From Labilibacter marinus (GTDB lineage Bacteria; Bacteroidota; Bacteroidia; Bacteroidales; Marinilabiliaceae): DNA of 49,486 bases. Positions within the stretch are counted from its first letter, which is position 1, and each line of letters starts with the position of its first letter. Made by a program: the position numbers and the translations under genes. Below the pieces are notes generated by a model, which saw only the letters and a program-made list of their open reading frames with translations, did no database searches and was not told the DNA's origin. Shown in pieces: positions 1 to 49,486 of this stretch. Location: the NCBI RefSeq assembly GCF_001659685.2, contig NZ_LXYE02000040.1, forward strand, positions 1 through 49,486. Reading direction: 5' to 3'.

Positions 1-6
1 GGGGCA

Positions 7-63
7 TCACTTGGTGCTCCGATTATTTAAGAAAGAATTAAAAGACAGAGTATATTTTTTCAT
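7..63 (-). CDS. Tiny leader ORF of hairpin-leader unit A (18 aa)
   Basis: The minus strand reads ATG at 63-61 and encodes MKKYTLSFNSFLNNRSTK followed by TGA at 9-7. The ATG follows the same CCTAA-rich leader (complement of 64-83, ending AAACCCTAATCT) that precedes three other tiny ORFs in this window. A hairpin lies just upstream of that leader. The start MKK is shared with two of the other units, but the hydrophobic stretch is weaker. No function is known; it could be a leader peptide or the remnant of the 5' end of a larger gene. What follows it lies off the left edge of the window. Confidence 0.35.
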   Translation of the reverse strand: MKKYTLSFNSFLNNRSTK

Positions 64-83
64 AGATTAGGGTTTAGGTTTAC

Positions 84-115
84 AAAAAGAGCGTTTCAAC
101 GGAAGCGCTCTTTTT
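84..115 (-). repeat. Hairpin of unit A, also a probable terminator
   Basis: Bases 84-97 pair with 102-115 around a 4-nt loop, giving a 14-position stem flanked by A and T tracts. In the sense of the leader ORF (minus strand) the stem contains one C-A mismatch and the loop reads CGTT, exactly as in the unit at 24803-24836. One stem pair differs between the two copies in a compensatory way (G-C here, A-U there). The hairpin sits 20 nt after the stop of the 136-711 gene and has a U tract in that direction, so it can also terminate that gene. Confidence 0.7.
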
Positions 116-135
116 TTTGCACCCTATTATGGTGA

Positions 136-711
136 CTAAATTAATTCGTTGTTGATATAAACCATTAGAGTTTTAAGATCTTCTATTTTTTTAAATTTTA
201 GTTTTTCGCTTTTGATATATTTTTCGAGCTCTGCTATTTTATCAGGAAACAACTCACCCAATTGTTTAAAATTCTTCATTTTAACAAAATCACCCTTAGG
301 CGTTTTAATATAATATTTTGGACTCTGCCTATTATATTGCGGAGGTTTGGCATCTTGATAAGCTTTAGGTTTTTCGGAGGGAGTAAATGTTACTTCATGA
401 ATTGTAAATAAACTATACTTGCCAAGGCTAATAACCTGGGCGTAAGAAAAAGGTGAGGACTTAAACTTTATGGGAATGACTTCAAATAAAGTCTGATCCA
501 ATTTAATTCGATAATATTGCACAGTATCTTTGGTAAAACAAAAGTATTGCTCACCTTTTTTAAGTTCCATTTGGTCGTTAAAAATGTTGTAGCGAACTTT
601 CTCACCTTTATGCTCTTCGTTACCTTTGCTAATCAAAATGGCTTCTTTAAATTCATCATTATAATATGGCGAACCGTTAACCGATTCTTTGTAGCTCTCC
701 CAATCTCTCAT
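136..711 (-). CDS. Body of a Bacteroidota exported protein, separated from its signal peptide by an in-frame stop
   Basis: The 191-aa product contains a pattern I associate with exported Bacteroidota proteins of unknown role: GSPYYNDEF near residues 14-22, then VRYNIFNDQMEL near 39-50, later YYIKTPKG, and a C-terminal Lys-rich part ending with a Tyr-Ile-Asn motif. Such proteins normally begin with a signal peptide, and none is present here. In the same frame immediately upstream, separated only by TAA and two codons, is a 34-codon ORF with a clear signal peptide (718-822). The simplest reading is that one gene of about 228 codons carries a nonsense codon. Translation restarted at 711 would give a cytoplasmic, probably non-functional product. 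Function unknown. Confidence 0.6.
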   Translation of the reverse strand: MRDWESYKESVNGSPYYNDEFKEAILISKGNEEHKGEKVRYNIFNDQMELKKGEQYFCFTKDTVQYYRIKLDQTLFEVIPIKFKSSPFSYAQVISLGKYSLFTIHEVTFTPSEKPKAYQDAKPPQYNRQSPKYYIKTPKGDFVKMKNFKQLGELFPDKIAELEKYIKSEKLKFKKIEDLKTLMVYINNELI

Positions 712-717
712 TTTTAG

Positions 718-822
718 TTACTGTACATCTTGCATCAATGATTGCGCACTTTGAGATATTCCTTGAGCTTTTACCTGAAATATAACTAAGGCTAGAGCTA
801 TAATAAGATATATGTTTTTCAT
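718..822 (-). pseudogene. Signal-peptide fragment upstream of and in frame with the 136-711 ORF
   Basis: ATG at 822-820 begins MKNIYLIIALALVIFQVKAQ, a typical Sec signal peptide with a cleavage site after KA, followed by GISQSAQSLMQDVQ and a TAA at 720-718. The next two codons (Leu, Lys) lead directly into the ATG at 711 in the same frame. The fragment supplies exactly the part that the downstream protein lacks. A nonsense mutation or a sequencing error is the likely cause. Confidence 0.6.
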
Positions 823-954
823 TTGAGAGTGCTTTTTAGATATCTAAAAGTAAGTTTTTTAATAGATTAAAATCGAAAGGTTGCCATAAAATAGGCATTG
901 CTGTAGTATTTTTATGGTTATATTCGAGACGTATTTTTTAAGAAAAGGTAGCTA

Positions 955-1332
955 ATGAAATTTTTAGGGAATTTAATTTGGTTGATATTCGGTGGTTTTA
1001 TGATAGCGATAGAATATCTTATAGCAAGTATTTTAATGATGGTAACCATTGTTGGTATTCCTTTTGGCATGCAGACATTAAAGTTAGCCAGTATTACATT
1101 TTGGCCTTTTGGACGTGAGGCTGTTCCTGCGCAAAGAGCATCTGGTTGTTTGTATACTTTGATGAATGTTATCTGGATTGTTTTTGCTGGTATTTGGATT
1201 GCATTATCTCATGTTTTCTGGGGTTTAATTCTGTGCATAACTATTGTTGGAATACCTTTTGGTCAGCAACATTTTAAGCTAGCATCCGTAGCATTAACAC
1301 CTTTTGGACGAGACATTAGATATAAGAACTAA
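955..1332 (+). CDS. yccF: YccF domain inner-membrane protein
   Basis: This 125-aa protein holds two YccF (DUF307) repeats: TIVGIPFG near residues 31-38 and again near 96-103, each followed by a KLAS...PFGR segment (about 43-54 and 108-119). Each repeat is preceded by a hydrophobic membrane segment, so the protein should be inserted in the cytoplasmic membrane with about four helices. YccF proteins have no agreed function. The length fits the family. It is followed after 10 nt by the DUF417 gene, probably in one operon. Confidence 0.9.
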   Translation: MKFLGNLIWLIFGGFMIAIEYLIASILMMVTIVGIPFGMQTLKLASITFWPFGREAVPAQRASGCLYTLMNVIWIVFAGIWIALSHVFWGLILCITIVGIPFGQQHFKLASVALTPFGRDIRYKN

Positions 1333-1342
1333 ACATTGCATC

Positions 1343-1783
1343 ATGAAGAATTTTATAAGTCGTTTATTTAAAACAATAGGTGTTTTTATACTTAGATATG
1401 GATTAGGCCTAGTGATTATATGGCTTGGCTTTTTAAAATTTAAAAATACCGAAGCTGAGTATACTCACCAACTTATTTCGGGTGGATATTTATCGTGGGT
1501 TTTAAAATATCTTACACCATACGCACTAAACCAAATAATTGCTTATTTACAAATCATTATTGGACTGCTTATCATGCTAAAACCAGTTTCCCGACCTTTA
1601 TCTTTTTGGGGCGGAGTGGTTGCTTCCATTATGTTTTTGTTTAGTATATCTTTGTTATTTACAACCCACGTAGTTTGGCAAACGGGATATGGTTTCCCAG
1701 AATTATCTAAAATAGGACAAACTGTATTAAAAGATTTTGTATTGTTTGGGGCTGCTGCATGGTGTGTGGGAGATAGTGTGTAG
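1343..1783 (+). CDS. DUF417 family membrane protein (RclC/YkgB-like)
   Basis: The 146-aa product (MKNFISRLFK start) has about four membrane helices and the C-terminal signature GFPELSKIGQTVLKDFVL, which matches the GFP-LS-G-VLKD pattern of E. coli RclC, an inner-membrane protein needed for reactive chlorine resistance. An in-frame ATG at 1304 lies inside yccF, so 1343, ten bases after the yccF stop, is the better start. It is shorter than E. coli RclC because the long loop after the first helix is compact. Family membership is firm; a role in oxidant resistance is inferred from the family only. Confidence 0.85.
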   Translation: MKNFISRLFKTIGVFILRYGLGLVIIWLGFLKFKNTEAEYTHQLISGGYLSWVLKYLTPYALNQIIAYLQIIIGLLIMLKPVSRPLSFWGGVVASIMFLFSISLLFTTHVVWQTGYGFPELSKIGQTVLKDFVLFGAAAWCVGDSV

Positions 1784-1805
1784 TTTATAATATTAAAAAA
1801 AGAGG

Positions 1806-2387
1806 ATGGTTAAAAGAGCATGTGTTTTTTGTGCATCAAGTTCAAAAATAGATAAGGTTTATAACGAAGCAGCAATAGAGCTGGGTAATGTATTGGCCGA
1901 AAATAACTGGGCGATGAATTACGGAGGAGGTGCCGTTGGATTAATGGGCGCTGTAGCTGATAGCATGTTGGCAAAGAAAGGTGTGATTACAGGAATAATT
2001 CCTCGCTTTATGGTGGAAGTTGAGTGGGAACACAAAGGCGTAAAGGATATGGTTCATGTAGAAACCATGGCTGAAAGAAAAGAACTTTTAGTAAAGGATG
2101 TGGATGCAGTTATTACTTTACCTGGTAGCACAGGAACCTTAGAGGAGCTTTTTGAGGTTTTATCGAATAAAAAGCTAGGCTTGTTTTCGAAACCTGTCAT
2201 ACTAATCAATACAAATGGTTTCTTTAACCCTTTGATTGCTATGTTAGAAAAAATGATTGAAGAAAACTTTATGCGAGTAGATCATGGCGAATTATGGACT
2301 GTGGTCAATGATCCTAAAGATGTTATTGCAGCTATTGATGCCAATCAAATTTGGCGAGAAGATCCACTTAAAATAGCAACTGTTTAA
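1806..2387 (+). CDS. LOG family protein (TIGR00730 type)
   Basis: A 193-aa Rossmann-fold protein with the family landmarks CVFCASSS (6-13), YGGGAVGLMG (39-48), MAERKELL (88-95) and LPGSTGTLEE (105-114). Members act as nucleoside 5'-monophosphate phosphoribohydrolases (cytokinin-activating LOG enzymes in plants, AMP/CMP/GMP hydrolases in bacteria). The usual PGGxGTxxE motif is PGSTGTLEE here, with Ser for the second Gly; the catalytic Glu and the Arg of the MAERK helix are present. Bacterial substrate unknown. It starts 22 bp after the DUF417 gene. Confidence 0.88.
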   Translation: MVKRACVFCASSSKIDKVYNEAAIELGNVLAENNWAMNYGGGAVGLMGAVADSMLAKKGVITGIIPRFMVEVEWEHKGVKDMVHVETMAERKELLVKDVDAVITLPGSTGTLEELFEVLSNKKLGLFSKPVILINTNGFFNPLIAMLEKMIEENFMRVDHGELWTVVNDPKDVIAAIDANQIWREDPLKIATV

Positions 2388-2416
2388 TTATAGCTTAGAA
2401 AAAACATACAAATTAT

Positions 2417-2424
2417 TATTTTTG
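2417..2424 (+). promoter_or_regulatory. Candidate -7 promoter box for the DUF4271-hemD operon
   Basis: TATTTTTG matches the Bacteroidota -7 consensus TAnnTTTG and ends 15 nt before the ATG at 2440. No clear -33 TTG was seen at the usual distance. Confidence 0.5.
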
Positions 2425-2439
2425 CAGAAAACCCATTGA

Positions 2440-3648
2440 ATGAATCCATCGGCCAACATATATTACACGTTACCACAAGAAAGAGTGTCTAATCCGCAAG
2501 TAAATATTGCTGCCCAAGTCCCAGTTGGTGATTCATTAAAGGTAAATGTTCCAAAACCTTCAATTTCTCAAATTCCTGAAGTACCTAAGCGTTTTCAAAC
2601 ACCCAAGGCACCTATCGTTGTAAAGAAGATTGAGTTTATTCCTTCAGCAAAGGATTCCATTGAATTTAATCTTAAAACAAAATCACAGCAGAATCAAGGT
2701 TTTTTAAATCATACGGTAGTTGATGATTTTCTTGAACCTATCTCGCAAAGCGATAAAATGTGGGTTAAAGGTTCGGTAAATAGTAAAATACAATACCACT
2801 CTGGAGCTAGTCTTGAGGAGAAAGCTGAAGAGAAGCAACAAGACCATGAAGGTGCTAAGCGTAAAGAAAGCGATACAATAAGAGTAATTCCGGTTTCAGA
2901 TTCTACTTATATTACAAGTTCCGATAGTATTAAGGCACAAAATGATTCTATAGATGTAGTCCAAAAAGAGCTTATTGTACAAGAAAAAGTAAATATTGAA
3001 GAAAAAGACTCATCAAGAGATGTATTAACAGGTCTGTTGATTCTAGCTGTGGCTGTAACTGGCGTTATTAGATTAACAAACTTTAAATATCTACAGGATT
3101 TATTTTCTTCAGTTGTTTTTAGTCAGTATGCTCGTAAAATGCAAAAGGAAGAAAATATGCGTAACCAAAAAGCAGGGTTTGCATTAAGTATCCTTTTTCT
3201 ATTTAATACTTCCTTGTTTATATACGAGTACATTCATTACAATAATATCAAAACATTTGTTGATGATAGCCTGATTTTAATACCTATAGCAATGGGTTTA
3301 GTGATGGCTTTTGGTGTTGTGAAAGGATTACTTTACCGTTTTGTGTCGTTTGTTTTTGAAAGCACACAAGAAACCAATGATTATATTTTTTATACCAAAT
3401 TACACGATAAAATATTTGGCTTAATTATTTTACCCGTTATATTGGTAGTGCCATATATCGATCCAGAAGCCTTGCCATTGCTGTTTAATGTGGGGATTGG
3501 AATTTTCATTTTACTGTATATAATACAATTATTTAGAGGATTGTTAATTATTTTAAGAGATGTAGCATCATTGTTTTACATGTTTTTGTATCTTTGTGCC
3601 CTAGAAATTTTGCCTTTAGTTATTATGTATAACATACTTATTAATTAG
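2440..3648 (+). CDS. DUF4271 domain-containing membrane protein
   Basis: This 402-aa protein has an N-terminal half of about 185 residues that is polar, Pro/Lys/Ser-rich and probably disordered, then about six hydrophobic helices in the C-terminal half (first near residues 195-212). The membrane part matches the Bacteroidota DUF4271 family, which is usually encoded directly before uroporphyrinogen-III synthase, as here (36 bp gap). The genomic link to hemD is widely seen in the phylum, but no biochemical role is established. There is no N-terminal signal peptide; the start is placed by the promoter box 16 bp upstream. Confidence 0.8.
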   Translation: MNPSANIYYTLPQERVSNPQVNIAAQVPVGDSLKVNVPKPSISQIPEVPKRFQTPKAPIVVKKIEFIPSAKDSIEFNLKTKSQQNQGFLNHTVVDDFLEPISQSDKMWVKGSVNSKIQYHSGASLEEKAEEKQQDHEGAKRKESDTIRVIPVSDSTYITSSDSIKAQNDSIDVVQKELIVQEKVNIEEKDSSRDVLTGLLILAVAVTGVIRLTNFKYLQDLFSSVVFSQYARKMQKEENMRNQKAGFALSILFLFNTSLFIYEYIHYNNIKTFVDDSLILIPIAMGLVMAFGVVKGLLYRFVSFVFESTQETNDYIFYTKLHDKIFGLIILPVILVVPYIDPEALPLLFNVGIGIFILLYIIQLFRGLLIILRDVASLFYMFLYLCALEILPLVIMYNILIN

Positions 3649-3683
3649 GCATTAGGAACAGTGAAATTAAAATAAACAACGTT

Positions 3684-4436
3684 TTGAAGATTAAAAGAAT
3701 TCTGGTTTCCCAGCCAAAACCACAAACTGAAAAGTCTCCTTACTTCGAATTAGCTGATAAAAGCAATGTAAAAATTGATTTTCGTCCGTTTATTCAGGTA
3801 GAGAGCGTACCCACTAAAGAATTCCGTACGCAAAAGGTAAATATACTTGACCATACAGCGGTCATTTTTACCAGCAGAACAGCGATCGATAATTATTTTC
3901 GTGTTGCTGAAGAGATGAGAATCACTGTACCAGACTCCATGAAGTATTTTTGTATTTCTGAAGCTACGGCTTATTATTTACAAAAGTATATCGTTTATCG
4001 TAAAAGAAAGATTTTTCATTCAACAGGTAAATTCCCTGACTTAATTGAGGTAATCAAAAAGCACAAGGATGAAACTTATTTAGTGCCTCTTTCGGATATT
4101 CATAAACAAGAGATTCCTGATTTATTGGATAAGAATAAAATCAAGTACTCAAAAGCTATCTTATACAGAACTGTAAGCAGTGACTTGAGCGATTTGAAAG
4201 ATATCAATTACGATATTCTAGTATTCTTTAGCCCTTCAGGAATTGCAAGTTTGTTGCAAAATTTCCCTGATTGGGATCAGAATGAAACAAAAATTGCATC
4301 ATTCGGACCTGCAACAGCTAAAGCGGTAAAAGAAGCAGGTTATCGTTTAGATATTCAGGCTCCAATGCCACAAGCTCCATCTATGACGATGGCACTTGAG
4401 CAGTTTATTAAAAAGCACAATAAGGCTCAAAAGTAA
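3684..4436 (+). CDS. hemD: Uroporphyrinogen-III synthase
   Basis: The 250-aa product fits HemD, the cytoplasmic enzyme that cyclises hydroxymethylbilane to uroporphyrinogen III in tetrapyrrole synthesis. It opens with the ILVSQPKPQ segment typical of Bacteroidota HemD. It has the two-domain pattern with AVIFTSRTAIDNYF in the first domain and ILVFFSPSGIASL plus IASFGPATAKAVKEAGY in the second. The start codon is TTG. It follows the DUF4271 gene and ends 25 bp before a strong terminator, so the two genes form a transcription unit. Confidence 0.88.
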   Translation: MKIKRILVSQPKPQTEKSPYFELADKSNVKIDFRPFIQVESVPTKEFRTQKVNILDHTAVIFTSRTAIDNYFRVAEEMRITVPDSMKYFCISEATAYYLQKYIVYRKRKIFHSTGKFPDLIEVIKKHKDETYLVPLSDIHKQEIPDLLDKNKIKYSKAILYRTVSSDLSDLKDINYDILVFFSPSGIASLLQNFPDWDQNETKIASFGPATAKAVKEAGYRLDIQAPMPQAPSMTMALEQFIKKHNKAQK

Positions 4437-4460
4437 ATTCTAGAATTTATATCATATATT

Positions 4461-4489
4461 AAAGGGCATTTTTTAATGCCCTTTTTTTC
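4461..4489 (+). terminator. Rho-independent terminator after hemD
   Basis: AAAGGGCATT (4461-4470) pairs perfectly with AATGCCCTTT (4475-4484) around a TTTT loop, followed by a T tract to 4488. Confidence 0.85.
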
Positions 4490-4509
4490 GCCCAAATAGT
4501 AAGCACCCA

Positions 4510-4929
4510 ATGCCCCAAGAGTCTTTCAAATTTCCTAAAAAAGAAAAGTTATGCAGCCACATTGTTATTGAGGAGCTGTTTTCAAAAGGAGAGTCTTTTG
4601 TGTGTTTTCCTTTTAGAGTCATTTACTTGCCCACAGAATTACCCGAGGATGTACCTGCTCAAGTACTTTTTAGTGTTTCGAAAAGGCGATTTAAAAGAGC
4701 TGTGCATCGCAACCTATTAAAAAGAAGAAGTAGAGAAGCTTATCGTTTAACCAGAGGTGCGTTTATTGAATATCTGGAAAAATCAGATCAACAAATAGCT
4801 TTTGCAATGGTTTATATATCAGGTGATCAGTTGCCATATGCTAAAATTTGTAAGGGTATGAAAAAGGGCATGAAAAAGTTGGAGGAAAAGCTGATAGAAA
4901 AACAGGCAAAGGAAGATGTGGTTGACTAA
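4510..4929 (+). CDS. rnpA: Ribonuclease P protein component
   Basis: A 139-aa basic protein. The RNase P protein signature is visible near the middle: [19 protein letters not shown] with the following EAYR helix, the conserved Arg-rich RNA-binding region that contacts the RNase P RNA and pre-tRNA leader. The N-terminal [19 protein letters not shown] matches the family. It overlaps yidD by 14 bp, so the two are translationally coupled. The usual neighbours rpmH, yidC and dnaA are absent, as often in Bacteroidota. Confidence 0.93.
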
Positions 4930-5164
4930 TATTTACAAAAGCATTGTGTCGGGTATTGTGTTTATACTCATTATACCTATAAAAATATATCAGTATACTA
5001 TTTCTCCTATGCTTGGAGCTGCTTGCAGATATACTCCAAGCTGTTCTACCTATAGTATTCAAGCCTTAAAAAAGCATGGCCCCATTAAAGGAAGTTATTT
5101 AGCGATTAAAAGAATATTGAGCTGTAATCCGTGGGGTGGACATGGGCACGATCCAGTTCCATAG
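4916..5164 (+). CDS. yidD: Membrane protein insertion efficiency factor YidD
   Basis: An 82-aa protein with the family motif YQYTISPML, the Cys-rich [19 protein letters not shown] segment and the terminal [13 protein letters not shown]. YidD is a small membrane-associated protein that assists YidC-dependent membrane insertion. The ATG at 4916 lies inside rnpA in another frame, giving a 14-bp overlap and clear translational coupling. The N-terminal hydrophobic stretch (about residues 7-22) is the membrane-association helix. Confidence 0.93.
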
Positions 5165-5245
5165 CAGGATATTGGTAAATTTTAAAATCATCATAGAAAA
5201 TAACATTAAAAAGATTATTTTCGTGAGTTAATTAATATAAATAAA

Positions 5246-5584
5246 ATGGAATCAACCAGACAAAAGAAGATATCGAGATTGTTACAGCGTGAAATAAGTG
5301 AAATATTTATGCGCGAAGCAAAATCGTTGACGTTAGGGACGATGGTGACTGTTTCCAAAGTTCGAATTTCTCCAGACTTAGGTCTTGCACGAGCATATAT
5401 AAGTATTTTCCCTACTGGTAAAAGGGATGAGGTATATAGTGAAATTGAAGCCCATACTTCCGGCATTCGACGTCATTTAGGAATGCGAGTAGGTAAACAA
5501 TTAAGAGTTGTGCCTAATTTGCAATTTTTTGTAGATGACTCATTAGATTACATTGATAATATTGACCGCCTGTTAAAAGACTAA
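5246..5584 (+). CDS. rbfA: Ribosome-binding factor A
   Basis: The 112-aa product has the RbfA KH-fold pattern: RQKKISRLLQREISEIF at the N-terminus, LGTMVTVSKVRISPDLGLARAY with the central SPDL motif, then SGIRRHLGMRVGKQLRVVPNL and FVDDSLDY near the end. RbfA binds 30S precursors and helps 16S rRNA 5' end maturation. It is followed after 2 bp by a methyltransferase gene, suggesting one operon through the 6429 permease. Confidence 0.93.
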   Translation: MESTRQKKISRLLQREISEIFMREAKSLTLGTMVTVSKVRISPDLGLARAYISIFPTGKRDEVYSEIEAHTSGIRRHLGMRVGKQLRVVPNLQFFVDDSLDYIDNIDRLLKD

Positions 5585-5586
5585 TC

Positions 5587-6414
5587 ATGCAGTACGATCC
5601 AATAAAGAAGAGCTTGGGTAAGGTTTTTAACCAATCCCCTTCGTTGCGAATTTTGTTTTATAAACTTTTAGATTTATTGTTGCTACGTTCATGGCATATT
5701 CGTAAAGAAATACGTGCTTGGTCTAAAAAAGTAGCTAACGATATCAACGTGTTAGATGCAGGTTCGGGTTTCGGACAATATGTGTATTATCTATCTTCAA
5801 AGAACAAAGGTTGGAACATCACTGGGTTAGATGTTAAAACGGAGCAAATTGAAGATTGCAACCAGTTTTTCACCAAGATAAACCGTCAGGATAGAGTTAA
5901 GTTTGAGTTTGCCGACTTAACCAAGTTGGATCAAGAAGAAATGTATGATCTAGTTGTATCTGTGGATGTAATGGAGCACATTGAGGATGACGAAGGTGTT
6001 TTTAAGAATATTTATCATGCTATGAATCATGGAGGTATGATGCTGATTTCTACACCTAGCGACCAAGGAGGTTCTGATGCACATCATCACGAAGCAGAAC
6101 ACGAAGATGGTGTAACAGGCTTTATTGATGAACATGTTCGCGACGGTTATAACCTTCAAGAAATTATTCAAAAATTAAAGAAAGCAGGGTTTAAAGATAT
6201 TGACGCTAGATATTCGTACGGACTACCTGGGAAAATATCTTGGAAGCTTTCGATGAAATACCCTATCGTAATGCTGAATGCCTCTAAAGCATTTTTTATT
6301 CTATTACCTTTCTACTATTTAATTACTTTTCCTTTATCCTTTATCCTCAATGTTATGGATGTAAAAGGAAAGCATAAAAAAGGAACCGGCCTAATTGTTA
6401 AGGCATTTAAATAA
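5587..6414 (+). CDS. Class I SAM-dependent methyltransferase with C-terminal membrane segment
   Basis: A 275-aa protein with a SAM-binding motif I, VLDAGSGFGQYV (about 55-66), the acidic residue of motif II in ITGLDVK, and VVSVDVMEHIEDDEG (motif IV area). The C-terminal part carries two hydrophobic stretches (about 228-258), so the enzyme is probably anchored to the membrane. A His-rich loop (AHHHEAEHED) follows the catalytic domain. Substrate cannot be read from the sequence; a small lipid, quinone or polysaccharide precursor are all possible. The start is 2 bp after rbfA and the gene ends 14 bp before the permease gene. Confidence 0.8.
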   Translation: MQYDPIKKSLGKVFNQSPSLRILFYKLLDLLLLRSWHIRKEIRAWSKKVANDINVLDAGSGFGQYVYYLSSKNKGWNITGLDVKTEQIEDCNQFFTKINRQDRVKFEFADLTKLDQEEMYDLVVSVDVMEHIEDDEGVFKNIYHAMNHGGMMLISTPSDQGGSDAHHHEAEHEDGVTGFIDEHVRDGYNLQEIIQKLKKAGFKDIDARYSYGLPGKISWKLSMKYPIVMLNASKAFFILLPFYYLITFPLSFILNVMDVKGKHKKGTGLIVKAFK

Positions 6415-6428
6415 TACGTTTTAAACAG

Positions 6429-7664
6429 ATGAAACTTATCTTTCAAATAGCGTTAAAGTTTCTTTTCGGAAAAAAATCGAAGGGTATCATTAATGTTATT
6501 TCAACCATCTCTATTGTTGGGGTGGGTGTGGGTTCGTTGGCTTTATTGGCGGTATTATCTGTTTTTAACGGACTCCATGGATTAATAGGTAGTCTGTATG
6601 GTTCCTTTGATCCTGATTTTAAAATAACGGCAGTTGAGGGTAAATTCTTTTCGATAGATTCACTTAATATTCAGCAAATAAAAGATATTGATGGTGTAGA
6701 TTATGTTTCGCAAATGGTGGAAGATAATGCGCTATTAAAGTATGGAGAGCGACAGTCCTCCGATGCCATTGTTATGGGAGTTGATTCGACCTTTACTAAG
6801 GTAAGCGAAATAGATTCAATTATTGTTGAAGGACGATTTAATTTAAAGGATAAGCATGGTTATGGAGGTGTTATTGGGTATACTCTAGCCGACCAACTAG
6901 CTATTCGACCAACTTTTATGACTCCTTTAGTTATCTACGTTCCTGAACGAAATAAAAAGATAAGCCTCTTTAATCCTAGCGAGGCTTTTAATAGTAGCTA
7001 CTTGCATCCTAAAGGGATTTTTATGGTCAAGCAAATGGATTATGATTCTCGCTACCTGATTATAGATCTTGAATTAGCACGCGAGTTATTTAGGTATCGT
7101 GCAAATGAAGTAACAAGCTTGGCAGTATCTATAAACCCAGAAGCGTCAATAGAGCATGTACAAAAGCAACTTACACAACTAGTTGGTAGTGCGTTTTCAG
7201 TTAAGAACAGACAACAACAGCATGCTAGCTTTTATAAGATGATGGGGATTGAAAAGCTAATGGCTTACCTTATTCTTTGTTTTATACTCATTATTGCCAC
7301 CTTTAATTTAATAGGCACTATGTCGATGCTTATCTTCGATAAAAAAGAGGGCATTAAAACCTTAAAAAGCATTGGTGCAGATAAAAAGATGGTGACCAGA
7401 GTCTTCCTACTAGAAGGCTGGCTAATTTCTTTGATTGGTGTATTCTCAGGTGTTGGGTTAGGTGTTATTCTGGTGCTTGCTCAACAGCATTTAGGTATTA
7501 TAAAATTTGCTGGTGGCGGAAGCTTTGTGGTAGATGCCTATCCTGTGAAGCTACTTATTCCAGATATCTTTCTAACTATCGTTACTGTTACGTCAATAGG
7601 GTTTCTAGCCACCATTTATCCTGTAAAGTCTATCGTAGGAAAGTACTTCGACGATTTAAAGTAA
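6429..7664 (+). CDS. FtsX-like ABC permease, LolC/LolE type
   Basis: The 411-aa protein has an N-terminal helix in the pattern VISTISIVGVGVGSLALLAV, a long periplasmic MacB-like domain (about 50-270), and three C-terminal helices beginning near MAYLILCFILIIATFNLIG. IFDKKEGIKTLKSIGADKKMV is the cytoplasmic coupling segment typical of lipoprotein-releasing permeases. It probably works with a LolD ATPase encoded elsewhere to release lipoproteins from the inner membrane. Bacteroidota often encode a single LolC/E-like subunit in a rbfA-methyltransferase context like this one. Confidence 0.85.
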   Translation: MKLIFQIALKFLFGKKSKGIINVISTISIVGVGVGSLALLAVLSVFNGLHGLIGSLYGSFDPDFKITAVEGKFFSIDSLNIQQIKDIDGVDYVSQMVEDNALLKYGERQSSDAIVMGVDSTFTKVSEIDSIIVEGRFNLKDKHGYGGVIGYTLADQLAIRPTFMTPLVIYVPERNKKISLFNPSEAFNSSYLHPKGIFMVKQMDYDSRYLIIDLELARELFRYRANEVTSLAVSINPEASIEHVQKQLTQLVGSAFSVKNRQQQHASFYKMMGIEKLMAYLILCFILIIATFNLIGTMSMLIFDKKEGIKTLKSIGADKKMVTRVFLLEGWLISLIGVFSGVGLGVILVLAQQHLGIIKFAGGGSFVVDAYPVKLLIPDIFLTIVTVTSIGFLATIYPVKSIVGKYFDDLK

Positions 7665-7803
7665 ACAGTCTTCCCAACCTACGTCAACATAGGAAGAATA
7701 GCATATATCTAACTCGGTAATGTAGCCTACTGACTCATAAGTACTTGATTTCGGTTCAATATTTTCGTATATTAAGTATAATCTGTATCTAAAACTCCTA
7801 GCT

Positions 7804-8262
7804 ATGATTATAAACTATCAATTTATAGAAGCTAAAGGCTTATTGATTAAACGATATTTTGACGAGTTTAATTTGGAACAACATGTGCTAAGCATGACGG
7901 AGATAATTAGTCAACCCAGTTGGAATAACGTGGAAAGAGTGCTAACCGATGCCCGAGAATTGGATCCCAGAGGCGTGTACAAAAATATTGATGCGATAGT
8001 CTCCTTCAGAAAAGAAGTTATTAAAAAAGAGTATTTGGATGTATTCATCGTTGACTCTCCATTACTGACTGTAGCGACTTTTTTAATGCAGGAAAAACTC
8101 AATAAACTCAATTTTGACTTTAGGTATTGCTCTACTGTTTATCAAGCGGAGAAGTTATTAGAGATTAGTGAAACGGACTTCGATTTAACAGAACACCTAA
8201 ACAGTTTAAGTAAAAATAAACTAGGAAAGCTAAAGTTTATAAAACCGATTATTAATTTATAA
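7804..8262 (+). CDS. Hypothetical protein, possibly STAS/SpoIIAA-like
   Basis: A 152-aa soluble protein with no signal peptide. The opening pattern (INYQFIEAKGLLIKRYFDEF) and the alternating strands and helices, including VLTDARELDPRG and VFIVDSPLLTVATFLM, resemble Bacteroidota proteins of about 130-150 residues that look like SpoIIAA/STAS folds. I recognise the general shape but no named family or active site. It stands alone, 139 bp after the permease gene and convergent with ogt; no terminator hairpin is evident between them. Confidence 0.6.
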   Translation: MIINYQFIEAKGLLIKRYFDEFNLEQHVLSMTEIISQPSWNNVERVLTDARELDPRGVYKNIDAIVSFRKEVIKKEYLDVFIVDSPLLTVATFLMQEKLNKLNFDFRYCSTVYQAEKLLEISETDFDLTEHLNSLSKNKLGKLKFIKPIINL

Positions 8263-8274
8263 TTTAATCTCTAT

Positions 8275-8853
8275 CTAAAACAATAAAAGTTGTTCTGGTT
8301 TTGTATCGCTTGATTCTAGTTGTAGTAGCCTCTTCTTAGCAGGTAGTCCCCCAGCATACCCTACCAATTTTCCATCTGAACCTATAATTCTATGACAAGG
8401 AATAAGAATGGAAATAGCATTTGATCCATTAGCTGAAGCAACTGCTCTTATGGCCTTATCATTACCCAAATCTTTAGAAAGCTTTAAGTAGCTTGATGTT
8501 TTACCATAAGGTATTTTCCTCAGCTGTTCCCAAACTTTTTTCTGAAAATCAGTACCGCAAAATTTTAATGCAATATCAAACTCAGTTCTGTCACCATTAA
8601 AATACTCCTCTAGTTGTACTATTGTAAGATCAATTATTTCTGAGGTTCCTGATTTATATTTGGCACCAATGGAATGTTGAATGCGTTTGTCAACTGCATC
8701 TCTCATTTTACGATATCTCCAATCGCAAAGGCAAAGTTCATTATTGTACGAACCTATAATTAGTTCACCGACCGGGGATTTATATGTGGCAGTTATAATA
8801 TCCAAGTGCCTATTATATTTGCTGTCCTTCAGCCATTGACACGCAATCAGCAA
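8275..8853 (-). CDS. ogt: Methylated-DNA-protein cysteine methyltransferase
   Basis: This suicide enzyme transfers the alkyl group of O6-alkylguanine to its own cysteine. The active-site motif IPCHRI is at 151-156, with C153 as the acceptor, followed by the GYAGG-KK-LL-E pattern. The helix-turn-helix region IPYGKTSSYLKLS lies near 114-126. The annotated ATG at 8853 overlaps the end of dusB by 41 bp; a TTG at 8805, just after the dusB stop, would give a start nearer the domain. Either way it is the last gene of the tlpA-dusB-ogt unit. Confidence 0.88.
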   Translation of the reverse strand: MLIACQWLKDSKYNRHLDIITATYKSPVGELIIGSYNNELCLCDWRYRKMRDAVDKRIQHSIGAKYKSGTSEIIDLTIVQLEEYFNGDRTEFDIALKFCGTDFQKKVWEQLRKIPYGKTSSYLKLSKDLGNDKAIRAVASANGSNAISILIPCHRIIGSDGKLVGYAGGLPAKKRLLQLESSDTKPEQLLLF

Positions 8854-9820
8854 ATTTCTCTTTTATGGCATCCAAACATTCATTAACTTCAATGGCAGTA
8901 TCGGCTCTTAGCATTTTTATTTTCAGCTCTCTGAAGTCTCTTAAGCCTTTAAAAGAGATGGCTAAATGACGGCGCATGTGTAATATGCCTCTTCTTTCGC
9001 CCAGCCAATCAATGCTTTTGCTCAGATGTTCACGGATCATTTCTACATGTTCAGGAATTTTAGGAAGCTCAAGCAATTCACCAGTATCTAAATAATGACG
9101 GATTTCTCGAAAAATCCAAGGGCGACCAATAGAAGGGCGACCAACCATTAAGGCATCCACCCCATACCTATCTAAATATAATTTTGCTTTTTGAGGGCTT
9201 GTTAAATCCCCATTTCCAATGATAGGAATATTCATCCGAGGATTATTCTTCACTTCTCCAATTAAGGTCCAATCTGCATCGCCATTGTACATTTGTGCTC
9301 TGGTTCTGCCATGTATGGTTAAGGCTTTAATGCCTGTATCTTGTAGTTGTTCTGCAACGTCTACTATTATTTTAGATTCATCATTCCAGCCCAATCGTGT
9401 TTTTACGGTAACAGGTAGTTTAACCGCATCCACAATTTTAGAGGTCATTTCAACCATTTTAGGAATATCCCTTAACATACCAGAGCCAGCGCCTTTCATT
9501 GCAATTTTTTTAACGGGGCAACCAAAGTTAATGTCGATTAACTCGGGACCAGCTTGTTCTGCTATTTTAGCAGCCTCCACCATAGCATCGATATCTTTTC
9601 CATATAGCTGAATGCCTACAGGACGCTCCTCCTCAAATATCTTTAATTTGCGCTCTGTTTTTTCAATGCTACGAATTAAGGCATCAGCTGATACAAATTC
9701 AGTATACATTAAATCAGCACCATACTTTTTACACAATAATCTGAATGAAGGATCAGTTACGTCCTCCATAGGAGCCAATAAAAGGGGATGTTTTCTAAGT
9801 TCTAAATTTCCTATCTTCAC
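8813..9820 (-). CDS. dusB: tRNA-dihydrouridine synthase
   Basis: A 335-aa TIM-barrel flavoprotein that reduces uridines in the D-loop of tRNA. Visible landmarks are LLAPMEDVTDPSFR at the N-terminus, DINFGCPVKKI with the active-site cysteine, VTVKTRLGW, LTIHGRTRAQMY, IIGNGDL and ALMVGRPSIGRPWIF for FMN phosphate binding. The start codon is GTG, sharing its first G with the stop codon of the upstream thioredoxin-like gene, so translation is coupled. Confidence 0.92.
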   Translation of the reverse strand: MKIGNLELRKHPLLLAPMEDVTDPSFRLLCKKYGADLMYTEFVSADALIRSIEKTERKLKIFEEERPVGIQLYGKDIDAMVEAAKIAEQAGPELIDINFGCPVKKIAMKGAGSGMLRDIPKMVEMTSKIVDAVKLPVTVKTRLGWNDESKIIVDVAEQLQDTGIKALTIHGRTRAQMYNGDADWTLIGEVKNNPRMNIPIIGNGDLTSPQKAKLYLDRYGVDALMVGRPSIGRPWIFREIRHYLDTGELLELPKIPEHVEMIREHLSKSIDWLGERRGILHMRRHLAISFKGLRDFRELKIKMLRADTAIEVNECLDAIKEKFADCVSMAEGQQI

Positions 9821-10422
9821 TATTCTGCAATTAACTTATCCAATAATTCTTTCGTTTTGTCGCTGTTCCATTTGGCAGCCCCTTTTTTATCTACCACTAA
9901 ATTTCCTTCTTTAGAGATGATATACGTGGCTGGAATGCTTTTGGAATACAGCAAGTCGGGCAATTTATCCATAAATGTATTGGAGGATATGTGATACTTT
10001 TTTTTATCTAAAAAAGCTTGAATTTTGCTAGCCTCATCCGATGTGATTAAAACAAACTCAACCTTATCCTTATATTCTTGATAAAGCTCGTCAATAGCTC
10101 CAAATTCTGCAACACATGGAGGACACCAAGTAGCCCAAAGGTTCAGAAATATTACTTTCCCTTTTAAATCAGCAAAATGCTTTGTATTTTCGCTGATATC
10201 TCTGTATCTCCAATCGTAATCTTCAGCAGTAAGTTGTATGTTATCACTAGTTTCCTTAGCCGAAGTCATAGTATAACGAATAACAAATGAGCTGATGGTT
10301 TTACGGGTTGGCGGATTTATCATGGCAATAAATAAGGCCAAAAATAAAAAGTCGATAATGATACCAGCTTTAGTTTTTCGCGCACTATATTTTTTCCACT
10401 GTGTTTTTAAAAAGTTCTCCAT
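9820..10422 (-). CDS. Membrane-anchored TlpA/ResA-like thioredoxin
   Basis: A 200-aa protein with a single N-terminal membrane helix (about residues 20-36) and a periplasmic thioredoxin fold. The redox motif WCPPC is at 99-103 inside VIFLNLWATWCPPCVAEF, and a cis-Pro is visible in SIPATYII. Such proteins reduce or exchange disulfides of periplasmic substrates, for example during cytochrome c maturation or stress. It overlaps dusB by 1 bp and is the first gene of that operon. Confidence 0.88.
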   Translation of the reverse strand: MENFLKTQWKKYSARKTKAGIIIDFLFLALFIAMINPPTRKTISSFVIRYTMTSAKETSDNIQLTAEDYDWRYRDISENTKHFADLKGKVIFLNLWATWCPPCVAEFGAIDELYQEYKDKVEFVLITSDEASKIQAFLDKKKYHISSNTFMDKLPDLLYSKSIPATYIISKEGNLVVDKKGAAKWNSDKTKELLDKLIAE

Positions 10423-10497
10423 ATTGTTTATGTTCTTCTATCGCAATAATTCTAAAGTGTAAACCATAACGAAGAGGGAATGTTTGGAAAAGGATGA

Positions 10498-11160
10498 CTA
10501 CATTCTTCGAAAAGTAAGCCAGGTAGGCCATTTCATACTTTTGTAGCTTTTACCTGTGGTGCTAGTTACTTCCATCTGTATGCTTTTATATGTATCTAAA
10601 CCCTCTACATTGTTATAGAATTTCTGGGCATCAATATTAAATTTATGACCCGTACCAGGCGTTAAGGTAATCGGGAAATAATTTTCACCACCAATGTTTT
10701 TGATGATAAACTCGCGTTTTTTACTTCCCTTATAAAAAGCCAGTTTAGGATTATTAAAGGAGATGGAAGATTTAGTCTTGTTTATCAAGAATACTTTTAC
10801 AATCAGATTGCCTGTTGATTTTTGCCTGAAATAATCTACTTTAAAAATAACGATTTTTGGAAATAATTTATCTAACCAGCCATACCTCTTAGCTACAAAA
10901 AAACTAAGAATAGCTACCGTCATAATAAGCAGGCTCGTATAATCTGTTTTGGGAGCCCTAGGAACTTGCTCAGGCTCTTGAGTAGAAGGCTCAGGTTCTT
11001 CTAATATGGTAACATCTTGAGTTTGTGGAGCGGTTGTTCTATCGGGAGGTAATGCACCTTTGCTGCATATTTGCATCATCAAAGCAGTTCCTACCAGAAC
11101 ATATATAACTAGCCTGTTTTTTTTAACGAAGGCTAAAAAATCACTTACTTTCTTATTCAT
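10498..11160 (-). CDS. Hypothetical protein with two membrane segments
   Basis: The 220-aa product has a hydrophobic segment near residues 17-34 and a second near 75-92, with a Pro/Glu/Thr-rich linker between them. The C-terminal 120 residues look like a beta-rich domain (KVDYFRQKSTGNLIVKVFLINKT). It overlaps the upstream 131-aa gene by 4 bp (ATGA), so the two are co-translated. I do not recognise a family. The arrangement suggests a cytoplasmic partner (11157-11552) and a membrane protein acting together, but their role is unknown. Confidence 0.65.
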   Translation of the reverse strand: MNKKVSDFLAFVKKNRLVIYVLVGTALMMQICSKGALPPDRTTAPQTQDVTILEEPEPSTQEPEQVPRAPKTDYTSLLIMTVAILSFFVAKRYGWLDKLFPKIVIFKVDYFRQKSTGNLIVKVFLINKTKSSISFNNPKLAFYKGSKKREFIIKNIGGENYFPITLTPGTGHKFNIDAQKFYNNVEGLDTYKSIQMEVTSTTGKSYKSMKWPTWLTFRRM

Positions 11161-11552
11161 TGCTTACGCGGCTCAATTTTTTCAGGAAAAGGCATCAGGC
11201 CTTTGTAGTTGATGTAGAATTCTCCGCCAGTAACAGGCTTGGCCATTTCTTCCTCAGTTTGACCATTGGCGTTGGCAATACCCACGCTAGCATACCAGCA
11301 AGAGGCTTTGTGTTTTGCGGCTAATTCTTTTACTTTTTGAATGACTTCAGGAAGAATAATGCCCATATCAGGATAGAAGGCTGTTTTTACCACTATCATC
11401 TGAAATTGGTCGTCTTTTTTTGCCAATATCTGCGGATTTACATCCAGTTCTTTTCTTACATTCAGAACTTCGTAGCCTTTATCTACCAAATCTTTATACA
11501 CCACCTTAATTCCCAGAAAATGTAATTCTTCCAGGTTCATAACATCCGCCAT
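11157..11552 (-). CDS. Hypothetical 131-aa cytoplasmic protein
   Basis: A small soluble protein with the stretches DLVDKGYEVLNVRKELDVNP and FQMIVVKTAFYPDMG. The D-P...V-V-K layout is reminiscent of PD-(D/E)xK-like folds, but the acidic residue of the ExK motif is Val, so an active nuclease is unlikely. It is co-translated with the membrane protein downstream through a 4-bp overlap. Function unknown. Confidence 0.6.
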   Translation of the reverse strand: MADVMNLEELHFLGIKVVYKDLVDKGYEVLNVRKELDVNPQILAKKDDQFQMIVVKTAFYPDMGIILPEVIQKVKELAAKHKASCWYASVGIANANGQTEEEMAKPVTGGEFYINYKGLMPFPEKIEPRKQ

Positions 11553-11650
11553 TTATTGAAACTTTTATTGTATACAACTGAGTTGCAAAAGTAATGAAAA
11601 AGAATACAGTTTATAGTAGGGCGTAGTTATTTTATATGAATTTAGGATAT

Positions 11651-11696
11651 AAGAAAATGGTACAAAGGTAAAATGGTGCAATGGTGTAACGGTGTT
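11651..11696. repeat. Degenerate GGT-rich microrepeat
   Basis: Short copies of AATGGTRCAA/AATGGTGTAA follow each other between two minus-strand genes (AATGGTAC, AAAGGT, AATGGTGC, AATGGTGT, ACGGTG). It looks like slippage-type sequence with no coding potential. Confidence 0.4.
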
Positions 11697-11740
11697 GGTT
11701 GTGGCGAGGTCTGGGTGAGACTATTGACCTCTCGTGTTGT

Positions 11741-12169
11741 TTATGAATAGCCCGATAGTAAATTATTCAATCTATCTACATATTCATTTAAATCATTATC
11801 GCCAAAAGTTTCTTCAACACGATTAAGAATTAAATCATATTCTTTAGTGTTAATTATTTTTCCTCTTTTTAATACTCTATTGATTTTTTCTAATCTTTTT
11901 TCTTCGTCTAAATCAATACCTATTTCATCCTTTATTTTTTTATTTAGTACAACTCTATCTTCCTTAGATAGTTCTCTGCAAAAACCATTGAATTCAGCCG
12001 TGATTTGATCTAATTCTCTTAGTTTTTTTGCACTAAAATATCCATGAGCCATTCTTCTAAAAGCCTCAAGAGCTACTGAATTAGCGTTGTCATCTTTAAA
12101 AAATGAATAGAAAACATTAAACTTTTTCCACAGTAATTCTAACTGTTCTTCTTTGTTAAGTTTATTCAC
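11741..12169 (-). CDS. Hypothetical protein, helix-rich
   Basis: A 142-aa, charged, apparently all-helical cytoplasmic protein without Cys motifs, signal peptide or membrane segment. It ends LNNLLSGYS. I do not recognise the family. It lies between the degenerate microrepeat and another unknown gene on the same strand, 92 bp away. An imperfect inverted repeat (CGAGGTC 11705-11711 with GACCTCTCG 11727-11735) follows its stop codon and might end transcription. Confidence 0.6.
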   Translation of the reverse strand: MNKLNKEEQLELLWKKFNVFYSFFKDDNANSVALEAFRRMAHGYFSAKKLRELDQITAEFNGFCRELSKEDRVVLNKKIKDEIGIDLDEEKRLEKINRVLKRGKIINTKEYDLILNRVEETFGDNDLNEYVDRLNNLLSGYS

Positions 12170-12261
12170 ATTGATTATATACTAGATCTTTAAAAATTTA
12201 GGTATAAAAATAAACTTAAGGTCTTAATAAATATAAAACAGCTTAAACAATTAATATTTTT

Positions 12262-12990
12262 CTATTGTCCATCCTCTCCAATGGTAAAAACAAAATCTGA
12301 ATTAGGGTATTCCGGAGCAAAGTTAAGCTCAAAAGATTGCTTTATTTTATCTAGTTCAGAAAGAAAGTTTACAGTAGGCTCTCCGCCAAACTTATCTATT
12401 TGTATGATAAATTTAAATTGGCGATTCTTGTGCTTTTGAACATTGTTGGCTGTATCATATATTAATCGTTGAATATCAAAAAGCAATCTATCTTCGTTCA
12501 TGTGACCAATTAAAAATGCAATGCATGGTTTCTTGGTGGTGTTTTCGCTGGTTTCAATGGCGTTGCACGAGCTCTCTTCAAATTCGGGACTTTCTACCGA
12601 ATAGAAAATGTTGTCTTCTAGATTGGAGAATTCTAGCTCCCCTATGGCTTCAAAGGTTTCTTTATTCACTAGTTGAAAATAGACCAATCCCTTGTCGAAG
12701 TATCTACTGTAGCCTTTATAAAGAAAATAATTCAACTCCTTACCGTCTTGCATCATGCTAACAAAGTCAGTCATTACAAAAGCTTCCGATTCGTATTCTT
12801 TAATGGTTTTAGTCACAAATTCATTGGTGAATGCATCCATGTTAATTCCAATTTCTTTACCAAAATTAGAACGAACAAGCATTTCATTTTTGTTGACTAG
12901 TTCTCCTTTATTCTTTATCAGAAATTCCTTATTGCATTTAATCAAAAGGTTTTTTAAAACTACAGCAGCTTCTAAGTAATCCATACGCAT
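12262..12990 (-). CDS. Hypothetical protein, 242 aa
   Basis: A soluble acidic protein; a second Met at residue 3 could be the real start. The C-terminal half (about 152-242) has the pattern KPCIAFLIGHMNEDRLLFDIQ and KFIIQIDKFGGEPTVNFL, suggesting alternating strands and helices. No signal peptide or membrane segment. I do not recognise it. It is divergently oriented from the gpx-ohrR module. Confidence 0.6.
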   Translation of the reverse strand: MRMDYLEAAVVLKNLLIKCNKEFLIKNKGELVNKNEMLVRSNFGKEIGINMDAFTNEFVTKTIKEYESEAFVMTDFVSMMQDGKELNYFLYKGYSRYFDKGLVYFQLVNKETFEAIGELEFSNLEDNIFYSVESPEFEESSCNAIETSENTTKKPCIAFLIGHMNEDRLLFDIQRLIYDTANNVQKHKNRQFKFIIQIDKFGGEPTVNFLSELDKIKQSFELNFAPEYPNSDFVFTIGEDGQ

Positions 12991-13122
12991 AATTGAGTTT
13001 GAACTTCAAAAATATTAAAAAATATGCTTGGGTGAGTTTAAAATTAGGGGTTAAAAAGCTAAAAAAGCATAAAAGCGAACGTAATGGTGTTTGAGTGTTA
13101 TTAAAATTAGGAAGATGAATTT

Positions 13123-13186
13123 AATTTATTTTAAAAACATCGCACGCGATATAAAATAAATTCACTAGGTTTGTGTCGCAAACGAT
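13123..13186 (+). promoter_or_regulatory. Palindromic operator sites over the gpx promoter
   Basis: ATCGCACGCGAT (13139-13150) is a perfect 5-2-5 inverted repeat followed by ATAAA. A second, weaker copy GTCGCAAACGAT (13175-13186), also followed by ATAAA, lies 36 bp further. Between them is a perfect -7 box. An outer inverted repeat AATTTATTTTA (13123-13133) / TAAAATAAATT (13152-13162) brackets the first site. Binding by the OhrR-like regulator encoded at 13830 is the natural inference. A half-like TTCGATTAAAT occurs at 13811-13821 before the regulator gene itself. Confidence 0.6.
13166..13173 (+). promoter_or_regulatory. -7 box of the gpx promoter
   Basis: TAGGTTTG is a perfect match to TAnnTTTG, 39 nt before the gpx ATG. 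The second operator copy starts 2 nt after it and the first ends 15 nt before it, so regulator binding would cover the promoter and start site. Confidence 0.6.
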
Positions 13187-13212
13187 ATAAAGTAATTTAA
13201 AAAGAAATAAGG

Positions 13213-13695
13213 ATGGACAAATTCTATAGTATGGAAGCAAAGTCGCTTCAGAACAAAAATGTTAGTATGAACGACTTCAAAGGAAAAGTTATTCTTGTTG
13301 TTAATACTGCCAGTAAATGTGGTTTAACTCCTCAGTACGAAGGACTGGAAGAGCTATACCAAAAGTATAAGAATAACAACTTTGTTATTTTAGGATTTCC
13401 TTGTAATCAATTTGGCAACCAGGAACCTGGTGACGAAAAATCAATATCAGAAGGTTGCTTGATTAATTATGGTGTTAGCTTTCCTATGTTTTCAAAAGTT
13501 GATGTAAATGGAAAAAATGCACATCCAATATTTAAATACCTAAAATCGGAATTAGGTGGTTTGTTAGGGAGCAGAGTAAAATGGAATTTCACTAAATTTT
13601 TAATTGATGCCAATGGAGTTCCTCAAAAGAGATTTGCACCAACTAAAAAACCTCAGGATATTGAAAAATATGTAATAGAACTAATTAAAGAATAA
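13213..13695 (+). CDS. gpx: Cysteine glutathione-peroxidase family protein (thiol peroxidase)
   Basis: A 160-aa GPx-fold protein that reduces peroxides. The catalytic set is visible: C36 in NTASKCGLTPQY (Cys, not selenocysteine), Q66 in FPCNQFGNQEPG, and W124-N125 in VKWNFTKF. A second Cys (C82) in the family position suggests a thioredoxin-recycled two-Cys mechanism. No signal peptide, so it acts in the cytoplasm. It is followed by an OhrR-like regulator and preceded by palindromic operators, which suggests peroxide-induced expression. Confidence 0.92.
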   Translation: MDKFYSMEAKSLQNKNVSMNDFKGKVILVVNTASKCGLTPQYEGLEELYQKYKNNNFVILGFPCNQFGNQEPGDEKSISEGCLINYGVSFPMFSKVDVNGKNAHPIFKYLKSELGGLLGSRVKWNFTKFLIDANGVPQKRFAPTKKPQDIEKYVIELIKE

Positions 13696-13829
13696 CTTCT
13701 GAGCCCAAAATAGAGAGCTGAAATTTTGAACTTTTGGGTTTAATTTCAAGGGTAAGTACAGTTTTTTTGAGACTCTAAATAAGAGCTTAATTATTTATTT
13801 TAATATTGTGTTCGATTAAATAAACTCTT

Positions 13830-14270
13830 ATGTCATACGATCAACTAAAATTAGAAAACCAGCTGTGTTTTCCGGTTTATGCAGCTTCCCGATTAATTAC
13901 AAGGGAATACCAACCATATTTAGATGAGTTGGGTATTACATATACTCAGTATTTAGTGTTTTTAATTTTATGGGAAAAAGATAAGCTTCCTGTGAATGAT
14001 ATTGCCAAAATGTTAATACTTAATACAAACACTGTTACACCATTACTTAAAAGAATGGAGCAGCAAGGTTTTATAAAACGAGAACGAAGTAAAGAAGATG
14101 AACGAAAAGTTATAGTATGTTTATCGAGTAAGGGAGAAGCGATGAAAGAAAAGGCAGCGGTTATTCCTCAGGCCTTGGCAAATAATTTATTAAAAGAGGA
14201 TGTTAAGGTGGAGGAGCTAATTCACCTTAAAGAAGAATTGGAACGAGTGATAAAAGTTCTTTCTAAATAA
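13830..14270 (+). CDS. ohrR: MarR-family regulator, OhrR type
   Basis: A 146-aa winged-helix repressor. The N-terminus NQLCFPVYAASR carries C13 at the place of the reactive cysteine of one-Cys OhrR proteins, which lose DNA binding when oxidised by organic peroxides. The wHTH (LPVNDIAKMLILNTNTVTPL, then MEQQGFIKRERSKEDERKV with the wing) matches the family. The neighbour is a glutathione peroxidase rather than ohr/osmC. Palindromes at the gpx promoter and a half-site at its own promoter suggest it controls both. Confidence 0.88.
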   Translation: MSYDQLKLENQLCFPVYAASRLITREYQPYLDELGITYTQYLVFLILWEKDKLPVNDIAKMLILNTNTVTPLLKRMEQQGFIKRERSKEDERKVIVCLSSKGEAMKEKAAVIPQALANNLLKEDVKVEELIHLKEELERVIKVLSK

Positions 14271-14285
14271 TTTAAATATGCTGCT

Positions 14286-15524
14286 TTGAAACATTACGCC
14301 ATAGAAAGTCATTTGCTATCCATGAAAGGAAAATGGATACAGTCCTTATTAAAAGGGGAAGGACAAGTTGAAGTATTCAAAGGGAAAAGAGGGCTGCTTT
14401 TTTCCACCATTACTTTGGAGACAATGATTGATGAAGAAGTTCGTCATAATCAGTTTCTATTATCTAATAGTAATGAGCGGAGTATAAGAACTTATAGTAG
14501 CGGTGAGCAACGAAAGGCTTTGTTAAAATATCAGATGAGTCAAAAACCTGATTTTTTAGTATTGGATAACCCTTTCGACTGTTTAGATGTTGAGTCGGTG
14601 GCGACTTTAAAAAATCAATTGATAGACTTGGCTCATATCATCCCAATGGTTCAAATATTTAAACGCCATACCGACATCATGCCTTTTGTAAGTGAGGTTT
14701 TAGTGGTGGACGAAGAAAGTCTTAAGCAAAGTGTTGAATTGAATCAGTTTTTAGAACAAAATTTACACCAGCAAACAGCCTTTTTAAGTGCAGATATTCC
14801 AGCGCCACTAAAGCACTTTAAAGATATTCCTGAAATTTTAATTGAGCTTAAAAAAGTAAGTGTTAATTATGAAGGAAGGTGCATTGTGAAAGATATTACT
14901 TGGAAAATAAAGCGAGGAGAGTTCTGGCATTTGAAAGGTCGAAATGGCTCAGGGAAGACTACTTTGCTAAGCATGATTTACGGAGATAATCCCAAAGCTT
15001 ATGGTGTTGATTTGTTTTTATTCGGTCAGAAAAAAGGAAGTGGAGAGAGCGTTTGGGACTTAAAAGAGAAGATGGGGTATTTTACACCTTCTATGACAGA
15101 GCTTTTTCAGAGTAATCATACGGTAGAACAAATGGTTATTTCTGGATTGGTAGATAGTGTAGGTTTGTATCTTAAACCAACGGATAGGCAAAAGAACCTG
15201 GCTCAACGCTGGCTAAATGTATTGGGATTATTGGATAAAAAGAATGATCGATTTTATCGTTTATCACAGGTGAATCAGCGTTTGATTTTAATTGTAAGAG
15301 CTATGATTAAACATCCTCCTTTGCTAATACTCGATGAACCCTCAACAGGATTGGATGATTACAGTGCCTCTCTGATGGTGCAGTTAATTCAGAAAATTGC
15401 AGAAGAAAGTAATACAGCTATTATTTATGTATCTCACCGAAAGGAAGAAGGATTGGAACCTAAATTTACATATGAATTACAGTCTAGCAAAGAAGGCAGT
15501 TTAGGCGGTATTATGACAGAATAA
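14286..15524 (+). CDS. Double-NBD ABC ATPase (ModF/PhrA-like) with complementary degenerate domains
   Basis: A 412-aa soluble protein with two ABC domains and no membrane segment. NBD1 (about 1-165) has a good signature (YSSGEQRKALL, 70-80) and a Walker B region (DFLVLDNPFDCLD, 89-101), but no Walker A. NBD2 (about 185-400) has Walker A GRNGSGKTT (218-226) and Walker B LLILDEPSTGLDD, while its signature reads RLSQVNQRL (325-333) in place of LSGGQ. In a dimer only one composite site (NBD2 Walker A with NBD1 signature) could hydrolyse ATP. The start is TTG, 15 bp after ohrR. Relatives include E. coli ModF; the function here is unknown. Confidence 0.82.
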   Translation: MKHYAIESHLLSMKGKWIQSLLKGEGQVEVFKGKRGLLFSTITLETMIDEEVRHNQFLLSNSNERSIRTYSSGEQRKALLKYQMSQKPDFLVLDNPFDCLDVESVATLKNQLIDLAHIIPMVQIFKRHTDIMPFVSEVLVVDEESLKQSVELNQFLEQNLHQQTAFLSADIPAPLKHFKDIPEILIELKKVSVNYEGRCIVKDITWKIKRGEFWHLKGRNGSGKTTLLSMIYGDNPKAYGVDLFLFGQKKGSGESVWDLKEKMGYFTPSMTELFQSNHTVEQMVISGLVDSVGLYLKPTDRQKNLAQRWLNVLGLLDKKNDRFYRLSQVNQRLILIVRAMIKHPPLLILDEPSTGLDDYSASLMVQLIQKIAEESNTAIIYVSHRKEEGLEPKFTYELQSSKEGSLGGIMTE

Positions 15525-15538
15525 CACAATATTATTTA

Positions 15539-15764
15539 ATGGAGATACCTTCGAAGCACAATATTTTCATAAATGGACGTTTGGAGTTAGTTCCAAAGCT
15601 CAAGAAAACTAAAAGTCATGCTTTAGATAAACCTCCAAAGCTTCCTAGACAAAAAGAGAAGTGTTAGAGCTGCCTCCGCGACTTCCTTTCTATTATTTAT
15701 ATCAATGGAGTTACCTCCGCGACATCAAGAATAAAAGAATTGATTTTGGAATTATCTCCCAAAG
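15539..15764. repeat. Six-copy 19-nt repeat array with 41-42 bp period
   Basis: Six related 19-mers start at 15539, 15581, 15623, 15664, 15705 and 15746, so the period is 42, 42, 41, 41, 41. A rough consensus is WTGGAGTTACCTCCRMRRC. Several copies contain a small palindrome GGAG-TTAC-CTCC. The intervening 22-23 bp segments are AT-rich and unlike each other. The 41/42 alternation breaks any reading frame, so this is not a protein repeat. It lies between the ABC gene and the typA terminator and accounts for most of this 382-bp gene-free stretch. Confidence 0.7.
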
Positions 15765-15817
15765 GAGTTTTTTGCTAGTATACAGGAATCAATACATAAA
15801 GCGCTGTGCTCACAGCA

Positions 15818-15849
15818 CAAAAAAAGCCGTACCCCAAAAGGATACGGCT
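15818..15849 (-). terminator. Rho-independent terminator after typA
   Basis: On the minus strand AGCCGTATCC, a TTTT loop and GGGGTACGGCT form a stem (outer arms 15825-15831 and 15843-15849) followed by seven U residues. It lies 58 bp beyond the typA stop. Confidence 0.8.
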
Positions 15850-15906
15850 AGAGTTGCTAACTCGAAAAACAGCAAATTAATAAATAACTTCTTGCGTTGT
15901 TATTTA

Positions 15907-17703
15907 CTACTTCGCTAAACGTTTACGTTCGTGTTCTTCAAGATATATTTTACGGATGCGAATTTCTGAAGGTGTTACTTCAACATACTCATCTCCTTGA
16001 ATATATTCTAATGCTTCTTCTAACGAGAAGATAATTGGTGGAGCTAATTTAACTTTATCATCAGAACCAGAAGTACGCATATTTGTCAACTTCTTAGTTT
16101 TTGTAATGTTAATGGTTAAATCTCCATCTCTGTTATTCTCTCCAATTACCTGACCTTTATAGATTTTTTGCTGAGGAGCAACAAAGAATTTACCTCTATC
16201 TTGTAATTTATCTAATGCATAAGGAATAGCTGCACCATCTTCCATTGAGATAAGCGAACCATTTAAACGTTTGTTGATTTCACCTTTATAAGGCTGGAAT
16301 TCTACAAAACGGTGAGCCATAATTGCCTCTCCTGCTGTAGCAGTTAACATTGCGTTACGTAAACCAATAATACCACGAGATGGAATATGGAATTCTATAA
16401 CAATACGTTCGCCTTTGCGCTCCATGCTCAACATATCACCTTTACGCTGACTAACCATTTCAATGGCTTTACCCGAGTACTCATCAGGTAAATCGATGGT
16501 TAATTCCTCTACGGGCTCGTGCTTAATAGCACCAATATCTTTAATGATTACGCGTGGCTGACCAACCTGAAGTTCGTAACCTTCACGACGCATTGTTTCA
16601 ATTAATACAGATAAGTGAAGTACACCACGTCCGTATACATTCCATGCATCAGCAGAGTTTGTATCTTCAACACGTAGCGCTAAGTTTTTCTCTAACTCAG
16701 CATCTAACCTATCTTTAATATGACGAGATGTTACATATTTACCTTCCTGACCAAAGAATGGAGAGTTATTAATAGTAAATAACATACTCATTGTTGGTTC
16801 ATCAATAGAAATAGGATCCATTGCTTCTGGCTCTTCAATATCAGCAACAGTGTCACCAATATCAAAACCTTCTATTCCAATTAAAGCACAAAGTTCTCCA
16901 CTTTTAACTGAATCTACTTTTGTACGTCCTAAACCAGCAAATACATTAATTTCTTTAATTTTAGTTTTCTTGATAGAACCATCGCGACTAACTAAAGAAA
17001 CCTGTTGGTTTGTTTTAAGCTCTCCTCTGTGAACTCTACCAATAGCAATACGTCCTGTATATGGCGAGTGATCCAAAGATGTAATTAACATCTGAGGTGT
17101 TCCTTCGTTAAGATCAGGAGCAGGTATGTTTTCAAGAACTGCTTCAAAAACAGCAGTAATGTCTGTAGTTTGATTTTTCCAATCAGTACTCATCCAACCA
17201 TTTTTAGCCGAACCATAAATGGTCACGAAGTCTAATTGGTCTTCTGTAGCACCTAAGTTAAACATTAGGTCAAAAACAGATTCTTGTACTTCTTCAGGAC
17301 GACAGTTTTCTTTGTCTACCTTATTAATTACAACAATTGGTTTAAGTCCAAGATTAATTGCTTTTTGCAACACAAAACGCGTTTGAGGCATTGGTCCTTC
17401 AAATGCATCTACTAAAAGTAGTACACCATCAGCCATGTTTAATACACGCTCTACTTCACCTCCAAAATCGGAGTGACCTGGAGTATCAATAATATTGATT
17501 TTGGTGTTTTTATACACCATCGAAACGTTTTTCGCTAAAATGGTAATTCCACGCTCTTTTTCAAGATCGTTGTTATCCATTATCAACTCACCAACCTCTT
17601 CATGCTCTTTAAATAGCTGACCTGCTAGTAACATCTTATCAACCAATGTAGTCTTACCGTGGTCAACGTGTGCAATAATTGCAATATTTCTTATATCCTG
17701 CAT
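15907..17703 (-). CDS. typA: Ribosome-associated GTPase TypA/BipA
   Basis: A 598-aa translational GTPase of EF-G type that binds 70S ribosomes and supports ribosome assembly and stress adaptation. G1 is AHVDHGKTT (about 10-18), then RGITI (switch I), DTPGHSDFGGEV (G3) and NKVDKENCRP (G4). The C-terminal half holds the EF-G-like domains and the BipA-specific domain (GRGVLHLSVLIETMRREG, then IPSRGIIGLRNAMLT). Full length. It has its own promoter box and terminator. Confidence 0.96.
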   Translation of the reverse strand: MQDIRNIAIIAHVDHGKTTLVDKMLLAGQLFKEHEEVGELIMDNNDLEKERGITILAKNVSMVYKNTKINIIDTPGHSDFGGEVERVLNMADGVLLLVDAFEGPMPQTRFVLQKAINLGLKPIVVINKVDKENCRPEEVQESVFDLMFNLGATEDQLDFVTIYGSAKNGWMSTDWKNQTTDITAVFEAVLENIPAPDLNEGTPQMLITSLDHSPYTGRIAIGRVHRGELKTNQQVSLVSRDGSIKKTKIKEINVFAGLGRTKVDSVKSGELCALIGIEGFDIGDTVADIEEPEAMDPISIDEPTMSMLFTINNSPFFGQEGKYVTSRHIKDRLDAELEKNLALRVEDTNSADAWNVYGRGVLHLSVLIETMRREGYELQVGQPRVIIKDIGAIKHEPVEELTIDLPDEYSGKAIEMVSQRKGDMLSMERKGERIVIEFHIPSRGIIGLRNAMLTATAGEAIMAHRFVEFQPYKGEINKRLNGSLISMEDGAAIPYALDKLQDRGKFFVAPQQKIYKGQVIGENNRDGDLTINITKTKKLTNMRTSGSDDKVKLAPPIIFSLEEALEYIQGDEYVEVTPSEIRIRKIYLEEHERKRLAK

Positions 17704-17723
17704 AACATTTTCAAATGAGGGTG

Positions 17724-17731
17724 CAAAGGTA
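17724..17731 (-). promoter_or_regulatory. Candidate -7 box for typA
   Basis: The minus strand reads TACCTTTG, a perfect TAnnTTTG, 20 nt before the typA ATG. Confidence 0.5.
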
Positions 17732-17957
17732 AGCTTTATTTCGGGTTTTATATGATGTTAATATTAAAAGAGATATATAAAATGGTGTATTTAAGGGTTT
17801 TTAACCATTGAGTTTGAAAGATCTAGATGTAATAGTCGAAATGTGAGAATAATAATTGTAAAGAAATTGTATGTATTGTGTGTTTTGAAAATATACTGTT
17901 GCAATAAATTACTGAATAAATTAACTTAGGATTTTAAAAACTAAAAATTTAATTCTT

Positions 17958-18494
17958 ATGAGAAACTATGTAATGTTACTGACCTGCTTATTTTTATCTG
18001 TGTCTGTAATGGCACAGGATGCAGAAAAAAAGACCAGGAAAGAGAAAAAAGCAGAAAAAAAAGCACAGCAAATAGAGCAAACTATGGTATTGCTTACGAG
18101 CATTAGTTATAGTTTTGTACCTGACCAGGCTCTTCCTATGAAGGGCAGAGCTATAAATGTGGATAACTTTTTTTTAACGGTTGATGGGGATGATGTAAAT
18201 TGTTATTTACCATTTTATGGAAGATCACATACTTCAGGGTATGGAGGTAAGGATAGTCCGTACAATTTCACTAAAAAAGTGGAGGGTTACACTGTAAGTA
18301 AGGACAAGAAAAGATCGATCATTAAATTTTCAGTAAGAAACGATTCTGATAAAATAGACTTTGTACTCACGGTTTTTGAAACCGGTAGTAGTAGTTTAAG
18401 TGTTACAAGTCCACAAAGAGCTCATATGTCATATAATGGAGCTATTGGGAGTATAGCAAAGCCTAAGGAAAAGAAAAAGGATAAAAAGGAGTAA
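17958..18494 (+). CDS. DUF4251 domain-containing exported protein
   Basis: The 178-aa product begins with a signal peptide (LLTCLFLSVSVMAQ), then a very Lys/Glu-rich stretch (about 22-45) and a DUF4251 domain recognisable by YSFVPDQALPMKGRAINVD, LPFYGRSHTSGYGG and the YTVSKDKKRSIIKFSV strands. It ends with another Lys-rich tail. DUF4251 is a Bacteroidota periplasmic or surface family without known activity. It is followed by a strong bidirectional terminator. Confidence 0.85.
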   Translation: MRNYVMLLTCLFLSVSVMAQDAEKKTRKEKKAEKKAQQIEQTMVLLTSISYSFVPDQALPMKGRAINVDNFFLTVDGDDVNCYLPFYGRSHTSGYGGKDSPYNFTKKVEGYTVSKDKKRSIIKFSVRNDSDKIDFVLTVFETGSSSLSVTSPQRAHMSYNGAIGSIAKPKEKKKDKKE

Positions 18495-18574
18495 TGCTGA
18501 TTTTACTTTGGGATTAGCTATAAATCTTTACTATAAAACATTAGACTCATACAATAGAGTTATTTATAACAAAA

Positions 18575-18603
18575 AAAAGCCCAGGATTATCTCCTGGGCT
18601 TTT
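18575..18603. terminator. Bidirectional terminator between convergent genes
   Basis: AAAAGCCCAGGA (18575-18586) and TCCTGGGCTTTT (18592-18603) form a perfect 12-bp stem with a 5-nt loop. A tracts and T tracts flank it, so it can serve both the DUF4251 gene and the convergent 705-aa gene. Confidence 0.85.
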
Positions 18604-18639
18604 CTGTTTTATTGAATTGACTAGTCAATAGTCAAAGCG

Positions 18640-20757
18640 TTATCTTCTACGACCACCTCCACCTCTGGATGGTGCTGGCCTAGCTCCTCCACCTCTTGAA
18701 GGAAATGAACTAGGCGTTCTTTGTTGAGGATAGTTCTGATATCTTGTATTGGCCCTATTTCTATTTTGAAAATCGCGCTCTAGTTGCTGTCTGTTTTGTG
18801 TTTGCGGCCTTGTTTGTGGTTTACTTCTATTGGTCTGACTACCTTGTCTTGAATTGTACTGCTGTTTCCAGTTGCCATTATTATCACGACGCATCACATT
18901 ACCACTCCTGTCAGTATAAACATTGTTTGGCTTACGAGAAGGTTGTGCAGTTCTAACGTTTCTACTATTGTTCATCTGACGCGAGCTGCGGCTAGTTTGT
19001 CTTACGCCATTTTTGTGATTATTGTATGCATTTCGCGAGTTGTATTTTCCTCGTGCATAACCTGCTCTGTACCCATTATGATAACCGCGATGGTAACCAT
19101 GGTGGTATCCATGTCTGTACCCGTGCCTATATCCCATAGGTCCCCAGTAGCTGTGGTGGTATGAGCTTACGCCAAATGTAAACCATCCGTAGCTAACCCC
19201 TACTGAAAATCCCCATCCTGTATAAGGATTGTAATGTACACCGTATCCGTAAGTTACTGGGCGAGGATAATAATACATGCCATACCAAGGCTGATAATAG
19301 TAACCAGTACCATAAACTACAACTCCACCGTAATAGTACGAATTATAATAGCCAGGAGTATATCCTACATAAACAACATCGGGAGTTGAGTCGTATATGT
19401 ATACGTATTTCACATTGTAAACAGGTGCGCTGGCAGGTATCTCCTCCACTTCTTCAGGTCTTTCTGTGGCTACAGCCCACGGTCCTTTGGCATTTTTCGA
19501 CTCAAACCAAATACCATCATCAACACAATAATAGCTTTGATTTATTAAAAGCACGGTGCTTTCGGTATTGATAGCATACTTTACGGTAGTGCCCTCCATG
19601 GTTTCAAACTTTGGATCGCCATCGTATTTCACTTCTGTAGTGGCTGTTTTTCTATCCACTACTGCCGTTTGCGGCATTTGCTGTTCATATTTAGCCTCCA
19701 AAGCTTCAGGTGTTCCTGGAATACTAACTCTTACCGAAGATATACTTTGGTCATCAGGTATTCCAGAAAAAGTATCGGGTAAATCATTAGGCTGAACAAA
19801 TTCCCACTCTCCATCGCTTAATGTTTTTGATTTATACCAACGACCATTTAAAAGAACATAGTTCATCTGAGAACTAATTTCCATAATGATATCATTTTCG
19901 GTATTGGTAACGAATAATAAAGTTGTTCCTGTAATGGGTTGGTAATTTATTTCTCCATTGCTTAGTATCAATTCTGACGGATTAGACGTAACAATTAACT
20001 TAGGTATGATAATGGAGTCTTCCTTTTCAGGATCTTCTTCTGTATCGTCAATTTTTGATTCTGCTAATTTTTCAACATCCTCAGGGACTTCAGTAATATT
20101 TTTCCAATTTTTCGATTCTAACTCTTTTGAAGAGAACCAATGTTCGCCTCCCTTTAAAAAATAAGTACTATCTTTTTTAACAATAAAAAAAGGTGTATTA
20201 ACAACCGTTTTTAAGTCTTGTCCTTCAACTTCTTTAAGTATTGGTTTTCCGTCAATTAATACGAGTACTGTAGGTTCTGATCTGTAATAAATTTCAGGAG
20301 GATTGTTGGATAAATGATCCTGTGGTAAATCTTCAGCATCAGGATTTTCCAATAATCCCACAATTTTATCAATCGACATTTCAAGGTCTATCGAACTAAA
20401 GTCGCTTATTATTAACTCTTTTAGTTTTTCTATTTTACTCGAATCTTTTATATCAGGAAACTTCACCATCGGAATTTCCATGTCTTCCAATACGGCCATT
20501 CTTGTTTCCATATCAGTGTGCATGCGACCATTAAACCATAGTGCACCAAAAATAATATCTTCATTATCCTTTTTTACAGACAACGCAAGTCTACCTTCAA
20601 GAATATTGTTTTTTAACTGTTCGAGTTGAGGTTGATAAAGCGTTATAGTATAGTCTTTCTCTATAATCTCTCTAGGCCAATCTAATGTTGAAGTTTTTTC
20701 CTCTGCTATTCCCATGGTAGAGATAGCTAATAGAATAAACAAAAATTTAAATTTCAT
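18640..20757 (-). CDS. Large exported protein with repeated YYxxxGRWF-type modules and Tyr/Gly/His-rich tail
   Basis: The 705-aa protein has a signal peptide (FLFILLAISTMGIA) and an N-terminal domain starting DWPREI-KDYTITLYQPQLE. It then has three or four related modules of about 75-90 residues with a GTTLLFV-T-----YVLLNGRWYKSKTLSDGEWEFV pattern, the clearest near 270-320 and 385-435. A low-complexity segment very rich in Tyr, Gly, His and Pro follows (about 455-580), and the end is Arg/Asn/Gln-rich, closing with GGGGRRR. Similar proteins occur in Proteobacteria as uncharacterised exported proteins. A role in surface adhesion is conceivable but not shown. Confidence 0.75.
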   Translation of the reverse strand: MKFKFLFILLAISTMGIAEEKTSTLDWPREIIEKDYTITLYQPQLEQLKNNILEGRLALSVKKDNEDIIFGALWFNGRMHTDMETRMAVLEDMEIPMVKFPDIKDSSKIEKLKELIISDFSSIDLEMSIDKIVGLLENPDAEDLPQDHLSNNPPEIYYRSEPTVLVLIDGKPILKEVEGQDLKTVVNTPFFIVKKDSTYFLKGGEHWFSSKELESKNWKNITEVPEDVEKLAESKIDDTEEDPEKEDSIIIPKLIVTSNPSELILSNGEINYQPITGTTLLFVTNTENDIIMEISSQMNYVLLNGRWYKSKTLSDGEWEFVQPNDLPDTFSGIPDDQSISSVRVSIPGTPEALEAKYEQQMPQTAVVDRKTATTEVKYDGDPKFETMEGTTVKYAINTESTVLLINQSYYCVDDGIWFESKNAKGPWAVATERPEEVEEIPASAPVYNVKYVYIYDSTPDVVYVGYTPGYYNSYYYGGVVVYGTGYYYQPWYGMYYYPRPVTYGYGVHYNPYTGWGFSVGVSYGWFTFGVSSYHHSYWGPMGYRHGYRHGYHHGYHRGYHNGYRAGYARGKYNSRNAYNNHKNGVRQTSRSSRQMNNSRNVRTAQPSRKPNNVYTDRSGNVMRRDNNGNWKQQYNSRQGSQTNRSKPQTRPQTQNRQQLERDFQNRNRANTRYQNYPQQRTPSSFPSRGGGARPAPSRGGGGRRR

Positions 20758-20905
20758 CGTTTATTAATTTGTTGAGTTATGGATATTTGATTGCAATAAT
20801 AAGGTATTTGTTGATTATATATTCCTAATAGCAGATTCCGCCTTAAAATGAATGAAGCGCTTCCCTCATTGAGAAAAACGCTTTTATAATTCAGTTAATA
20901 AGACC

Positions 20906-21511
20906 TTAATTAGGTAAACGAATGATAAGTCCTCCACCAAGTTCCCAGTGAGCAAGAGGTACATTAAAAGATACGCCTCCTGAACATCCGCCTCCAATTC
21001 CACAGAAGATACCAGCTCCACCAAACTCCATGGGCAAAGCCAGCCTGGTATGAAGTCTTATTCCTAAGTAGTCGTTAAAAAATACCTTTGCACCTAGCCC
21101 CAGTGTACCTGAGAATCTCCAAACATCTTTATTATTGCCAGATCTTGGGAAATAACGAGATGTACCTAAAAGGAGTTCCGCAAAAGGTTTTACTTGGCCT
21201 TGTTTAAATTCTTTTTGCGCACCAATTTGATAGTGTTCAATGCCTATGTCATGTTTTAAGTTAACAAGTGGTCTCTCTTCAATTAAAGTTGGATTTATTC
21301 TTTGGTATGATAATTCAACATATAATCCTTGGTCGATTTCTACATTTAATAACCCCCCAAAAGTAACATCGTCTTTAACATCAAAAGTGCCATAGTAATC
21401 GTATACTGTACCACTAAAAGTGTATCCATATATTGGGGTGAATTCAACACTTTGAGCCATAATGCTTGAGCAGGCTACAAAAAAAAGTGCTATAAGTGAT
21501 AATTTCTTCAT
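20906..21511 (-). CDS. Small outer-membrane beta-barrel protein
   Basis: A 201-aa protein with a signal peptide (LIALFFVACSSIMAQ) and amphipathic beta strands throughout, ending LGGGLIIRLPN. The pattern YGYTFSGTVYDYYG near the mature N-terminus and LYVELSYQRINP look like eight-stranded OmpA/OmpW-sized barrels. A CGIGGGCSGG segment before the last strand contains two Cys. No specific function can be assigned. Confidence 0.75.
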   Translation of the reverse strand: MKKLSLIALFFVACSSIMAQSVEFTPIYGYTFSGTVYDYYGTFDVKDDVTFGGLLNVEIDQGLYVELSYQRINPTLIEERPLVNLKHDIGIEHYQIGAQKEFKQGQVKPFAELLLGTSRYFPRSGNNKDVWRFSGTLGLGAKVFFNDYLGIRLHTRLALPMEFGGAGIFCGIGGGCSGGVSFNVPLAHWELGGGLIIRLPN

Positions 21512-21662
21512 ATTAGTTGTTTTGTTTAAGTATTCTTCAAAGATAATAAGTAAAGAGCTAACACTACTTATGCTGTATTGTTTATTTGGTTACTTTTTTA
21601 ATAGATGATAAATAATATTGTTTATTTTGGTGTGGAATTAAGCCATAAATGTAAAAAATACT

Positions 21663-22367
21663 ATGAAGAAGGTTTTGTTAAGTATAGCGTTCGTGTTAAT
21701 AGCAGCTAGTTCACACTCGCAGGTGTTAATATCATTATTGCTTGGCGACAAGTTAAATTCAGATGGTTTGGAGTTTGGATTGGAGGGTGGGCTTAATTGG
21801 TCGGGGATTTCTGGTATGGAATCTAATGCACTGGTCAGAAATCTTAACATTGGTTTTTATTTTGATATTAAATTAAAGGATCAAATATATTTATATACTG
21901 GCGTATTGGTTAAATCTAATGTTGGCTTCGATAAATTGGAGCCTGAAGACTTGGATTTTTTAGGTATAGAACAACAACCTGAAGATGGAGAATACAAACA
22001 AGTGATTAATAAGTTTATGGTTCCTGTTTTGGCTAAGTATAAATTCAAAAATCGATTATATATTGAGGCTGGACCGCAGTTTGGCCTTGTACATGGAGGT
22101 TTAGTTGAGTTTAATTCAGATACGAATGGTCAAGAAATTAGGATAAGACAAGATAACTCATCCATGCTACGCCGAATTGATGCAGGAATGTCTGGTGGCT
22201 TTGGGTATAAACTAAAAGAAAACACAGGAATGACCATTGGTGTTAGGTATTACCAAGGATTTGTAGACGTTTATAAGGATAGATCAGGCACCTTGAATAA
22301 TTCCATTAATGTTAAAATCAATATTCCTGTTGGTGCTAATAAATCAAAGAAAGAAAAAAGCCTTTAA
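21663..22367 (+). CDS. PorT-like outer-membrane beta-barrel protein
   Basis: The 234-aa product starts with a signal peptide (LLSIAFVLIAASSHSQ) and shows the pattern of Bacteroidota PorT-family/outer-membrane beta-barrel domains: FGLEGGLNWSGISGM, LNIGFYFDIKLKD-IYLYTG, FMVPVLAKYKFKNRLYIEAGPQFGLV and a final IGVRYYQG strand. It is probably a small barrel in the outer membrane. The stop codon lies inside the terminator stem that serves the opposite-strand gene. Confidence 0.8.
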   Translation: MKKVLLSIAFVLIAASSHSQVLISLLLGDKLNSDGLEFGLEGGLNWSGISGMESNALVRNLNIGFYFDIKLKDQIYLYTGVLVKSNVGFDKLEPEDLDFLGIEQQPEDGEYKQVINKFMVPVLAKYKFKNRLYIEAGPQFGLVHGGLVEFNSDTNGQEIRIRQDNSSMLRRIDAGMSGGFGYKLKENTGMTIGVRYYQGFVDVYKDRSGTLNNSINVKINIPVGANKSKKEKSL

Positions 22368-22388
22368 TAGAGTGTTCTACTAAAGGCT
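22354..22388 (-). terminator. Terminator of the 22428-23048 gene overlapping the end of the convergent gene
   Basis: On the minus strand AGCCTTTAGTAGA pairs with TCTATTAAAGGCT (13 positions, one G-U) around ACAC, followed by six U. The stem covers the TAA stop (22365-22367) of the plus-strand barrel gene. Confidence 0.75.
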
Positions 22389-22427
22389 AATGTGAGTGTG
22401 ATACGATATTTCAATAAATACCGATAT

Positions 22428-23048
22428 CTATTTTATTGTATTTGATTTTAGTAATGTCTTAACCAGAGTGCTTGCGTATTGTTTAGCTCCAGACTCATAT
22501 GACGAAGGATCGGTTAATGAGGATTGACCTGACCATACAATTGCTTCTTTTGCATTTTCTTTTGCAGTATCAAACAAACGAGATTCAACCACATAAGTTT
22601 TTTGCTGGCGATAATATCCAGGACTATAGGCATATCCATATCCGTTATAAATATAACGACGATATCCGTAATGCATAGGGTAGTAATTTGAACCTTGCTC
22701 ATACACATCTTGTTCGTTTACATCTATCAATGAAGAAACTAATACAGCATCGTAACCACCAGCTTTAATTTTCGATTCAATTGTCTTTTCATCTAATTCT
22801 TTAATGTCAACAAAAGGAGGAAATAAGCTCAGGCTATTTTCAGCATTTATACCTTCTTTAGCCAGCCAGCCAACCACAGTATTCTCCAAAGTTGTTCTGC
22901 TTTCAAGGTTTTTACTTGTAGCAACAACTAATATCTTTTTAAAATTTTTTCCTTCAAAACCTTCTTTCTGCCAAGTGTAATTCATAGTAGAAACACAAGA
23001 AGTCATTATTAAAGCTGCAGTAAGTGCAAATAGTATCCGCATTTTCAT
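22428..23048 (-). CDS. Lipoprotein, DUF4136-like
   Basis: A 206-aa lipoprotein with lipobox MTSCVST (acylated Cys at about 18). The following domain (NFKKILVVATSKNLESRTTLEN, GGYDAVLVSSLIDV, then KTYVVESRLFDTAKENAIVWSG-like strands) resembles the nucleotide-free, enzyme-like fold of DUF4136/YajG-type lipoproteins. A Tyr/Gly-rich loop (about 124-148) interrupts it. Role unknown; probably periplasmic or outer-membrane bound. Confidence 0.7.
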   Translation of the reverse strand: MKMRILFALTAALIMTSCVSTMNYTWQKEGFEGKNFKKILVVATSKNLESRTTLENTVVGWLAKEGINAENSLSLFPPFVDIKELDEKTIESKIKAGGYDAVLVSSLIDVNEQDVYEQGSNYYPMHYGYRRYIYNGYGYAYSPGYYRQQKTYVVESRLFDTAKENAKEAIVWSGQSSLTDPSSYESGAKQYASTLVKTLLKSNTIK

Positions 23049-23111
23049 TTTATTAGTTTTAAATAAGTAGGTTATAAAATATATTATTGTGCAATTTATA
23101 TAAATAGCTTG

Positions 23112-24656
23112 TTAATTACTATTTGAGCTTTGCTTTGTTCTTCTTTGGTTGATGTTAATTGTGGCTCCAAAATATATTGTTATAGTGCTGAGGCGACTGT
23201 TCATGATATGCTGTCGGATACCTTGCAAAGCTGAATTGTCAATTGAATTAAATTCATTAGGATGAGAAAAATTAGCAAATTGTTTTTTGTTATTTTCTAC
23301 CCCATAAGTGTACTGGAATCCGGCAATTAAATCTTGTCCCATAATGCGAAGGTTTAATCCACTGGTAACATGATATTTATTTAGATTTAATTGCTTAAAA
23401 GAATTTAAGCTTGAAGGCATTTGACTTTCATTTAAGGAATAATTAAAATCAGTTCTAAAACCTGTTAAAATCATCAAATTTTCTTTCACCAACCATTTGT
23501 ACCCAGTTGCGAAATTAAAAACAGGTTTAGCACCAGATACAAATGTAAGCCACTCGTTTAAATTGATAATATCCGAAACTTCGTTGTCGGCAGAAATCCT
23601 GTTCCCTTTGGCTTCAACCATTCTGTATGGATCAATACCAGCAAAGTATTCTCCTGTTAAAAATAACGTTTTATTTTCGTTAGAATTGGTATAGGTTAAA
23701 CCTGTAGCTATCGAAAAGGTGCTTTTGGCATTTACCATAACCTCATTTTTCTCTTTATAGCTTGAAATTAATATATCTGGCAGTAGTTCGTCATTAGTAG
23801 GGTTGGCAATATTACCTTGGCTTCTTTTTCTAAATACTTCTTTACCGTTAGAATATATTTGGCCAATGGATGGAGTTGTGATGTTTAAACCAAGGCTTAA
23901 TCTTTCTTTTTTATAAAGTAATCCTACTTTAAATAGAAGTCGATAATCGTAAAATTTCACAAATTCATGCTCAGATGAATGCGCAATGCTTCGATTGAAG
24001 CTATATTGATCAGGTATCTCTAAATCCGGAACCGCTTCCGTTTCAACATCGTAAATATATTCCTTAGATATATAAGAAACAAACATACTAGTTCCCAGAT
24101 AGAGGTGATCAGCTACCTGCACGGAGCCACCAATGCCAATCCAATTATCCCTATATTTATTTAAATATTTATAATAGGCATCGTAGCGCTCTTCGCCTGG
24201 GTATCTATTTAAAACATCAATTTGCTGACTAAATGATTTGGTATCCTGAACGCTATAATCAGAATTATTTAAAAAAGCTACTTCAAAGCTCCATTTCTCA
24301 AGCCTTTTAGGCTTCAGCATATACGATAAAAAGCGAGGAACAACCACTCCTCTGTTATATTTTAAATCGATTCCATCTCCCCATGCATTATTCGCTTTTA
24401 AAAATTCAAAGGCAAAAAGACTAACGTTTAAAGAGAATTTAGATTCTTTAATTTCTGAAATTGTTGCTGGATTGTAAAAGATTGCTGCAGGTCCTGCTCC
24501 ACCTCCAACAACAGCTCCTGATAATAGAGATGATTCTTCATTAAAATTGCGCGACCAGTGATTATTGGACTGCGCGGAAAGGTTAAAGGGGAATGTAACC
24601 TGCACTGCGAGCAATAATCCAATGTTATATATATAATAGAGTTTGTGTTTTCTCAT
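23112..24656 (-). CDS. FadL/PorV-like outer-membrane protein
   Basis: A 514-aa exported barrel protein with a signal peptide ending near FNLSAQ. The mature N-terminus contains AGPAAIFYNPATISE, the NPA motif typical of FadL/OmpP1 family hatches. Alternating strands follow, and a C-terminal strand (STITIYFGATININ) precedes a short Asn/Ser-rich tail. It could transport hydrophobic substrates or act as a PorV-like shuttle; the sequence does not decide. Confidence 0.75.
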   Translation of the reverse strand: MRKHKLYYIYNIGLLLAVQVTFPFNLSAQSNNHWSRNFNEESSLLSGAVVGGGAGPAAIFYNPATISEIKESKFSLNVSLFAFEFLKANNAWGDGIDLKYNRGVVVPRFLSYMLKPKRLEKWSFEVAFLNNSDYSVQDTKSFSQQIDVLNRYPGEERYDAYYKYLNKYRDNWIGIGGSVQVADHLYLGTSMFVSYISKEYIYDVETEAVPDLEIPDQYSFNRSIAHSSEHEFVKFYDYRLLFKVGLLYKKERLSLGLNITTPSIGQIYSNGKEVFRKRSQGNIANPTNDELLPDILISSYKEKNEVMVNAKSTFSIATGLTYTNSNENKTLFLTGEYFAGIDPYRMVEAKGNRISADNEVSDIINLNEWLTFVSGAKPVFNFATGYKWLVKENLMILTGFRTDFNYSLNESQMPSSLNSFKQLNLNKYHVTSGLNLRIMGQDLIAGFQYTYGVENNKKQFANFSHPNEFNSIDNSALQGIRQHIMNSRLSTITIYFGATININQRRTKQSSNSN

Positions 24657-24802
24657 AAAACCAAAAACTGACCATGATTGACAATGTAATTTTAAATGGG
24701 TTTTACCATTAGCAAATTAACAATAAGTAAGTAACTATAGCAATTTTTGAAACGTCAAATAAAATATTTGTAATGAAAAAGGGTTCTTCAATTATGCGCA
24801 TA

Positions 24803-24836
24803 AAAAAAGAGCACTTCCGTTGAAATGCTCTTTTTT
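24803..24836 (+). repeat. Hairpin of leader unit B
   Basis: AAAAAAGAGCACTTC (24803-24817) pairs with GAAATGCTCTTTTTT (24822-24836) around a CGTT loop, with one C-A mismatch. Loop, mismatch position and A/T flanks are identical to unit A, with one compensatory pair change. It is followed directly by the shared leader AAACTTAAACCCTAATCT. Confidence 0.75.
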
Positions 24837-24854
24837 AAACTTAAACCCTAATCT

Positions 24855-24905
24855 ATGAAAAAAAACTTACTCTTTGTCTGTGTTCTTGCGGTTCTGAAAA
24901 AATAA
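24855..24905 (+). CDS. Tiny leader ORF of unit B (16 aa)
   Basis: ATG 24855 encodes MKKNLLFVCVLAVLKK and stops with TAA at 24903-24905. The peptide looks like a truncated signal peptide: two Lys, then a hydrophobic core. The TAA lies inside the left arm of the next hairpin (unit C), so translation to the stop would disrupt that hairpin. Together with units A, C and D this is the evidence that it is more than a chance ORF. Its role is unknown. Confidence 0.4.
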   Translation: MKKNLLFVCVLAVLKK

Positions 24906-24934
24906 TCGAGGCATCGAAAGACACCTCGATTATT
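24901..24934 (+). repeat. Hairpin of leader unit C
   Basis: AATAATCGAGG (24901-24911) pairs perfectly with CCTCGATTATT (24924-24934). The apical part can form TC-GAAA-GA, a GNRA tetraloop. The stem sequence differs completely from unit B, but its position before the same leader (AAACTTAAACCCTAACCTAATCT) is the same. Confidence 0.7.
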
Positions 24935-24957
24935 AAACTTAAACCCTAACCTAATCT

Positions 24958-24990
24958 ATGAAAAACTTAATTGCTCTCGGTATGAAATAA
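24958..24990 (+). CDS. Tiny leader ORF of unit C (10 aa)
   Basis: ATG 24958 encodes MKNLIALGMK with TAA at 24988-24990. It follows the CCTAA-rich leader at the same distance after a hairpin as in the other units. The next real gene is yfhO at 25138, which seems to have its own promoter box at 25050. The remaining bases between 24657 and 24800 hold no gene that I can see. Confidence 0.35.
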   Translation: MKNLIALGMK

Positions 24991-25049
24991 AGCAATGTTC
25001 GTGCCATAAAATGCTTCGTTTGTCAAATTAACATACATTAACTAAGTGT

Positions 25050-25057
25050 TATTTTTG
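25050..25057 (+). promoter_or_regulatory. Candidate -7 box for the YfhO gene
   Basis: TATTTTTG matches TAnnTTTG, 80 nt before the ATG at 25138. The transcript would exclude the two leader units upstream. Confidence 0.4.
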
Positions 25058-25137
25058 TGTAAGAAAATCACTTTAAAAAAGCCGTTGCACGGTATACCCT
25101 TTTTATCTATTTTTAGGCTGCTAAAAAACGTATACAA

Positions 25138-27645
25138 ATGATTGATAAATTAAAATCATCCTTACCCTACATCGGAACTGTATTACTATTTATAGTTTTA
25201 AGTTTCACTTACTTTAGTCCTGTACTAAAAAATAAAACACTACTTCAGGGTGACGATAGTCATGCTATAGGAATGGCTCAACAGCTGAAAGAGTATCAAA
25301 AAGAAACTGGAGAAACAGCACAGTGGAGCAATAGTGCATTCAGTGGAATGCCAGCCTACCAAATAAAAGGAGATAGTTCTAAAAACCTATTTTGGTATTT
25401 AAATAGAGTTAGTCGATTAGGTATGCCATATCATACGGTAGCTATTTTGTTTCTGTATTTACTGGGTTTCTTTGTATTTATGATCAGTCTTAAAATGGAC
25501 TGGCGCTTTAGTCTTGTTGGTGCCCTTGCTTTTGGTTTTGGGTCCTATAATCTTATCATAATTGTGGCTGGTCATATTACCCAAGCCTACACCATTGCTT
25601 TAATGGCTCCTGTAATAGCGGGTATCATATTTACTTACAATAGAAATATGTGGGTAGGTGGATTAATTACCACCATTGGATTGGGTTTGCAAATAGCATA
25701 CAATCATATACAGGTTACTTATTATTTGGCCTTAATGATTATGATATTAGTGATCTTTAGGTTAATATATGCTTTAGTTCACAAAACTTTTAATCATTTT
25801 GCAAAAGCTTCAGCAGTGCTTGTGGTAGCAGGTCTTTTAGCTATACTTCCGAATATAACCAATTTATGGACCACCTATGAATACGGGAAGTTAAGTATTC
25901 GTGGTAAATCAGAAATTGTAAAGGAAGGAGAGAAAGAGCACAGTGGTTTAGATAAAGGTTATGCGCATGCTTGGAGTTTAGAGCGTCAAGGAACATGGAC
26001 CTTTATGGTGCCCAATGTTGTTGGAGGAGCATCGGAGCCTATTGCGAATAATAAATCAGCATTGAGTAAGGTTGAGAGTCAATTTAAAGAAACCGTTGGC
26101 GGTCAGAGTCAATATTGGGGAGGACGCCCATTTACTTCTGGGCCTGTTTATGCAGGGGCGGTTGTTTGTTTTTTATTTATGCTGGGTATGTTCTTTTATC
26201 GTGGCCCAGATAAATGGTGGTTAGTGGCTGCTACTATTTTCTCCATCTTTTTAGCTTGGGGTAGACACTTTCCTGCATTCACCGACTTTATGTTCTATAA
26301 TTTTCCATTATACAACAAATTTAGGACGGTAGAAATGGCTACGGTAATTGCTTCCTTAACTATACCTACTCTAGGGTTTTTAGGTTTAAGAGAAATATTT
26401 AATAATCCTCAATTAGTAAGAGAAGCCAATTGGAAGTTTTTTGCAGCTTTTGGCTTAACAGGAGGGGTCAGTATTTTGTTTTACCTTTTTCCTAATGCAT
26501 TTTTCACTTTTATAAGTGATACTGAGTTGACTGCAATAGTTCAGCAAAAACAACAGGTAATGCAGCAGAATGCAGCACAAGCTAGTCAGGTTGGAACTTA
26601 TTTCGACGGTATTTTACGTAACTTAAAAGTTGCACGTGCAAGCTTATTAACTGGAGATGCTTTTAGGTCTTTTGCTTTTATTTTAATCGCCTCTGGTTCT
26701 GTTTGGTTTTATGTGACTAATAAACTTCCGGGTAAATATTTAATTTGGGGGCTAGGTTTATTGATTTTAGTAGATCATTGGAGTGTTGATAAGCGTTACT
26801 TAAATAACGATCATTTTCAAAGTAAAAGAAAAGTAGGGCAGGAGTTTAACCCTTCTAAATCGGATGATGCTATCAATCTACAAAAGAAAGATGGAGATAG
26901 AGTATTTACAGTTTATCGCGATCCATTTAAGGAAGTTGTTACATCTTATCATCATGAGTCTATAGGAGGTTATCACGGAGCCAAATTGCGTAGATATCAG
27001 GATTTGATTGAGCGATATATGATGAATGATTGGCAGAGTATTGTTTCTATATTGCAGAAGCAAGGGACAGCTCAAGAAATTCAAGGAGAATTACAAGATA
27101 TGCATGTACTAAACATGCTTAATGCCAAGTTCTTGGTGTATAGTCCTAATGCAGATCCAATCGTTAATTATAACGCTTTAGGTGATGCTTGGTTTGTAAA
27201 AGGAGTTTACCCCGTTGAAGCACCTATTGGAGCTATTGAGGCCTTGGATTATGTACCTTTGAGAGAACAAGCAGTTGTTAATATTGAGGAATTCAAAGAC
27301 CTGGTTAATTATAAGGTGGATTCAGTATCTGGAACACTGACTCTAAATACCTATGAGCCTAATTATTTAACGTATGATTATAATGTGCCTCAGGATCAGT
27401 TAGCGGTATTTTCACAAGTGTATTATCCTAAAGGTTGGAAAGCATTTATCGATGGAGAAGAAGTAGATATTAAAAGAGCCAACTATGTTTTAAGAGCAGT
27501 CATGCTTAAAGCGGGTAAACACAAGTTAGAGTTTAAGTTTGAACCAAAGTCTTTTGCTATTGGTCAAATGATATCGCTAATAAGCTCACTGATCATATTA
27601 GCATTAATTGCACTAGTGGCATTTAAAGCTTACAGAAAGAAATAG
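25138..27645 (+). CDS. YfhO family integral membrane protein
   Basis: An 835-aa protein with about 12-13 membrane helices and a C-terminal periplasmic domain followed by a last helix (about 808-830). The first loop after helix 1 carries LLQGDDSHAIGMAQQLKEY with the acidic residues typical of GT-C type enzymes; SAFSGMPAYQI follows. The C-terminal YYPKGWKAFIDGEEVDIKRANYVLRAV block is diagnostic for YfhO. Gram-positive YfhO is linked to glycosylation of lipoteichoic acid. The substrate in Bacteroidota is not known. Confidence 0.88.
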   Translation: MIDKLKSSLPYIGTVLLFIVLSFTYFSPVLKNKTLLQGDDSHAIGMAQQLKEYQKETGETAQWSNSAFSGMPAYQIKGDSSKNLFWYLNRVSRLGMPYHTVAILFLYLLGFFVFMISLKMDWRFSLVGALAFGFGSYNLIIIVAGHITQAYTIALMAPVIAGIIFTYNRNMWVGGLITTIGLGLQIAYNHIQVTYYLALMIMILVIFRLIYALVHKTFNHFAKASAVLVVAGLLAILPNITNLWTTYEYGKLSIRGKSEIVKEGEKEHSGLDKGYAHAWSLERQGTWTFMVPNVVGGASEPIANNKSALSKVESQFKETVGGQSQYWGGRPFTSGPVYAGAVVCFLFMLGMFFYRGPDKWWLVAATIFSIFLAWGRHFPAFTDFMFYNFPLYNKFRTVEMATVIASLTIPTLGFLGLREIFNNPQLVREANWKFFAAFGLTGGVSILFYLFPNAFFTFISDTELTAIVQQKQQVMQQNAAQASQVGTYFDGILRNLKVARASLLTGDAFRSFAFILIASGSVWFYVTNKLPGKYLIWGLGLLILVDHWSVDKRYLNNDHFQSKRKVGQEFNPSKSDDAINLQKKDGDRVFTVYRDPFKEVVTSYHHESIGGYHGAKLRRYQDLIERYMMNDWQSIVSILQKQGTAQEIQGELQDMHVLNMLNAKFLVYSPNADPIVNYNALGDAWFVKGVYPVEAPIGAIEALDYVPLREQAVVNIEEFKDLVNYKVDSVSGTLTLNTYEPNYLTYDYNVPQDQLAVFSQVYYPKGWKAFIDGEEVDIKRANYVLRAVMLKAGKHKLEFKFEPKSFAIGQMISLISSLIILALIALVAFKAYRKK

Positions 27646-27669
27646 AGTTGAGAAATAAAACGATAGATG

Positions 27670-27696
27670 AGGGAGCTTAATGCTCCCTTTTTTTTT
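27670..27696 (+). terminator. Rho-independent terminator after the YfhO gene
   Basis: GGGAGC (27671-27676) pairs with GCTCCC (27682-27687) around TTAAT, followed by nine T. It lies 25 bp past the stop codon and before the convergent phosphatase gene. Confidence 0.85.
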
Positions 27697-27704
27697 GCTG
27701 CAGA

Positions 27705-28937
27705 TTATTTGAATTCGATACCTGTAATAGTAATATCATCAAATACAGAGCCTGTTTCTAATTGGTCTTTAATAAGTTCTTTTAAGGCAGTCATGTTACT
27801 CTCAATACTCTCTTCATTTGAGATAATTTCTTCAATCGGTTCCATGCCCGATTCAATTTGATCGCCATTTTCAAGTTCAACTAAACCATCTGTAAAGGCT
27901 AAAAATTTTGCATTACGAGGCACTCTGATCTTACCTAATTCAATGGCTGGTATATCATCAAGCATACCTAAACCAATGCAACCCTTATCAAGGTTATTTA
28001 GCGTCTTTTTCTTAGGATCGAAAAGTATCGGAGGTAAATGCCCCGCGTTAATATAAGTAAGCTTACGCGTGATGGTATTGTATTTGCCCAAAAACATGGT
28101 GATAAATTTCTCGTTATTGGCGCTCTGGTTTACCTTTTTGTTCAGTTGATGTGCTAACTTTTTTAAGTTGATATTAGGCGTATATAATGTGCGAAATACC
28201 GCTTGAAAGTTAGACATTAACATGGCAGCAGATATTCCTTTTCCAGATACATCGGCAATGCAAAAACCTAATACGCTTTTTGAGAGACGAATGAAATCGT
28301 AATAATCACCTCCAACTTCAAATTGAGGATGATAAAAAGTATGGATATTGTATTTGTTACTAACGGGTAAATGGTTATCAGCAGGAACCAGTTTTGTCTG
28401 AATCCTTGAAGCAAGCTCCATCTCCTTACGCATAATCTCTTGCTCAAGCAAGGCATTCTGCATTCTCTTATTCTCAATAAATACAATAATAAGGTTAGAG
28501 ATAATTTGAATGAGCTTTAAATGCTTTATGGTAGGACTAATGCCCGTATGTTCTTCATCCACATCTCCAATTAGTACAAAGCCTATCGCTTTATATCTAT
28601 GAAATAATGGAATAACGGCATCAAATCCTTTTAGTTGAGGCGGGTGAGAAATAGTAATGTTTTCAATATTTTGATATTGAATCAAATCGCGTTCAACATC
28701 AATGTCACCTACTTCTGCTTTGGTAACACCAGAGTTAAGCAGGTTTTTCCAAACGTCATCCGCATTGGTAAAAACCAAAATTTTGCCTACTTCTAATTCT
28801 TCACGTAAAAGTATTTCAAATTCAGAGAGCAAATCGTCAATACTATGATCCTCATTAATTGTTTGAGCAATATCAAGAAGTATATTTAATCTGTCTTTAA
28901 ATAATCGAAGTCTTTTTTTCTGAAGTTGGGTTACCAT
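27705..28937 (-). CDS. PP2C-type (SpoIIE/RsbU) serine phosphatase with N-terminal GAF-like domain
   Basis: A 410-aa cytoplasmic protein. Residues of about 15-165 look like a GAF sensor domain. A short coiled-coil linker (about 160-185, EMELASRIQTKLVP) leads to the phosphatase domain with the metal-binding motifs GGDYYDF, IADVSGKGISAAM, NAGHLPPI and LAFTDGLVELEN. Such enzymes dephosphorylate anti-sigma antagonists or STAS proteins. The partner is not adjacent; the STAS-like protein at 7804 is only a remote possibility. Confidence 0.9.
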   Translation of the reverse strand: MVTQLQKKRLRLFKDRLNILLDIAQTINEDHSIDDLLSEFEILLREELEVGKILVFTNADDVWKNLLNSGVTKAEVGDIDVERDLIQYQNIENITISHPPQLKGFDAVIPLFHRYKAIGFVLIGDVDEEHTGISPTIKHLKLIQIISNLIIVFIENKRMQNALLEQEIMRKEMELASRIQTKLVPADNHLPVSNKYNIHTFYHPQFEVGGDYYDFIRLSKSVLGFCIADVSGKGISAAMLMSNFQAVFRTLYTPNINLKKLAHQLNKKVNQSANNEKFITMFLGKYNTITRKLTYINAGHLPPILFDPKKKTLNNLDKGCIGLGMLDDIPAIELGKIRVPRNAKFLAFTDGLVELENGDQIESGMEPIEEIISNEESIESNMTALKELIKDQLETGSVFDDITITGIEFK

Positions 28938-29062
28938 AAATTATTTAGAGTATTCTTATACGAGGCGTTAAGTTATTAATTTTTTTTGAGCTAGTGAAGG
29001 TGAATCTCTTATTTATGACTCTTTGTGCTTTTTATAATTAAATAGCGTCAACTATATTTAAT

Positions 29063-29092
29063 AAAAAAAAGCCTTGCGGTAACAAGGCTTTT
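29063..29092 (-). terminator. Terminator after efp
   Basis: GCCTTG (29071-29076) pairs with CAAGGC (29083-29088), with A and T tracts at both ends. On the minus strand it is followed by eight U and lies 14 bp beyond the efp stop. Confidence 0.8.
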
Positions 29093-29105
29093 ATGTGCAT
29101 GCTGC

Positions 29106-29675
29106 TTATTTTTTTACACGTTCAACATATGAACGGTCGCGTGTATCAACTTTAATCCAGTCTTCGGTATTTACGAATAAAGGAACCATAATTTGTGAAC
29201 CTGTATCAATAGTAGCTGGTTTTAATGAGTTAGTAGATGAAGTGTCTCCACGTACACCTGGCTCAGTATAAGTTACTTCAAACTCAATATACATAGGAAG
29301 CTCAACCGATAATGGAGTTTCTGTGTCTGCATGATATATTATTTCACACGCCAAGCCATCTTTTAATAAATCATGATTTTCAATAATCTTTTCTTCGATA
29401 GATACTTGCTCGTATGATTCATTATTCATGAAAACATAACCCATATCATCCTTATATAAGTATTGATAAGAACGTCTTTCAACTCTTTGCTCATTAATTT
29501 TATGTCCAGCTGAAAAAGTGTTGTCAATAACTTTTCCTGTTGAGATACTTTTAAGTTTAGTACGAACAAAAGCTGGGCCTTTACCCGGTTTTACATGCTG
29601 AAACTGCACAATTGCAAACAAATCATTTTTAAATTCGATGCACATCCCGTTTCTAATATCAGCTGTAGTTGCCAT
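29106..29675 (-). CDS. efp: Elongation factor P
   Basis: The 189-aa tRNA-shaped factor rescues ribosomes stalled at consecutive prolines. Its three domains are visible: N-terminal KOW-like domain with HVKPGKGPAFVRTKLK (the tip lysine K32 in PGKG, the residue modified in many bacteria), the OB domain around EYEQVSIEEK-like strands, and the C-terminal GDTSSTNSLKPATIDTG with the conserved signature. Full length. It has its own promoter box and terminator. Confidence 0.96.
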   Translation of the reverse strand: MATTADIRNGMCIEFKNDLFAIVQFQHVKPGKGPAFVRTKLKSISTGKVIDNTFSAGHKINEQRVERRSYQYLYKDDMGYVFMNNESYEQVSIEEKIIENHDLLKDGLACEIIYHADTETPLSVELPMYIEFEVTYTEPGVRGDTSSTNSLKPATIDTGSQIMVPLFVNTEDWIKVDTRDRSYVERVKK

Positions 29676-29716
29676 AGTGTTATAAATTAATTCTTTGTAA
29701 ATACAATATCGTGGTG

Positions 29717-29724
29717 CAAAAATA
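29717..29724 (-). promoter_or_regulatory. Candidate -7 box for efp
   Basis: The minus strand reads TATTTTTG, a match to TAnnTTTG, 41 nt before the efp ATG. Confidence 0.45.
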
Positions 29725-29770
29725 TACCAAATCCTTTAAATTGCTAATATTTATTGCGATTAATCTATGC

Positions 29771-30562
29771 CTATTTGCCAAAAGCATTTTTTAATCCTTT
29801 GTGTTCTATGAGTTCGCAGCTAAAGGATCCTACCTTAAGATTAACCTTGGCTTTTATAGGAATGTGGTTTTTGTCGCGCGTTACCCAAATTTTCATATCT
29901 TCTTCAGTTTCAAAGGCTCGTCCTACTTCTGTAACAGGATGAAAGAGATAGCATTCCGTTCTTCCAAAATTAGTGCTGATGGTTTGGTTGCCCATATATT
30001 TAATTTTTAAGGGAAATATCTCATCATCAAAATAAGTCGTAAATTCTAGTATTTCACCTTTCTTCATACTATCGTTAAACCTATATCTACGCGCAAAATA
30101 AAAAGCAGAAACAATATCATGAATGTTAGGAGGCACCCTTACTTCGCCTGATTTTTTGCTCTGAATTTTAATAGAATCCTGATATAACGAATCGTAATTA
30201 TAAGTTACTTCGTTATAATATTTGTATTTACCTTCGCGGATATCTCTAACCGATTTTAATGGCTGGTCAGAATCGGGGTTGATAAAGCTGAGGTATTTAT
30301 CTCTTACTTTAAAAACTGCGTCAATCATGCCCGAGGTTTTTGCAAATAACTCTAGCTCATGGGTATTATATCCATTCCATAAAGTATCTTTAACACTAAA
30401 AGAGATATAGCCGCCTTTAACAAAACCATATTTTAATGAATAGGTAAGTTTTTCTCCTGGTTGGTAGGCTATATTACCGTTCAAATCTCGTTCTGACGCA
30501 AACGTATTTTGGGCACACAGAATAAAAATACTTAATAATACTGAAGCGAGTAGTTTATACAT
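29771..30562 (-). CDS. DUF3108 domain-containing periplasmic protein
   Basis: A 263-aa protein with a signal peptide (LLSIFILCAQNTFA) and the DUF3108 signature AYQPGEKLTYSLKYGFVKGG at the mature N-terminus. The strands KYKYYNEVTYNYD, EFTTYFDDEIFPLKIKYMG and IWVTRDKNHIPIKAKVNLKVGS complete the lipid-binding-like barrel. The family is common in Bacteroidota and Proteobacteria and has no proven role. It lies 50 bp downstream of tsaB on the same strand, possibly co-transcribed. Confidence 0.85.
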   Translation of the reverse strand: MYKLLASVLLSIFILCAQNTFASERDLNGNIAYQPGEKLTYSLKYGFVKGGYISFSVKDTLWNGYNTHELELFAKTSGMIDAVFKVRDKYLSFINPDSDQPLKSVRDIREGKYKYYNEVTYNYDSLYQDSIKIQSKKSGEVRVPPNIHDIVSAFYFARRYRFNDSMKKGEILEFTTYFDDEIFPLKIKYMGNQTISTNFGRTECYLFHPVTEVGRAFETEEDMKIWVTRDKNHIPIKAKVNLKVGSFSCELIEHKGLKNAFGK

Positions 30563-30612
30563 AGTTAATGATTTTAGGATTTAACTATTGGTAAAACAAT
30601 TTTCAGACCAAA

Positions 30613-31320
30613 TTAGAATATCTTCTTTTTAGGTGTCGTGGCTACAAAGTCTTTCAAGTAAAAAGGTTCAAAATAAGCCACATCAACAAAATCTTGCAGT
30701 TCAAACTTAGCATGTGCAATATTTACCATGTTACGTGCCAGCGGAGCTTGACCGTCCAAGAAAATAGCGTTGCTGCTTTTGATGGTTTCTTTACATTTTT
30801 CAGCTCCATCACCCAAGAAAACAATGGAGCTTTCTTTCAGTTCATCTTGATAACTATCTTCTTCAATTATTTCGGCACTAATTTTATCTTTCATTTTCAT
30901 GCTGGCATCAAAAAGTACAGTATATACTTCCATTCTGCGGGCATCAATCATCGGACAAAACATTGTGTTTTCATCAACTTTACCTTCCAATTCAGGATGA
31001 TTAATTACTGATTGAGCCAAGCTTTCTAATGAAGTGATGGCAATTAATGGCTTAGATAAGGCATAGCAAATTCCTTTTGCCACAGAAACACCAATGCGTA
31101 AACCAGTGTATGAACCCGGGCCACTACTTACTGCTACTGCATCAATATCCTGAATAGAAATATCTTCTAGTTCATTAAATAACTCCTGAATAAAAATTGT
31201 AAGGTGAGTTGCATGGGAATTTGCTTCAAACAATTCCTTTTTTGCAATTATTGTATTGTCCTTTGATAAGCAAACCGAACATACCTTTGTAGATGTCTCA
31301 AGTGATAGAATCAACGCCAT
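30613..31320 (-). CDS. tsaB: tRNA threonylcarbamoyladenosine biosynthesis protein TsaB
   Basis: The 235-aa ASKHA-fold protein has ILSLETSTKVCSVCL at its N-terminus and AVSSGPGSYTGLRIGVSVAKGICYAL near 64-90, the TsaB signature. It partners TsaD and TsaE in making t6A37 on ANN-decoding tRNAs. It ends with the Pro/Lys-rich TTPKKKIF. The length is normal. Confidence 0.94.
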   Translation of the reverse strand: MALILSLETSTKVCSVCLSKDNTIIAKKELFEANSHATHLTIFIQELFNELEDISIQDIDAVAVSSGPGSYTGLRIGVSVAKGICYALSKPLIAITSLESLAQSVINHPELEGKVDENTMFCPMIDARRMEVYTVLFDASMKMKDKISAEIIEEDSYQDELKESSIVFLGDGAEKCKETIKSSNAIFLDGQAPLARNMVNIAHAKFELQDFVDVAYFEPFYLKDFVATTPKKKIF

Positions 31321-31341
31321 AAATTAATGCTTTTAAGTATG

Positions 31342-31349
31342 CAAAAATA
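31342..31349 (-). promoter_or_regulatory. Candidate -7 box for tsaB
   Basis: The minus strand reads TATTTTTG, a perfect TAnnTTTG, 21 nt before the tsaB ATG. Confidence 0.5.
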
Positions 31350-31385
31350 ACATTTTTGGCTGCAATTACATCTTTGCTGCAAAAC

Positions 31386-31420
31386 AAAAAAGAGTCATTC
31401 CGACTGGATGACTCTTTTTT
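31386..31420 (+). repeat. Hairpin of leader unit D
   Basis: AAAAAAGAGTCATTC (31386-31400) pairs with GGATGACTCTTTTTT (31406-31420) around CGACT, with one U-G pair. The stem sequence differs from units A and B while the AAAAAAGAG/CTCTTTTTT ends are kept. In the minus direction it may also terminate the 31532 gene. Confidence 0.7.
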
Positions 31421-31441
31421 ACTTAACCTAAACCCTAATTT

Positions 31442-31486
31442 ATGAAAAAAAACTTACTCTCTTTTTGCCTGATGATACGCCTTTAA
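31442..31486 (+). CDS. Tiny leader ORF of unit D (14 aa)
   Basis: ATG 31442 encodes MKKNLLSFCLMIRL with TAA at 31484-31486. The first six residues equal those of unit B. The peptide resembles the first part of a Bacteroidota signal peptide. The leader before it (ACTTAACCTAAACCCTAATTT) matches the other units. No gene in the same direction follows before 34515, so this unit is solitary. Confidence 0.4.
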   Translation: MKKNLLSFCLMIRL

Positions 31487-31531
31487 TAATGTTATAGTTA
31501 CATACTTAACTTTTATTAACATTAAAATGTG

Positions 31532-34345
31532 CTAATTGGCTTTAAGTACCTTTCCATGAAGAACCTTATTTGGGGTAAGAATTTTATAGAAAAAGATATT
31601 TTCGTGACTTGTACCTCCTGTAATCTTAAAAGTGTAATTAATAGCTGACTTTAAGGTTCCGTTATACAATGTTTGTACTTTATTGCCATATATATCGTAT
31701 ACAAAAATATCTGCATACGTATCTTTTTCTACCATTACATCAAGTAAGCCTTCCGTTACAAATGGGTTTGGATAAATTTGTGCTGATATTCCTTTTTCAG
31801 ATGGTACCTCATTTACTAAGTTGATAGTTTGTGTAGTAAAATTGTTAGCAGCTTTATATGCCACTATAATATGATCTGGAAAGTAATTATTACCATCAGG
31901 ATTACTGAAACATACTTCAAAAGTTACCTTGAAGTTATCACTTCCATTTTGTCCAAAGCCTGAAATGTCATCAACTTTCAAACCATATATACCTGTTTTA
32001 GGGTCAGTGAGATTTGATTCCATTTTCCAATTCTCTGAGTTCTCAGCTGAAACAACCCATCCATTATTAAGCCCAATTGTTAAATGCGATAATTCATGGG
32101 CACATTCTCCGTTTGTATGAACCCGCATTTCAAATAAATAGCAATTATCGTTTAAGTGTTGGATTTTTTCTATGCTGGAAATAAAACAGTCGTCGTTATA
32201 TTCAGGAATGGAATCAATAGGGGTTTCATTTTCTCCGTTATCACTGTTATCGCAATTTATGGTAATAGTGTCGGCATCAAAACATCCTTCATCATTAAAT
32301 ACAGAATATATCACTTGTGCTTCACCAATTCCTGCATCAAAAATCATCATATTAATAGATTCTGAGTTGATGATATATGAATCATTATTCAGGATTTCCC
32401 AATTGTAAGATGAAGAACCTGTAGAGATGGCTTCGATTGAATTATTTTCCGTTTCACAAGAGAAGTTAGGTATGTCTGTGATTTTCGCTTGAACTATGCT
32501 AATGGAATCAATAACAATTTCGATACTGTTTGTACATCCATTATTATCTATAACTTCCGCAGTATAACTTCCAGAAGATAGATGATCTCTATTCTGCATA
32601 GTAGCGCCATCATTCCATATATATCGATACGGTTCTTCTCCTCCAGAGCTGATTAATTGGACAGAACCCGTTTTTTCTCCACCGCATGCTGGTTGTGCTA
32701 CATTGGCGATTACTGAAATATTTGAAACAACATTATTAATGGAGACTGTATGCGTTTTTTCACAACCTAAGGCATCTATAACAGTGAAAGTATAATCTCC
32801 AATTGCTGTTACTGTCAAGGGTAAAATTACAATTTCTCCATTCAAATATACCTTGTAATTTGGTGTTCCACCGTTGATGGTTAAATCAATTTCTGCAGAA
32901 GTATTTTCTACACTACAATTGCTTCTTAGTATAGAATGGTTGATGTTAATTTCTGGCCTACCCGCAAGATTAATAGTTCTGGATGCTGAGCAACCATAAA
33001 TATCGGTAACCGTAACTCGATAACTACCGCTTGAAACATCTGTTAACTTCTGAATTGTATCACCTGTATTCCATAAATACGTGTATGGTTCATTGCCATA
33101 AGTAACATCCGCTATGCCAACCTCGCCATCAGTTTCGCCAAAGCAAGTTGGATTTAAGACCGAAGTACTTAGCATCATCTTTTTAATGCCAATATAGGTA
33201 GATGCTTCAGCTGTGCATCCGTTAGCATCGGTAACGCTTAGACTATATCTTCCTGAATTTAATTGAGACAAGTTTGTTGTAGTATCTTGTGTTGACCATA
33301 CATAAGAATATGGCTCTTCACCACCCGTTACAATGCTTTCTACGGTTCCTTCACCTTCCTGATAGCATTCTAGGAAATTTGGTTTTAAGGTAGCCTTAAA
33401 ATCCGTTTCTTCATTTACTTCAAACGTTTTACGAAGGCTGCAACCATTAGCATCTATTATTTGTAGGGTATAACTTCCGCCATAAATGTTTTCAAGTGTA
33501 TTTGAAGTTTTACCATTGTTCCAATAATACTGGTATGGCGCTGTGCCACCTGTTACATTTAAGCTAAGTGATCCATTGTTATTATTGCAAGAAGGAGGAG
33601 TTATAGATGCTTCGACCGATAAGGATGCTTCTGGCTGTATCAAGGTGGCTTCAAGTTCAACAGAGTTGCCAGATGCATCAGTAACTAATACGAAATAGGT
33701 GCCAGCCTTTAAATTAGAAATGCTACCGTTAGTGTTGCCGTTACTCCATTGGTATGCGTACGGAGGGATACCATCCTTTACTTCAACAGAAAGGTTTCCA
33801 TTATTTCCTCCAAAACAGGAAACATGATTTGCAATTAAATGGGCTGATAATTTTTGTGATAATTCTATATCTTCATAAAATACACAGGTACCCGCTTTGT
33901 AGGCTACTTTAAAACCTTCCGTCATTAAATTAATACAATCGGAGTTTGCACAAATGGTATAGGATATTGTAAATGAAGCTTGTTTTTTATCTTCCCCAAA
34001 CCCTTGAATGTCGTCAATTTTAAAGCCATTAATTCCAGTAGTAGGATCTTTGGAAGGGGATTCTATTTTCCAGCCTTCCGAGTTTGTTATGTTGCTAACC
34101 TCGCCGCAAGGAATTTCAACTGAATAATGAGAAAGAGCAAACTTGCATTCTGTAGAACTTGTTATTTTAAGTTGGATGTTGATGCAGTCGTCATCTACGG
34201 TATACTCTATCACCTCTGTGCTGAAACAATTGATACATTCTTTATGATTACCAGCGTGAAGATGGAAAGGAAAATTCAAGCTTATTATAAATGATAATAC
34301 AAGCAAAAACTTCCAATAATTAGGAATAAATTTATGACTTAACAT
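31532..34345 (-). CDS. Secreted SprB-repeat protein with T9SS type A sorting domain
   Basis: The 937-aa protein has a signal peptide ending near HLHAG. A domain near 52-150 shows SEGWKIESPSKDPTTGINGF and KIDDIQGFGE. Six SprB-type repeats of about 75-80 residues follow (about 175-630), each with a C-G-G-x3-V-GG-PY-Y-W-G pattern ending TVTDANGC. A second copy of the first domain (DPKTGIYGLKVDDISGFGQ) lies near 735-850. The C-terminal 85 residues (IYPNPFVTEGLLDV to HGKVLKAN) are a type A sorting domain, so it is exported by type IX secretion and attached or released at the surface. SprB relatives are gliding adhesins; here adhesion is inferred. Confidence 0.9.
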   Translation of the reverse strand: MLSHKFIPNYWKFLLVLSFIISLNFPFHLHAGNHKECINCFSTEVIEYTVDDDCINIQLKITSSTECKFALSHYSVEIPCGEVSNITNSEGWKIESPSKDPTTGINGFKIDDIQGFGEDKKQASFTISYTICANSDCINLMTEGFKVAYKAGTCVFYEDIELSQKLSAHLIANHVSCFGGNNGNLSVEVKDGIPPYAYQWSNGNTNGSISNLKAGTYFVLVTDASGNSVELEATLIQPEASLSVEASITPPSCNNNNGSLSLNVTGGTAPYQYYWNNGKTSNTLENIYGGSYTLQIIDANGCSLRKTFEVNEETDFKATLKPNFLECYQEGEGTVESIVTGGEEPYSYVWSTQDTTTNLSQLNSGRYSLSVTDANGCTAEASTYIGIKKMMLSTSVLNPTCFGETDGEVGIADVTYGNEPYTYLWNTGDTIQKLTDVSSGSYRVTVTDIYGCSASRTINLAGRPEININHSILRSNCSVENTSAEIDLTINGGTPNYKVYLNGEIVILPLTVTAIGDYTFTVIDALGCEKTHTVSINNVVSNISVIANVAQPACGGEKTGSVQLISSGGEEPYRYIWNDGATMQNRDHLSSGSYTAEVIDNNGCTNSIEIVIDSISIVQAKITDIPNFSCETENNSIEAISTGSSSYNWEILNNDSYIINSESINMMIFDAGIGEAQVIYSVFNDEGCFDADTITINCDNSDNGENETPIDSIPEYNDDCFISSIEKIQHLNDNCYLFEMRVHTNGECAHELSHLTIGLNNGWVVSAENSENWKMESNLTDPKTGIYGLKVDDISGFGQNGSDNFKVTFEVCFSNPDGNNYFPDHIIVAYKAANNFTTQTINLVNEVPSEKGISAQIYPNPFVTEGLLDVMVEKDTYADIFVYDIYGNKVQTLYNGTLKSAINYTFKITGGTSHENIFFYKILTPNKVLHGKVLKAN

Positions 34346-34477
34346 GTGTGTGTTGTTTTGTTTGTGTAGACTTTTCTACGGTTTGTGTATGTAAAAGTTT
34401 CTTTTGTCATAAAAATAAGCGCGAATATCAAAGATGCTATTTTATTTATCAAAGGATAAGTCGCATTTATATTTTGT

Positions 34478-34485
34478 TATTTTTG
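34478..34485 (+). promoter_or_regulatory. Candidate -7 box for the deaminase-protease operon
   Basis: TATTTTTG matches TAnnTTTG, 29 nt before the ATG at 34515. Confidence 0.5.
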
Positions 34486-34514
34486 TGCTTCTGGTTTTAT
34501 TTTAAAACAATTAA

Positions 34515-34955
34515 ATGAGCGAAAAAGACTTACCAATGGAAGAAAAACAACTTTTGTTGGATAAACGATATTTAAAGATGGCGCATGTTTGGGCCGAGAA
34601 TTCTTATTGTCATCGAAGGCAGGTTGGGGCATTGCTAGTTAAAGAGAAAATGATTATTAGTGATGGTTATAACGGAACACCATCGGGTTTTGAGAATAAT
34701 TGCGAAGATGAAAACAATCTGACAAAACCTTATGTTTTACATGCAGAAGCAAATGCAATAACTAAGGTAGCTCGTTCAAACAATAGTTCAGAAGGTGCTA
34801 CCTTGTATGTAACTTGCTCGCCTTGTATTGAGTGTGCCAAGCTAATTGTACAGGCAGGGATTGTGCGTGTTGTGTATAATCAGAAATACCGAATAGAAGA
34901 TGGTATTAATTTATTAAAGAGAGCGAATATCAAAACCATACATATTGAGATGTAG
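34515..34955 (+). CDS. dCMP deaminase family protein
   Basis: A 146-aa zinc-dependent deaminase. The zinc and catalytic residues are in LHAEANAI (His and Glu, about 76-83) and CSPCIECAKL (two Cys, about 102-110). GALLVKEKMIISDGYNGTPSGF is the substrate-side motif of deoxycytidylate deaminases (ComEB type), which make dUMP for thymidylate synthesis. It is followed by the S41 protease gene after 24 bp, a pairing often seen in Bacteroidota. Confidence 0.9.
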   Translation: MSEKDLPMEEKQLLLDKRYLKMAHVWAENSYCHRRQVGALLVKEKMIISDGYNGTPSGFENNCEDENNLTKPYVLHAEANAITKVARSNNSSEGATLYVTCSPCIECAKLIVQAGIVRVVYNQKYRIEDGINLLKRANIKTIHIEM

Positions 34956-34979
34956 GCTATAAAGAGCAAAAATAGAATT

Positions 34980-36584
34980 ATGAGTTATAACAATACAAAA
35001 AAACAGATATTTCAACCCATATTACTGGCGTTAATATTGGTGATTGGAATTTTTATAGGATATGTGGTTTTACCAGGTAAACTAGGTAACAAAAACCCAT
35101 TGGTTATTTACCCTCAAACCAATAAAATAGAATCTATCCTTAATTTAATTGATGAGGAATATGTAGATACGGTAGATACCGAAAAGCTTCAGGAAGAAAT
35201 GATTCCTGAGTTGTTAAAAAAGCTAGATCCGCATACAGTTTACATTCCTGCCAAGGATTTACAAAATGTAAATGAGGAATTATCCAGTGGATTTGGAGGT
35301 ATTGGTGTTCAGTTTAATATTCATAAAGATACCGTAATGGTGGTGGCTGTTGTATCTGGAGGACCATCGGAAAAAGTAGGTATTTTGCCAGGTGATAGAA
35401 TTGTAACTGTGAACGATTCTTTAATTGCGGGAAATGGCATTAAGAATTCTAAGGTGTTAAAACTGCTTAGAGGCGAAATGGGCACTGAAGTAAAAGTAGG
35501 TGTGGTTCGTCGTAATTTGGAGGAGCCTTTGCAATTTGATATTACCCGAGGTAAAATTCCGATGTATAGTGTAGATGTTTCGTATATGATAACGGACGAA
35601 ATTGGCTATATTAAGGTGAATAGATTTGCAGCTAATACGTATAGCGAGTTTTTAACTGGTTTGGCTAAGTTGAAAGCCAGTAGCTGTAAAAAAGTAATTA
35701 TCGATTTTAGAGGAAACTCAGGTGGATACTTAGATGTAGCTATTAACTTATGTAATGAGTTTTTACAGGCTGGCGATATGATTGTTTATACCGAAGGAAA
35801 ATCTAATCCTAGGCAAGAGGTTCATGCCAATGGTAAAGGTACTTGTCAGGATACTGAGGTGGCTGTATTAATTGATGAATTTTCGGCATCGGCTAGTGAA
35901 ATATTTGCAGGAGCTATTCAGGACAATGACAGAGGAATTATTGTTGGTCGACGTTCTTTCGGAAAAGGATTGGTGCAAAATCAAATTCCATTACCAGATG
36001 GTTCTGCTTTACGCTTAACTATTTCAAGGTATTACACACCGGCTGGTAGATGTATTCAAAAACCATACGAAAATGGAACCGAGGAGTATTATAAGGATAT
36101 AGTTTCCCGATATGAGCATGGAGAATTCTTTGAGCAAGATAGTATTGATATGAACGATTCATTGGTATACAAAACAAAAGAGGGAAGAACGGTATACGGT
36201 GGCGGAGGTATTATGCCAGACCATTTTGTGGCCAGAGACACTACGCAACTGACTAATTATTTTATGAAGGTTCAAGGTAGAGGATTGATATACAGATATG
36301 CCTTAGAATATACGGATAGTAATAGAGCTAAAATGGATAAGTTGACCAAAGTAGAGGATGTGAAAGACTATTTAAATCAACAAAACCTTTTATCTGATTT
36401 TGTGAAATTTGCTACGAAAGAAGGCGTTAAGCTAAATACAAAAGAATACAAGCTATCTAAGCAAATTATTGATACAGAAATTAAAGCTTATATAGCCCGA
36501 AATGTGATTGACAACGAAGGTTTTTATCCAATCATTGGTGAGATTGATGAGGTATTAAATGATGCTATCTCTCGATTAGAGTAG
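34980..36584 (+). CDS. C-terminal processing peptidase (S41, CtpA type)
   Basis: A 534-aa protein with an N-terminal membrane helix (about 13-30), a PDZ domain (about 90-170, with GFGGIGVQFNI and VSGGPSEKVGILPGDRIV) and an S41 protease domain. The Ser/Lys dyad is S304 in FSASASEIFAGA and K329 in RSFGKGLVQ, 25 residues apart as in E. coli Prc. It should act in the periplasm on protein C-termini. The C-terminal 100 residues are helical. It ends just before a terminator. Confidence 0.92.
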   Translation: MSYNNTKKQIFQPILLALILVIGIFIGYVVLPGKLGNKNPLVIYPQTNKIESILNLIDEEYVDTVDTEKLQEEMIPELLKKLDPHTVYIPAKDLQNVNEELSSGFGGIGVQFNIHKDTVMVVAVVSGGPSEKVGILPGDRIVTVNDSLIAGNGIKNSKVLKLLRGEMGTEVKVGVVRRNLEEPLQFDITRGKIPMYSVDVSYMITDEIGYIKVNRFAANTYSEFLTGLAKLKASSCKKVIIDFRGNSGGYLDVAINLCNEFLQAGDMIVYTEGKSNPRQEVHANGKGTCQDTEVAVLIDEFSASASEIFAGAIQDNDRGIIVGRRSFGKGLVQNQIPLPDGSALRLTISRYYTPAGRCIQKPYENGTEEYYKDIVSRYEHGEFFEQDSIDMNDSLVYKTKEGRTVYGGGGIMPDHFVARDTTQLTNYFMKVQGRGLIYRYALEYTDSNRAKMDKLTKVEDVKDYLNQQNLLSDFVKFATKEGVKLNTKEYKLSKQIIDTEIKAYIARNVIDNEGFYPIIGEIDEVLNDAISRLE

Positions 36585-36603
36585 TATAAGATTTCAGCAT
36601 ATA

Positions 36604-36636
36604 AATGGGGAGCCGCTTAAAAAGTGACTCCCCATT
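36604..36636 (+). terminator. Rho-independent terminator after the protease gene
   Basis: AATGGGGAG (36604-36612) pairs with CTCCCCATT (36628-36636), with further partial pairing inside and a T tract after it. It also lies before the convergent FISUMP gene. Confidence 0.8.
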
Positions 36637-36672
36637 TTTTATTTCATCTAAAACGATAATTGATTTAAACTA

Positions 36673-37635
36673 TTAATCTTTAATACAGCGAACTTGATTA
36701 TATGAATGATTATAAAAATCAACTGGAATTTCTTGTACTTTAATATCAGACTTATAAAATATAGAGAATGCTTTTGCTGCTTCGTTTTCTTCACTAGATG
36801 ACCAATATATTGCAAAGTAGCCAATGCCTCCTGTCGGAATAGATGTAAAGCCAGAAGAGTTTGTTGCCGTTTTGTTTAATGTCCAATGCAATCCGCCTGT
36901 TTCCATTAGTTTATTGCCTGCATTATTATTTCCTCCAAGTTGTTGAGTAAGGCTTTCCCATTCTTCAATACTTGGAATATGCCAACCTTCCGGAGCGAGA
37001 CCATGAGAACTTTTAACTACATTAATACTATATTCATTTGACATATAATCAACCGGTTTTTCAGATTTAAGGCTTGCTTCAGTAGGTCTGATTTCATTAA
37101 TCACTGTCCCATCTTTAAATCTACTCGTTCGAAGATCTTCTGCCATCCAAGTTTGTTCTCCAATAGTTACAGTCTTGTATTCATTACCATCAATATCGCT
37201 CATGGTCCCATATTCAATATTTGGGTTAAAGGATATGTAATTCTCGATAATATTAAAAGGTATCGTTTCTTTATATTGACCTTCTTCGGTATTGATTTCA
37301 ATCAACAATGTATGTTTGCCTAATGATAAACTTTCTGTCGTTAAAATACAGGTCAAATAGGATCTTGTACCAAAGTCATCATCGTCTATACTTACTGCTC
37401 TTGTGGTCATGTCTTCAACGAATTTTCCATCTAAGTACAGAGACGCCGATTTTACTTCTTCGGATTTTAAGTTTAATACTAAACTAACATAGATTACTGC
37501 GTTTTGAATGATATCAGAGTTTATTTCAGGATATGACTCAAACAATACAGAAGGTTTATTAGTGTCTTTATTGCAACTGGATAATAGAATGAGTAATAAA
37601 AATGTTGCAATGATTGAGGAACGGAATCTAGTCAT
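36673..37635 (-). CDS. FISUMP-domain lipoprotein
   Basis: A 320-aa lipoprotein with lipobox LLSSCNKD (Cys about 21). An Ig-like region (about 30-130) precedes the Fibrobacter succinogenes major paralogous domain, marked by MSDIDGNEYKTVTIGEQTWM, AEDLRTSRFKDG, PEGWHIPSIEEWESL and YWSSSEENEAKAF-like strands, ending VRCIKD. FISUMP proteins are exported and often surface-exposed in Bacteroidota and Fibrobacteres; activity is unknown. It stands alone between two plus-strand units. Confidence 0.87.
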   Translation of the reverse strand: MTRFRSSIIATFLLLILLSSCNKDTNKPSVLFESYPEINSDIIQNAVIYVSLVLNLKSEEVKSASLYLDGKFVEDMTTRAVSIDDDDFGTRSYLTCILTTESLSLGKHTLLIEINTEEGQYKETIPFNIIENYISFNPNIEYGTMSDIDGNEYKTVTIGEQTWMAEDLRTSRFKDGTVINEIRPTEASLKSEKPVDYMSNEYSINVVKSSHGLAPEGWHIPSIEEWESLTQQLGGNNNAGNKLMETGGLHWTLNKTATNSSGFTSIPTGGIGYFAIYWSSSEENEAAKAFSIFYKSDIKVQEIPVDFYNHSYNQVRCIKD

Positions 37636-37771
37636 AGTTATAAGATTAATGAATAAAGGTTTATTTAAAATGCAATGATATTAAATAATTACTTACTATG
37701 CCAATTCGACATATTTAGTTGTTTGGCATAGTAAATGATCTATTCGAAAATGGATATATTATTTTATACAT

Positions 37772-37779
37772 TATCTTTG
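37772..37779 (+). promoter_or_regulatory. Candidate -7 box for the DUF4834 gene
   Basis: TATCTTTG is a perfect TAnnTTTG, 19 nt before the ATG at 37799. Confidence 0.5.
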
Positions 37780-37798
37780 TACACAGAAGAACAATATT

Positions 37799-38071
37799 AT
37801 GGGTTTAGTCGGATTTGTTAGAACGTTATTATTTATAATCGCCTTTTATTATATTTTCAAATTTATTGGTAGATATGTCATGCCTTATCTTGTAGCTAAG
37901 GGGTTAAACAAGATGACAAGTCGTATGGCAGACCAGCAGCGGAAGCAACAAAACTTTGCAGAGCAGAAAAAACGTGAAGAAGGCAAGGTAACTATTCAAG
38001 CAACTTCTAAAAAAGGCAAAAAAACCGACGCTGACTTGGGCGATTACGTTGATTACGAAGAAGTAAAATAA
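37799..38071 (+). CDS. DUF4834 family small membrane protein
   Basis: A 90-aa protein with one N-terminal helix (about 5-30, GFVRTLLFIIAFYYIFKFIG), followed by a charged Gln/Lys-rich cytoplasmic tail ending DYVDYEEVK. This matches the Bacteroidota DUF4834 family, which has no known function. A weak hairpin at 38089-38113 (TTAGG/CCTAA outer arms) follows, without a U tract. The next gene begins 173 bp later; the gap holds one palindrome (AAATATC/GATATTT, 38194-38213) of unknown role. Confidence 0.82.
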   Translation: MGLVGFVRTLLFIIAFYYIFKFIGRYVMPYLVAKGLNKMTSRMADQQRKQQNFAEQKKREEGKVTIQATSKKGKKTDADLGDYVDYEEVK

Positions 38072-38244
38072 AACTTTTTAAACTTTCGTTAGGGCTCGCT
38101 CCGAGTAGCCTAAATTTCTTATTGCATTCAAGTTAATTAGAAAAATAGTTAACAGAAAACCACTACAATTACAATATGTTTTAGTAGTTTTCGAAATATC
38201 TATATGGATATTTAAAGCTGATTTTTTTAATTAATTAAACCCCC

Positions 38245-41200
38245 ATGCAAAGCAAAAACCTTCTAAGTCTGATTTTCTTATCAGCCCTGTTAGTAATGGC
38301 AGGATGTAAACAAAAGCCAAAAGAAGTTCAACAGCTTTCCGAGGTTAAGTACAACAAAAAAGTATCTGCATTTACCTCGGGTATGGTTTCTAACCAGGCT
38401 GAGATAATGGTGCGATTCTCTGAAATTATTCCAGAAGCTGAACCTGGTACGCCTGCTTCTTCAAGTATCATGAAAATTTCACCTTCGGTAAAAGGTGAGT
38501 TTTATTGGATAGATAATCAGAGCTTAGGATTTAAGGCCGAGGATAAGTTGAGCTCAGGTACCGTTTATAATGTCAAGGTGAAGCTGGGACAGATTTTTAA
38601 AGATACCAAAGACGATTTTGAATTCTCTTTTCAAACTATCACGCAAAACTTTAGGTTAGAAGTGGGTGAGGTATCGCCATATGATAATGCTAACCTTACA
38701 GATAACCAATTAAGTGGAAAACTAATACTATCCGATTTTGCTGAGTTGGAACAGGTACATCAGGTACTTAAGGCCAATCAAAAAGGAAAAGAATTAGAGA
38801 TTGAATGGCTGCCGTCAGAAAGAGAAAATAATTACCCATTTAAAGTACAACATATAACTCGTGGCGAATCTTCTAGTAGCGTAACGCTTGAGTTAAATGG
38901 AGAATCAATTGGTGTTGATGAGGATGATAGTGAAAAAATCAAAATTCCTTCCATCAATGATTTTGAATTATTGACCTGTAAATCAGTTTTTCAACCACGC
39001 CAGGGTATCGAGATTTCTTTTACCGACCCTTTAAATCCTGATCAGGAACTGGCGGGTTTAATAGAATTGGATAGAAGTATATCATACAACACTCAAGTGG
39101 AGGATAATATCATCAAGATTCTTCCTAATAATTCCTTAAGTGGAACTGTGAAAGTAACGGTTCATCCTGGTATCGAAAATATATTGGGGACTAAATCCGA
39201 CGAGAAGGAATCGTTCCACATCACGTTTACCAGTTCAAAACCGCAGGTGGAATTTTTAGGAAAAGGAACCATCTTACCAGAATCATCTGGCTTGACCTTA
39301 CCTTTTAGAGCAGTTAGTTTAAAAGAGGTCCAAGTTAGAGTGATTAAGATTTTTGAGAATAATGTGGGAGCTTTCTTGCAAGTAAATAAACTGGATGGTA
39401 GTTATCAGTTAAAACGTGCGGGCCGATTAGTGTTGAAGAAAACAATTCCTCTAAATACAGATAGAACCTTAGATTTAAATAAGTGGAATACTTTCTCTAT
39501 TAATCTAGATGATATGGTAAAAGTAGACCGTGGTGCGATTTATCGTGTAGAACTTCAGTTTGCCAGAAGAAATGCTATTTACCCTTGTTCCAATGAGGAT
39601 GAAAGTAGTGATGCAGGATTAGAATCCAATCCGGATGAAATTACTGAGGGTGAAATAGCTTATTACGATAGCCCCAATGGCGGTAATAGTTATTACGATA
39701 ATGATTATTATTACTACGGTAATTGGAATGATAGAGAGGATCCATGTAAAAGAGCCTATTACAGAAAGAGTCGTTTTGCCAGCCGAAATATATTAGCGTC
39801 TAATATTGGGATTATTGCTAAAAAAGGTGCCGATAAAGAAATGTTGGTTGCCGTTACCGATTTAAGATCAACAGATCCTTTGGCTGGGGTAGATGTAGAG
39901 ATTTACAATTATCAGAATCAACTCATCTCATCAGCTAAAAGTAATAGCGAAGGTTTGGTAAGAATTGATGTTACTAAGCGACCTTACTTATTAATTGCAA
40001 AACACGAAAATCAGCGAGGATATTTACGTTTAGATGGAGGTTCGTCACTTTCCTTAAGTCGCTTTGATGTGGCGGGACAAACCATTGACAAAGGCCTGAA
40101 AGGATATATTTATGGTGAGCGTGGTGTTTGGCGACCGGGCGATACTTTGTTTGTTTCTTTTATTTTAGAGGATAGAGAAAAGACGCTTCCCGAAAATCAT
40201 CCTGTGGTATTTGAATTGACGAATCCGCATGGGCAGTTGGTAAAAAGAATGGCCACTACTGACGGGGTAAATAATATGTACCTATTTAAAGTAAATACCG
40301 AAGATGATGCGCCAACCGGAAATTGGCAAGCACGGTTTTTAGTGGGAGGTACTTCTTTTAATAAAACCTTAAAAGTTGAAACGGTTAAACCGAATCGATT
40401 AAAAATAAAAATGGATTTCGGTGTAGAGATGCTTTCTGTAGCAAAACCATATTTAAGTGCAAATATGGAAGTAAAGTGGTTGCATGGAGCTGTAGCTAAA
40501 AACCTTGAAGCTAATGTAACAGCAACACTAACATCTATACCTACTCGTTTTAAGCGATTCAATGATTATGCTTTTGATGACCCAACACGATCATTCACCA
40601 GTGAAGAAGTGACCTTTTTCGAAGGAGATACAGATGCTGAAGGAATGGCTAAGGTACAAGGTAATCTTGAAGTGAGTGACCAAGCACCAGGTATGTTAAA
40701 AGCATCATTCCGCACACGCGTATTCGAAGAAAGTGGCGATTATAGTATCGATCGATTCTCAATACCTTATAGCCCTTATAAATCTTATGTGGGTGTAAAA
40801 GCACCTGTGGGAGATAAGCGTGGTATGTTATTAACAGATAAAGAGCATGCCATTGAGGTGGCTTCGGTAAATAGCGAAGGTAATCCTATCTCAAAAAGTA
40901 AACTGAAATATGTAGTATATAAAGTCAACTGGCGTTGGTGGTGGGAATCTGGCGAAGATAATCTAGCTCGCTACGTTTCTTCTTCTTCGCAGGATGTGGT
41001 TTCAAAAGGAACCTTAAGTACCAAAGATGGAATTGGCTCTTTTAATATGGAGATTAAATATCCGGCATGGGGACGTTATTTGATTCGTGTTTTTGATCCT
41101 GAGAGCGGTCATGTGTGTGGTAGAACAGTTTATGTAGATTGGCCAGGATATGCGGCTAAACCAGTGGGCGAAAACTCAGAAGCAGCTACAATGCTTACCT

Positions 41201-43797
41201 TATCTACAGAGGAAGATAAATATACGGTTGGACAAAAGGCACAGGTTAACTTTGCATCTAGCGAAGGCGGAAGAGCTTTAGTTAGTATTGAAAATGGAAC
41301 CCGTATTGTTAAAGAATATTGGGTAAAAACACAGAAGGAGTTTACTTCATTCAGCTTTGAGGTAAGTAAAGAGATGACACCAAATATTTACGTTCATGTT
41401 ACCTTATTGCAACCGCATGCACAAACGGCCAATAACATGCCTATTCGTATGTATGGTGTTACGCCTTTATTAGTTGAAGATGCCGAAACGCATTTGAAAC
41501 CAGTGATCGATATGCCAGAAAGTCTGGTGCCAGAAAGTTTGGTGAAAATTAAAGTGAGCGAGGCTAATGGCAAAGCAATGACCTATACCGTAGCTATGGT
41601 AGAAGAAGGTCTGTTGGATTTAACGCGCTTTAAAACACCACAACCTTGGAATCATTTTTATGCGCGCGAAGCCTTAGGAGTAAGAACATGGGATGTGTAC
41701 AATCAGGTGATTGGTGCTTACGGCGGACAAATAGAAAAGGTATTTAGTATTGGTGGTGATGGCGATTTGGCCAACAAACAAAAAGATCCGAATGCCAATC
41801 GTTTTAAACCAGTGGTTAAAGTATTCGGCCCGTTTGAATTAAAGAAAGGCGCAACGGAAACGCACGAGTTTAAGATGCCGCAATATATTGGTTCGGTACG
41901 TACCATGGTGGTAGCACGTAACGAGCGTATGTACGGTAATGCAGAAAAAGCCACTCCTGTTAAAAAACCATTGATGGTGTTGGCTACTTTGCCAAGAGTA
42001 TTAGGTCCCGGAGAAACGGTGAAACTACCGATTACTGTTTTTGCCATGCGCAAGGATATTAAAAAGGTGAACCTAACCATTGAAACCAACGATTTATTAA
42101 ATGTAAAAGAAGCAAGTAAGCAAACCATTACTTTTGATAAAGAAGGTGATATGGTGGTGCCTTTCACGCTTGAAATACCCAAGAAGCTAGGTGTTGGTAA
42201 AGTGAAGATAATTGCAAAATCAGGTTCTGAAGAAGCCATTGACGAAATTGAGATTCAGGTACGTAATCCTAATCCTCCGCGTGTTACTTCTGCTAGTAAA
42301 ATGCTAAAGGCTAACGAAAGCGCCAGTATTCCTTATACGTTGTTTGGTATGGAAGGAACCAACAATGCCACCATTGAAGTGTCATCTATTCCTCCTGTTG
42401 ATTTTGGCAGAAGGTTAAAATACCTATTGCGTTATCCGCATGGATGCGTGGAGCAAACTACCAGTTCTGTGTTTCCTCAGTTATTTTTAGGTAATGTGAT
42501 GGAGTTAGATGATAACACCAAGGCTACTATCGAAAAGAATATAAAAGCAGGGATTAGTCGTTTGGCAACATTTATTACTGCTGATGGCGGTATGAGTTAT
42601 TGGCCGGGTAATACTTCATCTAACGATTGGGGTTCTTCGTATGCTGGTCATTTCTTGTTGGAGGCAGAGAAGAAAGGATATAGCTTGCCAATCAACTTTA
42701 AAAGTAAATGGATTAGCTACCAGAAGAGACAAGCCAGCTCATGGGTAGGCACAGGTTCAGGAAAATACAAACAGCTGAATCAGGCTTACCGTTTATATAC
42801 TTTGGCTTTGGCCGAAAAACCAGAGAAAAGTGCCATGAACAGAATGCGTAATATGGCTGACCTGAGTGCTGCTGCAAAATGGCGTTTGGCTGCTGCTTAT
42901 GCGCTTATCGGACAAAAAGATGTAGCCACTACTTTGGTAGAAGGTCAGACTATTGAAGTTGTGGATAGAAACTATTATTACTATTCGTATGGTTCGGTAA
43001 CGCGCGATCAGGCGATGATTTTAGAAACCCTTGCCTTGTTAGGCGATTTAGACACGGCCGCTCCGTTAATGAAAGAAATAGCGAGTCAGCTAAGTTCGCA
43101 GCGTTGGATGAGTACACAAACAACAGCATATTCCTTAATTGCCTTAAGTCAGTTAACAGCCAATACAGGAGGTTCTAGAGTTTCATATACGTATAGCGGA
43201 TCGGGAATTAATAAGGAGAAAATATCTTCAGATAAACCAGTCAATCAGATTCAGCTTCCTGCAGATATTCCTGTAAAAGGAGAAGTGAAATTCGAAAACC
43301 ATGCCGATGGAGTTATGTTTGCTCGTTTGGTATTGGAAGGAACACCATTTAAAGGAGATTCCATCAGCGAAAGCTCTAATTTAAAGATGAGTGTAAAATA
43401 TAAAACCTTAAGTGGCGAGTCTGTTGATGTTAGTCGACTAGCGCAAGGCAGCGATTTTATGGCGGTGGTTACCGTAACCCATCCGGGACAATTATCCAAT
43501 TATAAGGATATGGCGCTTACGCAGATATTCCCGTCGGGTTGGGAAATTAGAAATACCCGTATGGAAGATGTTACCTCGTCGTACGAAATGGATATTCCGG
43601 ATTACCGCGATATTCGCGACGACCGTGTGTATTCATATTTCGACCTAAGCAGAAACAAAAGCAAAACCTTTGTAGTGATTCTTAACGCTACCTATCAAGG
43701 ACGTTATTACTTGCCATCCGTTTCGTGCGAAGCTATGTATAACAACCAAATTACCTCGCGTAAAGCAGGCCAATGGGTTGAAGTTATTGGGGAGTAA
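38245..43797 (+). CDS. Bacterial alpha-2-macroglobulin lipoprotein
   Basis: The 1850-aa protein has a lipobox with C21 (LLVMAGCKQ), so it is anchored in a membrane facing the periplasm. It has MG-type beta domains, the MG2 domain around FVSFILEDREKTLPENHPV, the bait region, the A2M domain near KKGATETHEFKMPQYIG, and the TED barrel. C1401 and Q1404 in YPHGCVEQTTSS form the CxEQ thioester motif, so this is a thioester-bearing inhibitor that could trap proteases. Bacterial members are thought to protect the cell from invading or host proteases. The PBP1C gene that often follows in Proteobacteria is absent here. Confidence 0.93.
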   Translation: MQSKNLLSLIFLSALLVMAGCKQKPKEVQQLSEVKYNKKVSAFTSGMVSNQAEIMVRFSEIIPEAEPGTPASSSIMKISPSVKGEFYWIDNQSLGFKAEDKLSSGTVYNVKVKLGQIFKDTKDDFEFSFQTITQNFRLEVGEVSPYDNANLTDNQLSGKLILSDFAELEQVHQVLKANQKGKELEIEWLPSERENNYPFKVQHITRGESSSSVTLELNGESIGVDEDDSEKIKIPSINDFELLTCKSVFQPRQGIEISFTDPLNPDQELAGLIELDRSISYNTQVEDNIIKILPNNSLSGTVKVTVHPGIENILGTKSDEKESFHITFTSSKPQVEFLGKGTILPESSGLTLPFRAVSLKEVQVRVIKIFENNVGAFLQVNKLDGSYQLKRAGRLVLKKTIPLNTDRTLDLNKWNTFSINLDDMVKVDRGAIYRVELQFARRNAIYPCSNEDESSDAGLESNPDEITEGEIAYYDSPNGGNSYYDNDYYYYGNWNDREDPCKRAYYRKSRFASRNILASNIGIIAKKGADKEMLVAVTDLRSTDPLAGVDVEIYNYQNQLISSAKSNSEGLVRIDVTKRPYLLIAKHENQRGYLRLDGGSSLSLSRFDVAGQTIDKGLKGYIYGERGVWRPGDTLFVSFILEDREKTLPENHPVVFELTNPHGQLVKRMATTDGVNNMYLFKVNTEDDAPTGNWQARFLVGGTSFNKTLKVETVKPNRLKIKMDFGVEMLSVAKPYLSANMEVKWLHGAVAKNLEANVTATLTSIPTRFKRFNDYAFDDPTRSFTSEEVTFFEGDTDAEGMAKVQGNLEVSDQAPGMLKASFRTRVFEESGDYSIDRFSIPYSPYKSYVGVKAPVGDKRGMLLTDKEHAIEVASVNSEGNPISKSKLKYVVYKVNWRWWWESGEDNLARYVSSSSQDVVSKGTLSTKDGIGSFNMEIKYPAWGRYLIRVFDPESGHVCGRTVYVDWPGYAAKPVGENSEAATMLTLSTEEDKYTVGQKAQVNFASSEGGRALVSIENGTRIVKEYWVKTQKEFTSFSFEVSKEMTPNIYVHVTLLQPHAQTANNMPIRMYGVTPLLVEDAETHLKPVIDMPESLVPESLVKIKVSEANGKAMTYTVAMVEEGLLDLTRFKTPQPWNHFYAREALGVRTWDVYNQVIGAYGGQIEKVFSIGGDGDLANKQKDPNANRFKPVVKVFGPFELKKGATETHEFKMPQYIGSVRTMVVARNERMYGNAEKATPVKKPLMVLATLPRVLGPGETVKLPITVFAMRKDIKKVNLTIETNDLLNVKEASKQTITFDKEGDMVVPFTLEIPKKLGVGKVKIIAKSGSEEAIDEIEIQVRNPNPPRVTSASKMLKANESASIPYTLFGMEGTNNATIEVSSIPPVDFGRRLKYLLRYPHGCVEQTTSSVFPQLFLGNVMELDDNTKATIEKNIKAGISRLATFITADGGMSYWPGNTSSNDWGSSYAGHFLLEAEKKGYSLPINFKSKWISYQKRQASSWVGTGSGKYKQLNQAYRLYTLALAEKPEKSAMNRMRNMADLSAAAKWRLAAAYALIGQKDVATTLVEGQTIEVVDRNYYYYSYGSVTRDQAMILETLALLGDLDTAAPLMKEIASQLSSQRWMSTQTTAYSLIALSQLTANTGGSRVSYTYSGSGINKEKISSDKPVNQIQLPADIPVKGEVKFENHADGVMFARLVLEGTPFKGDSISESSNLKMSVKYKTLSGESVDVSRLAQGSDFMAVVTVTHPGQLSNYKDMALTQIFPSGWEIRNTRMEDVTSSYEMDIPDYRDIRDDRVYSYFDLSRNKSKTFVVILNATYQGRYYLPSVSCEAMYNNQITSRKAGQWVEVIGE

Positions 43798-43815
43798 AAA
43801 TATAAAAAAGTACAA

Positions 43816-43862
43816 AGAGAACGGTTGACTATATTTATAAAGCTTATAGTCAATCGTTCTCT
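43816..43862. terminator. Long hairpin after the macroglobulin gene
   Basis: AGAGAACGGTTGACTATA (43816-43833) pairs with TATAGTCAATCGTTCTCT (43845-43862): 18 positions with one G-T, 11-nt loop. No T tract follows on the plus strand, but the minus strand has one (complement of 43805-43809). A transcript end or stabiliser is likely. Confidence 0.55.
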
Positions 43863-43874
43863 ATAATTTAACCA

Positions 43875-44381
43875 ATGCCGTTTATGCAAAAAACAAATCT
43901 AAGATGGGAGAAAGGACTATTCTCCGACTCCTACAGTTTTTATTCTGGGAATAACCCAGTAGGTGAGTTGAAAAACAGAAGTTTTTCTCAAAACGCGGAA
44001 GGAGTGCTAAATGGAGAACGATATCTGTTTTCTACTAAAGGCACATTTAAACAACGTACCGATATTTTTGACCTACAGAAAGGTGAATTAATAGGAAATA
44101 TCGTTTATAACGAATGGAGGTCAAAAGCTACTATAACGATTAAGGATAAAACTTATTTCTGGAAATATAACAATGCCTGGAATACAGCTTGGAATCTTTA
44201 TGATGAGAATGGCTTAAATATTAATTATTACAGTTCAACAACAAAAGGAAGTGTTATAAGTGATGAGGATAATCCTCTGCTTTTGCTAACTGGACTTTAT
44301 GTAACCAACTATTATAGGCAAATGATGGTTGTTGTTATGGTAGCTGTTTTTATACCAATTATTATGACTAACATGCATTGA
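43875..44381 (+). CDS. Hypothetical protein, tubby/scramblase-like shape
   Basis: A 168-aa protein; a second Met at residue 4 could be the start. The alternating strands (FSDSYSFYSGNNPVGELKN, GERYLFSTKGTFKQRTDIFD, IGNIVYNEWRSKATITIKDK) resemble the beta-barrel of LURP-one/tubby-like proteins, and the last 25 residues form one hydrophobic helix (MMVVVMVAVFIPIIM), as in such membrane-tethered folds. Similarity is by pattern only. It sits just left of the palindromes around the transposase. Confidence 0.55.
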   Translation: MPFMQKTNLRWEKGLFSDSYSFYSGNNPVGELKNRSFSQNAEGVLNGERYLFSTKGTFKQRTDIFDLQKGELIGNIVYNEWRSKATITIKDKTYFWKYNNAWNTAWNLYDENGLNINYYSSTTKGSVISDEDNPLLLLTGLYVTNYYRQMMVVVMVAVFIPIIMTNMH

Positions 44382-44398
44382 GAATTTAATTAATGGTG

Positions 44399-44599
44399 CG
44401 ACTCCTCTAGAGTCGTGCTGTGCATTATAGCTAGGTTCTATATATATGACACTCCTCTGGAGTGCAGAGTGCAATTTAATGTTAGAGATAATTACTCCAA
44501 GAGATATTTGCCTAAAATTAGAGAAAACTATATGGATGCCTGCGGCATCACATGTTTATAGAAAAGCAATCAATTAATAAACCGACTCCGGAGGAGTCG
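44399..44599. repeat. Left palindrome cassette (REP-like, four copies)
   Basis: R1 CGACTC-CTCTA-GAGTCG (44399-44415), R2 CACTCC-TCT-GGAGTG (44450-44464), R3 GATGCC-TGC-GGCATC (44535-44549), R4 CGACTCC-GGA-GGAGTCG (44583-44599). All are short stems with 3-5 nt loops. The order of types is the same as in the right cassette. Confidence 0.85.
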
Positions 44600-44614
44600 A
44601 ATAAAACTAAACCA

Positions 44615-45079
44615 ATGGCTAATACCTATACACAAATATATATTCAGGTTGTATTTGCTATTCAAAACCGAGATGCTTCTATTCAGGAGAGTTGGGAAGC
44701 TGAGTTGTATAAATATATAACGGGTATAATTCAAAAGTCAGGACAAAAGCTAATAGCCATTAACGGAACAGAGAATCATATTCATTTTCTTATCGGAATG
44801 AAACCTACTTGTTGTTTGTCTGATTTAGTGAGAGAGGTGAAAAAAGCCTCAACGAATTTGGTTAATGATAAAAAACTATGCTCTTATAAATTTCAATGGC
44901 AAGAAGGTTTTGGTGCATTCTCATACGGGCATTCGCAATTAAATCAGGTTGTAAAATATATTGAAAACCAGAAACAACATCATCGTAATAAATCCTTTAA
45001 AGAGGAATATCTAGCTTTTTTAAAATCATTTGACATTGATTTTAAAGGAGATTATTTATTTGATTGGAATGAAGATTAA
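44615..45079 (+). CDS. REP-associated tyrosine transposase (Y1, IS200-like domain)
   Basis: A 154-aa single-strand DNA transposase. The HUH metal motif is H55-I-H57 in NGTENHIHFLIG, and the nucleophile is probably Y115 in VVKYIENQKQHH. FQWQEGFGAFSYGHSQ is highly typical of the Bacteroidota REP-associated group. An in-frame ATG at 44552 would put palindrome R4 inside the coding region, so the ATG at 44615 (MANTYTQIYIQ) is chosen. It should cut at REP hairpins. The open frame and complete motifs suggest an active gene. Confidence 0.9.
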   Translation: MANTYTQIYIQVVFAIQNRDASIQESWEAELYKYITGIIQKSGQKLIAINGTENHIHFLIGMKPTCCLSDLVREVKKASTNLVNDKKLCSYKFQWQEGFGAFSYGHSQLNQVVKYIENQKQHHRNKSFKEEYLAFLKSFDIDFKGDYLFDWNED

Positions 45080-45085
45080 TCATAT

Positions 45086-45322
45086 TCGACTCCGCTGGAG
45101 TCGAGCCTCCGTAATACAATGTTTTCTATAAATAGTTCACTCCGCTGGAGTGATAGTGGGGCAAATCCTTGAGAGCTTAAGCCTTTATTGGGAGAACAGC
45201 TTTAAATAAAAAATAGCCATCGCACAGAAAAAGATGCTGAGATAATAATTAAATATGATGCCAGCGGCATCGCATATCTATAGAAAACATAAACCGAGTG
45301 TAAATCGACTCCAACGAAGTCG
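45086..45322. repeat. Right palindrome cassette (REP-like, four copies)
   Basis: R5 TCGACTCC-GCT-GGAGTCGA (45086-45104), R6 TCACTCC-GCT-GGAGTGA (45137-45153), R7 GATGCC-AGC-GGCATC (45257-45271), R8 CGACTCC-AAC-GAAGTCG with one mismatch (45306-45322). R5 starts 7 bp after the transposase stop codon. The cassette fills this 285-bp gene-free stretch. Confidence 0.85.
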
Positions 45323-45364
45323 CATAAATCCAATAGACTATTCTAAATAAAACAAATAACAACC

Positions 45365-45754
45365 ATGCTCAAACTAAAAACACTCCACCACATTGCAATT
45401 ATCTGTTCGGATTACGAAAGATCAAAACGATTTTATACCCAGATATTGGGTTTTGAAGTTCTTGAGGAAGTTTACCGAGAAGAACGACAATCGTATAAAT
45501 TAGATTTAGCTTTAAACGGACAATACCTCATTGAGCTTTTTTCGTTTCCTAATCCTCCTGCCAGGGTAAATAACCCCGAAGCAAATGGACTAAGACATAT
45601 AGCTTTTGGAGTAGATAATATTCAAGAAAGCACTAAGGAATTAATCAATCAGGGTATTGCTGTTGAATCCATCCGCACAGACGACTTAACAGGGAAGAAG
45701 TTTACCTTTTTTAAAGACCCCGATGGTTTACCTATTGAATTGTACGAGGTGTAA
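45365..45754 (+). CDS. VOC superfamily protein, YaeR/SMU1112c type
   Basis: A 129-aa glyoxalase-fold protein. HHIAIICSDYERSKRFYTQILGFEV is the first beta-alpha-beta module and GLRHIAFGVDNI starts the second. The metal-binding set of the family is present: H8 or H9, E56 in YLIELFSFP, H78 in LRHIAFG and E126 in LPIELYEV. It is likely to be a metal enzyme acting on a small aldehyde or similar compound. It begins the plus-strand run after the RAYT. Confidence 0.88.
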   Translation: MLKLKTLHHIAIICSDYERSKRFYTQILGFEVLEEVYREERQSYKLDLALNGQYLIELFSFPNPPARVNNPEANGLRHIAFGVDNIQESTKELINQGIAVESIRTDDLTGKKFTFFKDPDGLPIELYEV

Positions 45755-45881
45755 ATCTTTGGGGATCATAATTATCCCTATGGGGAACATCATCATCTGC
45801 ATGGGGATGATAATAATAAACAAGGATAGAATCAGGATCCCTAAAGAGAATTAAAGAAACAATCAGATAAAAAATAAACTA

Positions 45882-46502
45882 ATGAAGAATGCATTTATAC
45901 TGGGATTTATAATGTTGTGTTTGTCTTGTACACAACAAAATACGAGCTTAGAAGAAGCTGTTTTAATTGAAGAAACTCCAGAAGCCTTGGACGAAAATTA
46001 TTCGGATGTTGCCATGGGCTCTTTTAACAAAAGGTATCACTCAAGTATTATTGATAAGCTATTTGAAGAGGCAATGGGCAATAAACCAAAATTAAAATCT
46101 CTGGTAAAAGAACTCGATGAGATGGAAGAAATGCGTGGGGATAGCTTAAAAGCATTTCGTAAATATATCCGTAACAATAATACATATTGGCAAAGTGTTT
46201 ATCATGAACTTGGTTTATTAAATGATACAATCATGAGTAAGGAAGTTGAAGGTGTTCTTAAAACGCTTCAGGCATCTTACGAAAGCAAATTAAGAAATCA
46301 TCTGATGGCAGATAGTATTATTTGGGAAAAGAATAAAGTACTAAACGACTATAGAATTTTAATGAAACTAGTTGTTACGGAGCCAATGATGCATAATTAT
46401 CAGAATAATGAGTTGCCAGATATTAAACAGCTAAACGATATGGCAGCTCGCTTGGATAGCTTAATTCTTAAAGCAAAACCATTTACCGAAATTCAGAAAT
46501 AG
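45882..46502 (+). CDS. Hypothetical lipoprotein
   Basis: A 206-aa lipoprotein with lipobox LCLSCTQQ (C16). The rest is helical and charged, with two similar helix pairs (KLKSLVKELDEMEEMRGD and YESKLRNHLMADSIIWEKNK). I do not recognise the family. The 127-bp region before it contains three ATGGGGA-like blocks with small inverted repeats (45761-45811) that may be regulatory or random. It is followed by the DUF3267 gene after 12 bp. Confidence 0.65.
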   Translation: MKNAFILGFIMLCLSCTQQNTSLEEAVLIEETPEALDENYSDVAMGSFNKRYHSSIIDKLFEEAMGNKPKLKSLVKELDEMEEMRGDSLKAFRKYIRNNNTYWQSVYHELGLLNDTIMSKEVEGVLKTLQASYESKLRNHLMADSIIWEKNKVLNDYRILMKLVVTEPMMHNYQNNELPDIKQLNDMAARLDSLILKAKPFTEIQK

Positions 46503-46514
46503 ATTATAATTACC

Positions 46515-47102
46515 ATGAATCAAATTGAGTCAGATTACAAAAAAGAAATGCATACCATCGACATTGTTTGGGCTAATGTTTTTGGATTTATAGTATTAAT
46601 ACCAACCGTTATTTTATTTGGCATACCTTATTATTTTATTTGGGGTGGAGAATTTAGTTTTGCGGATTATATAAATGTTCAATCGCCAGCCAGTATATTT
46701 GGAGCAACGGGTGTATTTATGCTGATTATGATAATGGGCTTTTTGTTTCATGAACTAATTCATGGCGGTATATGGGGAGTGTGCGCTTCAAAAGGGTTTA
46801 AATCGATTAAGCTCGGTGTGATGTGGAAAATGTTAACACCCTACTGTCATTGCAAAGAGCCCCTAAAAGTTAAACACTATATATGGGGAGCTCTAGGTCC
46901 AGGAATTGTCTTAGGATTGCTTCCTGCTATTTGGGGACTTTGTACCGGCAACTTTATTGCTTTATTCTTTGGTATCTTTTTTATTATGGCTGCATCTGGA
47001 GATATTTTGGTGGTAAACATTATCCGCAAAGAAAAAATGAATGATTTTGTGCAAGATCATCCTTCGGAAGTTGGATTTTATACTTATCGAAAACAAGATT
47101 AA
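46515..47102 (+). CDS. DUF3267 membrane protein, putative zinc peptidase
   Basis: A 195-aa protein with about four membrane helices. The zincin motif HELIHG (HExxH, about 79-84) sits at the end of the second helix, and YCHCKEPLKVKHYIWGALGPGI is a second conserved block of DUF3267. Related membrane zincins resemble site-2-protease folds, but no substrate is known. It lies between the lipoprotein and VOC genes with gaps of 12 and 2 bp, so it belongs to the same operon. Confidence 0.85.
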   Translation: MNQIESDYKKEMHTIDIVWANVFGFIVLIPTVILFGIPYYFIWGGEFSFADYINVQSPASIFGATGVFMLIMIMGFLFHELIHGGIWGVCASKGFKSIKLGVMWKMLTPYCHCKEPLKVKHYIWGALGPGIVLGLLPAIWGLCTGNFIALFFGIFFIMAASGDILVVNIIRKEKMNDFVQDHPSEVGFYTYRKQD

Positions 47103-47104
47103 TC

Positions 47105-47581
47105 ATGCACATAAAATTTCTTTCCTCTGTAATTTTCACCAAGGACTTTGATAAGATGAAGTCCTTTTATCAAAATGTACTTTTGCAAGAAGTAGAAGTT
47201 GACTTTGGCAATTGTATTGGTTTTAAAAACGGATTATCCATTTGGCGATTAGAAGATGCCTATCCTGTAGCTCAGCATCTGGGTAAGTTATATGACGAGG
47301 CAGGTAATAAAAACCTGGAACTTTGTTTTGAGTCGGATGACTTTAATGAAGCTGTAGATAAACTAAAGAGCATGGATATTAAATATCTTCATGAAGTAAT
47401 TGAAGAAAGATGGGGACAACAAACCATTCGTTTTTATGATCCAGAAGATAATCTAATTGAGCTAGGCGAAACGATGCCGTGTTTTGTCAAGCGCTTTTAC
47501 AAGCAAGGAATGACTATTGATGAAGTAGCTGAGCGGACTTCGGTTCCTAAAGCTATGGTAGAGCAGTATATAAATAATTAG
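47105..47581 (+). CDS. VOC protein with C-terminal helix-turn-helix-like tail
   Basis: Residues 1-125 form a glyoxalase/bleomycin-resistance fold: FLSSVIFTKDFDKMKSFYQNVL, LELCFESDDFNEAVDKL and IRFYDPEDNLIELGETMP. The last 30 residues (KRFYKQGMTIDEVAERTSVP and KAMVEQYI) look like a small HTH of the kind in sporulation or sigma-factor region 4 tails. The fusion is unusual. It might be a ligand-sensing regulator or simply a bridging helix. Start follows the DUF3267 stop by 2 bp. Confidence 0.82.
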   Translation: MHIKFLSSVIFTKDFDKMKSFYQNVLLQEVEVDFGNCIGFKNGLSIWRLEDAYPVAQHLGKLYDEAGNKNLELCFESDDFNEAVDKLKSMDIKYLHEVIEERWGQQTIRFYDPEDNLIELGETMPCFVKRFYKQGMTIDEVAERTSVPKAMVEQYINN

Positions 47582-47597
47582 TGTAGGAATTTTTCAT

Positions 47598-48131
47598 ATG
47601 AATATTACCACAGATAGACTAATGCTCACAGAAATAACGTGGGACGATTTAAGCGACATTCATTATTTACACACAATTCCTGAAGTTGATGAATTTAATA
47701 CCCAAGGAATACATCAGAATGAAGAAGAAACGAAAGAAAGTATGAAGCCATATGTGGAGGCTGTAAACGAAACTCCTCAGAGCAAGTATACCTGGGCCAT
47801 AAAAATGGCGGATACAAACGAATTTGTTGGGCTGGCTGGAATCAAGTTATCCAACGATAGTTTTAAAATAGGTGAGCTATTCTACAAGTTTCTTCCTGTG
47901 CATTGGGGAAAAGGATATGCTACCGAAGTGGCTAAAAAGATAATAGAAGTTGGCTTTAATTCATTTAAGCTTCACAGGATTCAGGCAGGTTGTGCGGTTG
48001 AGAATATATAGTCGGCAAAAGTGATGGAGAAGTCGGGCATGATACGTGAAGGAATCTACCGTAAAATACTTCCTATTAGAGGCGAATGGGTGGATAGTTA
48101 TTCTTATTCAATTATAGAAGATGAAATTTAA
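47598..48131 (+). pseudogene. GNAT acetyltransferase (RimJ/RimL type) interrupted by in-frame TAG
   Basis: The frame from ATG 47598 encodes a RimJ/RimL-like acetyltransferase. It runs to TAG at 48009-48011, right after HRIQAGCAVENI. In the same frame the family continues perfectly: SAKVMEKSGMIREG, then GEWVDSYSYSIIEDEI and TAA at 48129-48131, directly abutting the next ATG at 48132. The stop falls between the conserved Asn and Ser of the N-x-x-S-KVMEK motif needed for acetyl-CoA binding. Truncated protein (137 aa) should lack activity. A sequencing error or recent nonsense mutation is more likely than recoding. Confidence 0.85.
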
Positions 48132-48698
48132 ATGAAGATGCTACAAAAATATCTTGATCAATATTCCACGGGTAAAACGGTATTGCTGTTGTTTGTTATA
48201 ACCAACATCGTTTATGCCGCGATGCTTATGTATACTATTCCTTACGTGATGCAGTTTTCGGGAGGAATTAAGCTGTTAGATATGATGCCTTTGGGTTACG
48301 ATATCAATTATATTTTGTCCTTGATGGAAAGCTTAGGCGAAGATGGGAGAATAAATTATTTAGTGGTTCAATTGAGGATAGACATGATTTATCCGCTGTT
48401 ATTTGCGGTGAGTTATAGTTTAATGATGATGTATTTATTAAAGCAGATAGGAAAGGATAAATCGTTTCTGTTTTACCTTTGTACTCTCCCAATATTAGCG
48501 GGCTTGGCCGACTATTCAGAAAATTTCGGCATCATTACCATCATAAAATCATATCCAGATATAACCACTATGGCAGCTCAAATGACCAATGTGTTTTCCA
48601 TTGTAAAAAGCATGAGCACAAGCCTGTTTTTTGTATCGCTGATAGTGGTATTAACAGTTTGGGCAATTCAGTCTATTAAAAATAAATTAAAAGCATGA
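48132..48698 (+). CDS. Hypothetical integral membrane protein
   Basis: A 188-aa protein with four hydrophobic segments (about 16-38, 80-102, 108-126, 155-180). TNIVYAAMLMYTIPYVMQFSGG and LADYSENFG stand out, the latter resembling a conserved loop in similar unnamed membrane proteins of Bacteroidota. No catalytic residues can be assigned. It starts one base after the broken GNAT gene and overlaps the next gene by 4 bp (ATGA), so it is firmly in the operon. Confidence 0.75.
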   Translation: MKMLQKYLDQYSTGKTVLLLFVITNIVYAAMLMYTIPYVMQFSGGIKLLDMMPLGYDINYILSLMESLGEDGRINYLVVQLRIDMIYPLLFAVSYSLMMMYLLKQIGKDKSFLFYLCTLPILAGLADYSENFGIITIIKSYPDITTMAAQMTNVFSIVKSMSTSLFFVSLIVVLTVWAIQSIKNKLKA

Positions 48699-49255
48699 GT
48701 GTAACTAAAGCCCTTTTGGTAATTGATATGCAAAAAGTTTCATTTACGCCTAAAACCCCGCGTTACGATACAGCTGGGTGTATAGAAAGAATCAATCTTT
48801 TAGCCGATATCTTTCGTCAGGCAAATAATCCTGTTATTTATATTCAGCATGACGGAACGGGTTCTGACGAGTGCGAGAAAGGTAATTCGGATTGGGAAAT
48901 ATTGGACGAGCTAGAAGTAAAAGGCACAGATATTTTAGTAGATAAATATGCCAACGATTGTTTTTACAATTCTAAACTATCCTCAGTATTGCAAGAGTTA
49001 GGTATTAGCGATTTATATATTACAGGCTGCGCCACCGATTTCTGCGTAGAGTCAACCATACAATCCGCCCTCACCAAAGATTATCAAATAACCGTTGTTG
49101 CCGATGGTCATACCACAGGCGAAAGACCATCCTTGTCTGCCAAACAAGTCATCGATCATTATAACTGGATATGGCAAAATATGATTCCTACCAAGGGAGA
49201 TGTTAAGGTAAAAAAGACGGAGGAGATATTGAGTGAGGTGGTGTCTGTCGATTAA
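48695..49255 (+). CDS. Cysteine hydrolase of the isochorismatase family
   Basis: A 186-aa hydrolase with the catalytic triad in place: D11 in LLVIDMQ, K84 in LVDKYANDCF and C117 in TGCATDFCVES. The cis-peptide region (G-C-A-T) precedes the Cys. Such enzymes act on nicotinamide, biuret, carbamoyl compounds or isochorismate; the sequence does not settle which. It overlaps the membrane protein gene by 4 bp and ends the accessory run. Confidence 0.88.
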   Translation: MSVTKALLVIDMQKVSFTPKTPRYDTAGCIERINLLADIFRQANNPVIYIQHDGTGSDECEKGNSDWEILDELEVKGTDILVDKYANDCFYNSKLSSVLQELGISDLYITGCATDFCVESTIQSALTKDYQITVVADGHTTGERPSLSAKQVIDHYNWIWQNMIPTKGDVKVKKTEEILSEVVSVD

Positions 49256-49336
49256 ATGTAACTGCTCACGCTCTCTTCTGAAAAAAAACTTCAATAAATT
49301 CTGTAACTAATGGCAATTTCTTGTACTAATAGGTAA

Positions 49337-49486
49337 ATGCAAACAAATTTAACCTTGGAAAAAGAAAAACGATTTAATCAAATTGTGGCAGATAATGAGG
49401 AGCGGATATTACGTATTTGCCGTTATTATAATGCCAACCCAAGCGATCAAAAAGATATGTACCAAGAGGTGCTGCTCAATATTTGG
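49337..49486 (+). CDS. ECF-type sigma-70 factor, N-terminal part (truncated by window edge)
   Basis: The 50 visible codons start at ATG 49337 and reach the last base of the window without a stop. NEERILRICRYYNANPSDQ and DMYQEVLLNIW are the start of sigma-70 region 2, as in ECF sigma factors (D-QEV--N-W). Regions 2.2-4 lie off the edge. The gene is separated by 81 bp from the hydrolase gene, so it is probably a new unit. Confidence 0.8.
   Translation, partial: MQTNLTLEKEKRFNQIVADNEERILRICRYYNANPSDQKDMYQEVLLNIW

What the first reader, a model, noticed from the sequence alone, without database searches (positions are those of the whole stretch)
7..31486. A family of hairpin + CCTAA leader + tiny ORF units, four copies in this window
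Units at 7-115 (minus), 24803-24905, 24901-24990 and 31386-31486 share one plan: an A/T-flanked hairpin of 11-15 bp, an 18-23 nt spacer ending AAACCCTAA(CCTAA)T(C/T)T, and an ATG opening a 10-18 codon ORF (MKKYTLSF, MKKNLLFV, MKNLIALG, MKKNLLSF). Stem sequences differ while pairing is kept. A and B have the same CGTT loop and the same mismatch, and one stem pair switches G-C to A-U. Three of the peptides look like truncated signal peptides. I know of no named element of this form. Possible roles: a regulatory leader, a vestige of the 5' ends of larger (for example SusC-like) genes, or a dispersed mini-element.
Basis: partly seen in the sequence, partly recalled or inferred. Interest (0 to 1): 0.75.

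Follow-up and report, generated by a model that had tools for sequence, protein, structure and literature searches.

The report
FopS-like sRNA genes, read backwards
What looked like tiny protein genes behind hairpins are, on the opposite DNA strand, probably a family of small regulatory RNA genes whose front end is antisense to the start codons of sugar-transporter messages, and many of them seem to be switched on by a stress sigma factor instead of the housekeeping one.

Summary
Each unit is a ~70-nt small-RNA gene on the opposite strand: 'CTATGAAAAA' is the antisense image of the RNA's 5' seed (UUUUUCAUAG), 'CCTAAACCCTAA' the rest of the seed, the hairpin its 3' terminator. The FopS model (RF04319) aligns end to end (35.4 bits; cut-off 56, not reached). 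A model from five copies hits 57 of 71 genomes of the family, own included. The stem covaries at 14 of 14 pairs, and its wobble pairs (93 G-U, 5 A-C) fix the strand. Seeds pair with 30 SusC start regions better than with matched background; 0 of 40 shuffled seeds do as well. Unlike FopS (TAnnTTTG promoter in 19 of 19 read), 50 of 120 relatives carry a strict sigma-54 box (72 with a looser form) and 7 an ECF-like promoter. Many lie in tandem pairs. All 9 genomes of the window's genus lack an RRM_1 protein. Similar sigma-54 boxes precede dnaK, htpG, hsp20 and lon. Best reading: FopS-like sRNAs placed under stress sigma factors, repressing outer-membrane glycan transporters. Expression and repression are inferred, not shown.

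The parts
1..20 (+). Truncated unit A': terminator hairpin of a first tandem unit, cut by the contig start
   Evidence: Folds as an 8-bp hairpin; same form as first-unit terminators of relatives such as L143
51..121 (+). Unit A: sRNA gene (seed, then terminator hairpin)
Evidence: R1 89.4 bits (a training sequence); FopS 30.8 bits.
24798..24867 (-). Unit B: second sRNA of a tandem pair
   Evidence: R1 92.3 bits (training sequence); FopS 35.4 bits, end to end
24896..24970 (-). Unit C: first sRNA of the tandem pair
   Evidence: R1 44.6 bits (not a training sequence); FopS 22.0 bits
24992..25006 (-). Sigma-54 type -24/-12 box TGGCACgaacaTTGC upstream of C and B
   Evidence: class statistics
25028..25042 (-). 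Direct repeat GTTAA-N5-GTTAA, 21 nt upstream of the box: proposed activator site
31382..31454 (-). Unit D: single sRNA gene
   Evidence: R1 71.5 bits (training sequence); FopS 26.3 bits
31474..31501 (-). ECF-type promoter of D: GTAAC-N17-CGTATC
31506..31520 (-). GTTAA-N5-GTTAA upstream of the D promoter
   Evidence: Sequence
25138..27645 (+). YfhO-type membrane protein gene, stable neighbour of the units
   Evidence: PF09586; beside FopS-like units in six other genomes of the genus

Best explanation
The units are genes for a family of trans-acting, base-pairing small RNAs of the FopS type, on the strand opposite to the one described. Each RNA has a single-stranded 5' seed of about 30 nt (U-run, then CAUAGAUUAGGGUUUAAG...) and a 3' hairpin with a U tail that ends transcription. 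The seed is antisense to the translation start of messages that begin ...CTATGAAAAA, SusC-like glycan transporters prominent among them, and most likely blocks ribosome loading there. In this lineage many copies sit under stress sigma factors: tandem pairs behind a sigma-54 promoter with an upstream GTTAA-N5-GTTAA site, single copies such as D behind an ECF-like promoter, a minority behind a housekeeping-type promoter. Under protein or envelope stress the cell would make chaperones and proteases from sigma-54 promoters and, through these RNAs, stop making abundant outer-membrane transporters. Shown by computation: strand, structure, family spread, promoter-like classes, seed-SusC complementarity. 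Inferred: transcription, stress induction, translational repression, co-transcription of pairs.
For: FopS aligns end to end on the opposite strand, in 5 of 6 own-genome loci scanned at 26-35 bits; six of the units are its six best listed hits in the genome. R1: 57 of 71 family genomes at E<=0.01, own included. Stem: 97.7% of cells paired, 14 of 14 pairs changed on both sides, covariation 0.894 v 0.216 shuffled; 93 G-U v 5 A-C cells; T tail richer on this strand in 70 of 93. ORF not conserved. Sigma-54 box strict in 50 of 120 (dinucleotide shuffles 0.065; 0 of 861 ORF upstreams), ECF-like in 7 of 120 (0.03). rpoN and enhancer-binding proteins present. GTTAA repeat at 10-bp period. SusC pairing. 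A known relative represses SusC translation (PMC11697453, abstract and passages).
Against: No expression data. Best FopS score in the own genome is 36.6 bits, under the 56-bit cut-off; unit D and the first units are missing or weak there. No RRM_1 gene in the genus, so the known partner protein is lacking. 15 of 120 copies have no assigned promoter and 21 second-of-pair copies no visible one of their own. Seed K shows no SusC preference over other ORF starts; many non-SusC genes rank high. Unit D lies directly upstream of, and in the direction of, the TsaD-family gene in all five genomes seen, so a local role for D is not excluded. Motif classes were written after looking at the sequences, and the 120 copies are related, not independent.
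Confidence: 0.8

Rival explanations
1. A cis-acting leader with a tiny regulatory peptide: hairpin, CCTAA spacer and short ORF on the stated strand, controlling something downstream.
For: Hairpin, spacer and ATG do recur on that strand, and three of the four peptides look like signal-peptide starts.
Against: ORF length 2-61 codons and identity lost after ATGAAAAA plus two bases; stem pairing is worse on that strand (90.4% v 97.7%); promoter-like boxes lie on the other strand.
Confidence: 0.03
2. Vestiges of the 5' ends of SusC-like or other secreted-protein genes, or a dispersed mini-element carrying such an end.
For: MKK-type starts; multi-copy; up to 18 matches in one relative (G045).
Against: Conserved block runs from promoter to terminator of the other strand, not into a coding sequence; orthologous places kept beside YfhO in six and beside the TsaD-family gene in four other genomes; strong compensatory change in the stem. 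Ends of copies were not searched for target duplications.
Confidence: 0.03
3. Real FopS-like sRNAs, but with main targets other than SusC: for example many start regions ATGAAAAA, or cis control of neighbours such as the gene after unit D.
For: Top predicted partners include many non-SusC genes, several with signal-peptide-like starts; much of the seed is simply antisense to ATGAAAAA; D always precedes the same gene in the five genomes seen.
Against: SusC starts pair better than genes with the same ATGAARA start (p about 1e-5 to 2e-5, n=22 v 145), also without the U-run (p 0.0022 for B, 0.00016 for J), and better than with 40 of 40 shuffled seeds. FopS does repress SusC in B. thetaiotaomicron (PMC11697453, passages).
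Confidence: 0.2

Closest known systems
FopS, family of paralogous sRNAs (Rfam RF04319; B. thetaiotaomicron, PMC11697453, abstract and passages seen)
   Same: 65-70 nt plan, UUUUUCAU-type 5' seed, 3' terminator hairpin as the only structure, many paralogues, predicted pairing with SusC starts; 10-bp-spaced TTAA repeat upstream also found in FopS loci
   Different: Below the curated score; sigma-54 or ECF-like promoters instead of TAnnTTTG in most assigned copies; tandem pairs; genus without RRM_1 protein; seed altered (AGAUUAGGGUUUAGG)
GibS sRNA (Rfam RF04182)
   Same: R1-type 5' seed; pair C-B spans the model
   Different: 24-30 bits against a cut-off of 115; R2 seed not tested; two seeds and two hairpins in the pair
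Qrr sRNAs of Vibrio (PMC8043402, start of abstract in the listing only; sigma-54/LuxO control recalled)
   Same: Works like: several paralogous sRNAs under sigma-54 with an activator
   Different: Unrelated in sequence (no Qrr match in the permissive scans); other phylum, other targets
Sigma-E dependent RybB and MicA (PMC1804206, start of abstract in the listing only)
   Same: Works like: a stress sigma factor drives sRNAs that lower outer-membrane protein synthesis
   Different: Other sigma factor and phylum; no match to those families

Membership tests
FopS RF04319 | Curated gathering score (56 bits) | tested here: not met
   Best in own genome 36.6 bits; 1 of 71 family genomes over the cut-off
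FopS RF04319 | 5' unpaired R1-type seed, UUUUUCAU... | tested here: met
   End-to-end alignment
FopS RF04319 | Single 3' terminator hairpin with U tail | tested here: met
FopS RF04319 | Multi-copy family in one genome | tested here: met
   11 copies read in the own genome; up to 18 matches in a relative
FopS RF04319 | Canonical housekeeping (sigma-ABfr, TAnnTTTG) promoter | tested here: not met
   5 of 120 TAnnTTTG, 50 strict plus 22 loose sigma-54, 7 ECF-like; FopS-type loci 19 of 19 TAnnTTTG
FopS RF04319 | Association with the RRM protein RbpB | tested here: not met
   No RRM_1 gene in 9 of 9 genomes of the genus; other families of RNA-binding protein not searched
FopS RF04319 | Translational repression of SusC-like messages | tested here: inconclusive
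   Pairing predicted and significant; no experiment
GibS RF04182 | Curated gathering score (115 bits) | tested here: not met
   30.1 and 24.1 bits
Qrr; RybB/MicA | Match to their Rfam models | tested here: not met
   Not among the matches up to E 10 in six loci or up to E 5 in window 24700-25100
   Not among matches, each of which scanned the whole of Rfam 15 (that these two are in it is recalled)

The most novel reading that the evidence does not exclude
In Marinilabiliaceae-type Bacteroidota a FopS-like sRNA family has been rewired from the housekeeping promoter to stress sigma factors (sigma-54, and ECF for some copies) while keeping the seed, the terminator and a far-upstream GTTAA-N5-GTTAA activator site. 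It thereby became the outer-membrane arm of the sigma-54 chaperone regulon, a Bacteroidota counterpart of sigma-E/RybB, working without an RRM protein in the window's genus and partly as two-seed tandem RNAs.
Probability: 0.5. Interest if true: 0.78.

Novelty: new variant of a known kind. Interest (0 to 1): 0.62.

Why it matters
FopS was described, by a strict BLAST (word size 28), as a Bacteroidaceae family with a canonical promoter, and its authors saw no strong sub-diversification (PMC11697453, passages). Here close kin occur across a family of environmental Bacteroidota with at least two other promoter types, a case of the sigma-factor diversification that those authors name as a possibility for sRNA paralogues in general. 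It would tie translational control of glycan transporters to the sigma-54 chaperone regulon reported for Bacteroidota (PMC12316311, passages; 'sRNA' and 'small RNA' have 0 occurrences in its main text) and offers a defined operator with which to find the unknown FopS activator. It also shows a trap for annotation: a seed antisense to start codons reads as a row of tiny signal-peptide genes.

Tried and rejected
Reading the unit as leader plus peptide: rejected. Rfam at gathering threshold gives nothing in the window; the lead came from the permissive scan, run on six fetched loci and on window 24700-25100, not on the whole window. Mobile element: rejected on synteny. First alignment A1 misaligned the first-unit seeds, so the model was built from five copies A, B, D, E, G (A2); these score high by construction. 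R1 also predicts a small stem inside the seed; I left it out of the pair counts because FopS has none there. Own-genome R1 hit C8:48015 has no seed and looks like an ordinary terminator; the weaker FopS hits L034-L041 show no such seed on inspection. FopS search of the own genome scored 150 of 1555 candidates, and unit D (26.3 bits) is absent from its list. Rows dropped before promoter counts: 18 of 140 model matches (17 without the seed anchor I required, among them five genuine-looking genus-g18 copies with TTCTTCAT, several reverse-strand shadows of hairpins; 1 duplicate), then 2 with under 75 nt upstream, unit A one of them; one shadow (L139:704-810) stayed in the 120 as 'none'. The sigma-54 pattern follows the recalled consensus; the ECF and GTTAA patterns were written after seeing the sequences. 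In the spacing test other distances are also raised (for example 36 of 72 at 20 bp; FopS 9 of 18 at 9 and 12 bp), 10 bp being the peak. Target test: 30 of 34 over-cut-off SusC genes (those returned as loci); starts are first in-frame ATGs; energies ignore accessibility; shuffles keep base content only. Seed D was not tested. Of 39 sigma-54-like sites in the own genome 30 were examined; the reversed control pattern gives 20, so many single sites are chance; Pfam was run on 10 of the downstream ORFs, 9 had a match. Literature: sigma 54 + small RNA + Bacteroidetes + promoter, 0 papers; Marinilabiliales + sRNA, 0; FopS + Bacteroides + sRNA, 2; heat shock + RpoN + Bacteroidetes + dnaK, 5. The library lacks most subscription papers.
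Full report
What is there. Reading around these and weaker hits showed that three loci hold two units in a row (24.8-25.0 kb of the window, C27, end of C33) and that the window's first 20 bases are the hairpin of a further unit cut by the contig start. In all, 11 copies were read: A, B, C, D in the window, E and F on C27, G and H on C33, I on C33, J on C2, K on C4, plus the truncated A'. H, I, J and K are diverged (24-27 bits with the model R1).

Which strand. A permissive Rfam scan of six own-genome loci put the unit on the opposite strand under RF04319, FopS, in five of them, at 26.3-35.4 bits against a gathering score of 56. The alignment of unit B covers the whole model: FopS GUGUUUUUCAUgGUAUUAGAUUUAAGGUUAA.. 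against GUUUUUUUUUCAUAGAUUAGGGUUUAAGUUUAA.., then hairpin and U tail. FopS searched over the own genome lists 14 hits at E up to 10; the six best are units I, B, G, A, E and J (150 of 1555 candidates were scored, and unit D is not in the list). Three features fix the strand. (2) T richness after the stem is higher on this strand in 70 of 93, equal in 9, lower in 14.

Spread. R1, built from copies A, B, D, E, G, matches 57 of 71 genomes of the GTDB family at E up to 0.01, own included, with up to 18 matches in one, but only 5 of 394 other genomes over the phylum at E up to 0.001 (stricter filters). One of these five hits (G300:C12) is a locus that FopS itself finds over its cut-off. FopS in turn hits 42 of 71 family genomes at E up to 0.05, 1 over the cut-off. 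An exact 26-base motif scan of named genomes gave Labilibacter sediminis and Plebeiibacterium marinum, both Marinilabiliaceae. Stem covariation: 14 of 14 pairs changed on both sides, score 0.894 against 0.216 in shuffles and 0.066-0.133 when slid; the alignment was fitted to the model and leans towards it.

Not mobile, not a general leader. Units lie beside the same YfhO gene in six other genomes of the genus (pairs in G046, G047, G048, G051, G052; one unit in G049), and unit D beside the same TsaD-family gene in four. The gene downstream of pair C-B on its own strand (23112-24656) had no match in the 24 loci searched, and unit A faces a convergent ORF. Unit D, however, always lies directly upstream of, and in the direction of, the TsaD-family gene, so a local role for D is open.

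Promoters. Of 140 model matches 122 rows were kept and 120 have 75 nt upstream. Of the 120, 50 carry TGGCA[CT]N5TTG[CA] (dinucleotide shuffles: mean 0.065, maximum 1) and 72 at least the looser form (0.595, maximum 4); 0 and 6 of 861 own-genome ORF upstreams (60 nt) do. Seven carry [GTA]AAC-N14-19-CGTA[TC]C (0.03, maximum 1; 1 of 861 ORFs), window unit D among them. Twenty-one are second members of pairs with no visible promoter of their own, 5 have TAnnTTTG, 15 are unassigned, some of these near misses of the sigma-54 form. By contrast 19 of 19 FopS-type loci read (18 of 41 over-cut-off hits, one) have TAnnTTTG and none the sigma-54 box. The own genome has rpoN and, of 19 matches to the sigma-54 activator domain, twelve at 115 bits or more.

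A shared upstream site. In 72 sigma-54-class copies, TTAA pairs spaced by 10 bp (one mismatch allowed) occur in 61 (30 shuffles: mean 16.4, maximum 23). In the window's genus GTTAA-N5-GTTAA with at most one mismatch ends 21-22 nt before the -24 box in 16 of 23. In 18 FopS loci the 10-bp spacing is also the peak, 12 of 18 (4.1, maximum 8), and the best match ends 68-70 nt before the CAT in 14 of 18. Unit D has the repeat too. Of 30 sigma-54-like sites examined in the own genome only the three sRNA sites have it without mismatch at 21-22 nt. I infer one activator kept across a change of sigma factor; this is the boldest step and rests on sequence alone.

What else the sigma factor may serve. Other sites of that scan lie 47-76 nt before ORFs that Pfam names Hsp70, Hsp90, Hsp20, Lon and thioredoxin, and 42-62 nt before an outer-membrane barrel, an M16 peptidase and an LpoB-type protein. 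With 39 sites against 20 for the reversed pattern single sites can be chance, but sigma-54 control of chaperones in Bacteroidota is in print (PMC12316311, passages). So the sRNAs would belong to a stress regulon.

Targets. Thirty SusC start regions (of 34 genes over the cut-off) were paired with the seeds. Mean energies were -14.3 (A, B) and -13.0 (J) kcal/mol against -10.0, -10.4 and -8.5 for 847 other ORF starts. The difference holds against 417 signal-peptide-like genes and against 145 genes with the same ATGAARA start (22 SusC; p about 1e-5 to 2e-5), and 0 of 40 shuffled seeds reach it. Without the U-run it is smaller but remains (p 0.0022 for B, 0.00016 for J). For seed B the duplex spans the start codon in 27 of 30. 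Seed K shows no preference over other ORFs, and many non-SusC genes rank high. FopS blocks SusC translation in this way in B. thetaiotaomicron (PMC11697453, abstract and passages).

RRM protein. RbpB, the RRM protein that opposes FopS in Bacteroides, has no RRM_1 counterpart in 9 of 9 genomes of the window's genus, while 44 of 71 family genomes have one. Here the sRNAs do without it or use another protein.

Verdict. A FopS-like sRNA family outside the group where FopS was described: not a member of RF04319 by score, promoter or partner protein, but with the same body plan and probably the same target class. A new variant of a known kind. Expression, stress induction and repression remain to be shown.

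Noticed in passing
own genome: L339, L337, L331, L328, L340: Sigma-54-like boxes 47-76 nt upstream of Hsp70, Hsp90, Hsp20, Lon and thioredoxin genes: sigma-54 looks like the chaperone sigma factor of this bacterium.
   Followed up: partly
genus of the window, 9 genomes: RRM_1 proteins missing in 9 of 9 genomes, present in 14 of 14 of genus g7 and 44 of 71 of the family: a genus-level loss of the RbpB-type protein, if the search missed none.
   Followed up: partly
C33:90935-91016 and C2:169597-169675 (L019, L009): A second, about 82-nt FopS-like subfamily (seed AUAGAUUUAGAUUUAAC) with TAnnTTTG promoter; FopS hits of similar length recur in many family genomes, and its seed pairs with SusC starts most specifically.
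   Followed up: partly
31532-34345: SprB-repeat protein with a type IX secretion tail lies next to unit D here; it had no match at the D place in the relatives searched.
   Followed up: no
L258 (G064:C41:116-182): The only FopS over the cut-off in the family lies at a contig edge of a draft genome and has a typical FopS promoter: possibly contamination.
   Followed up: no
45119-45155 with 45254-45290: Imperfect 37-bp inverted repeat, 73% complementary, 98 nt apart.
   Followed up: no
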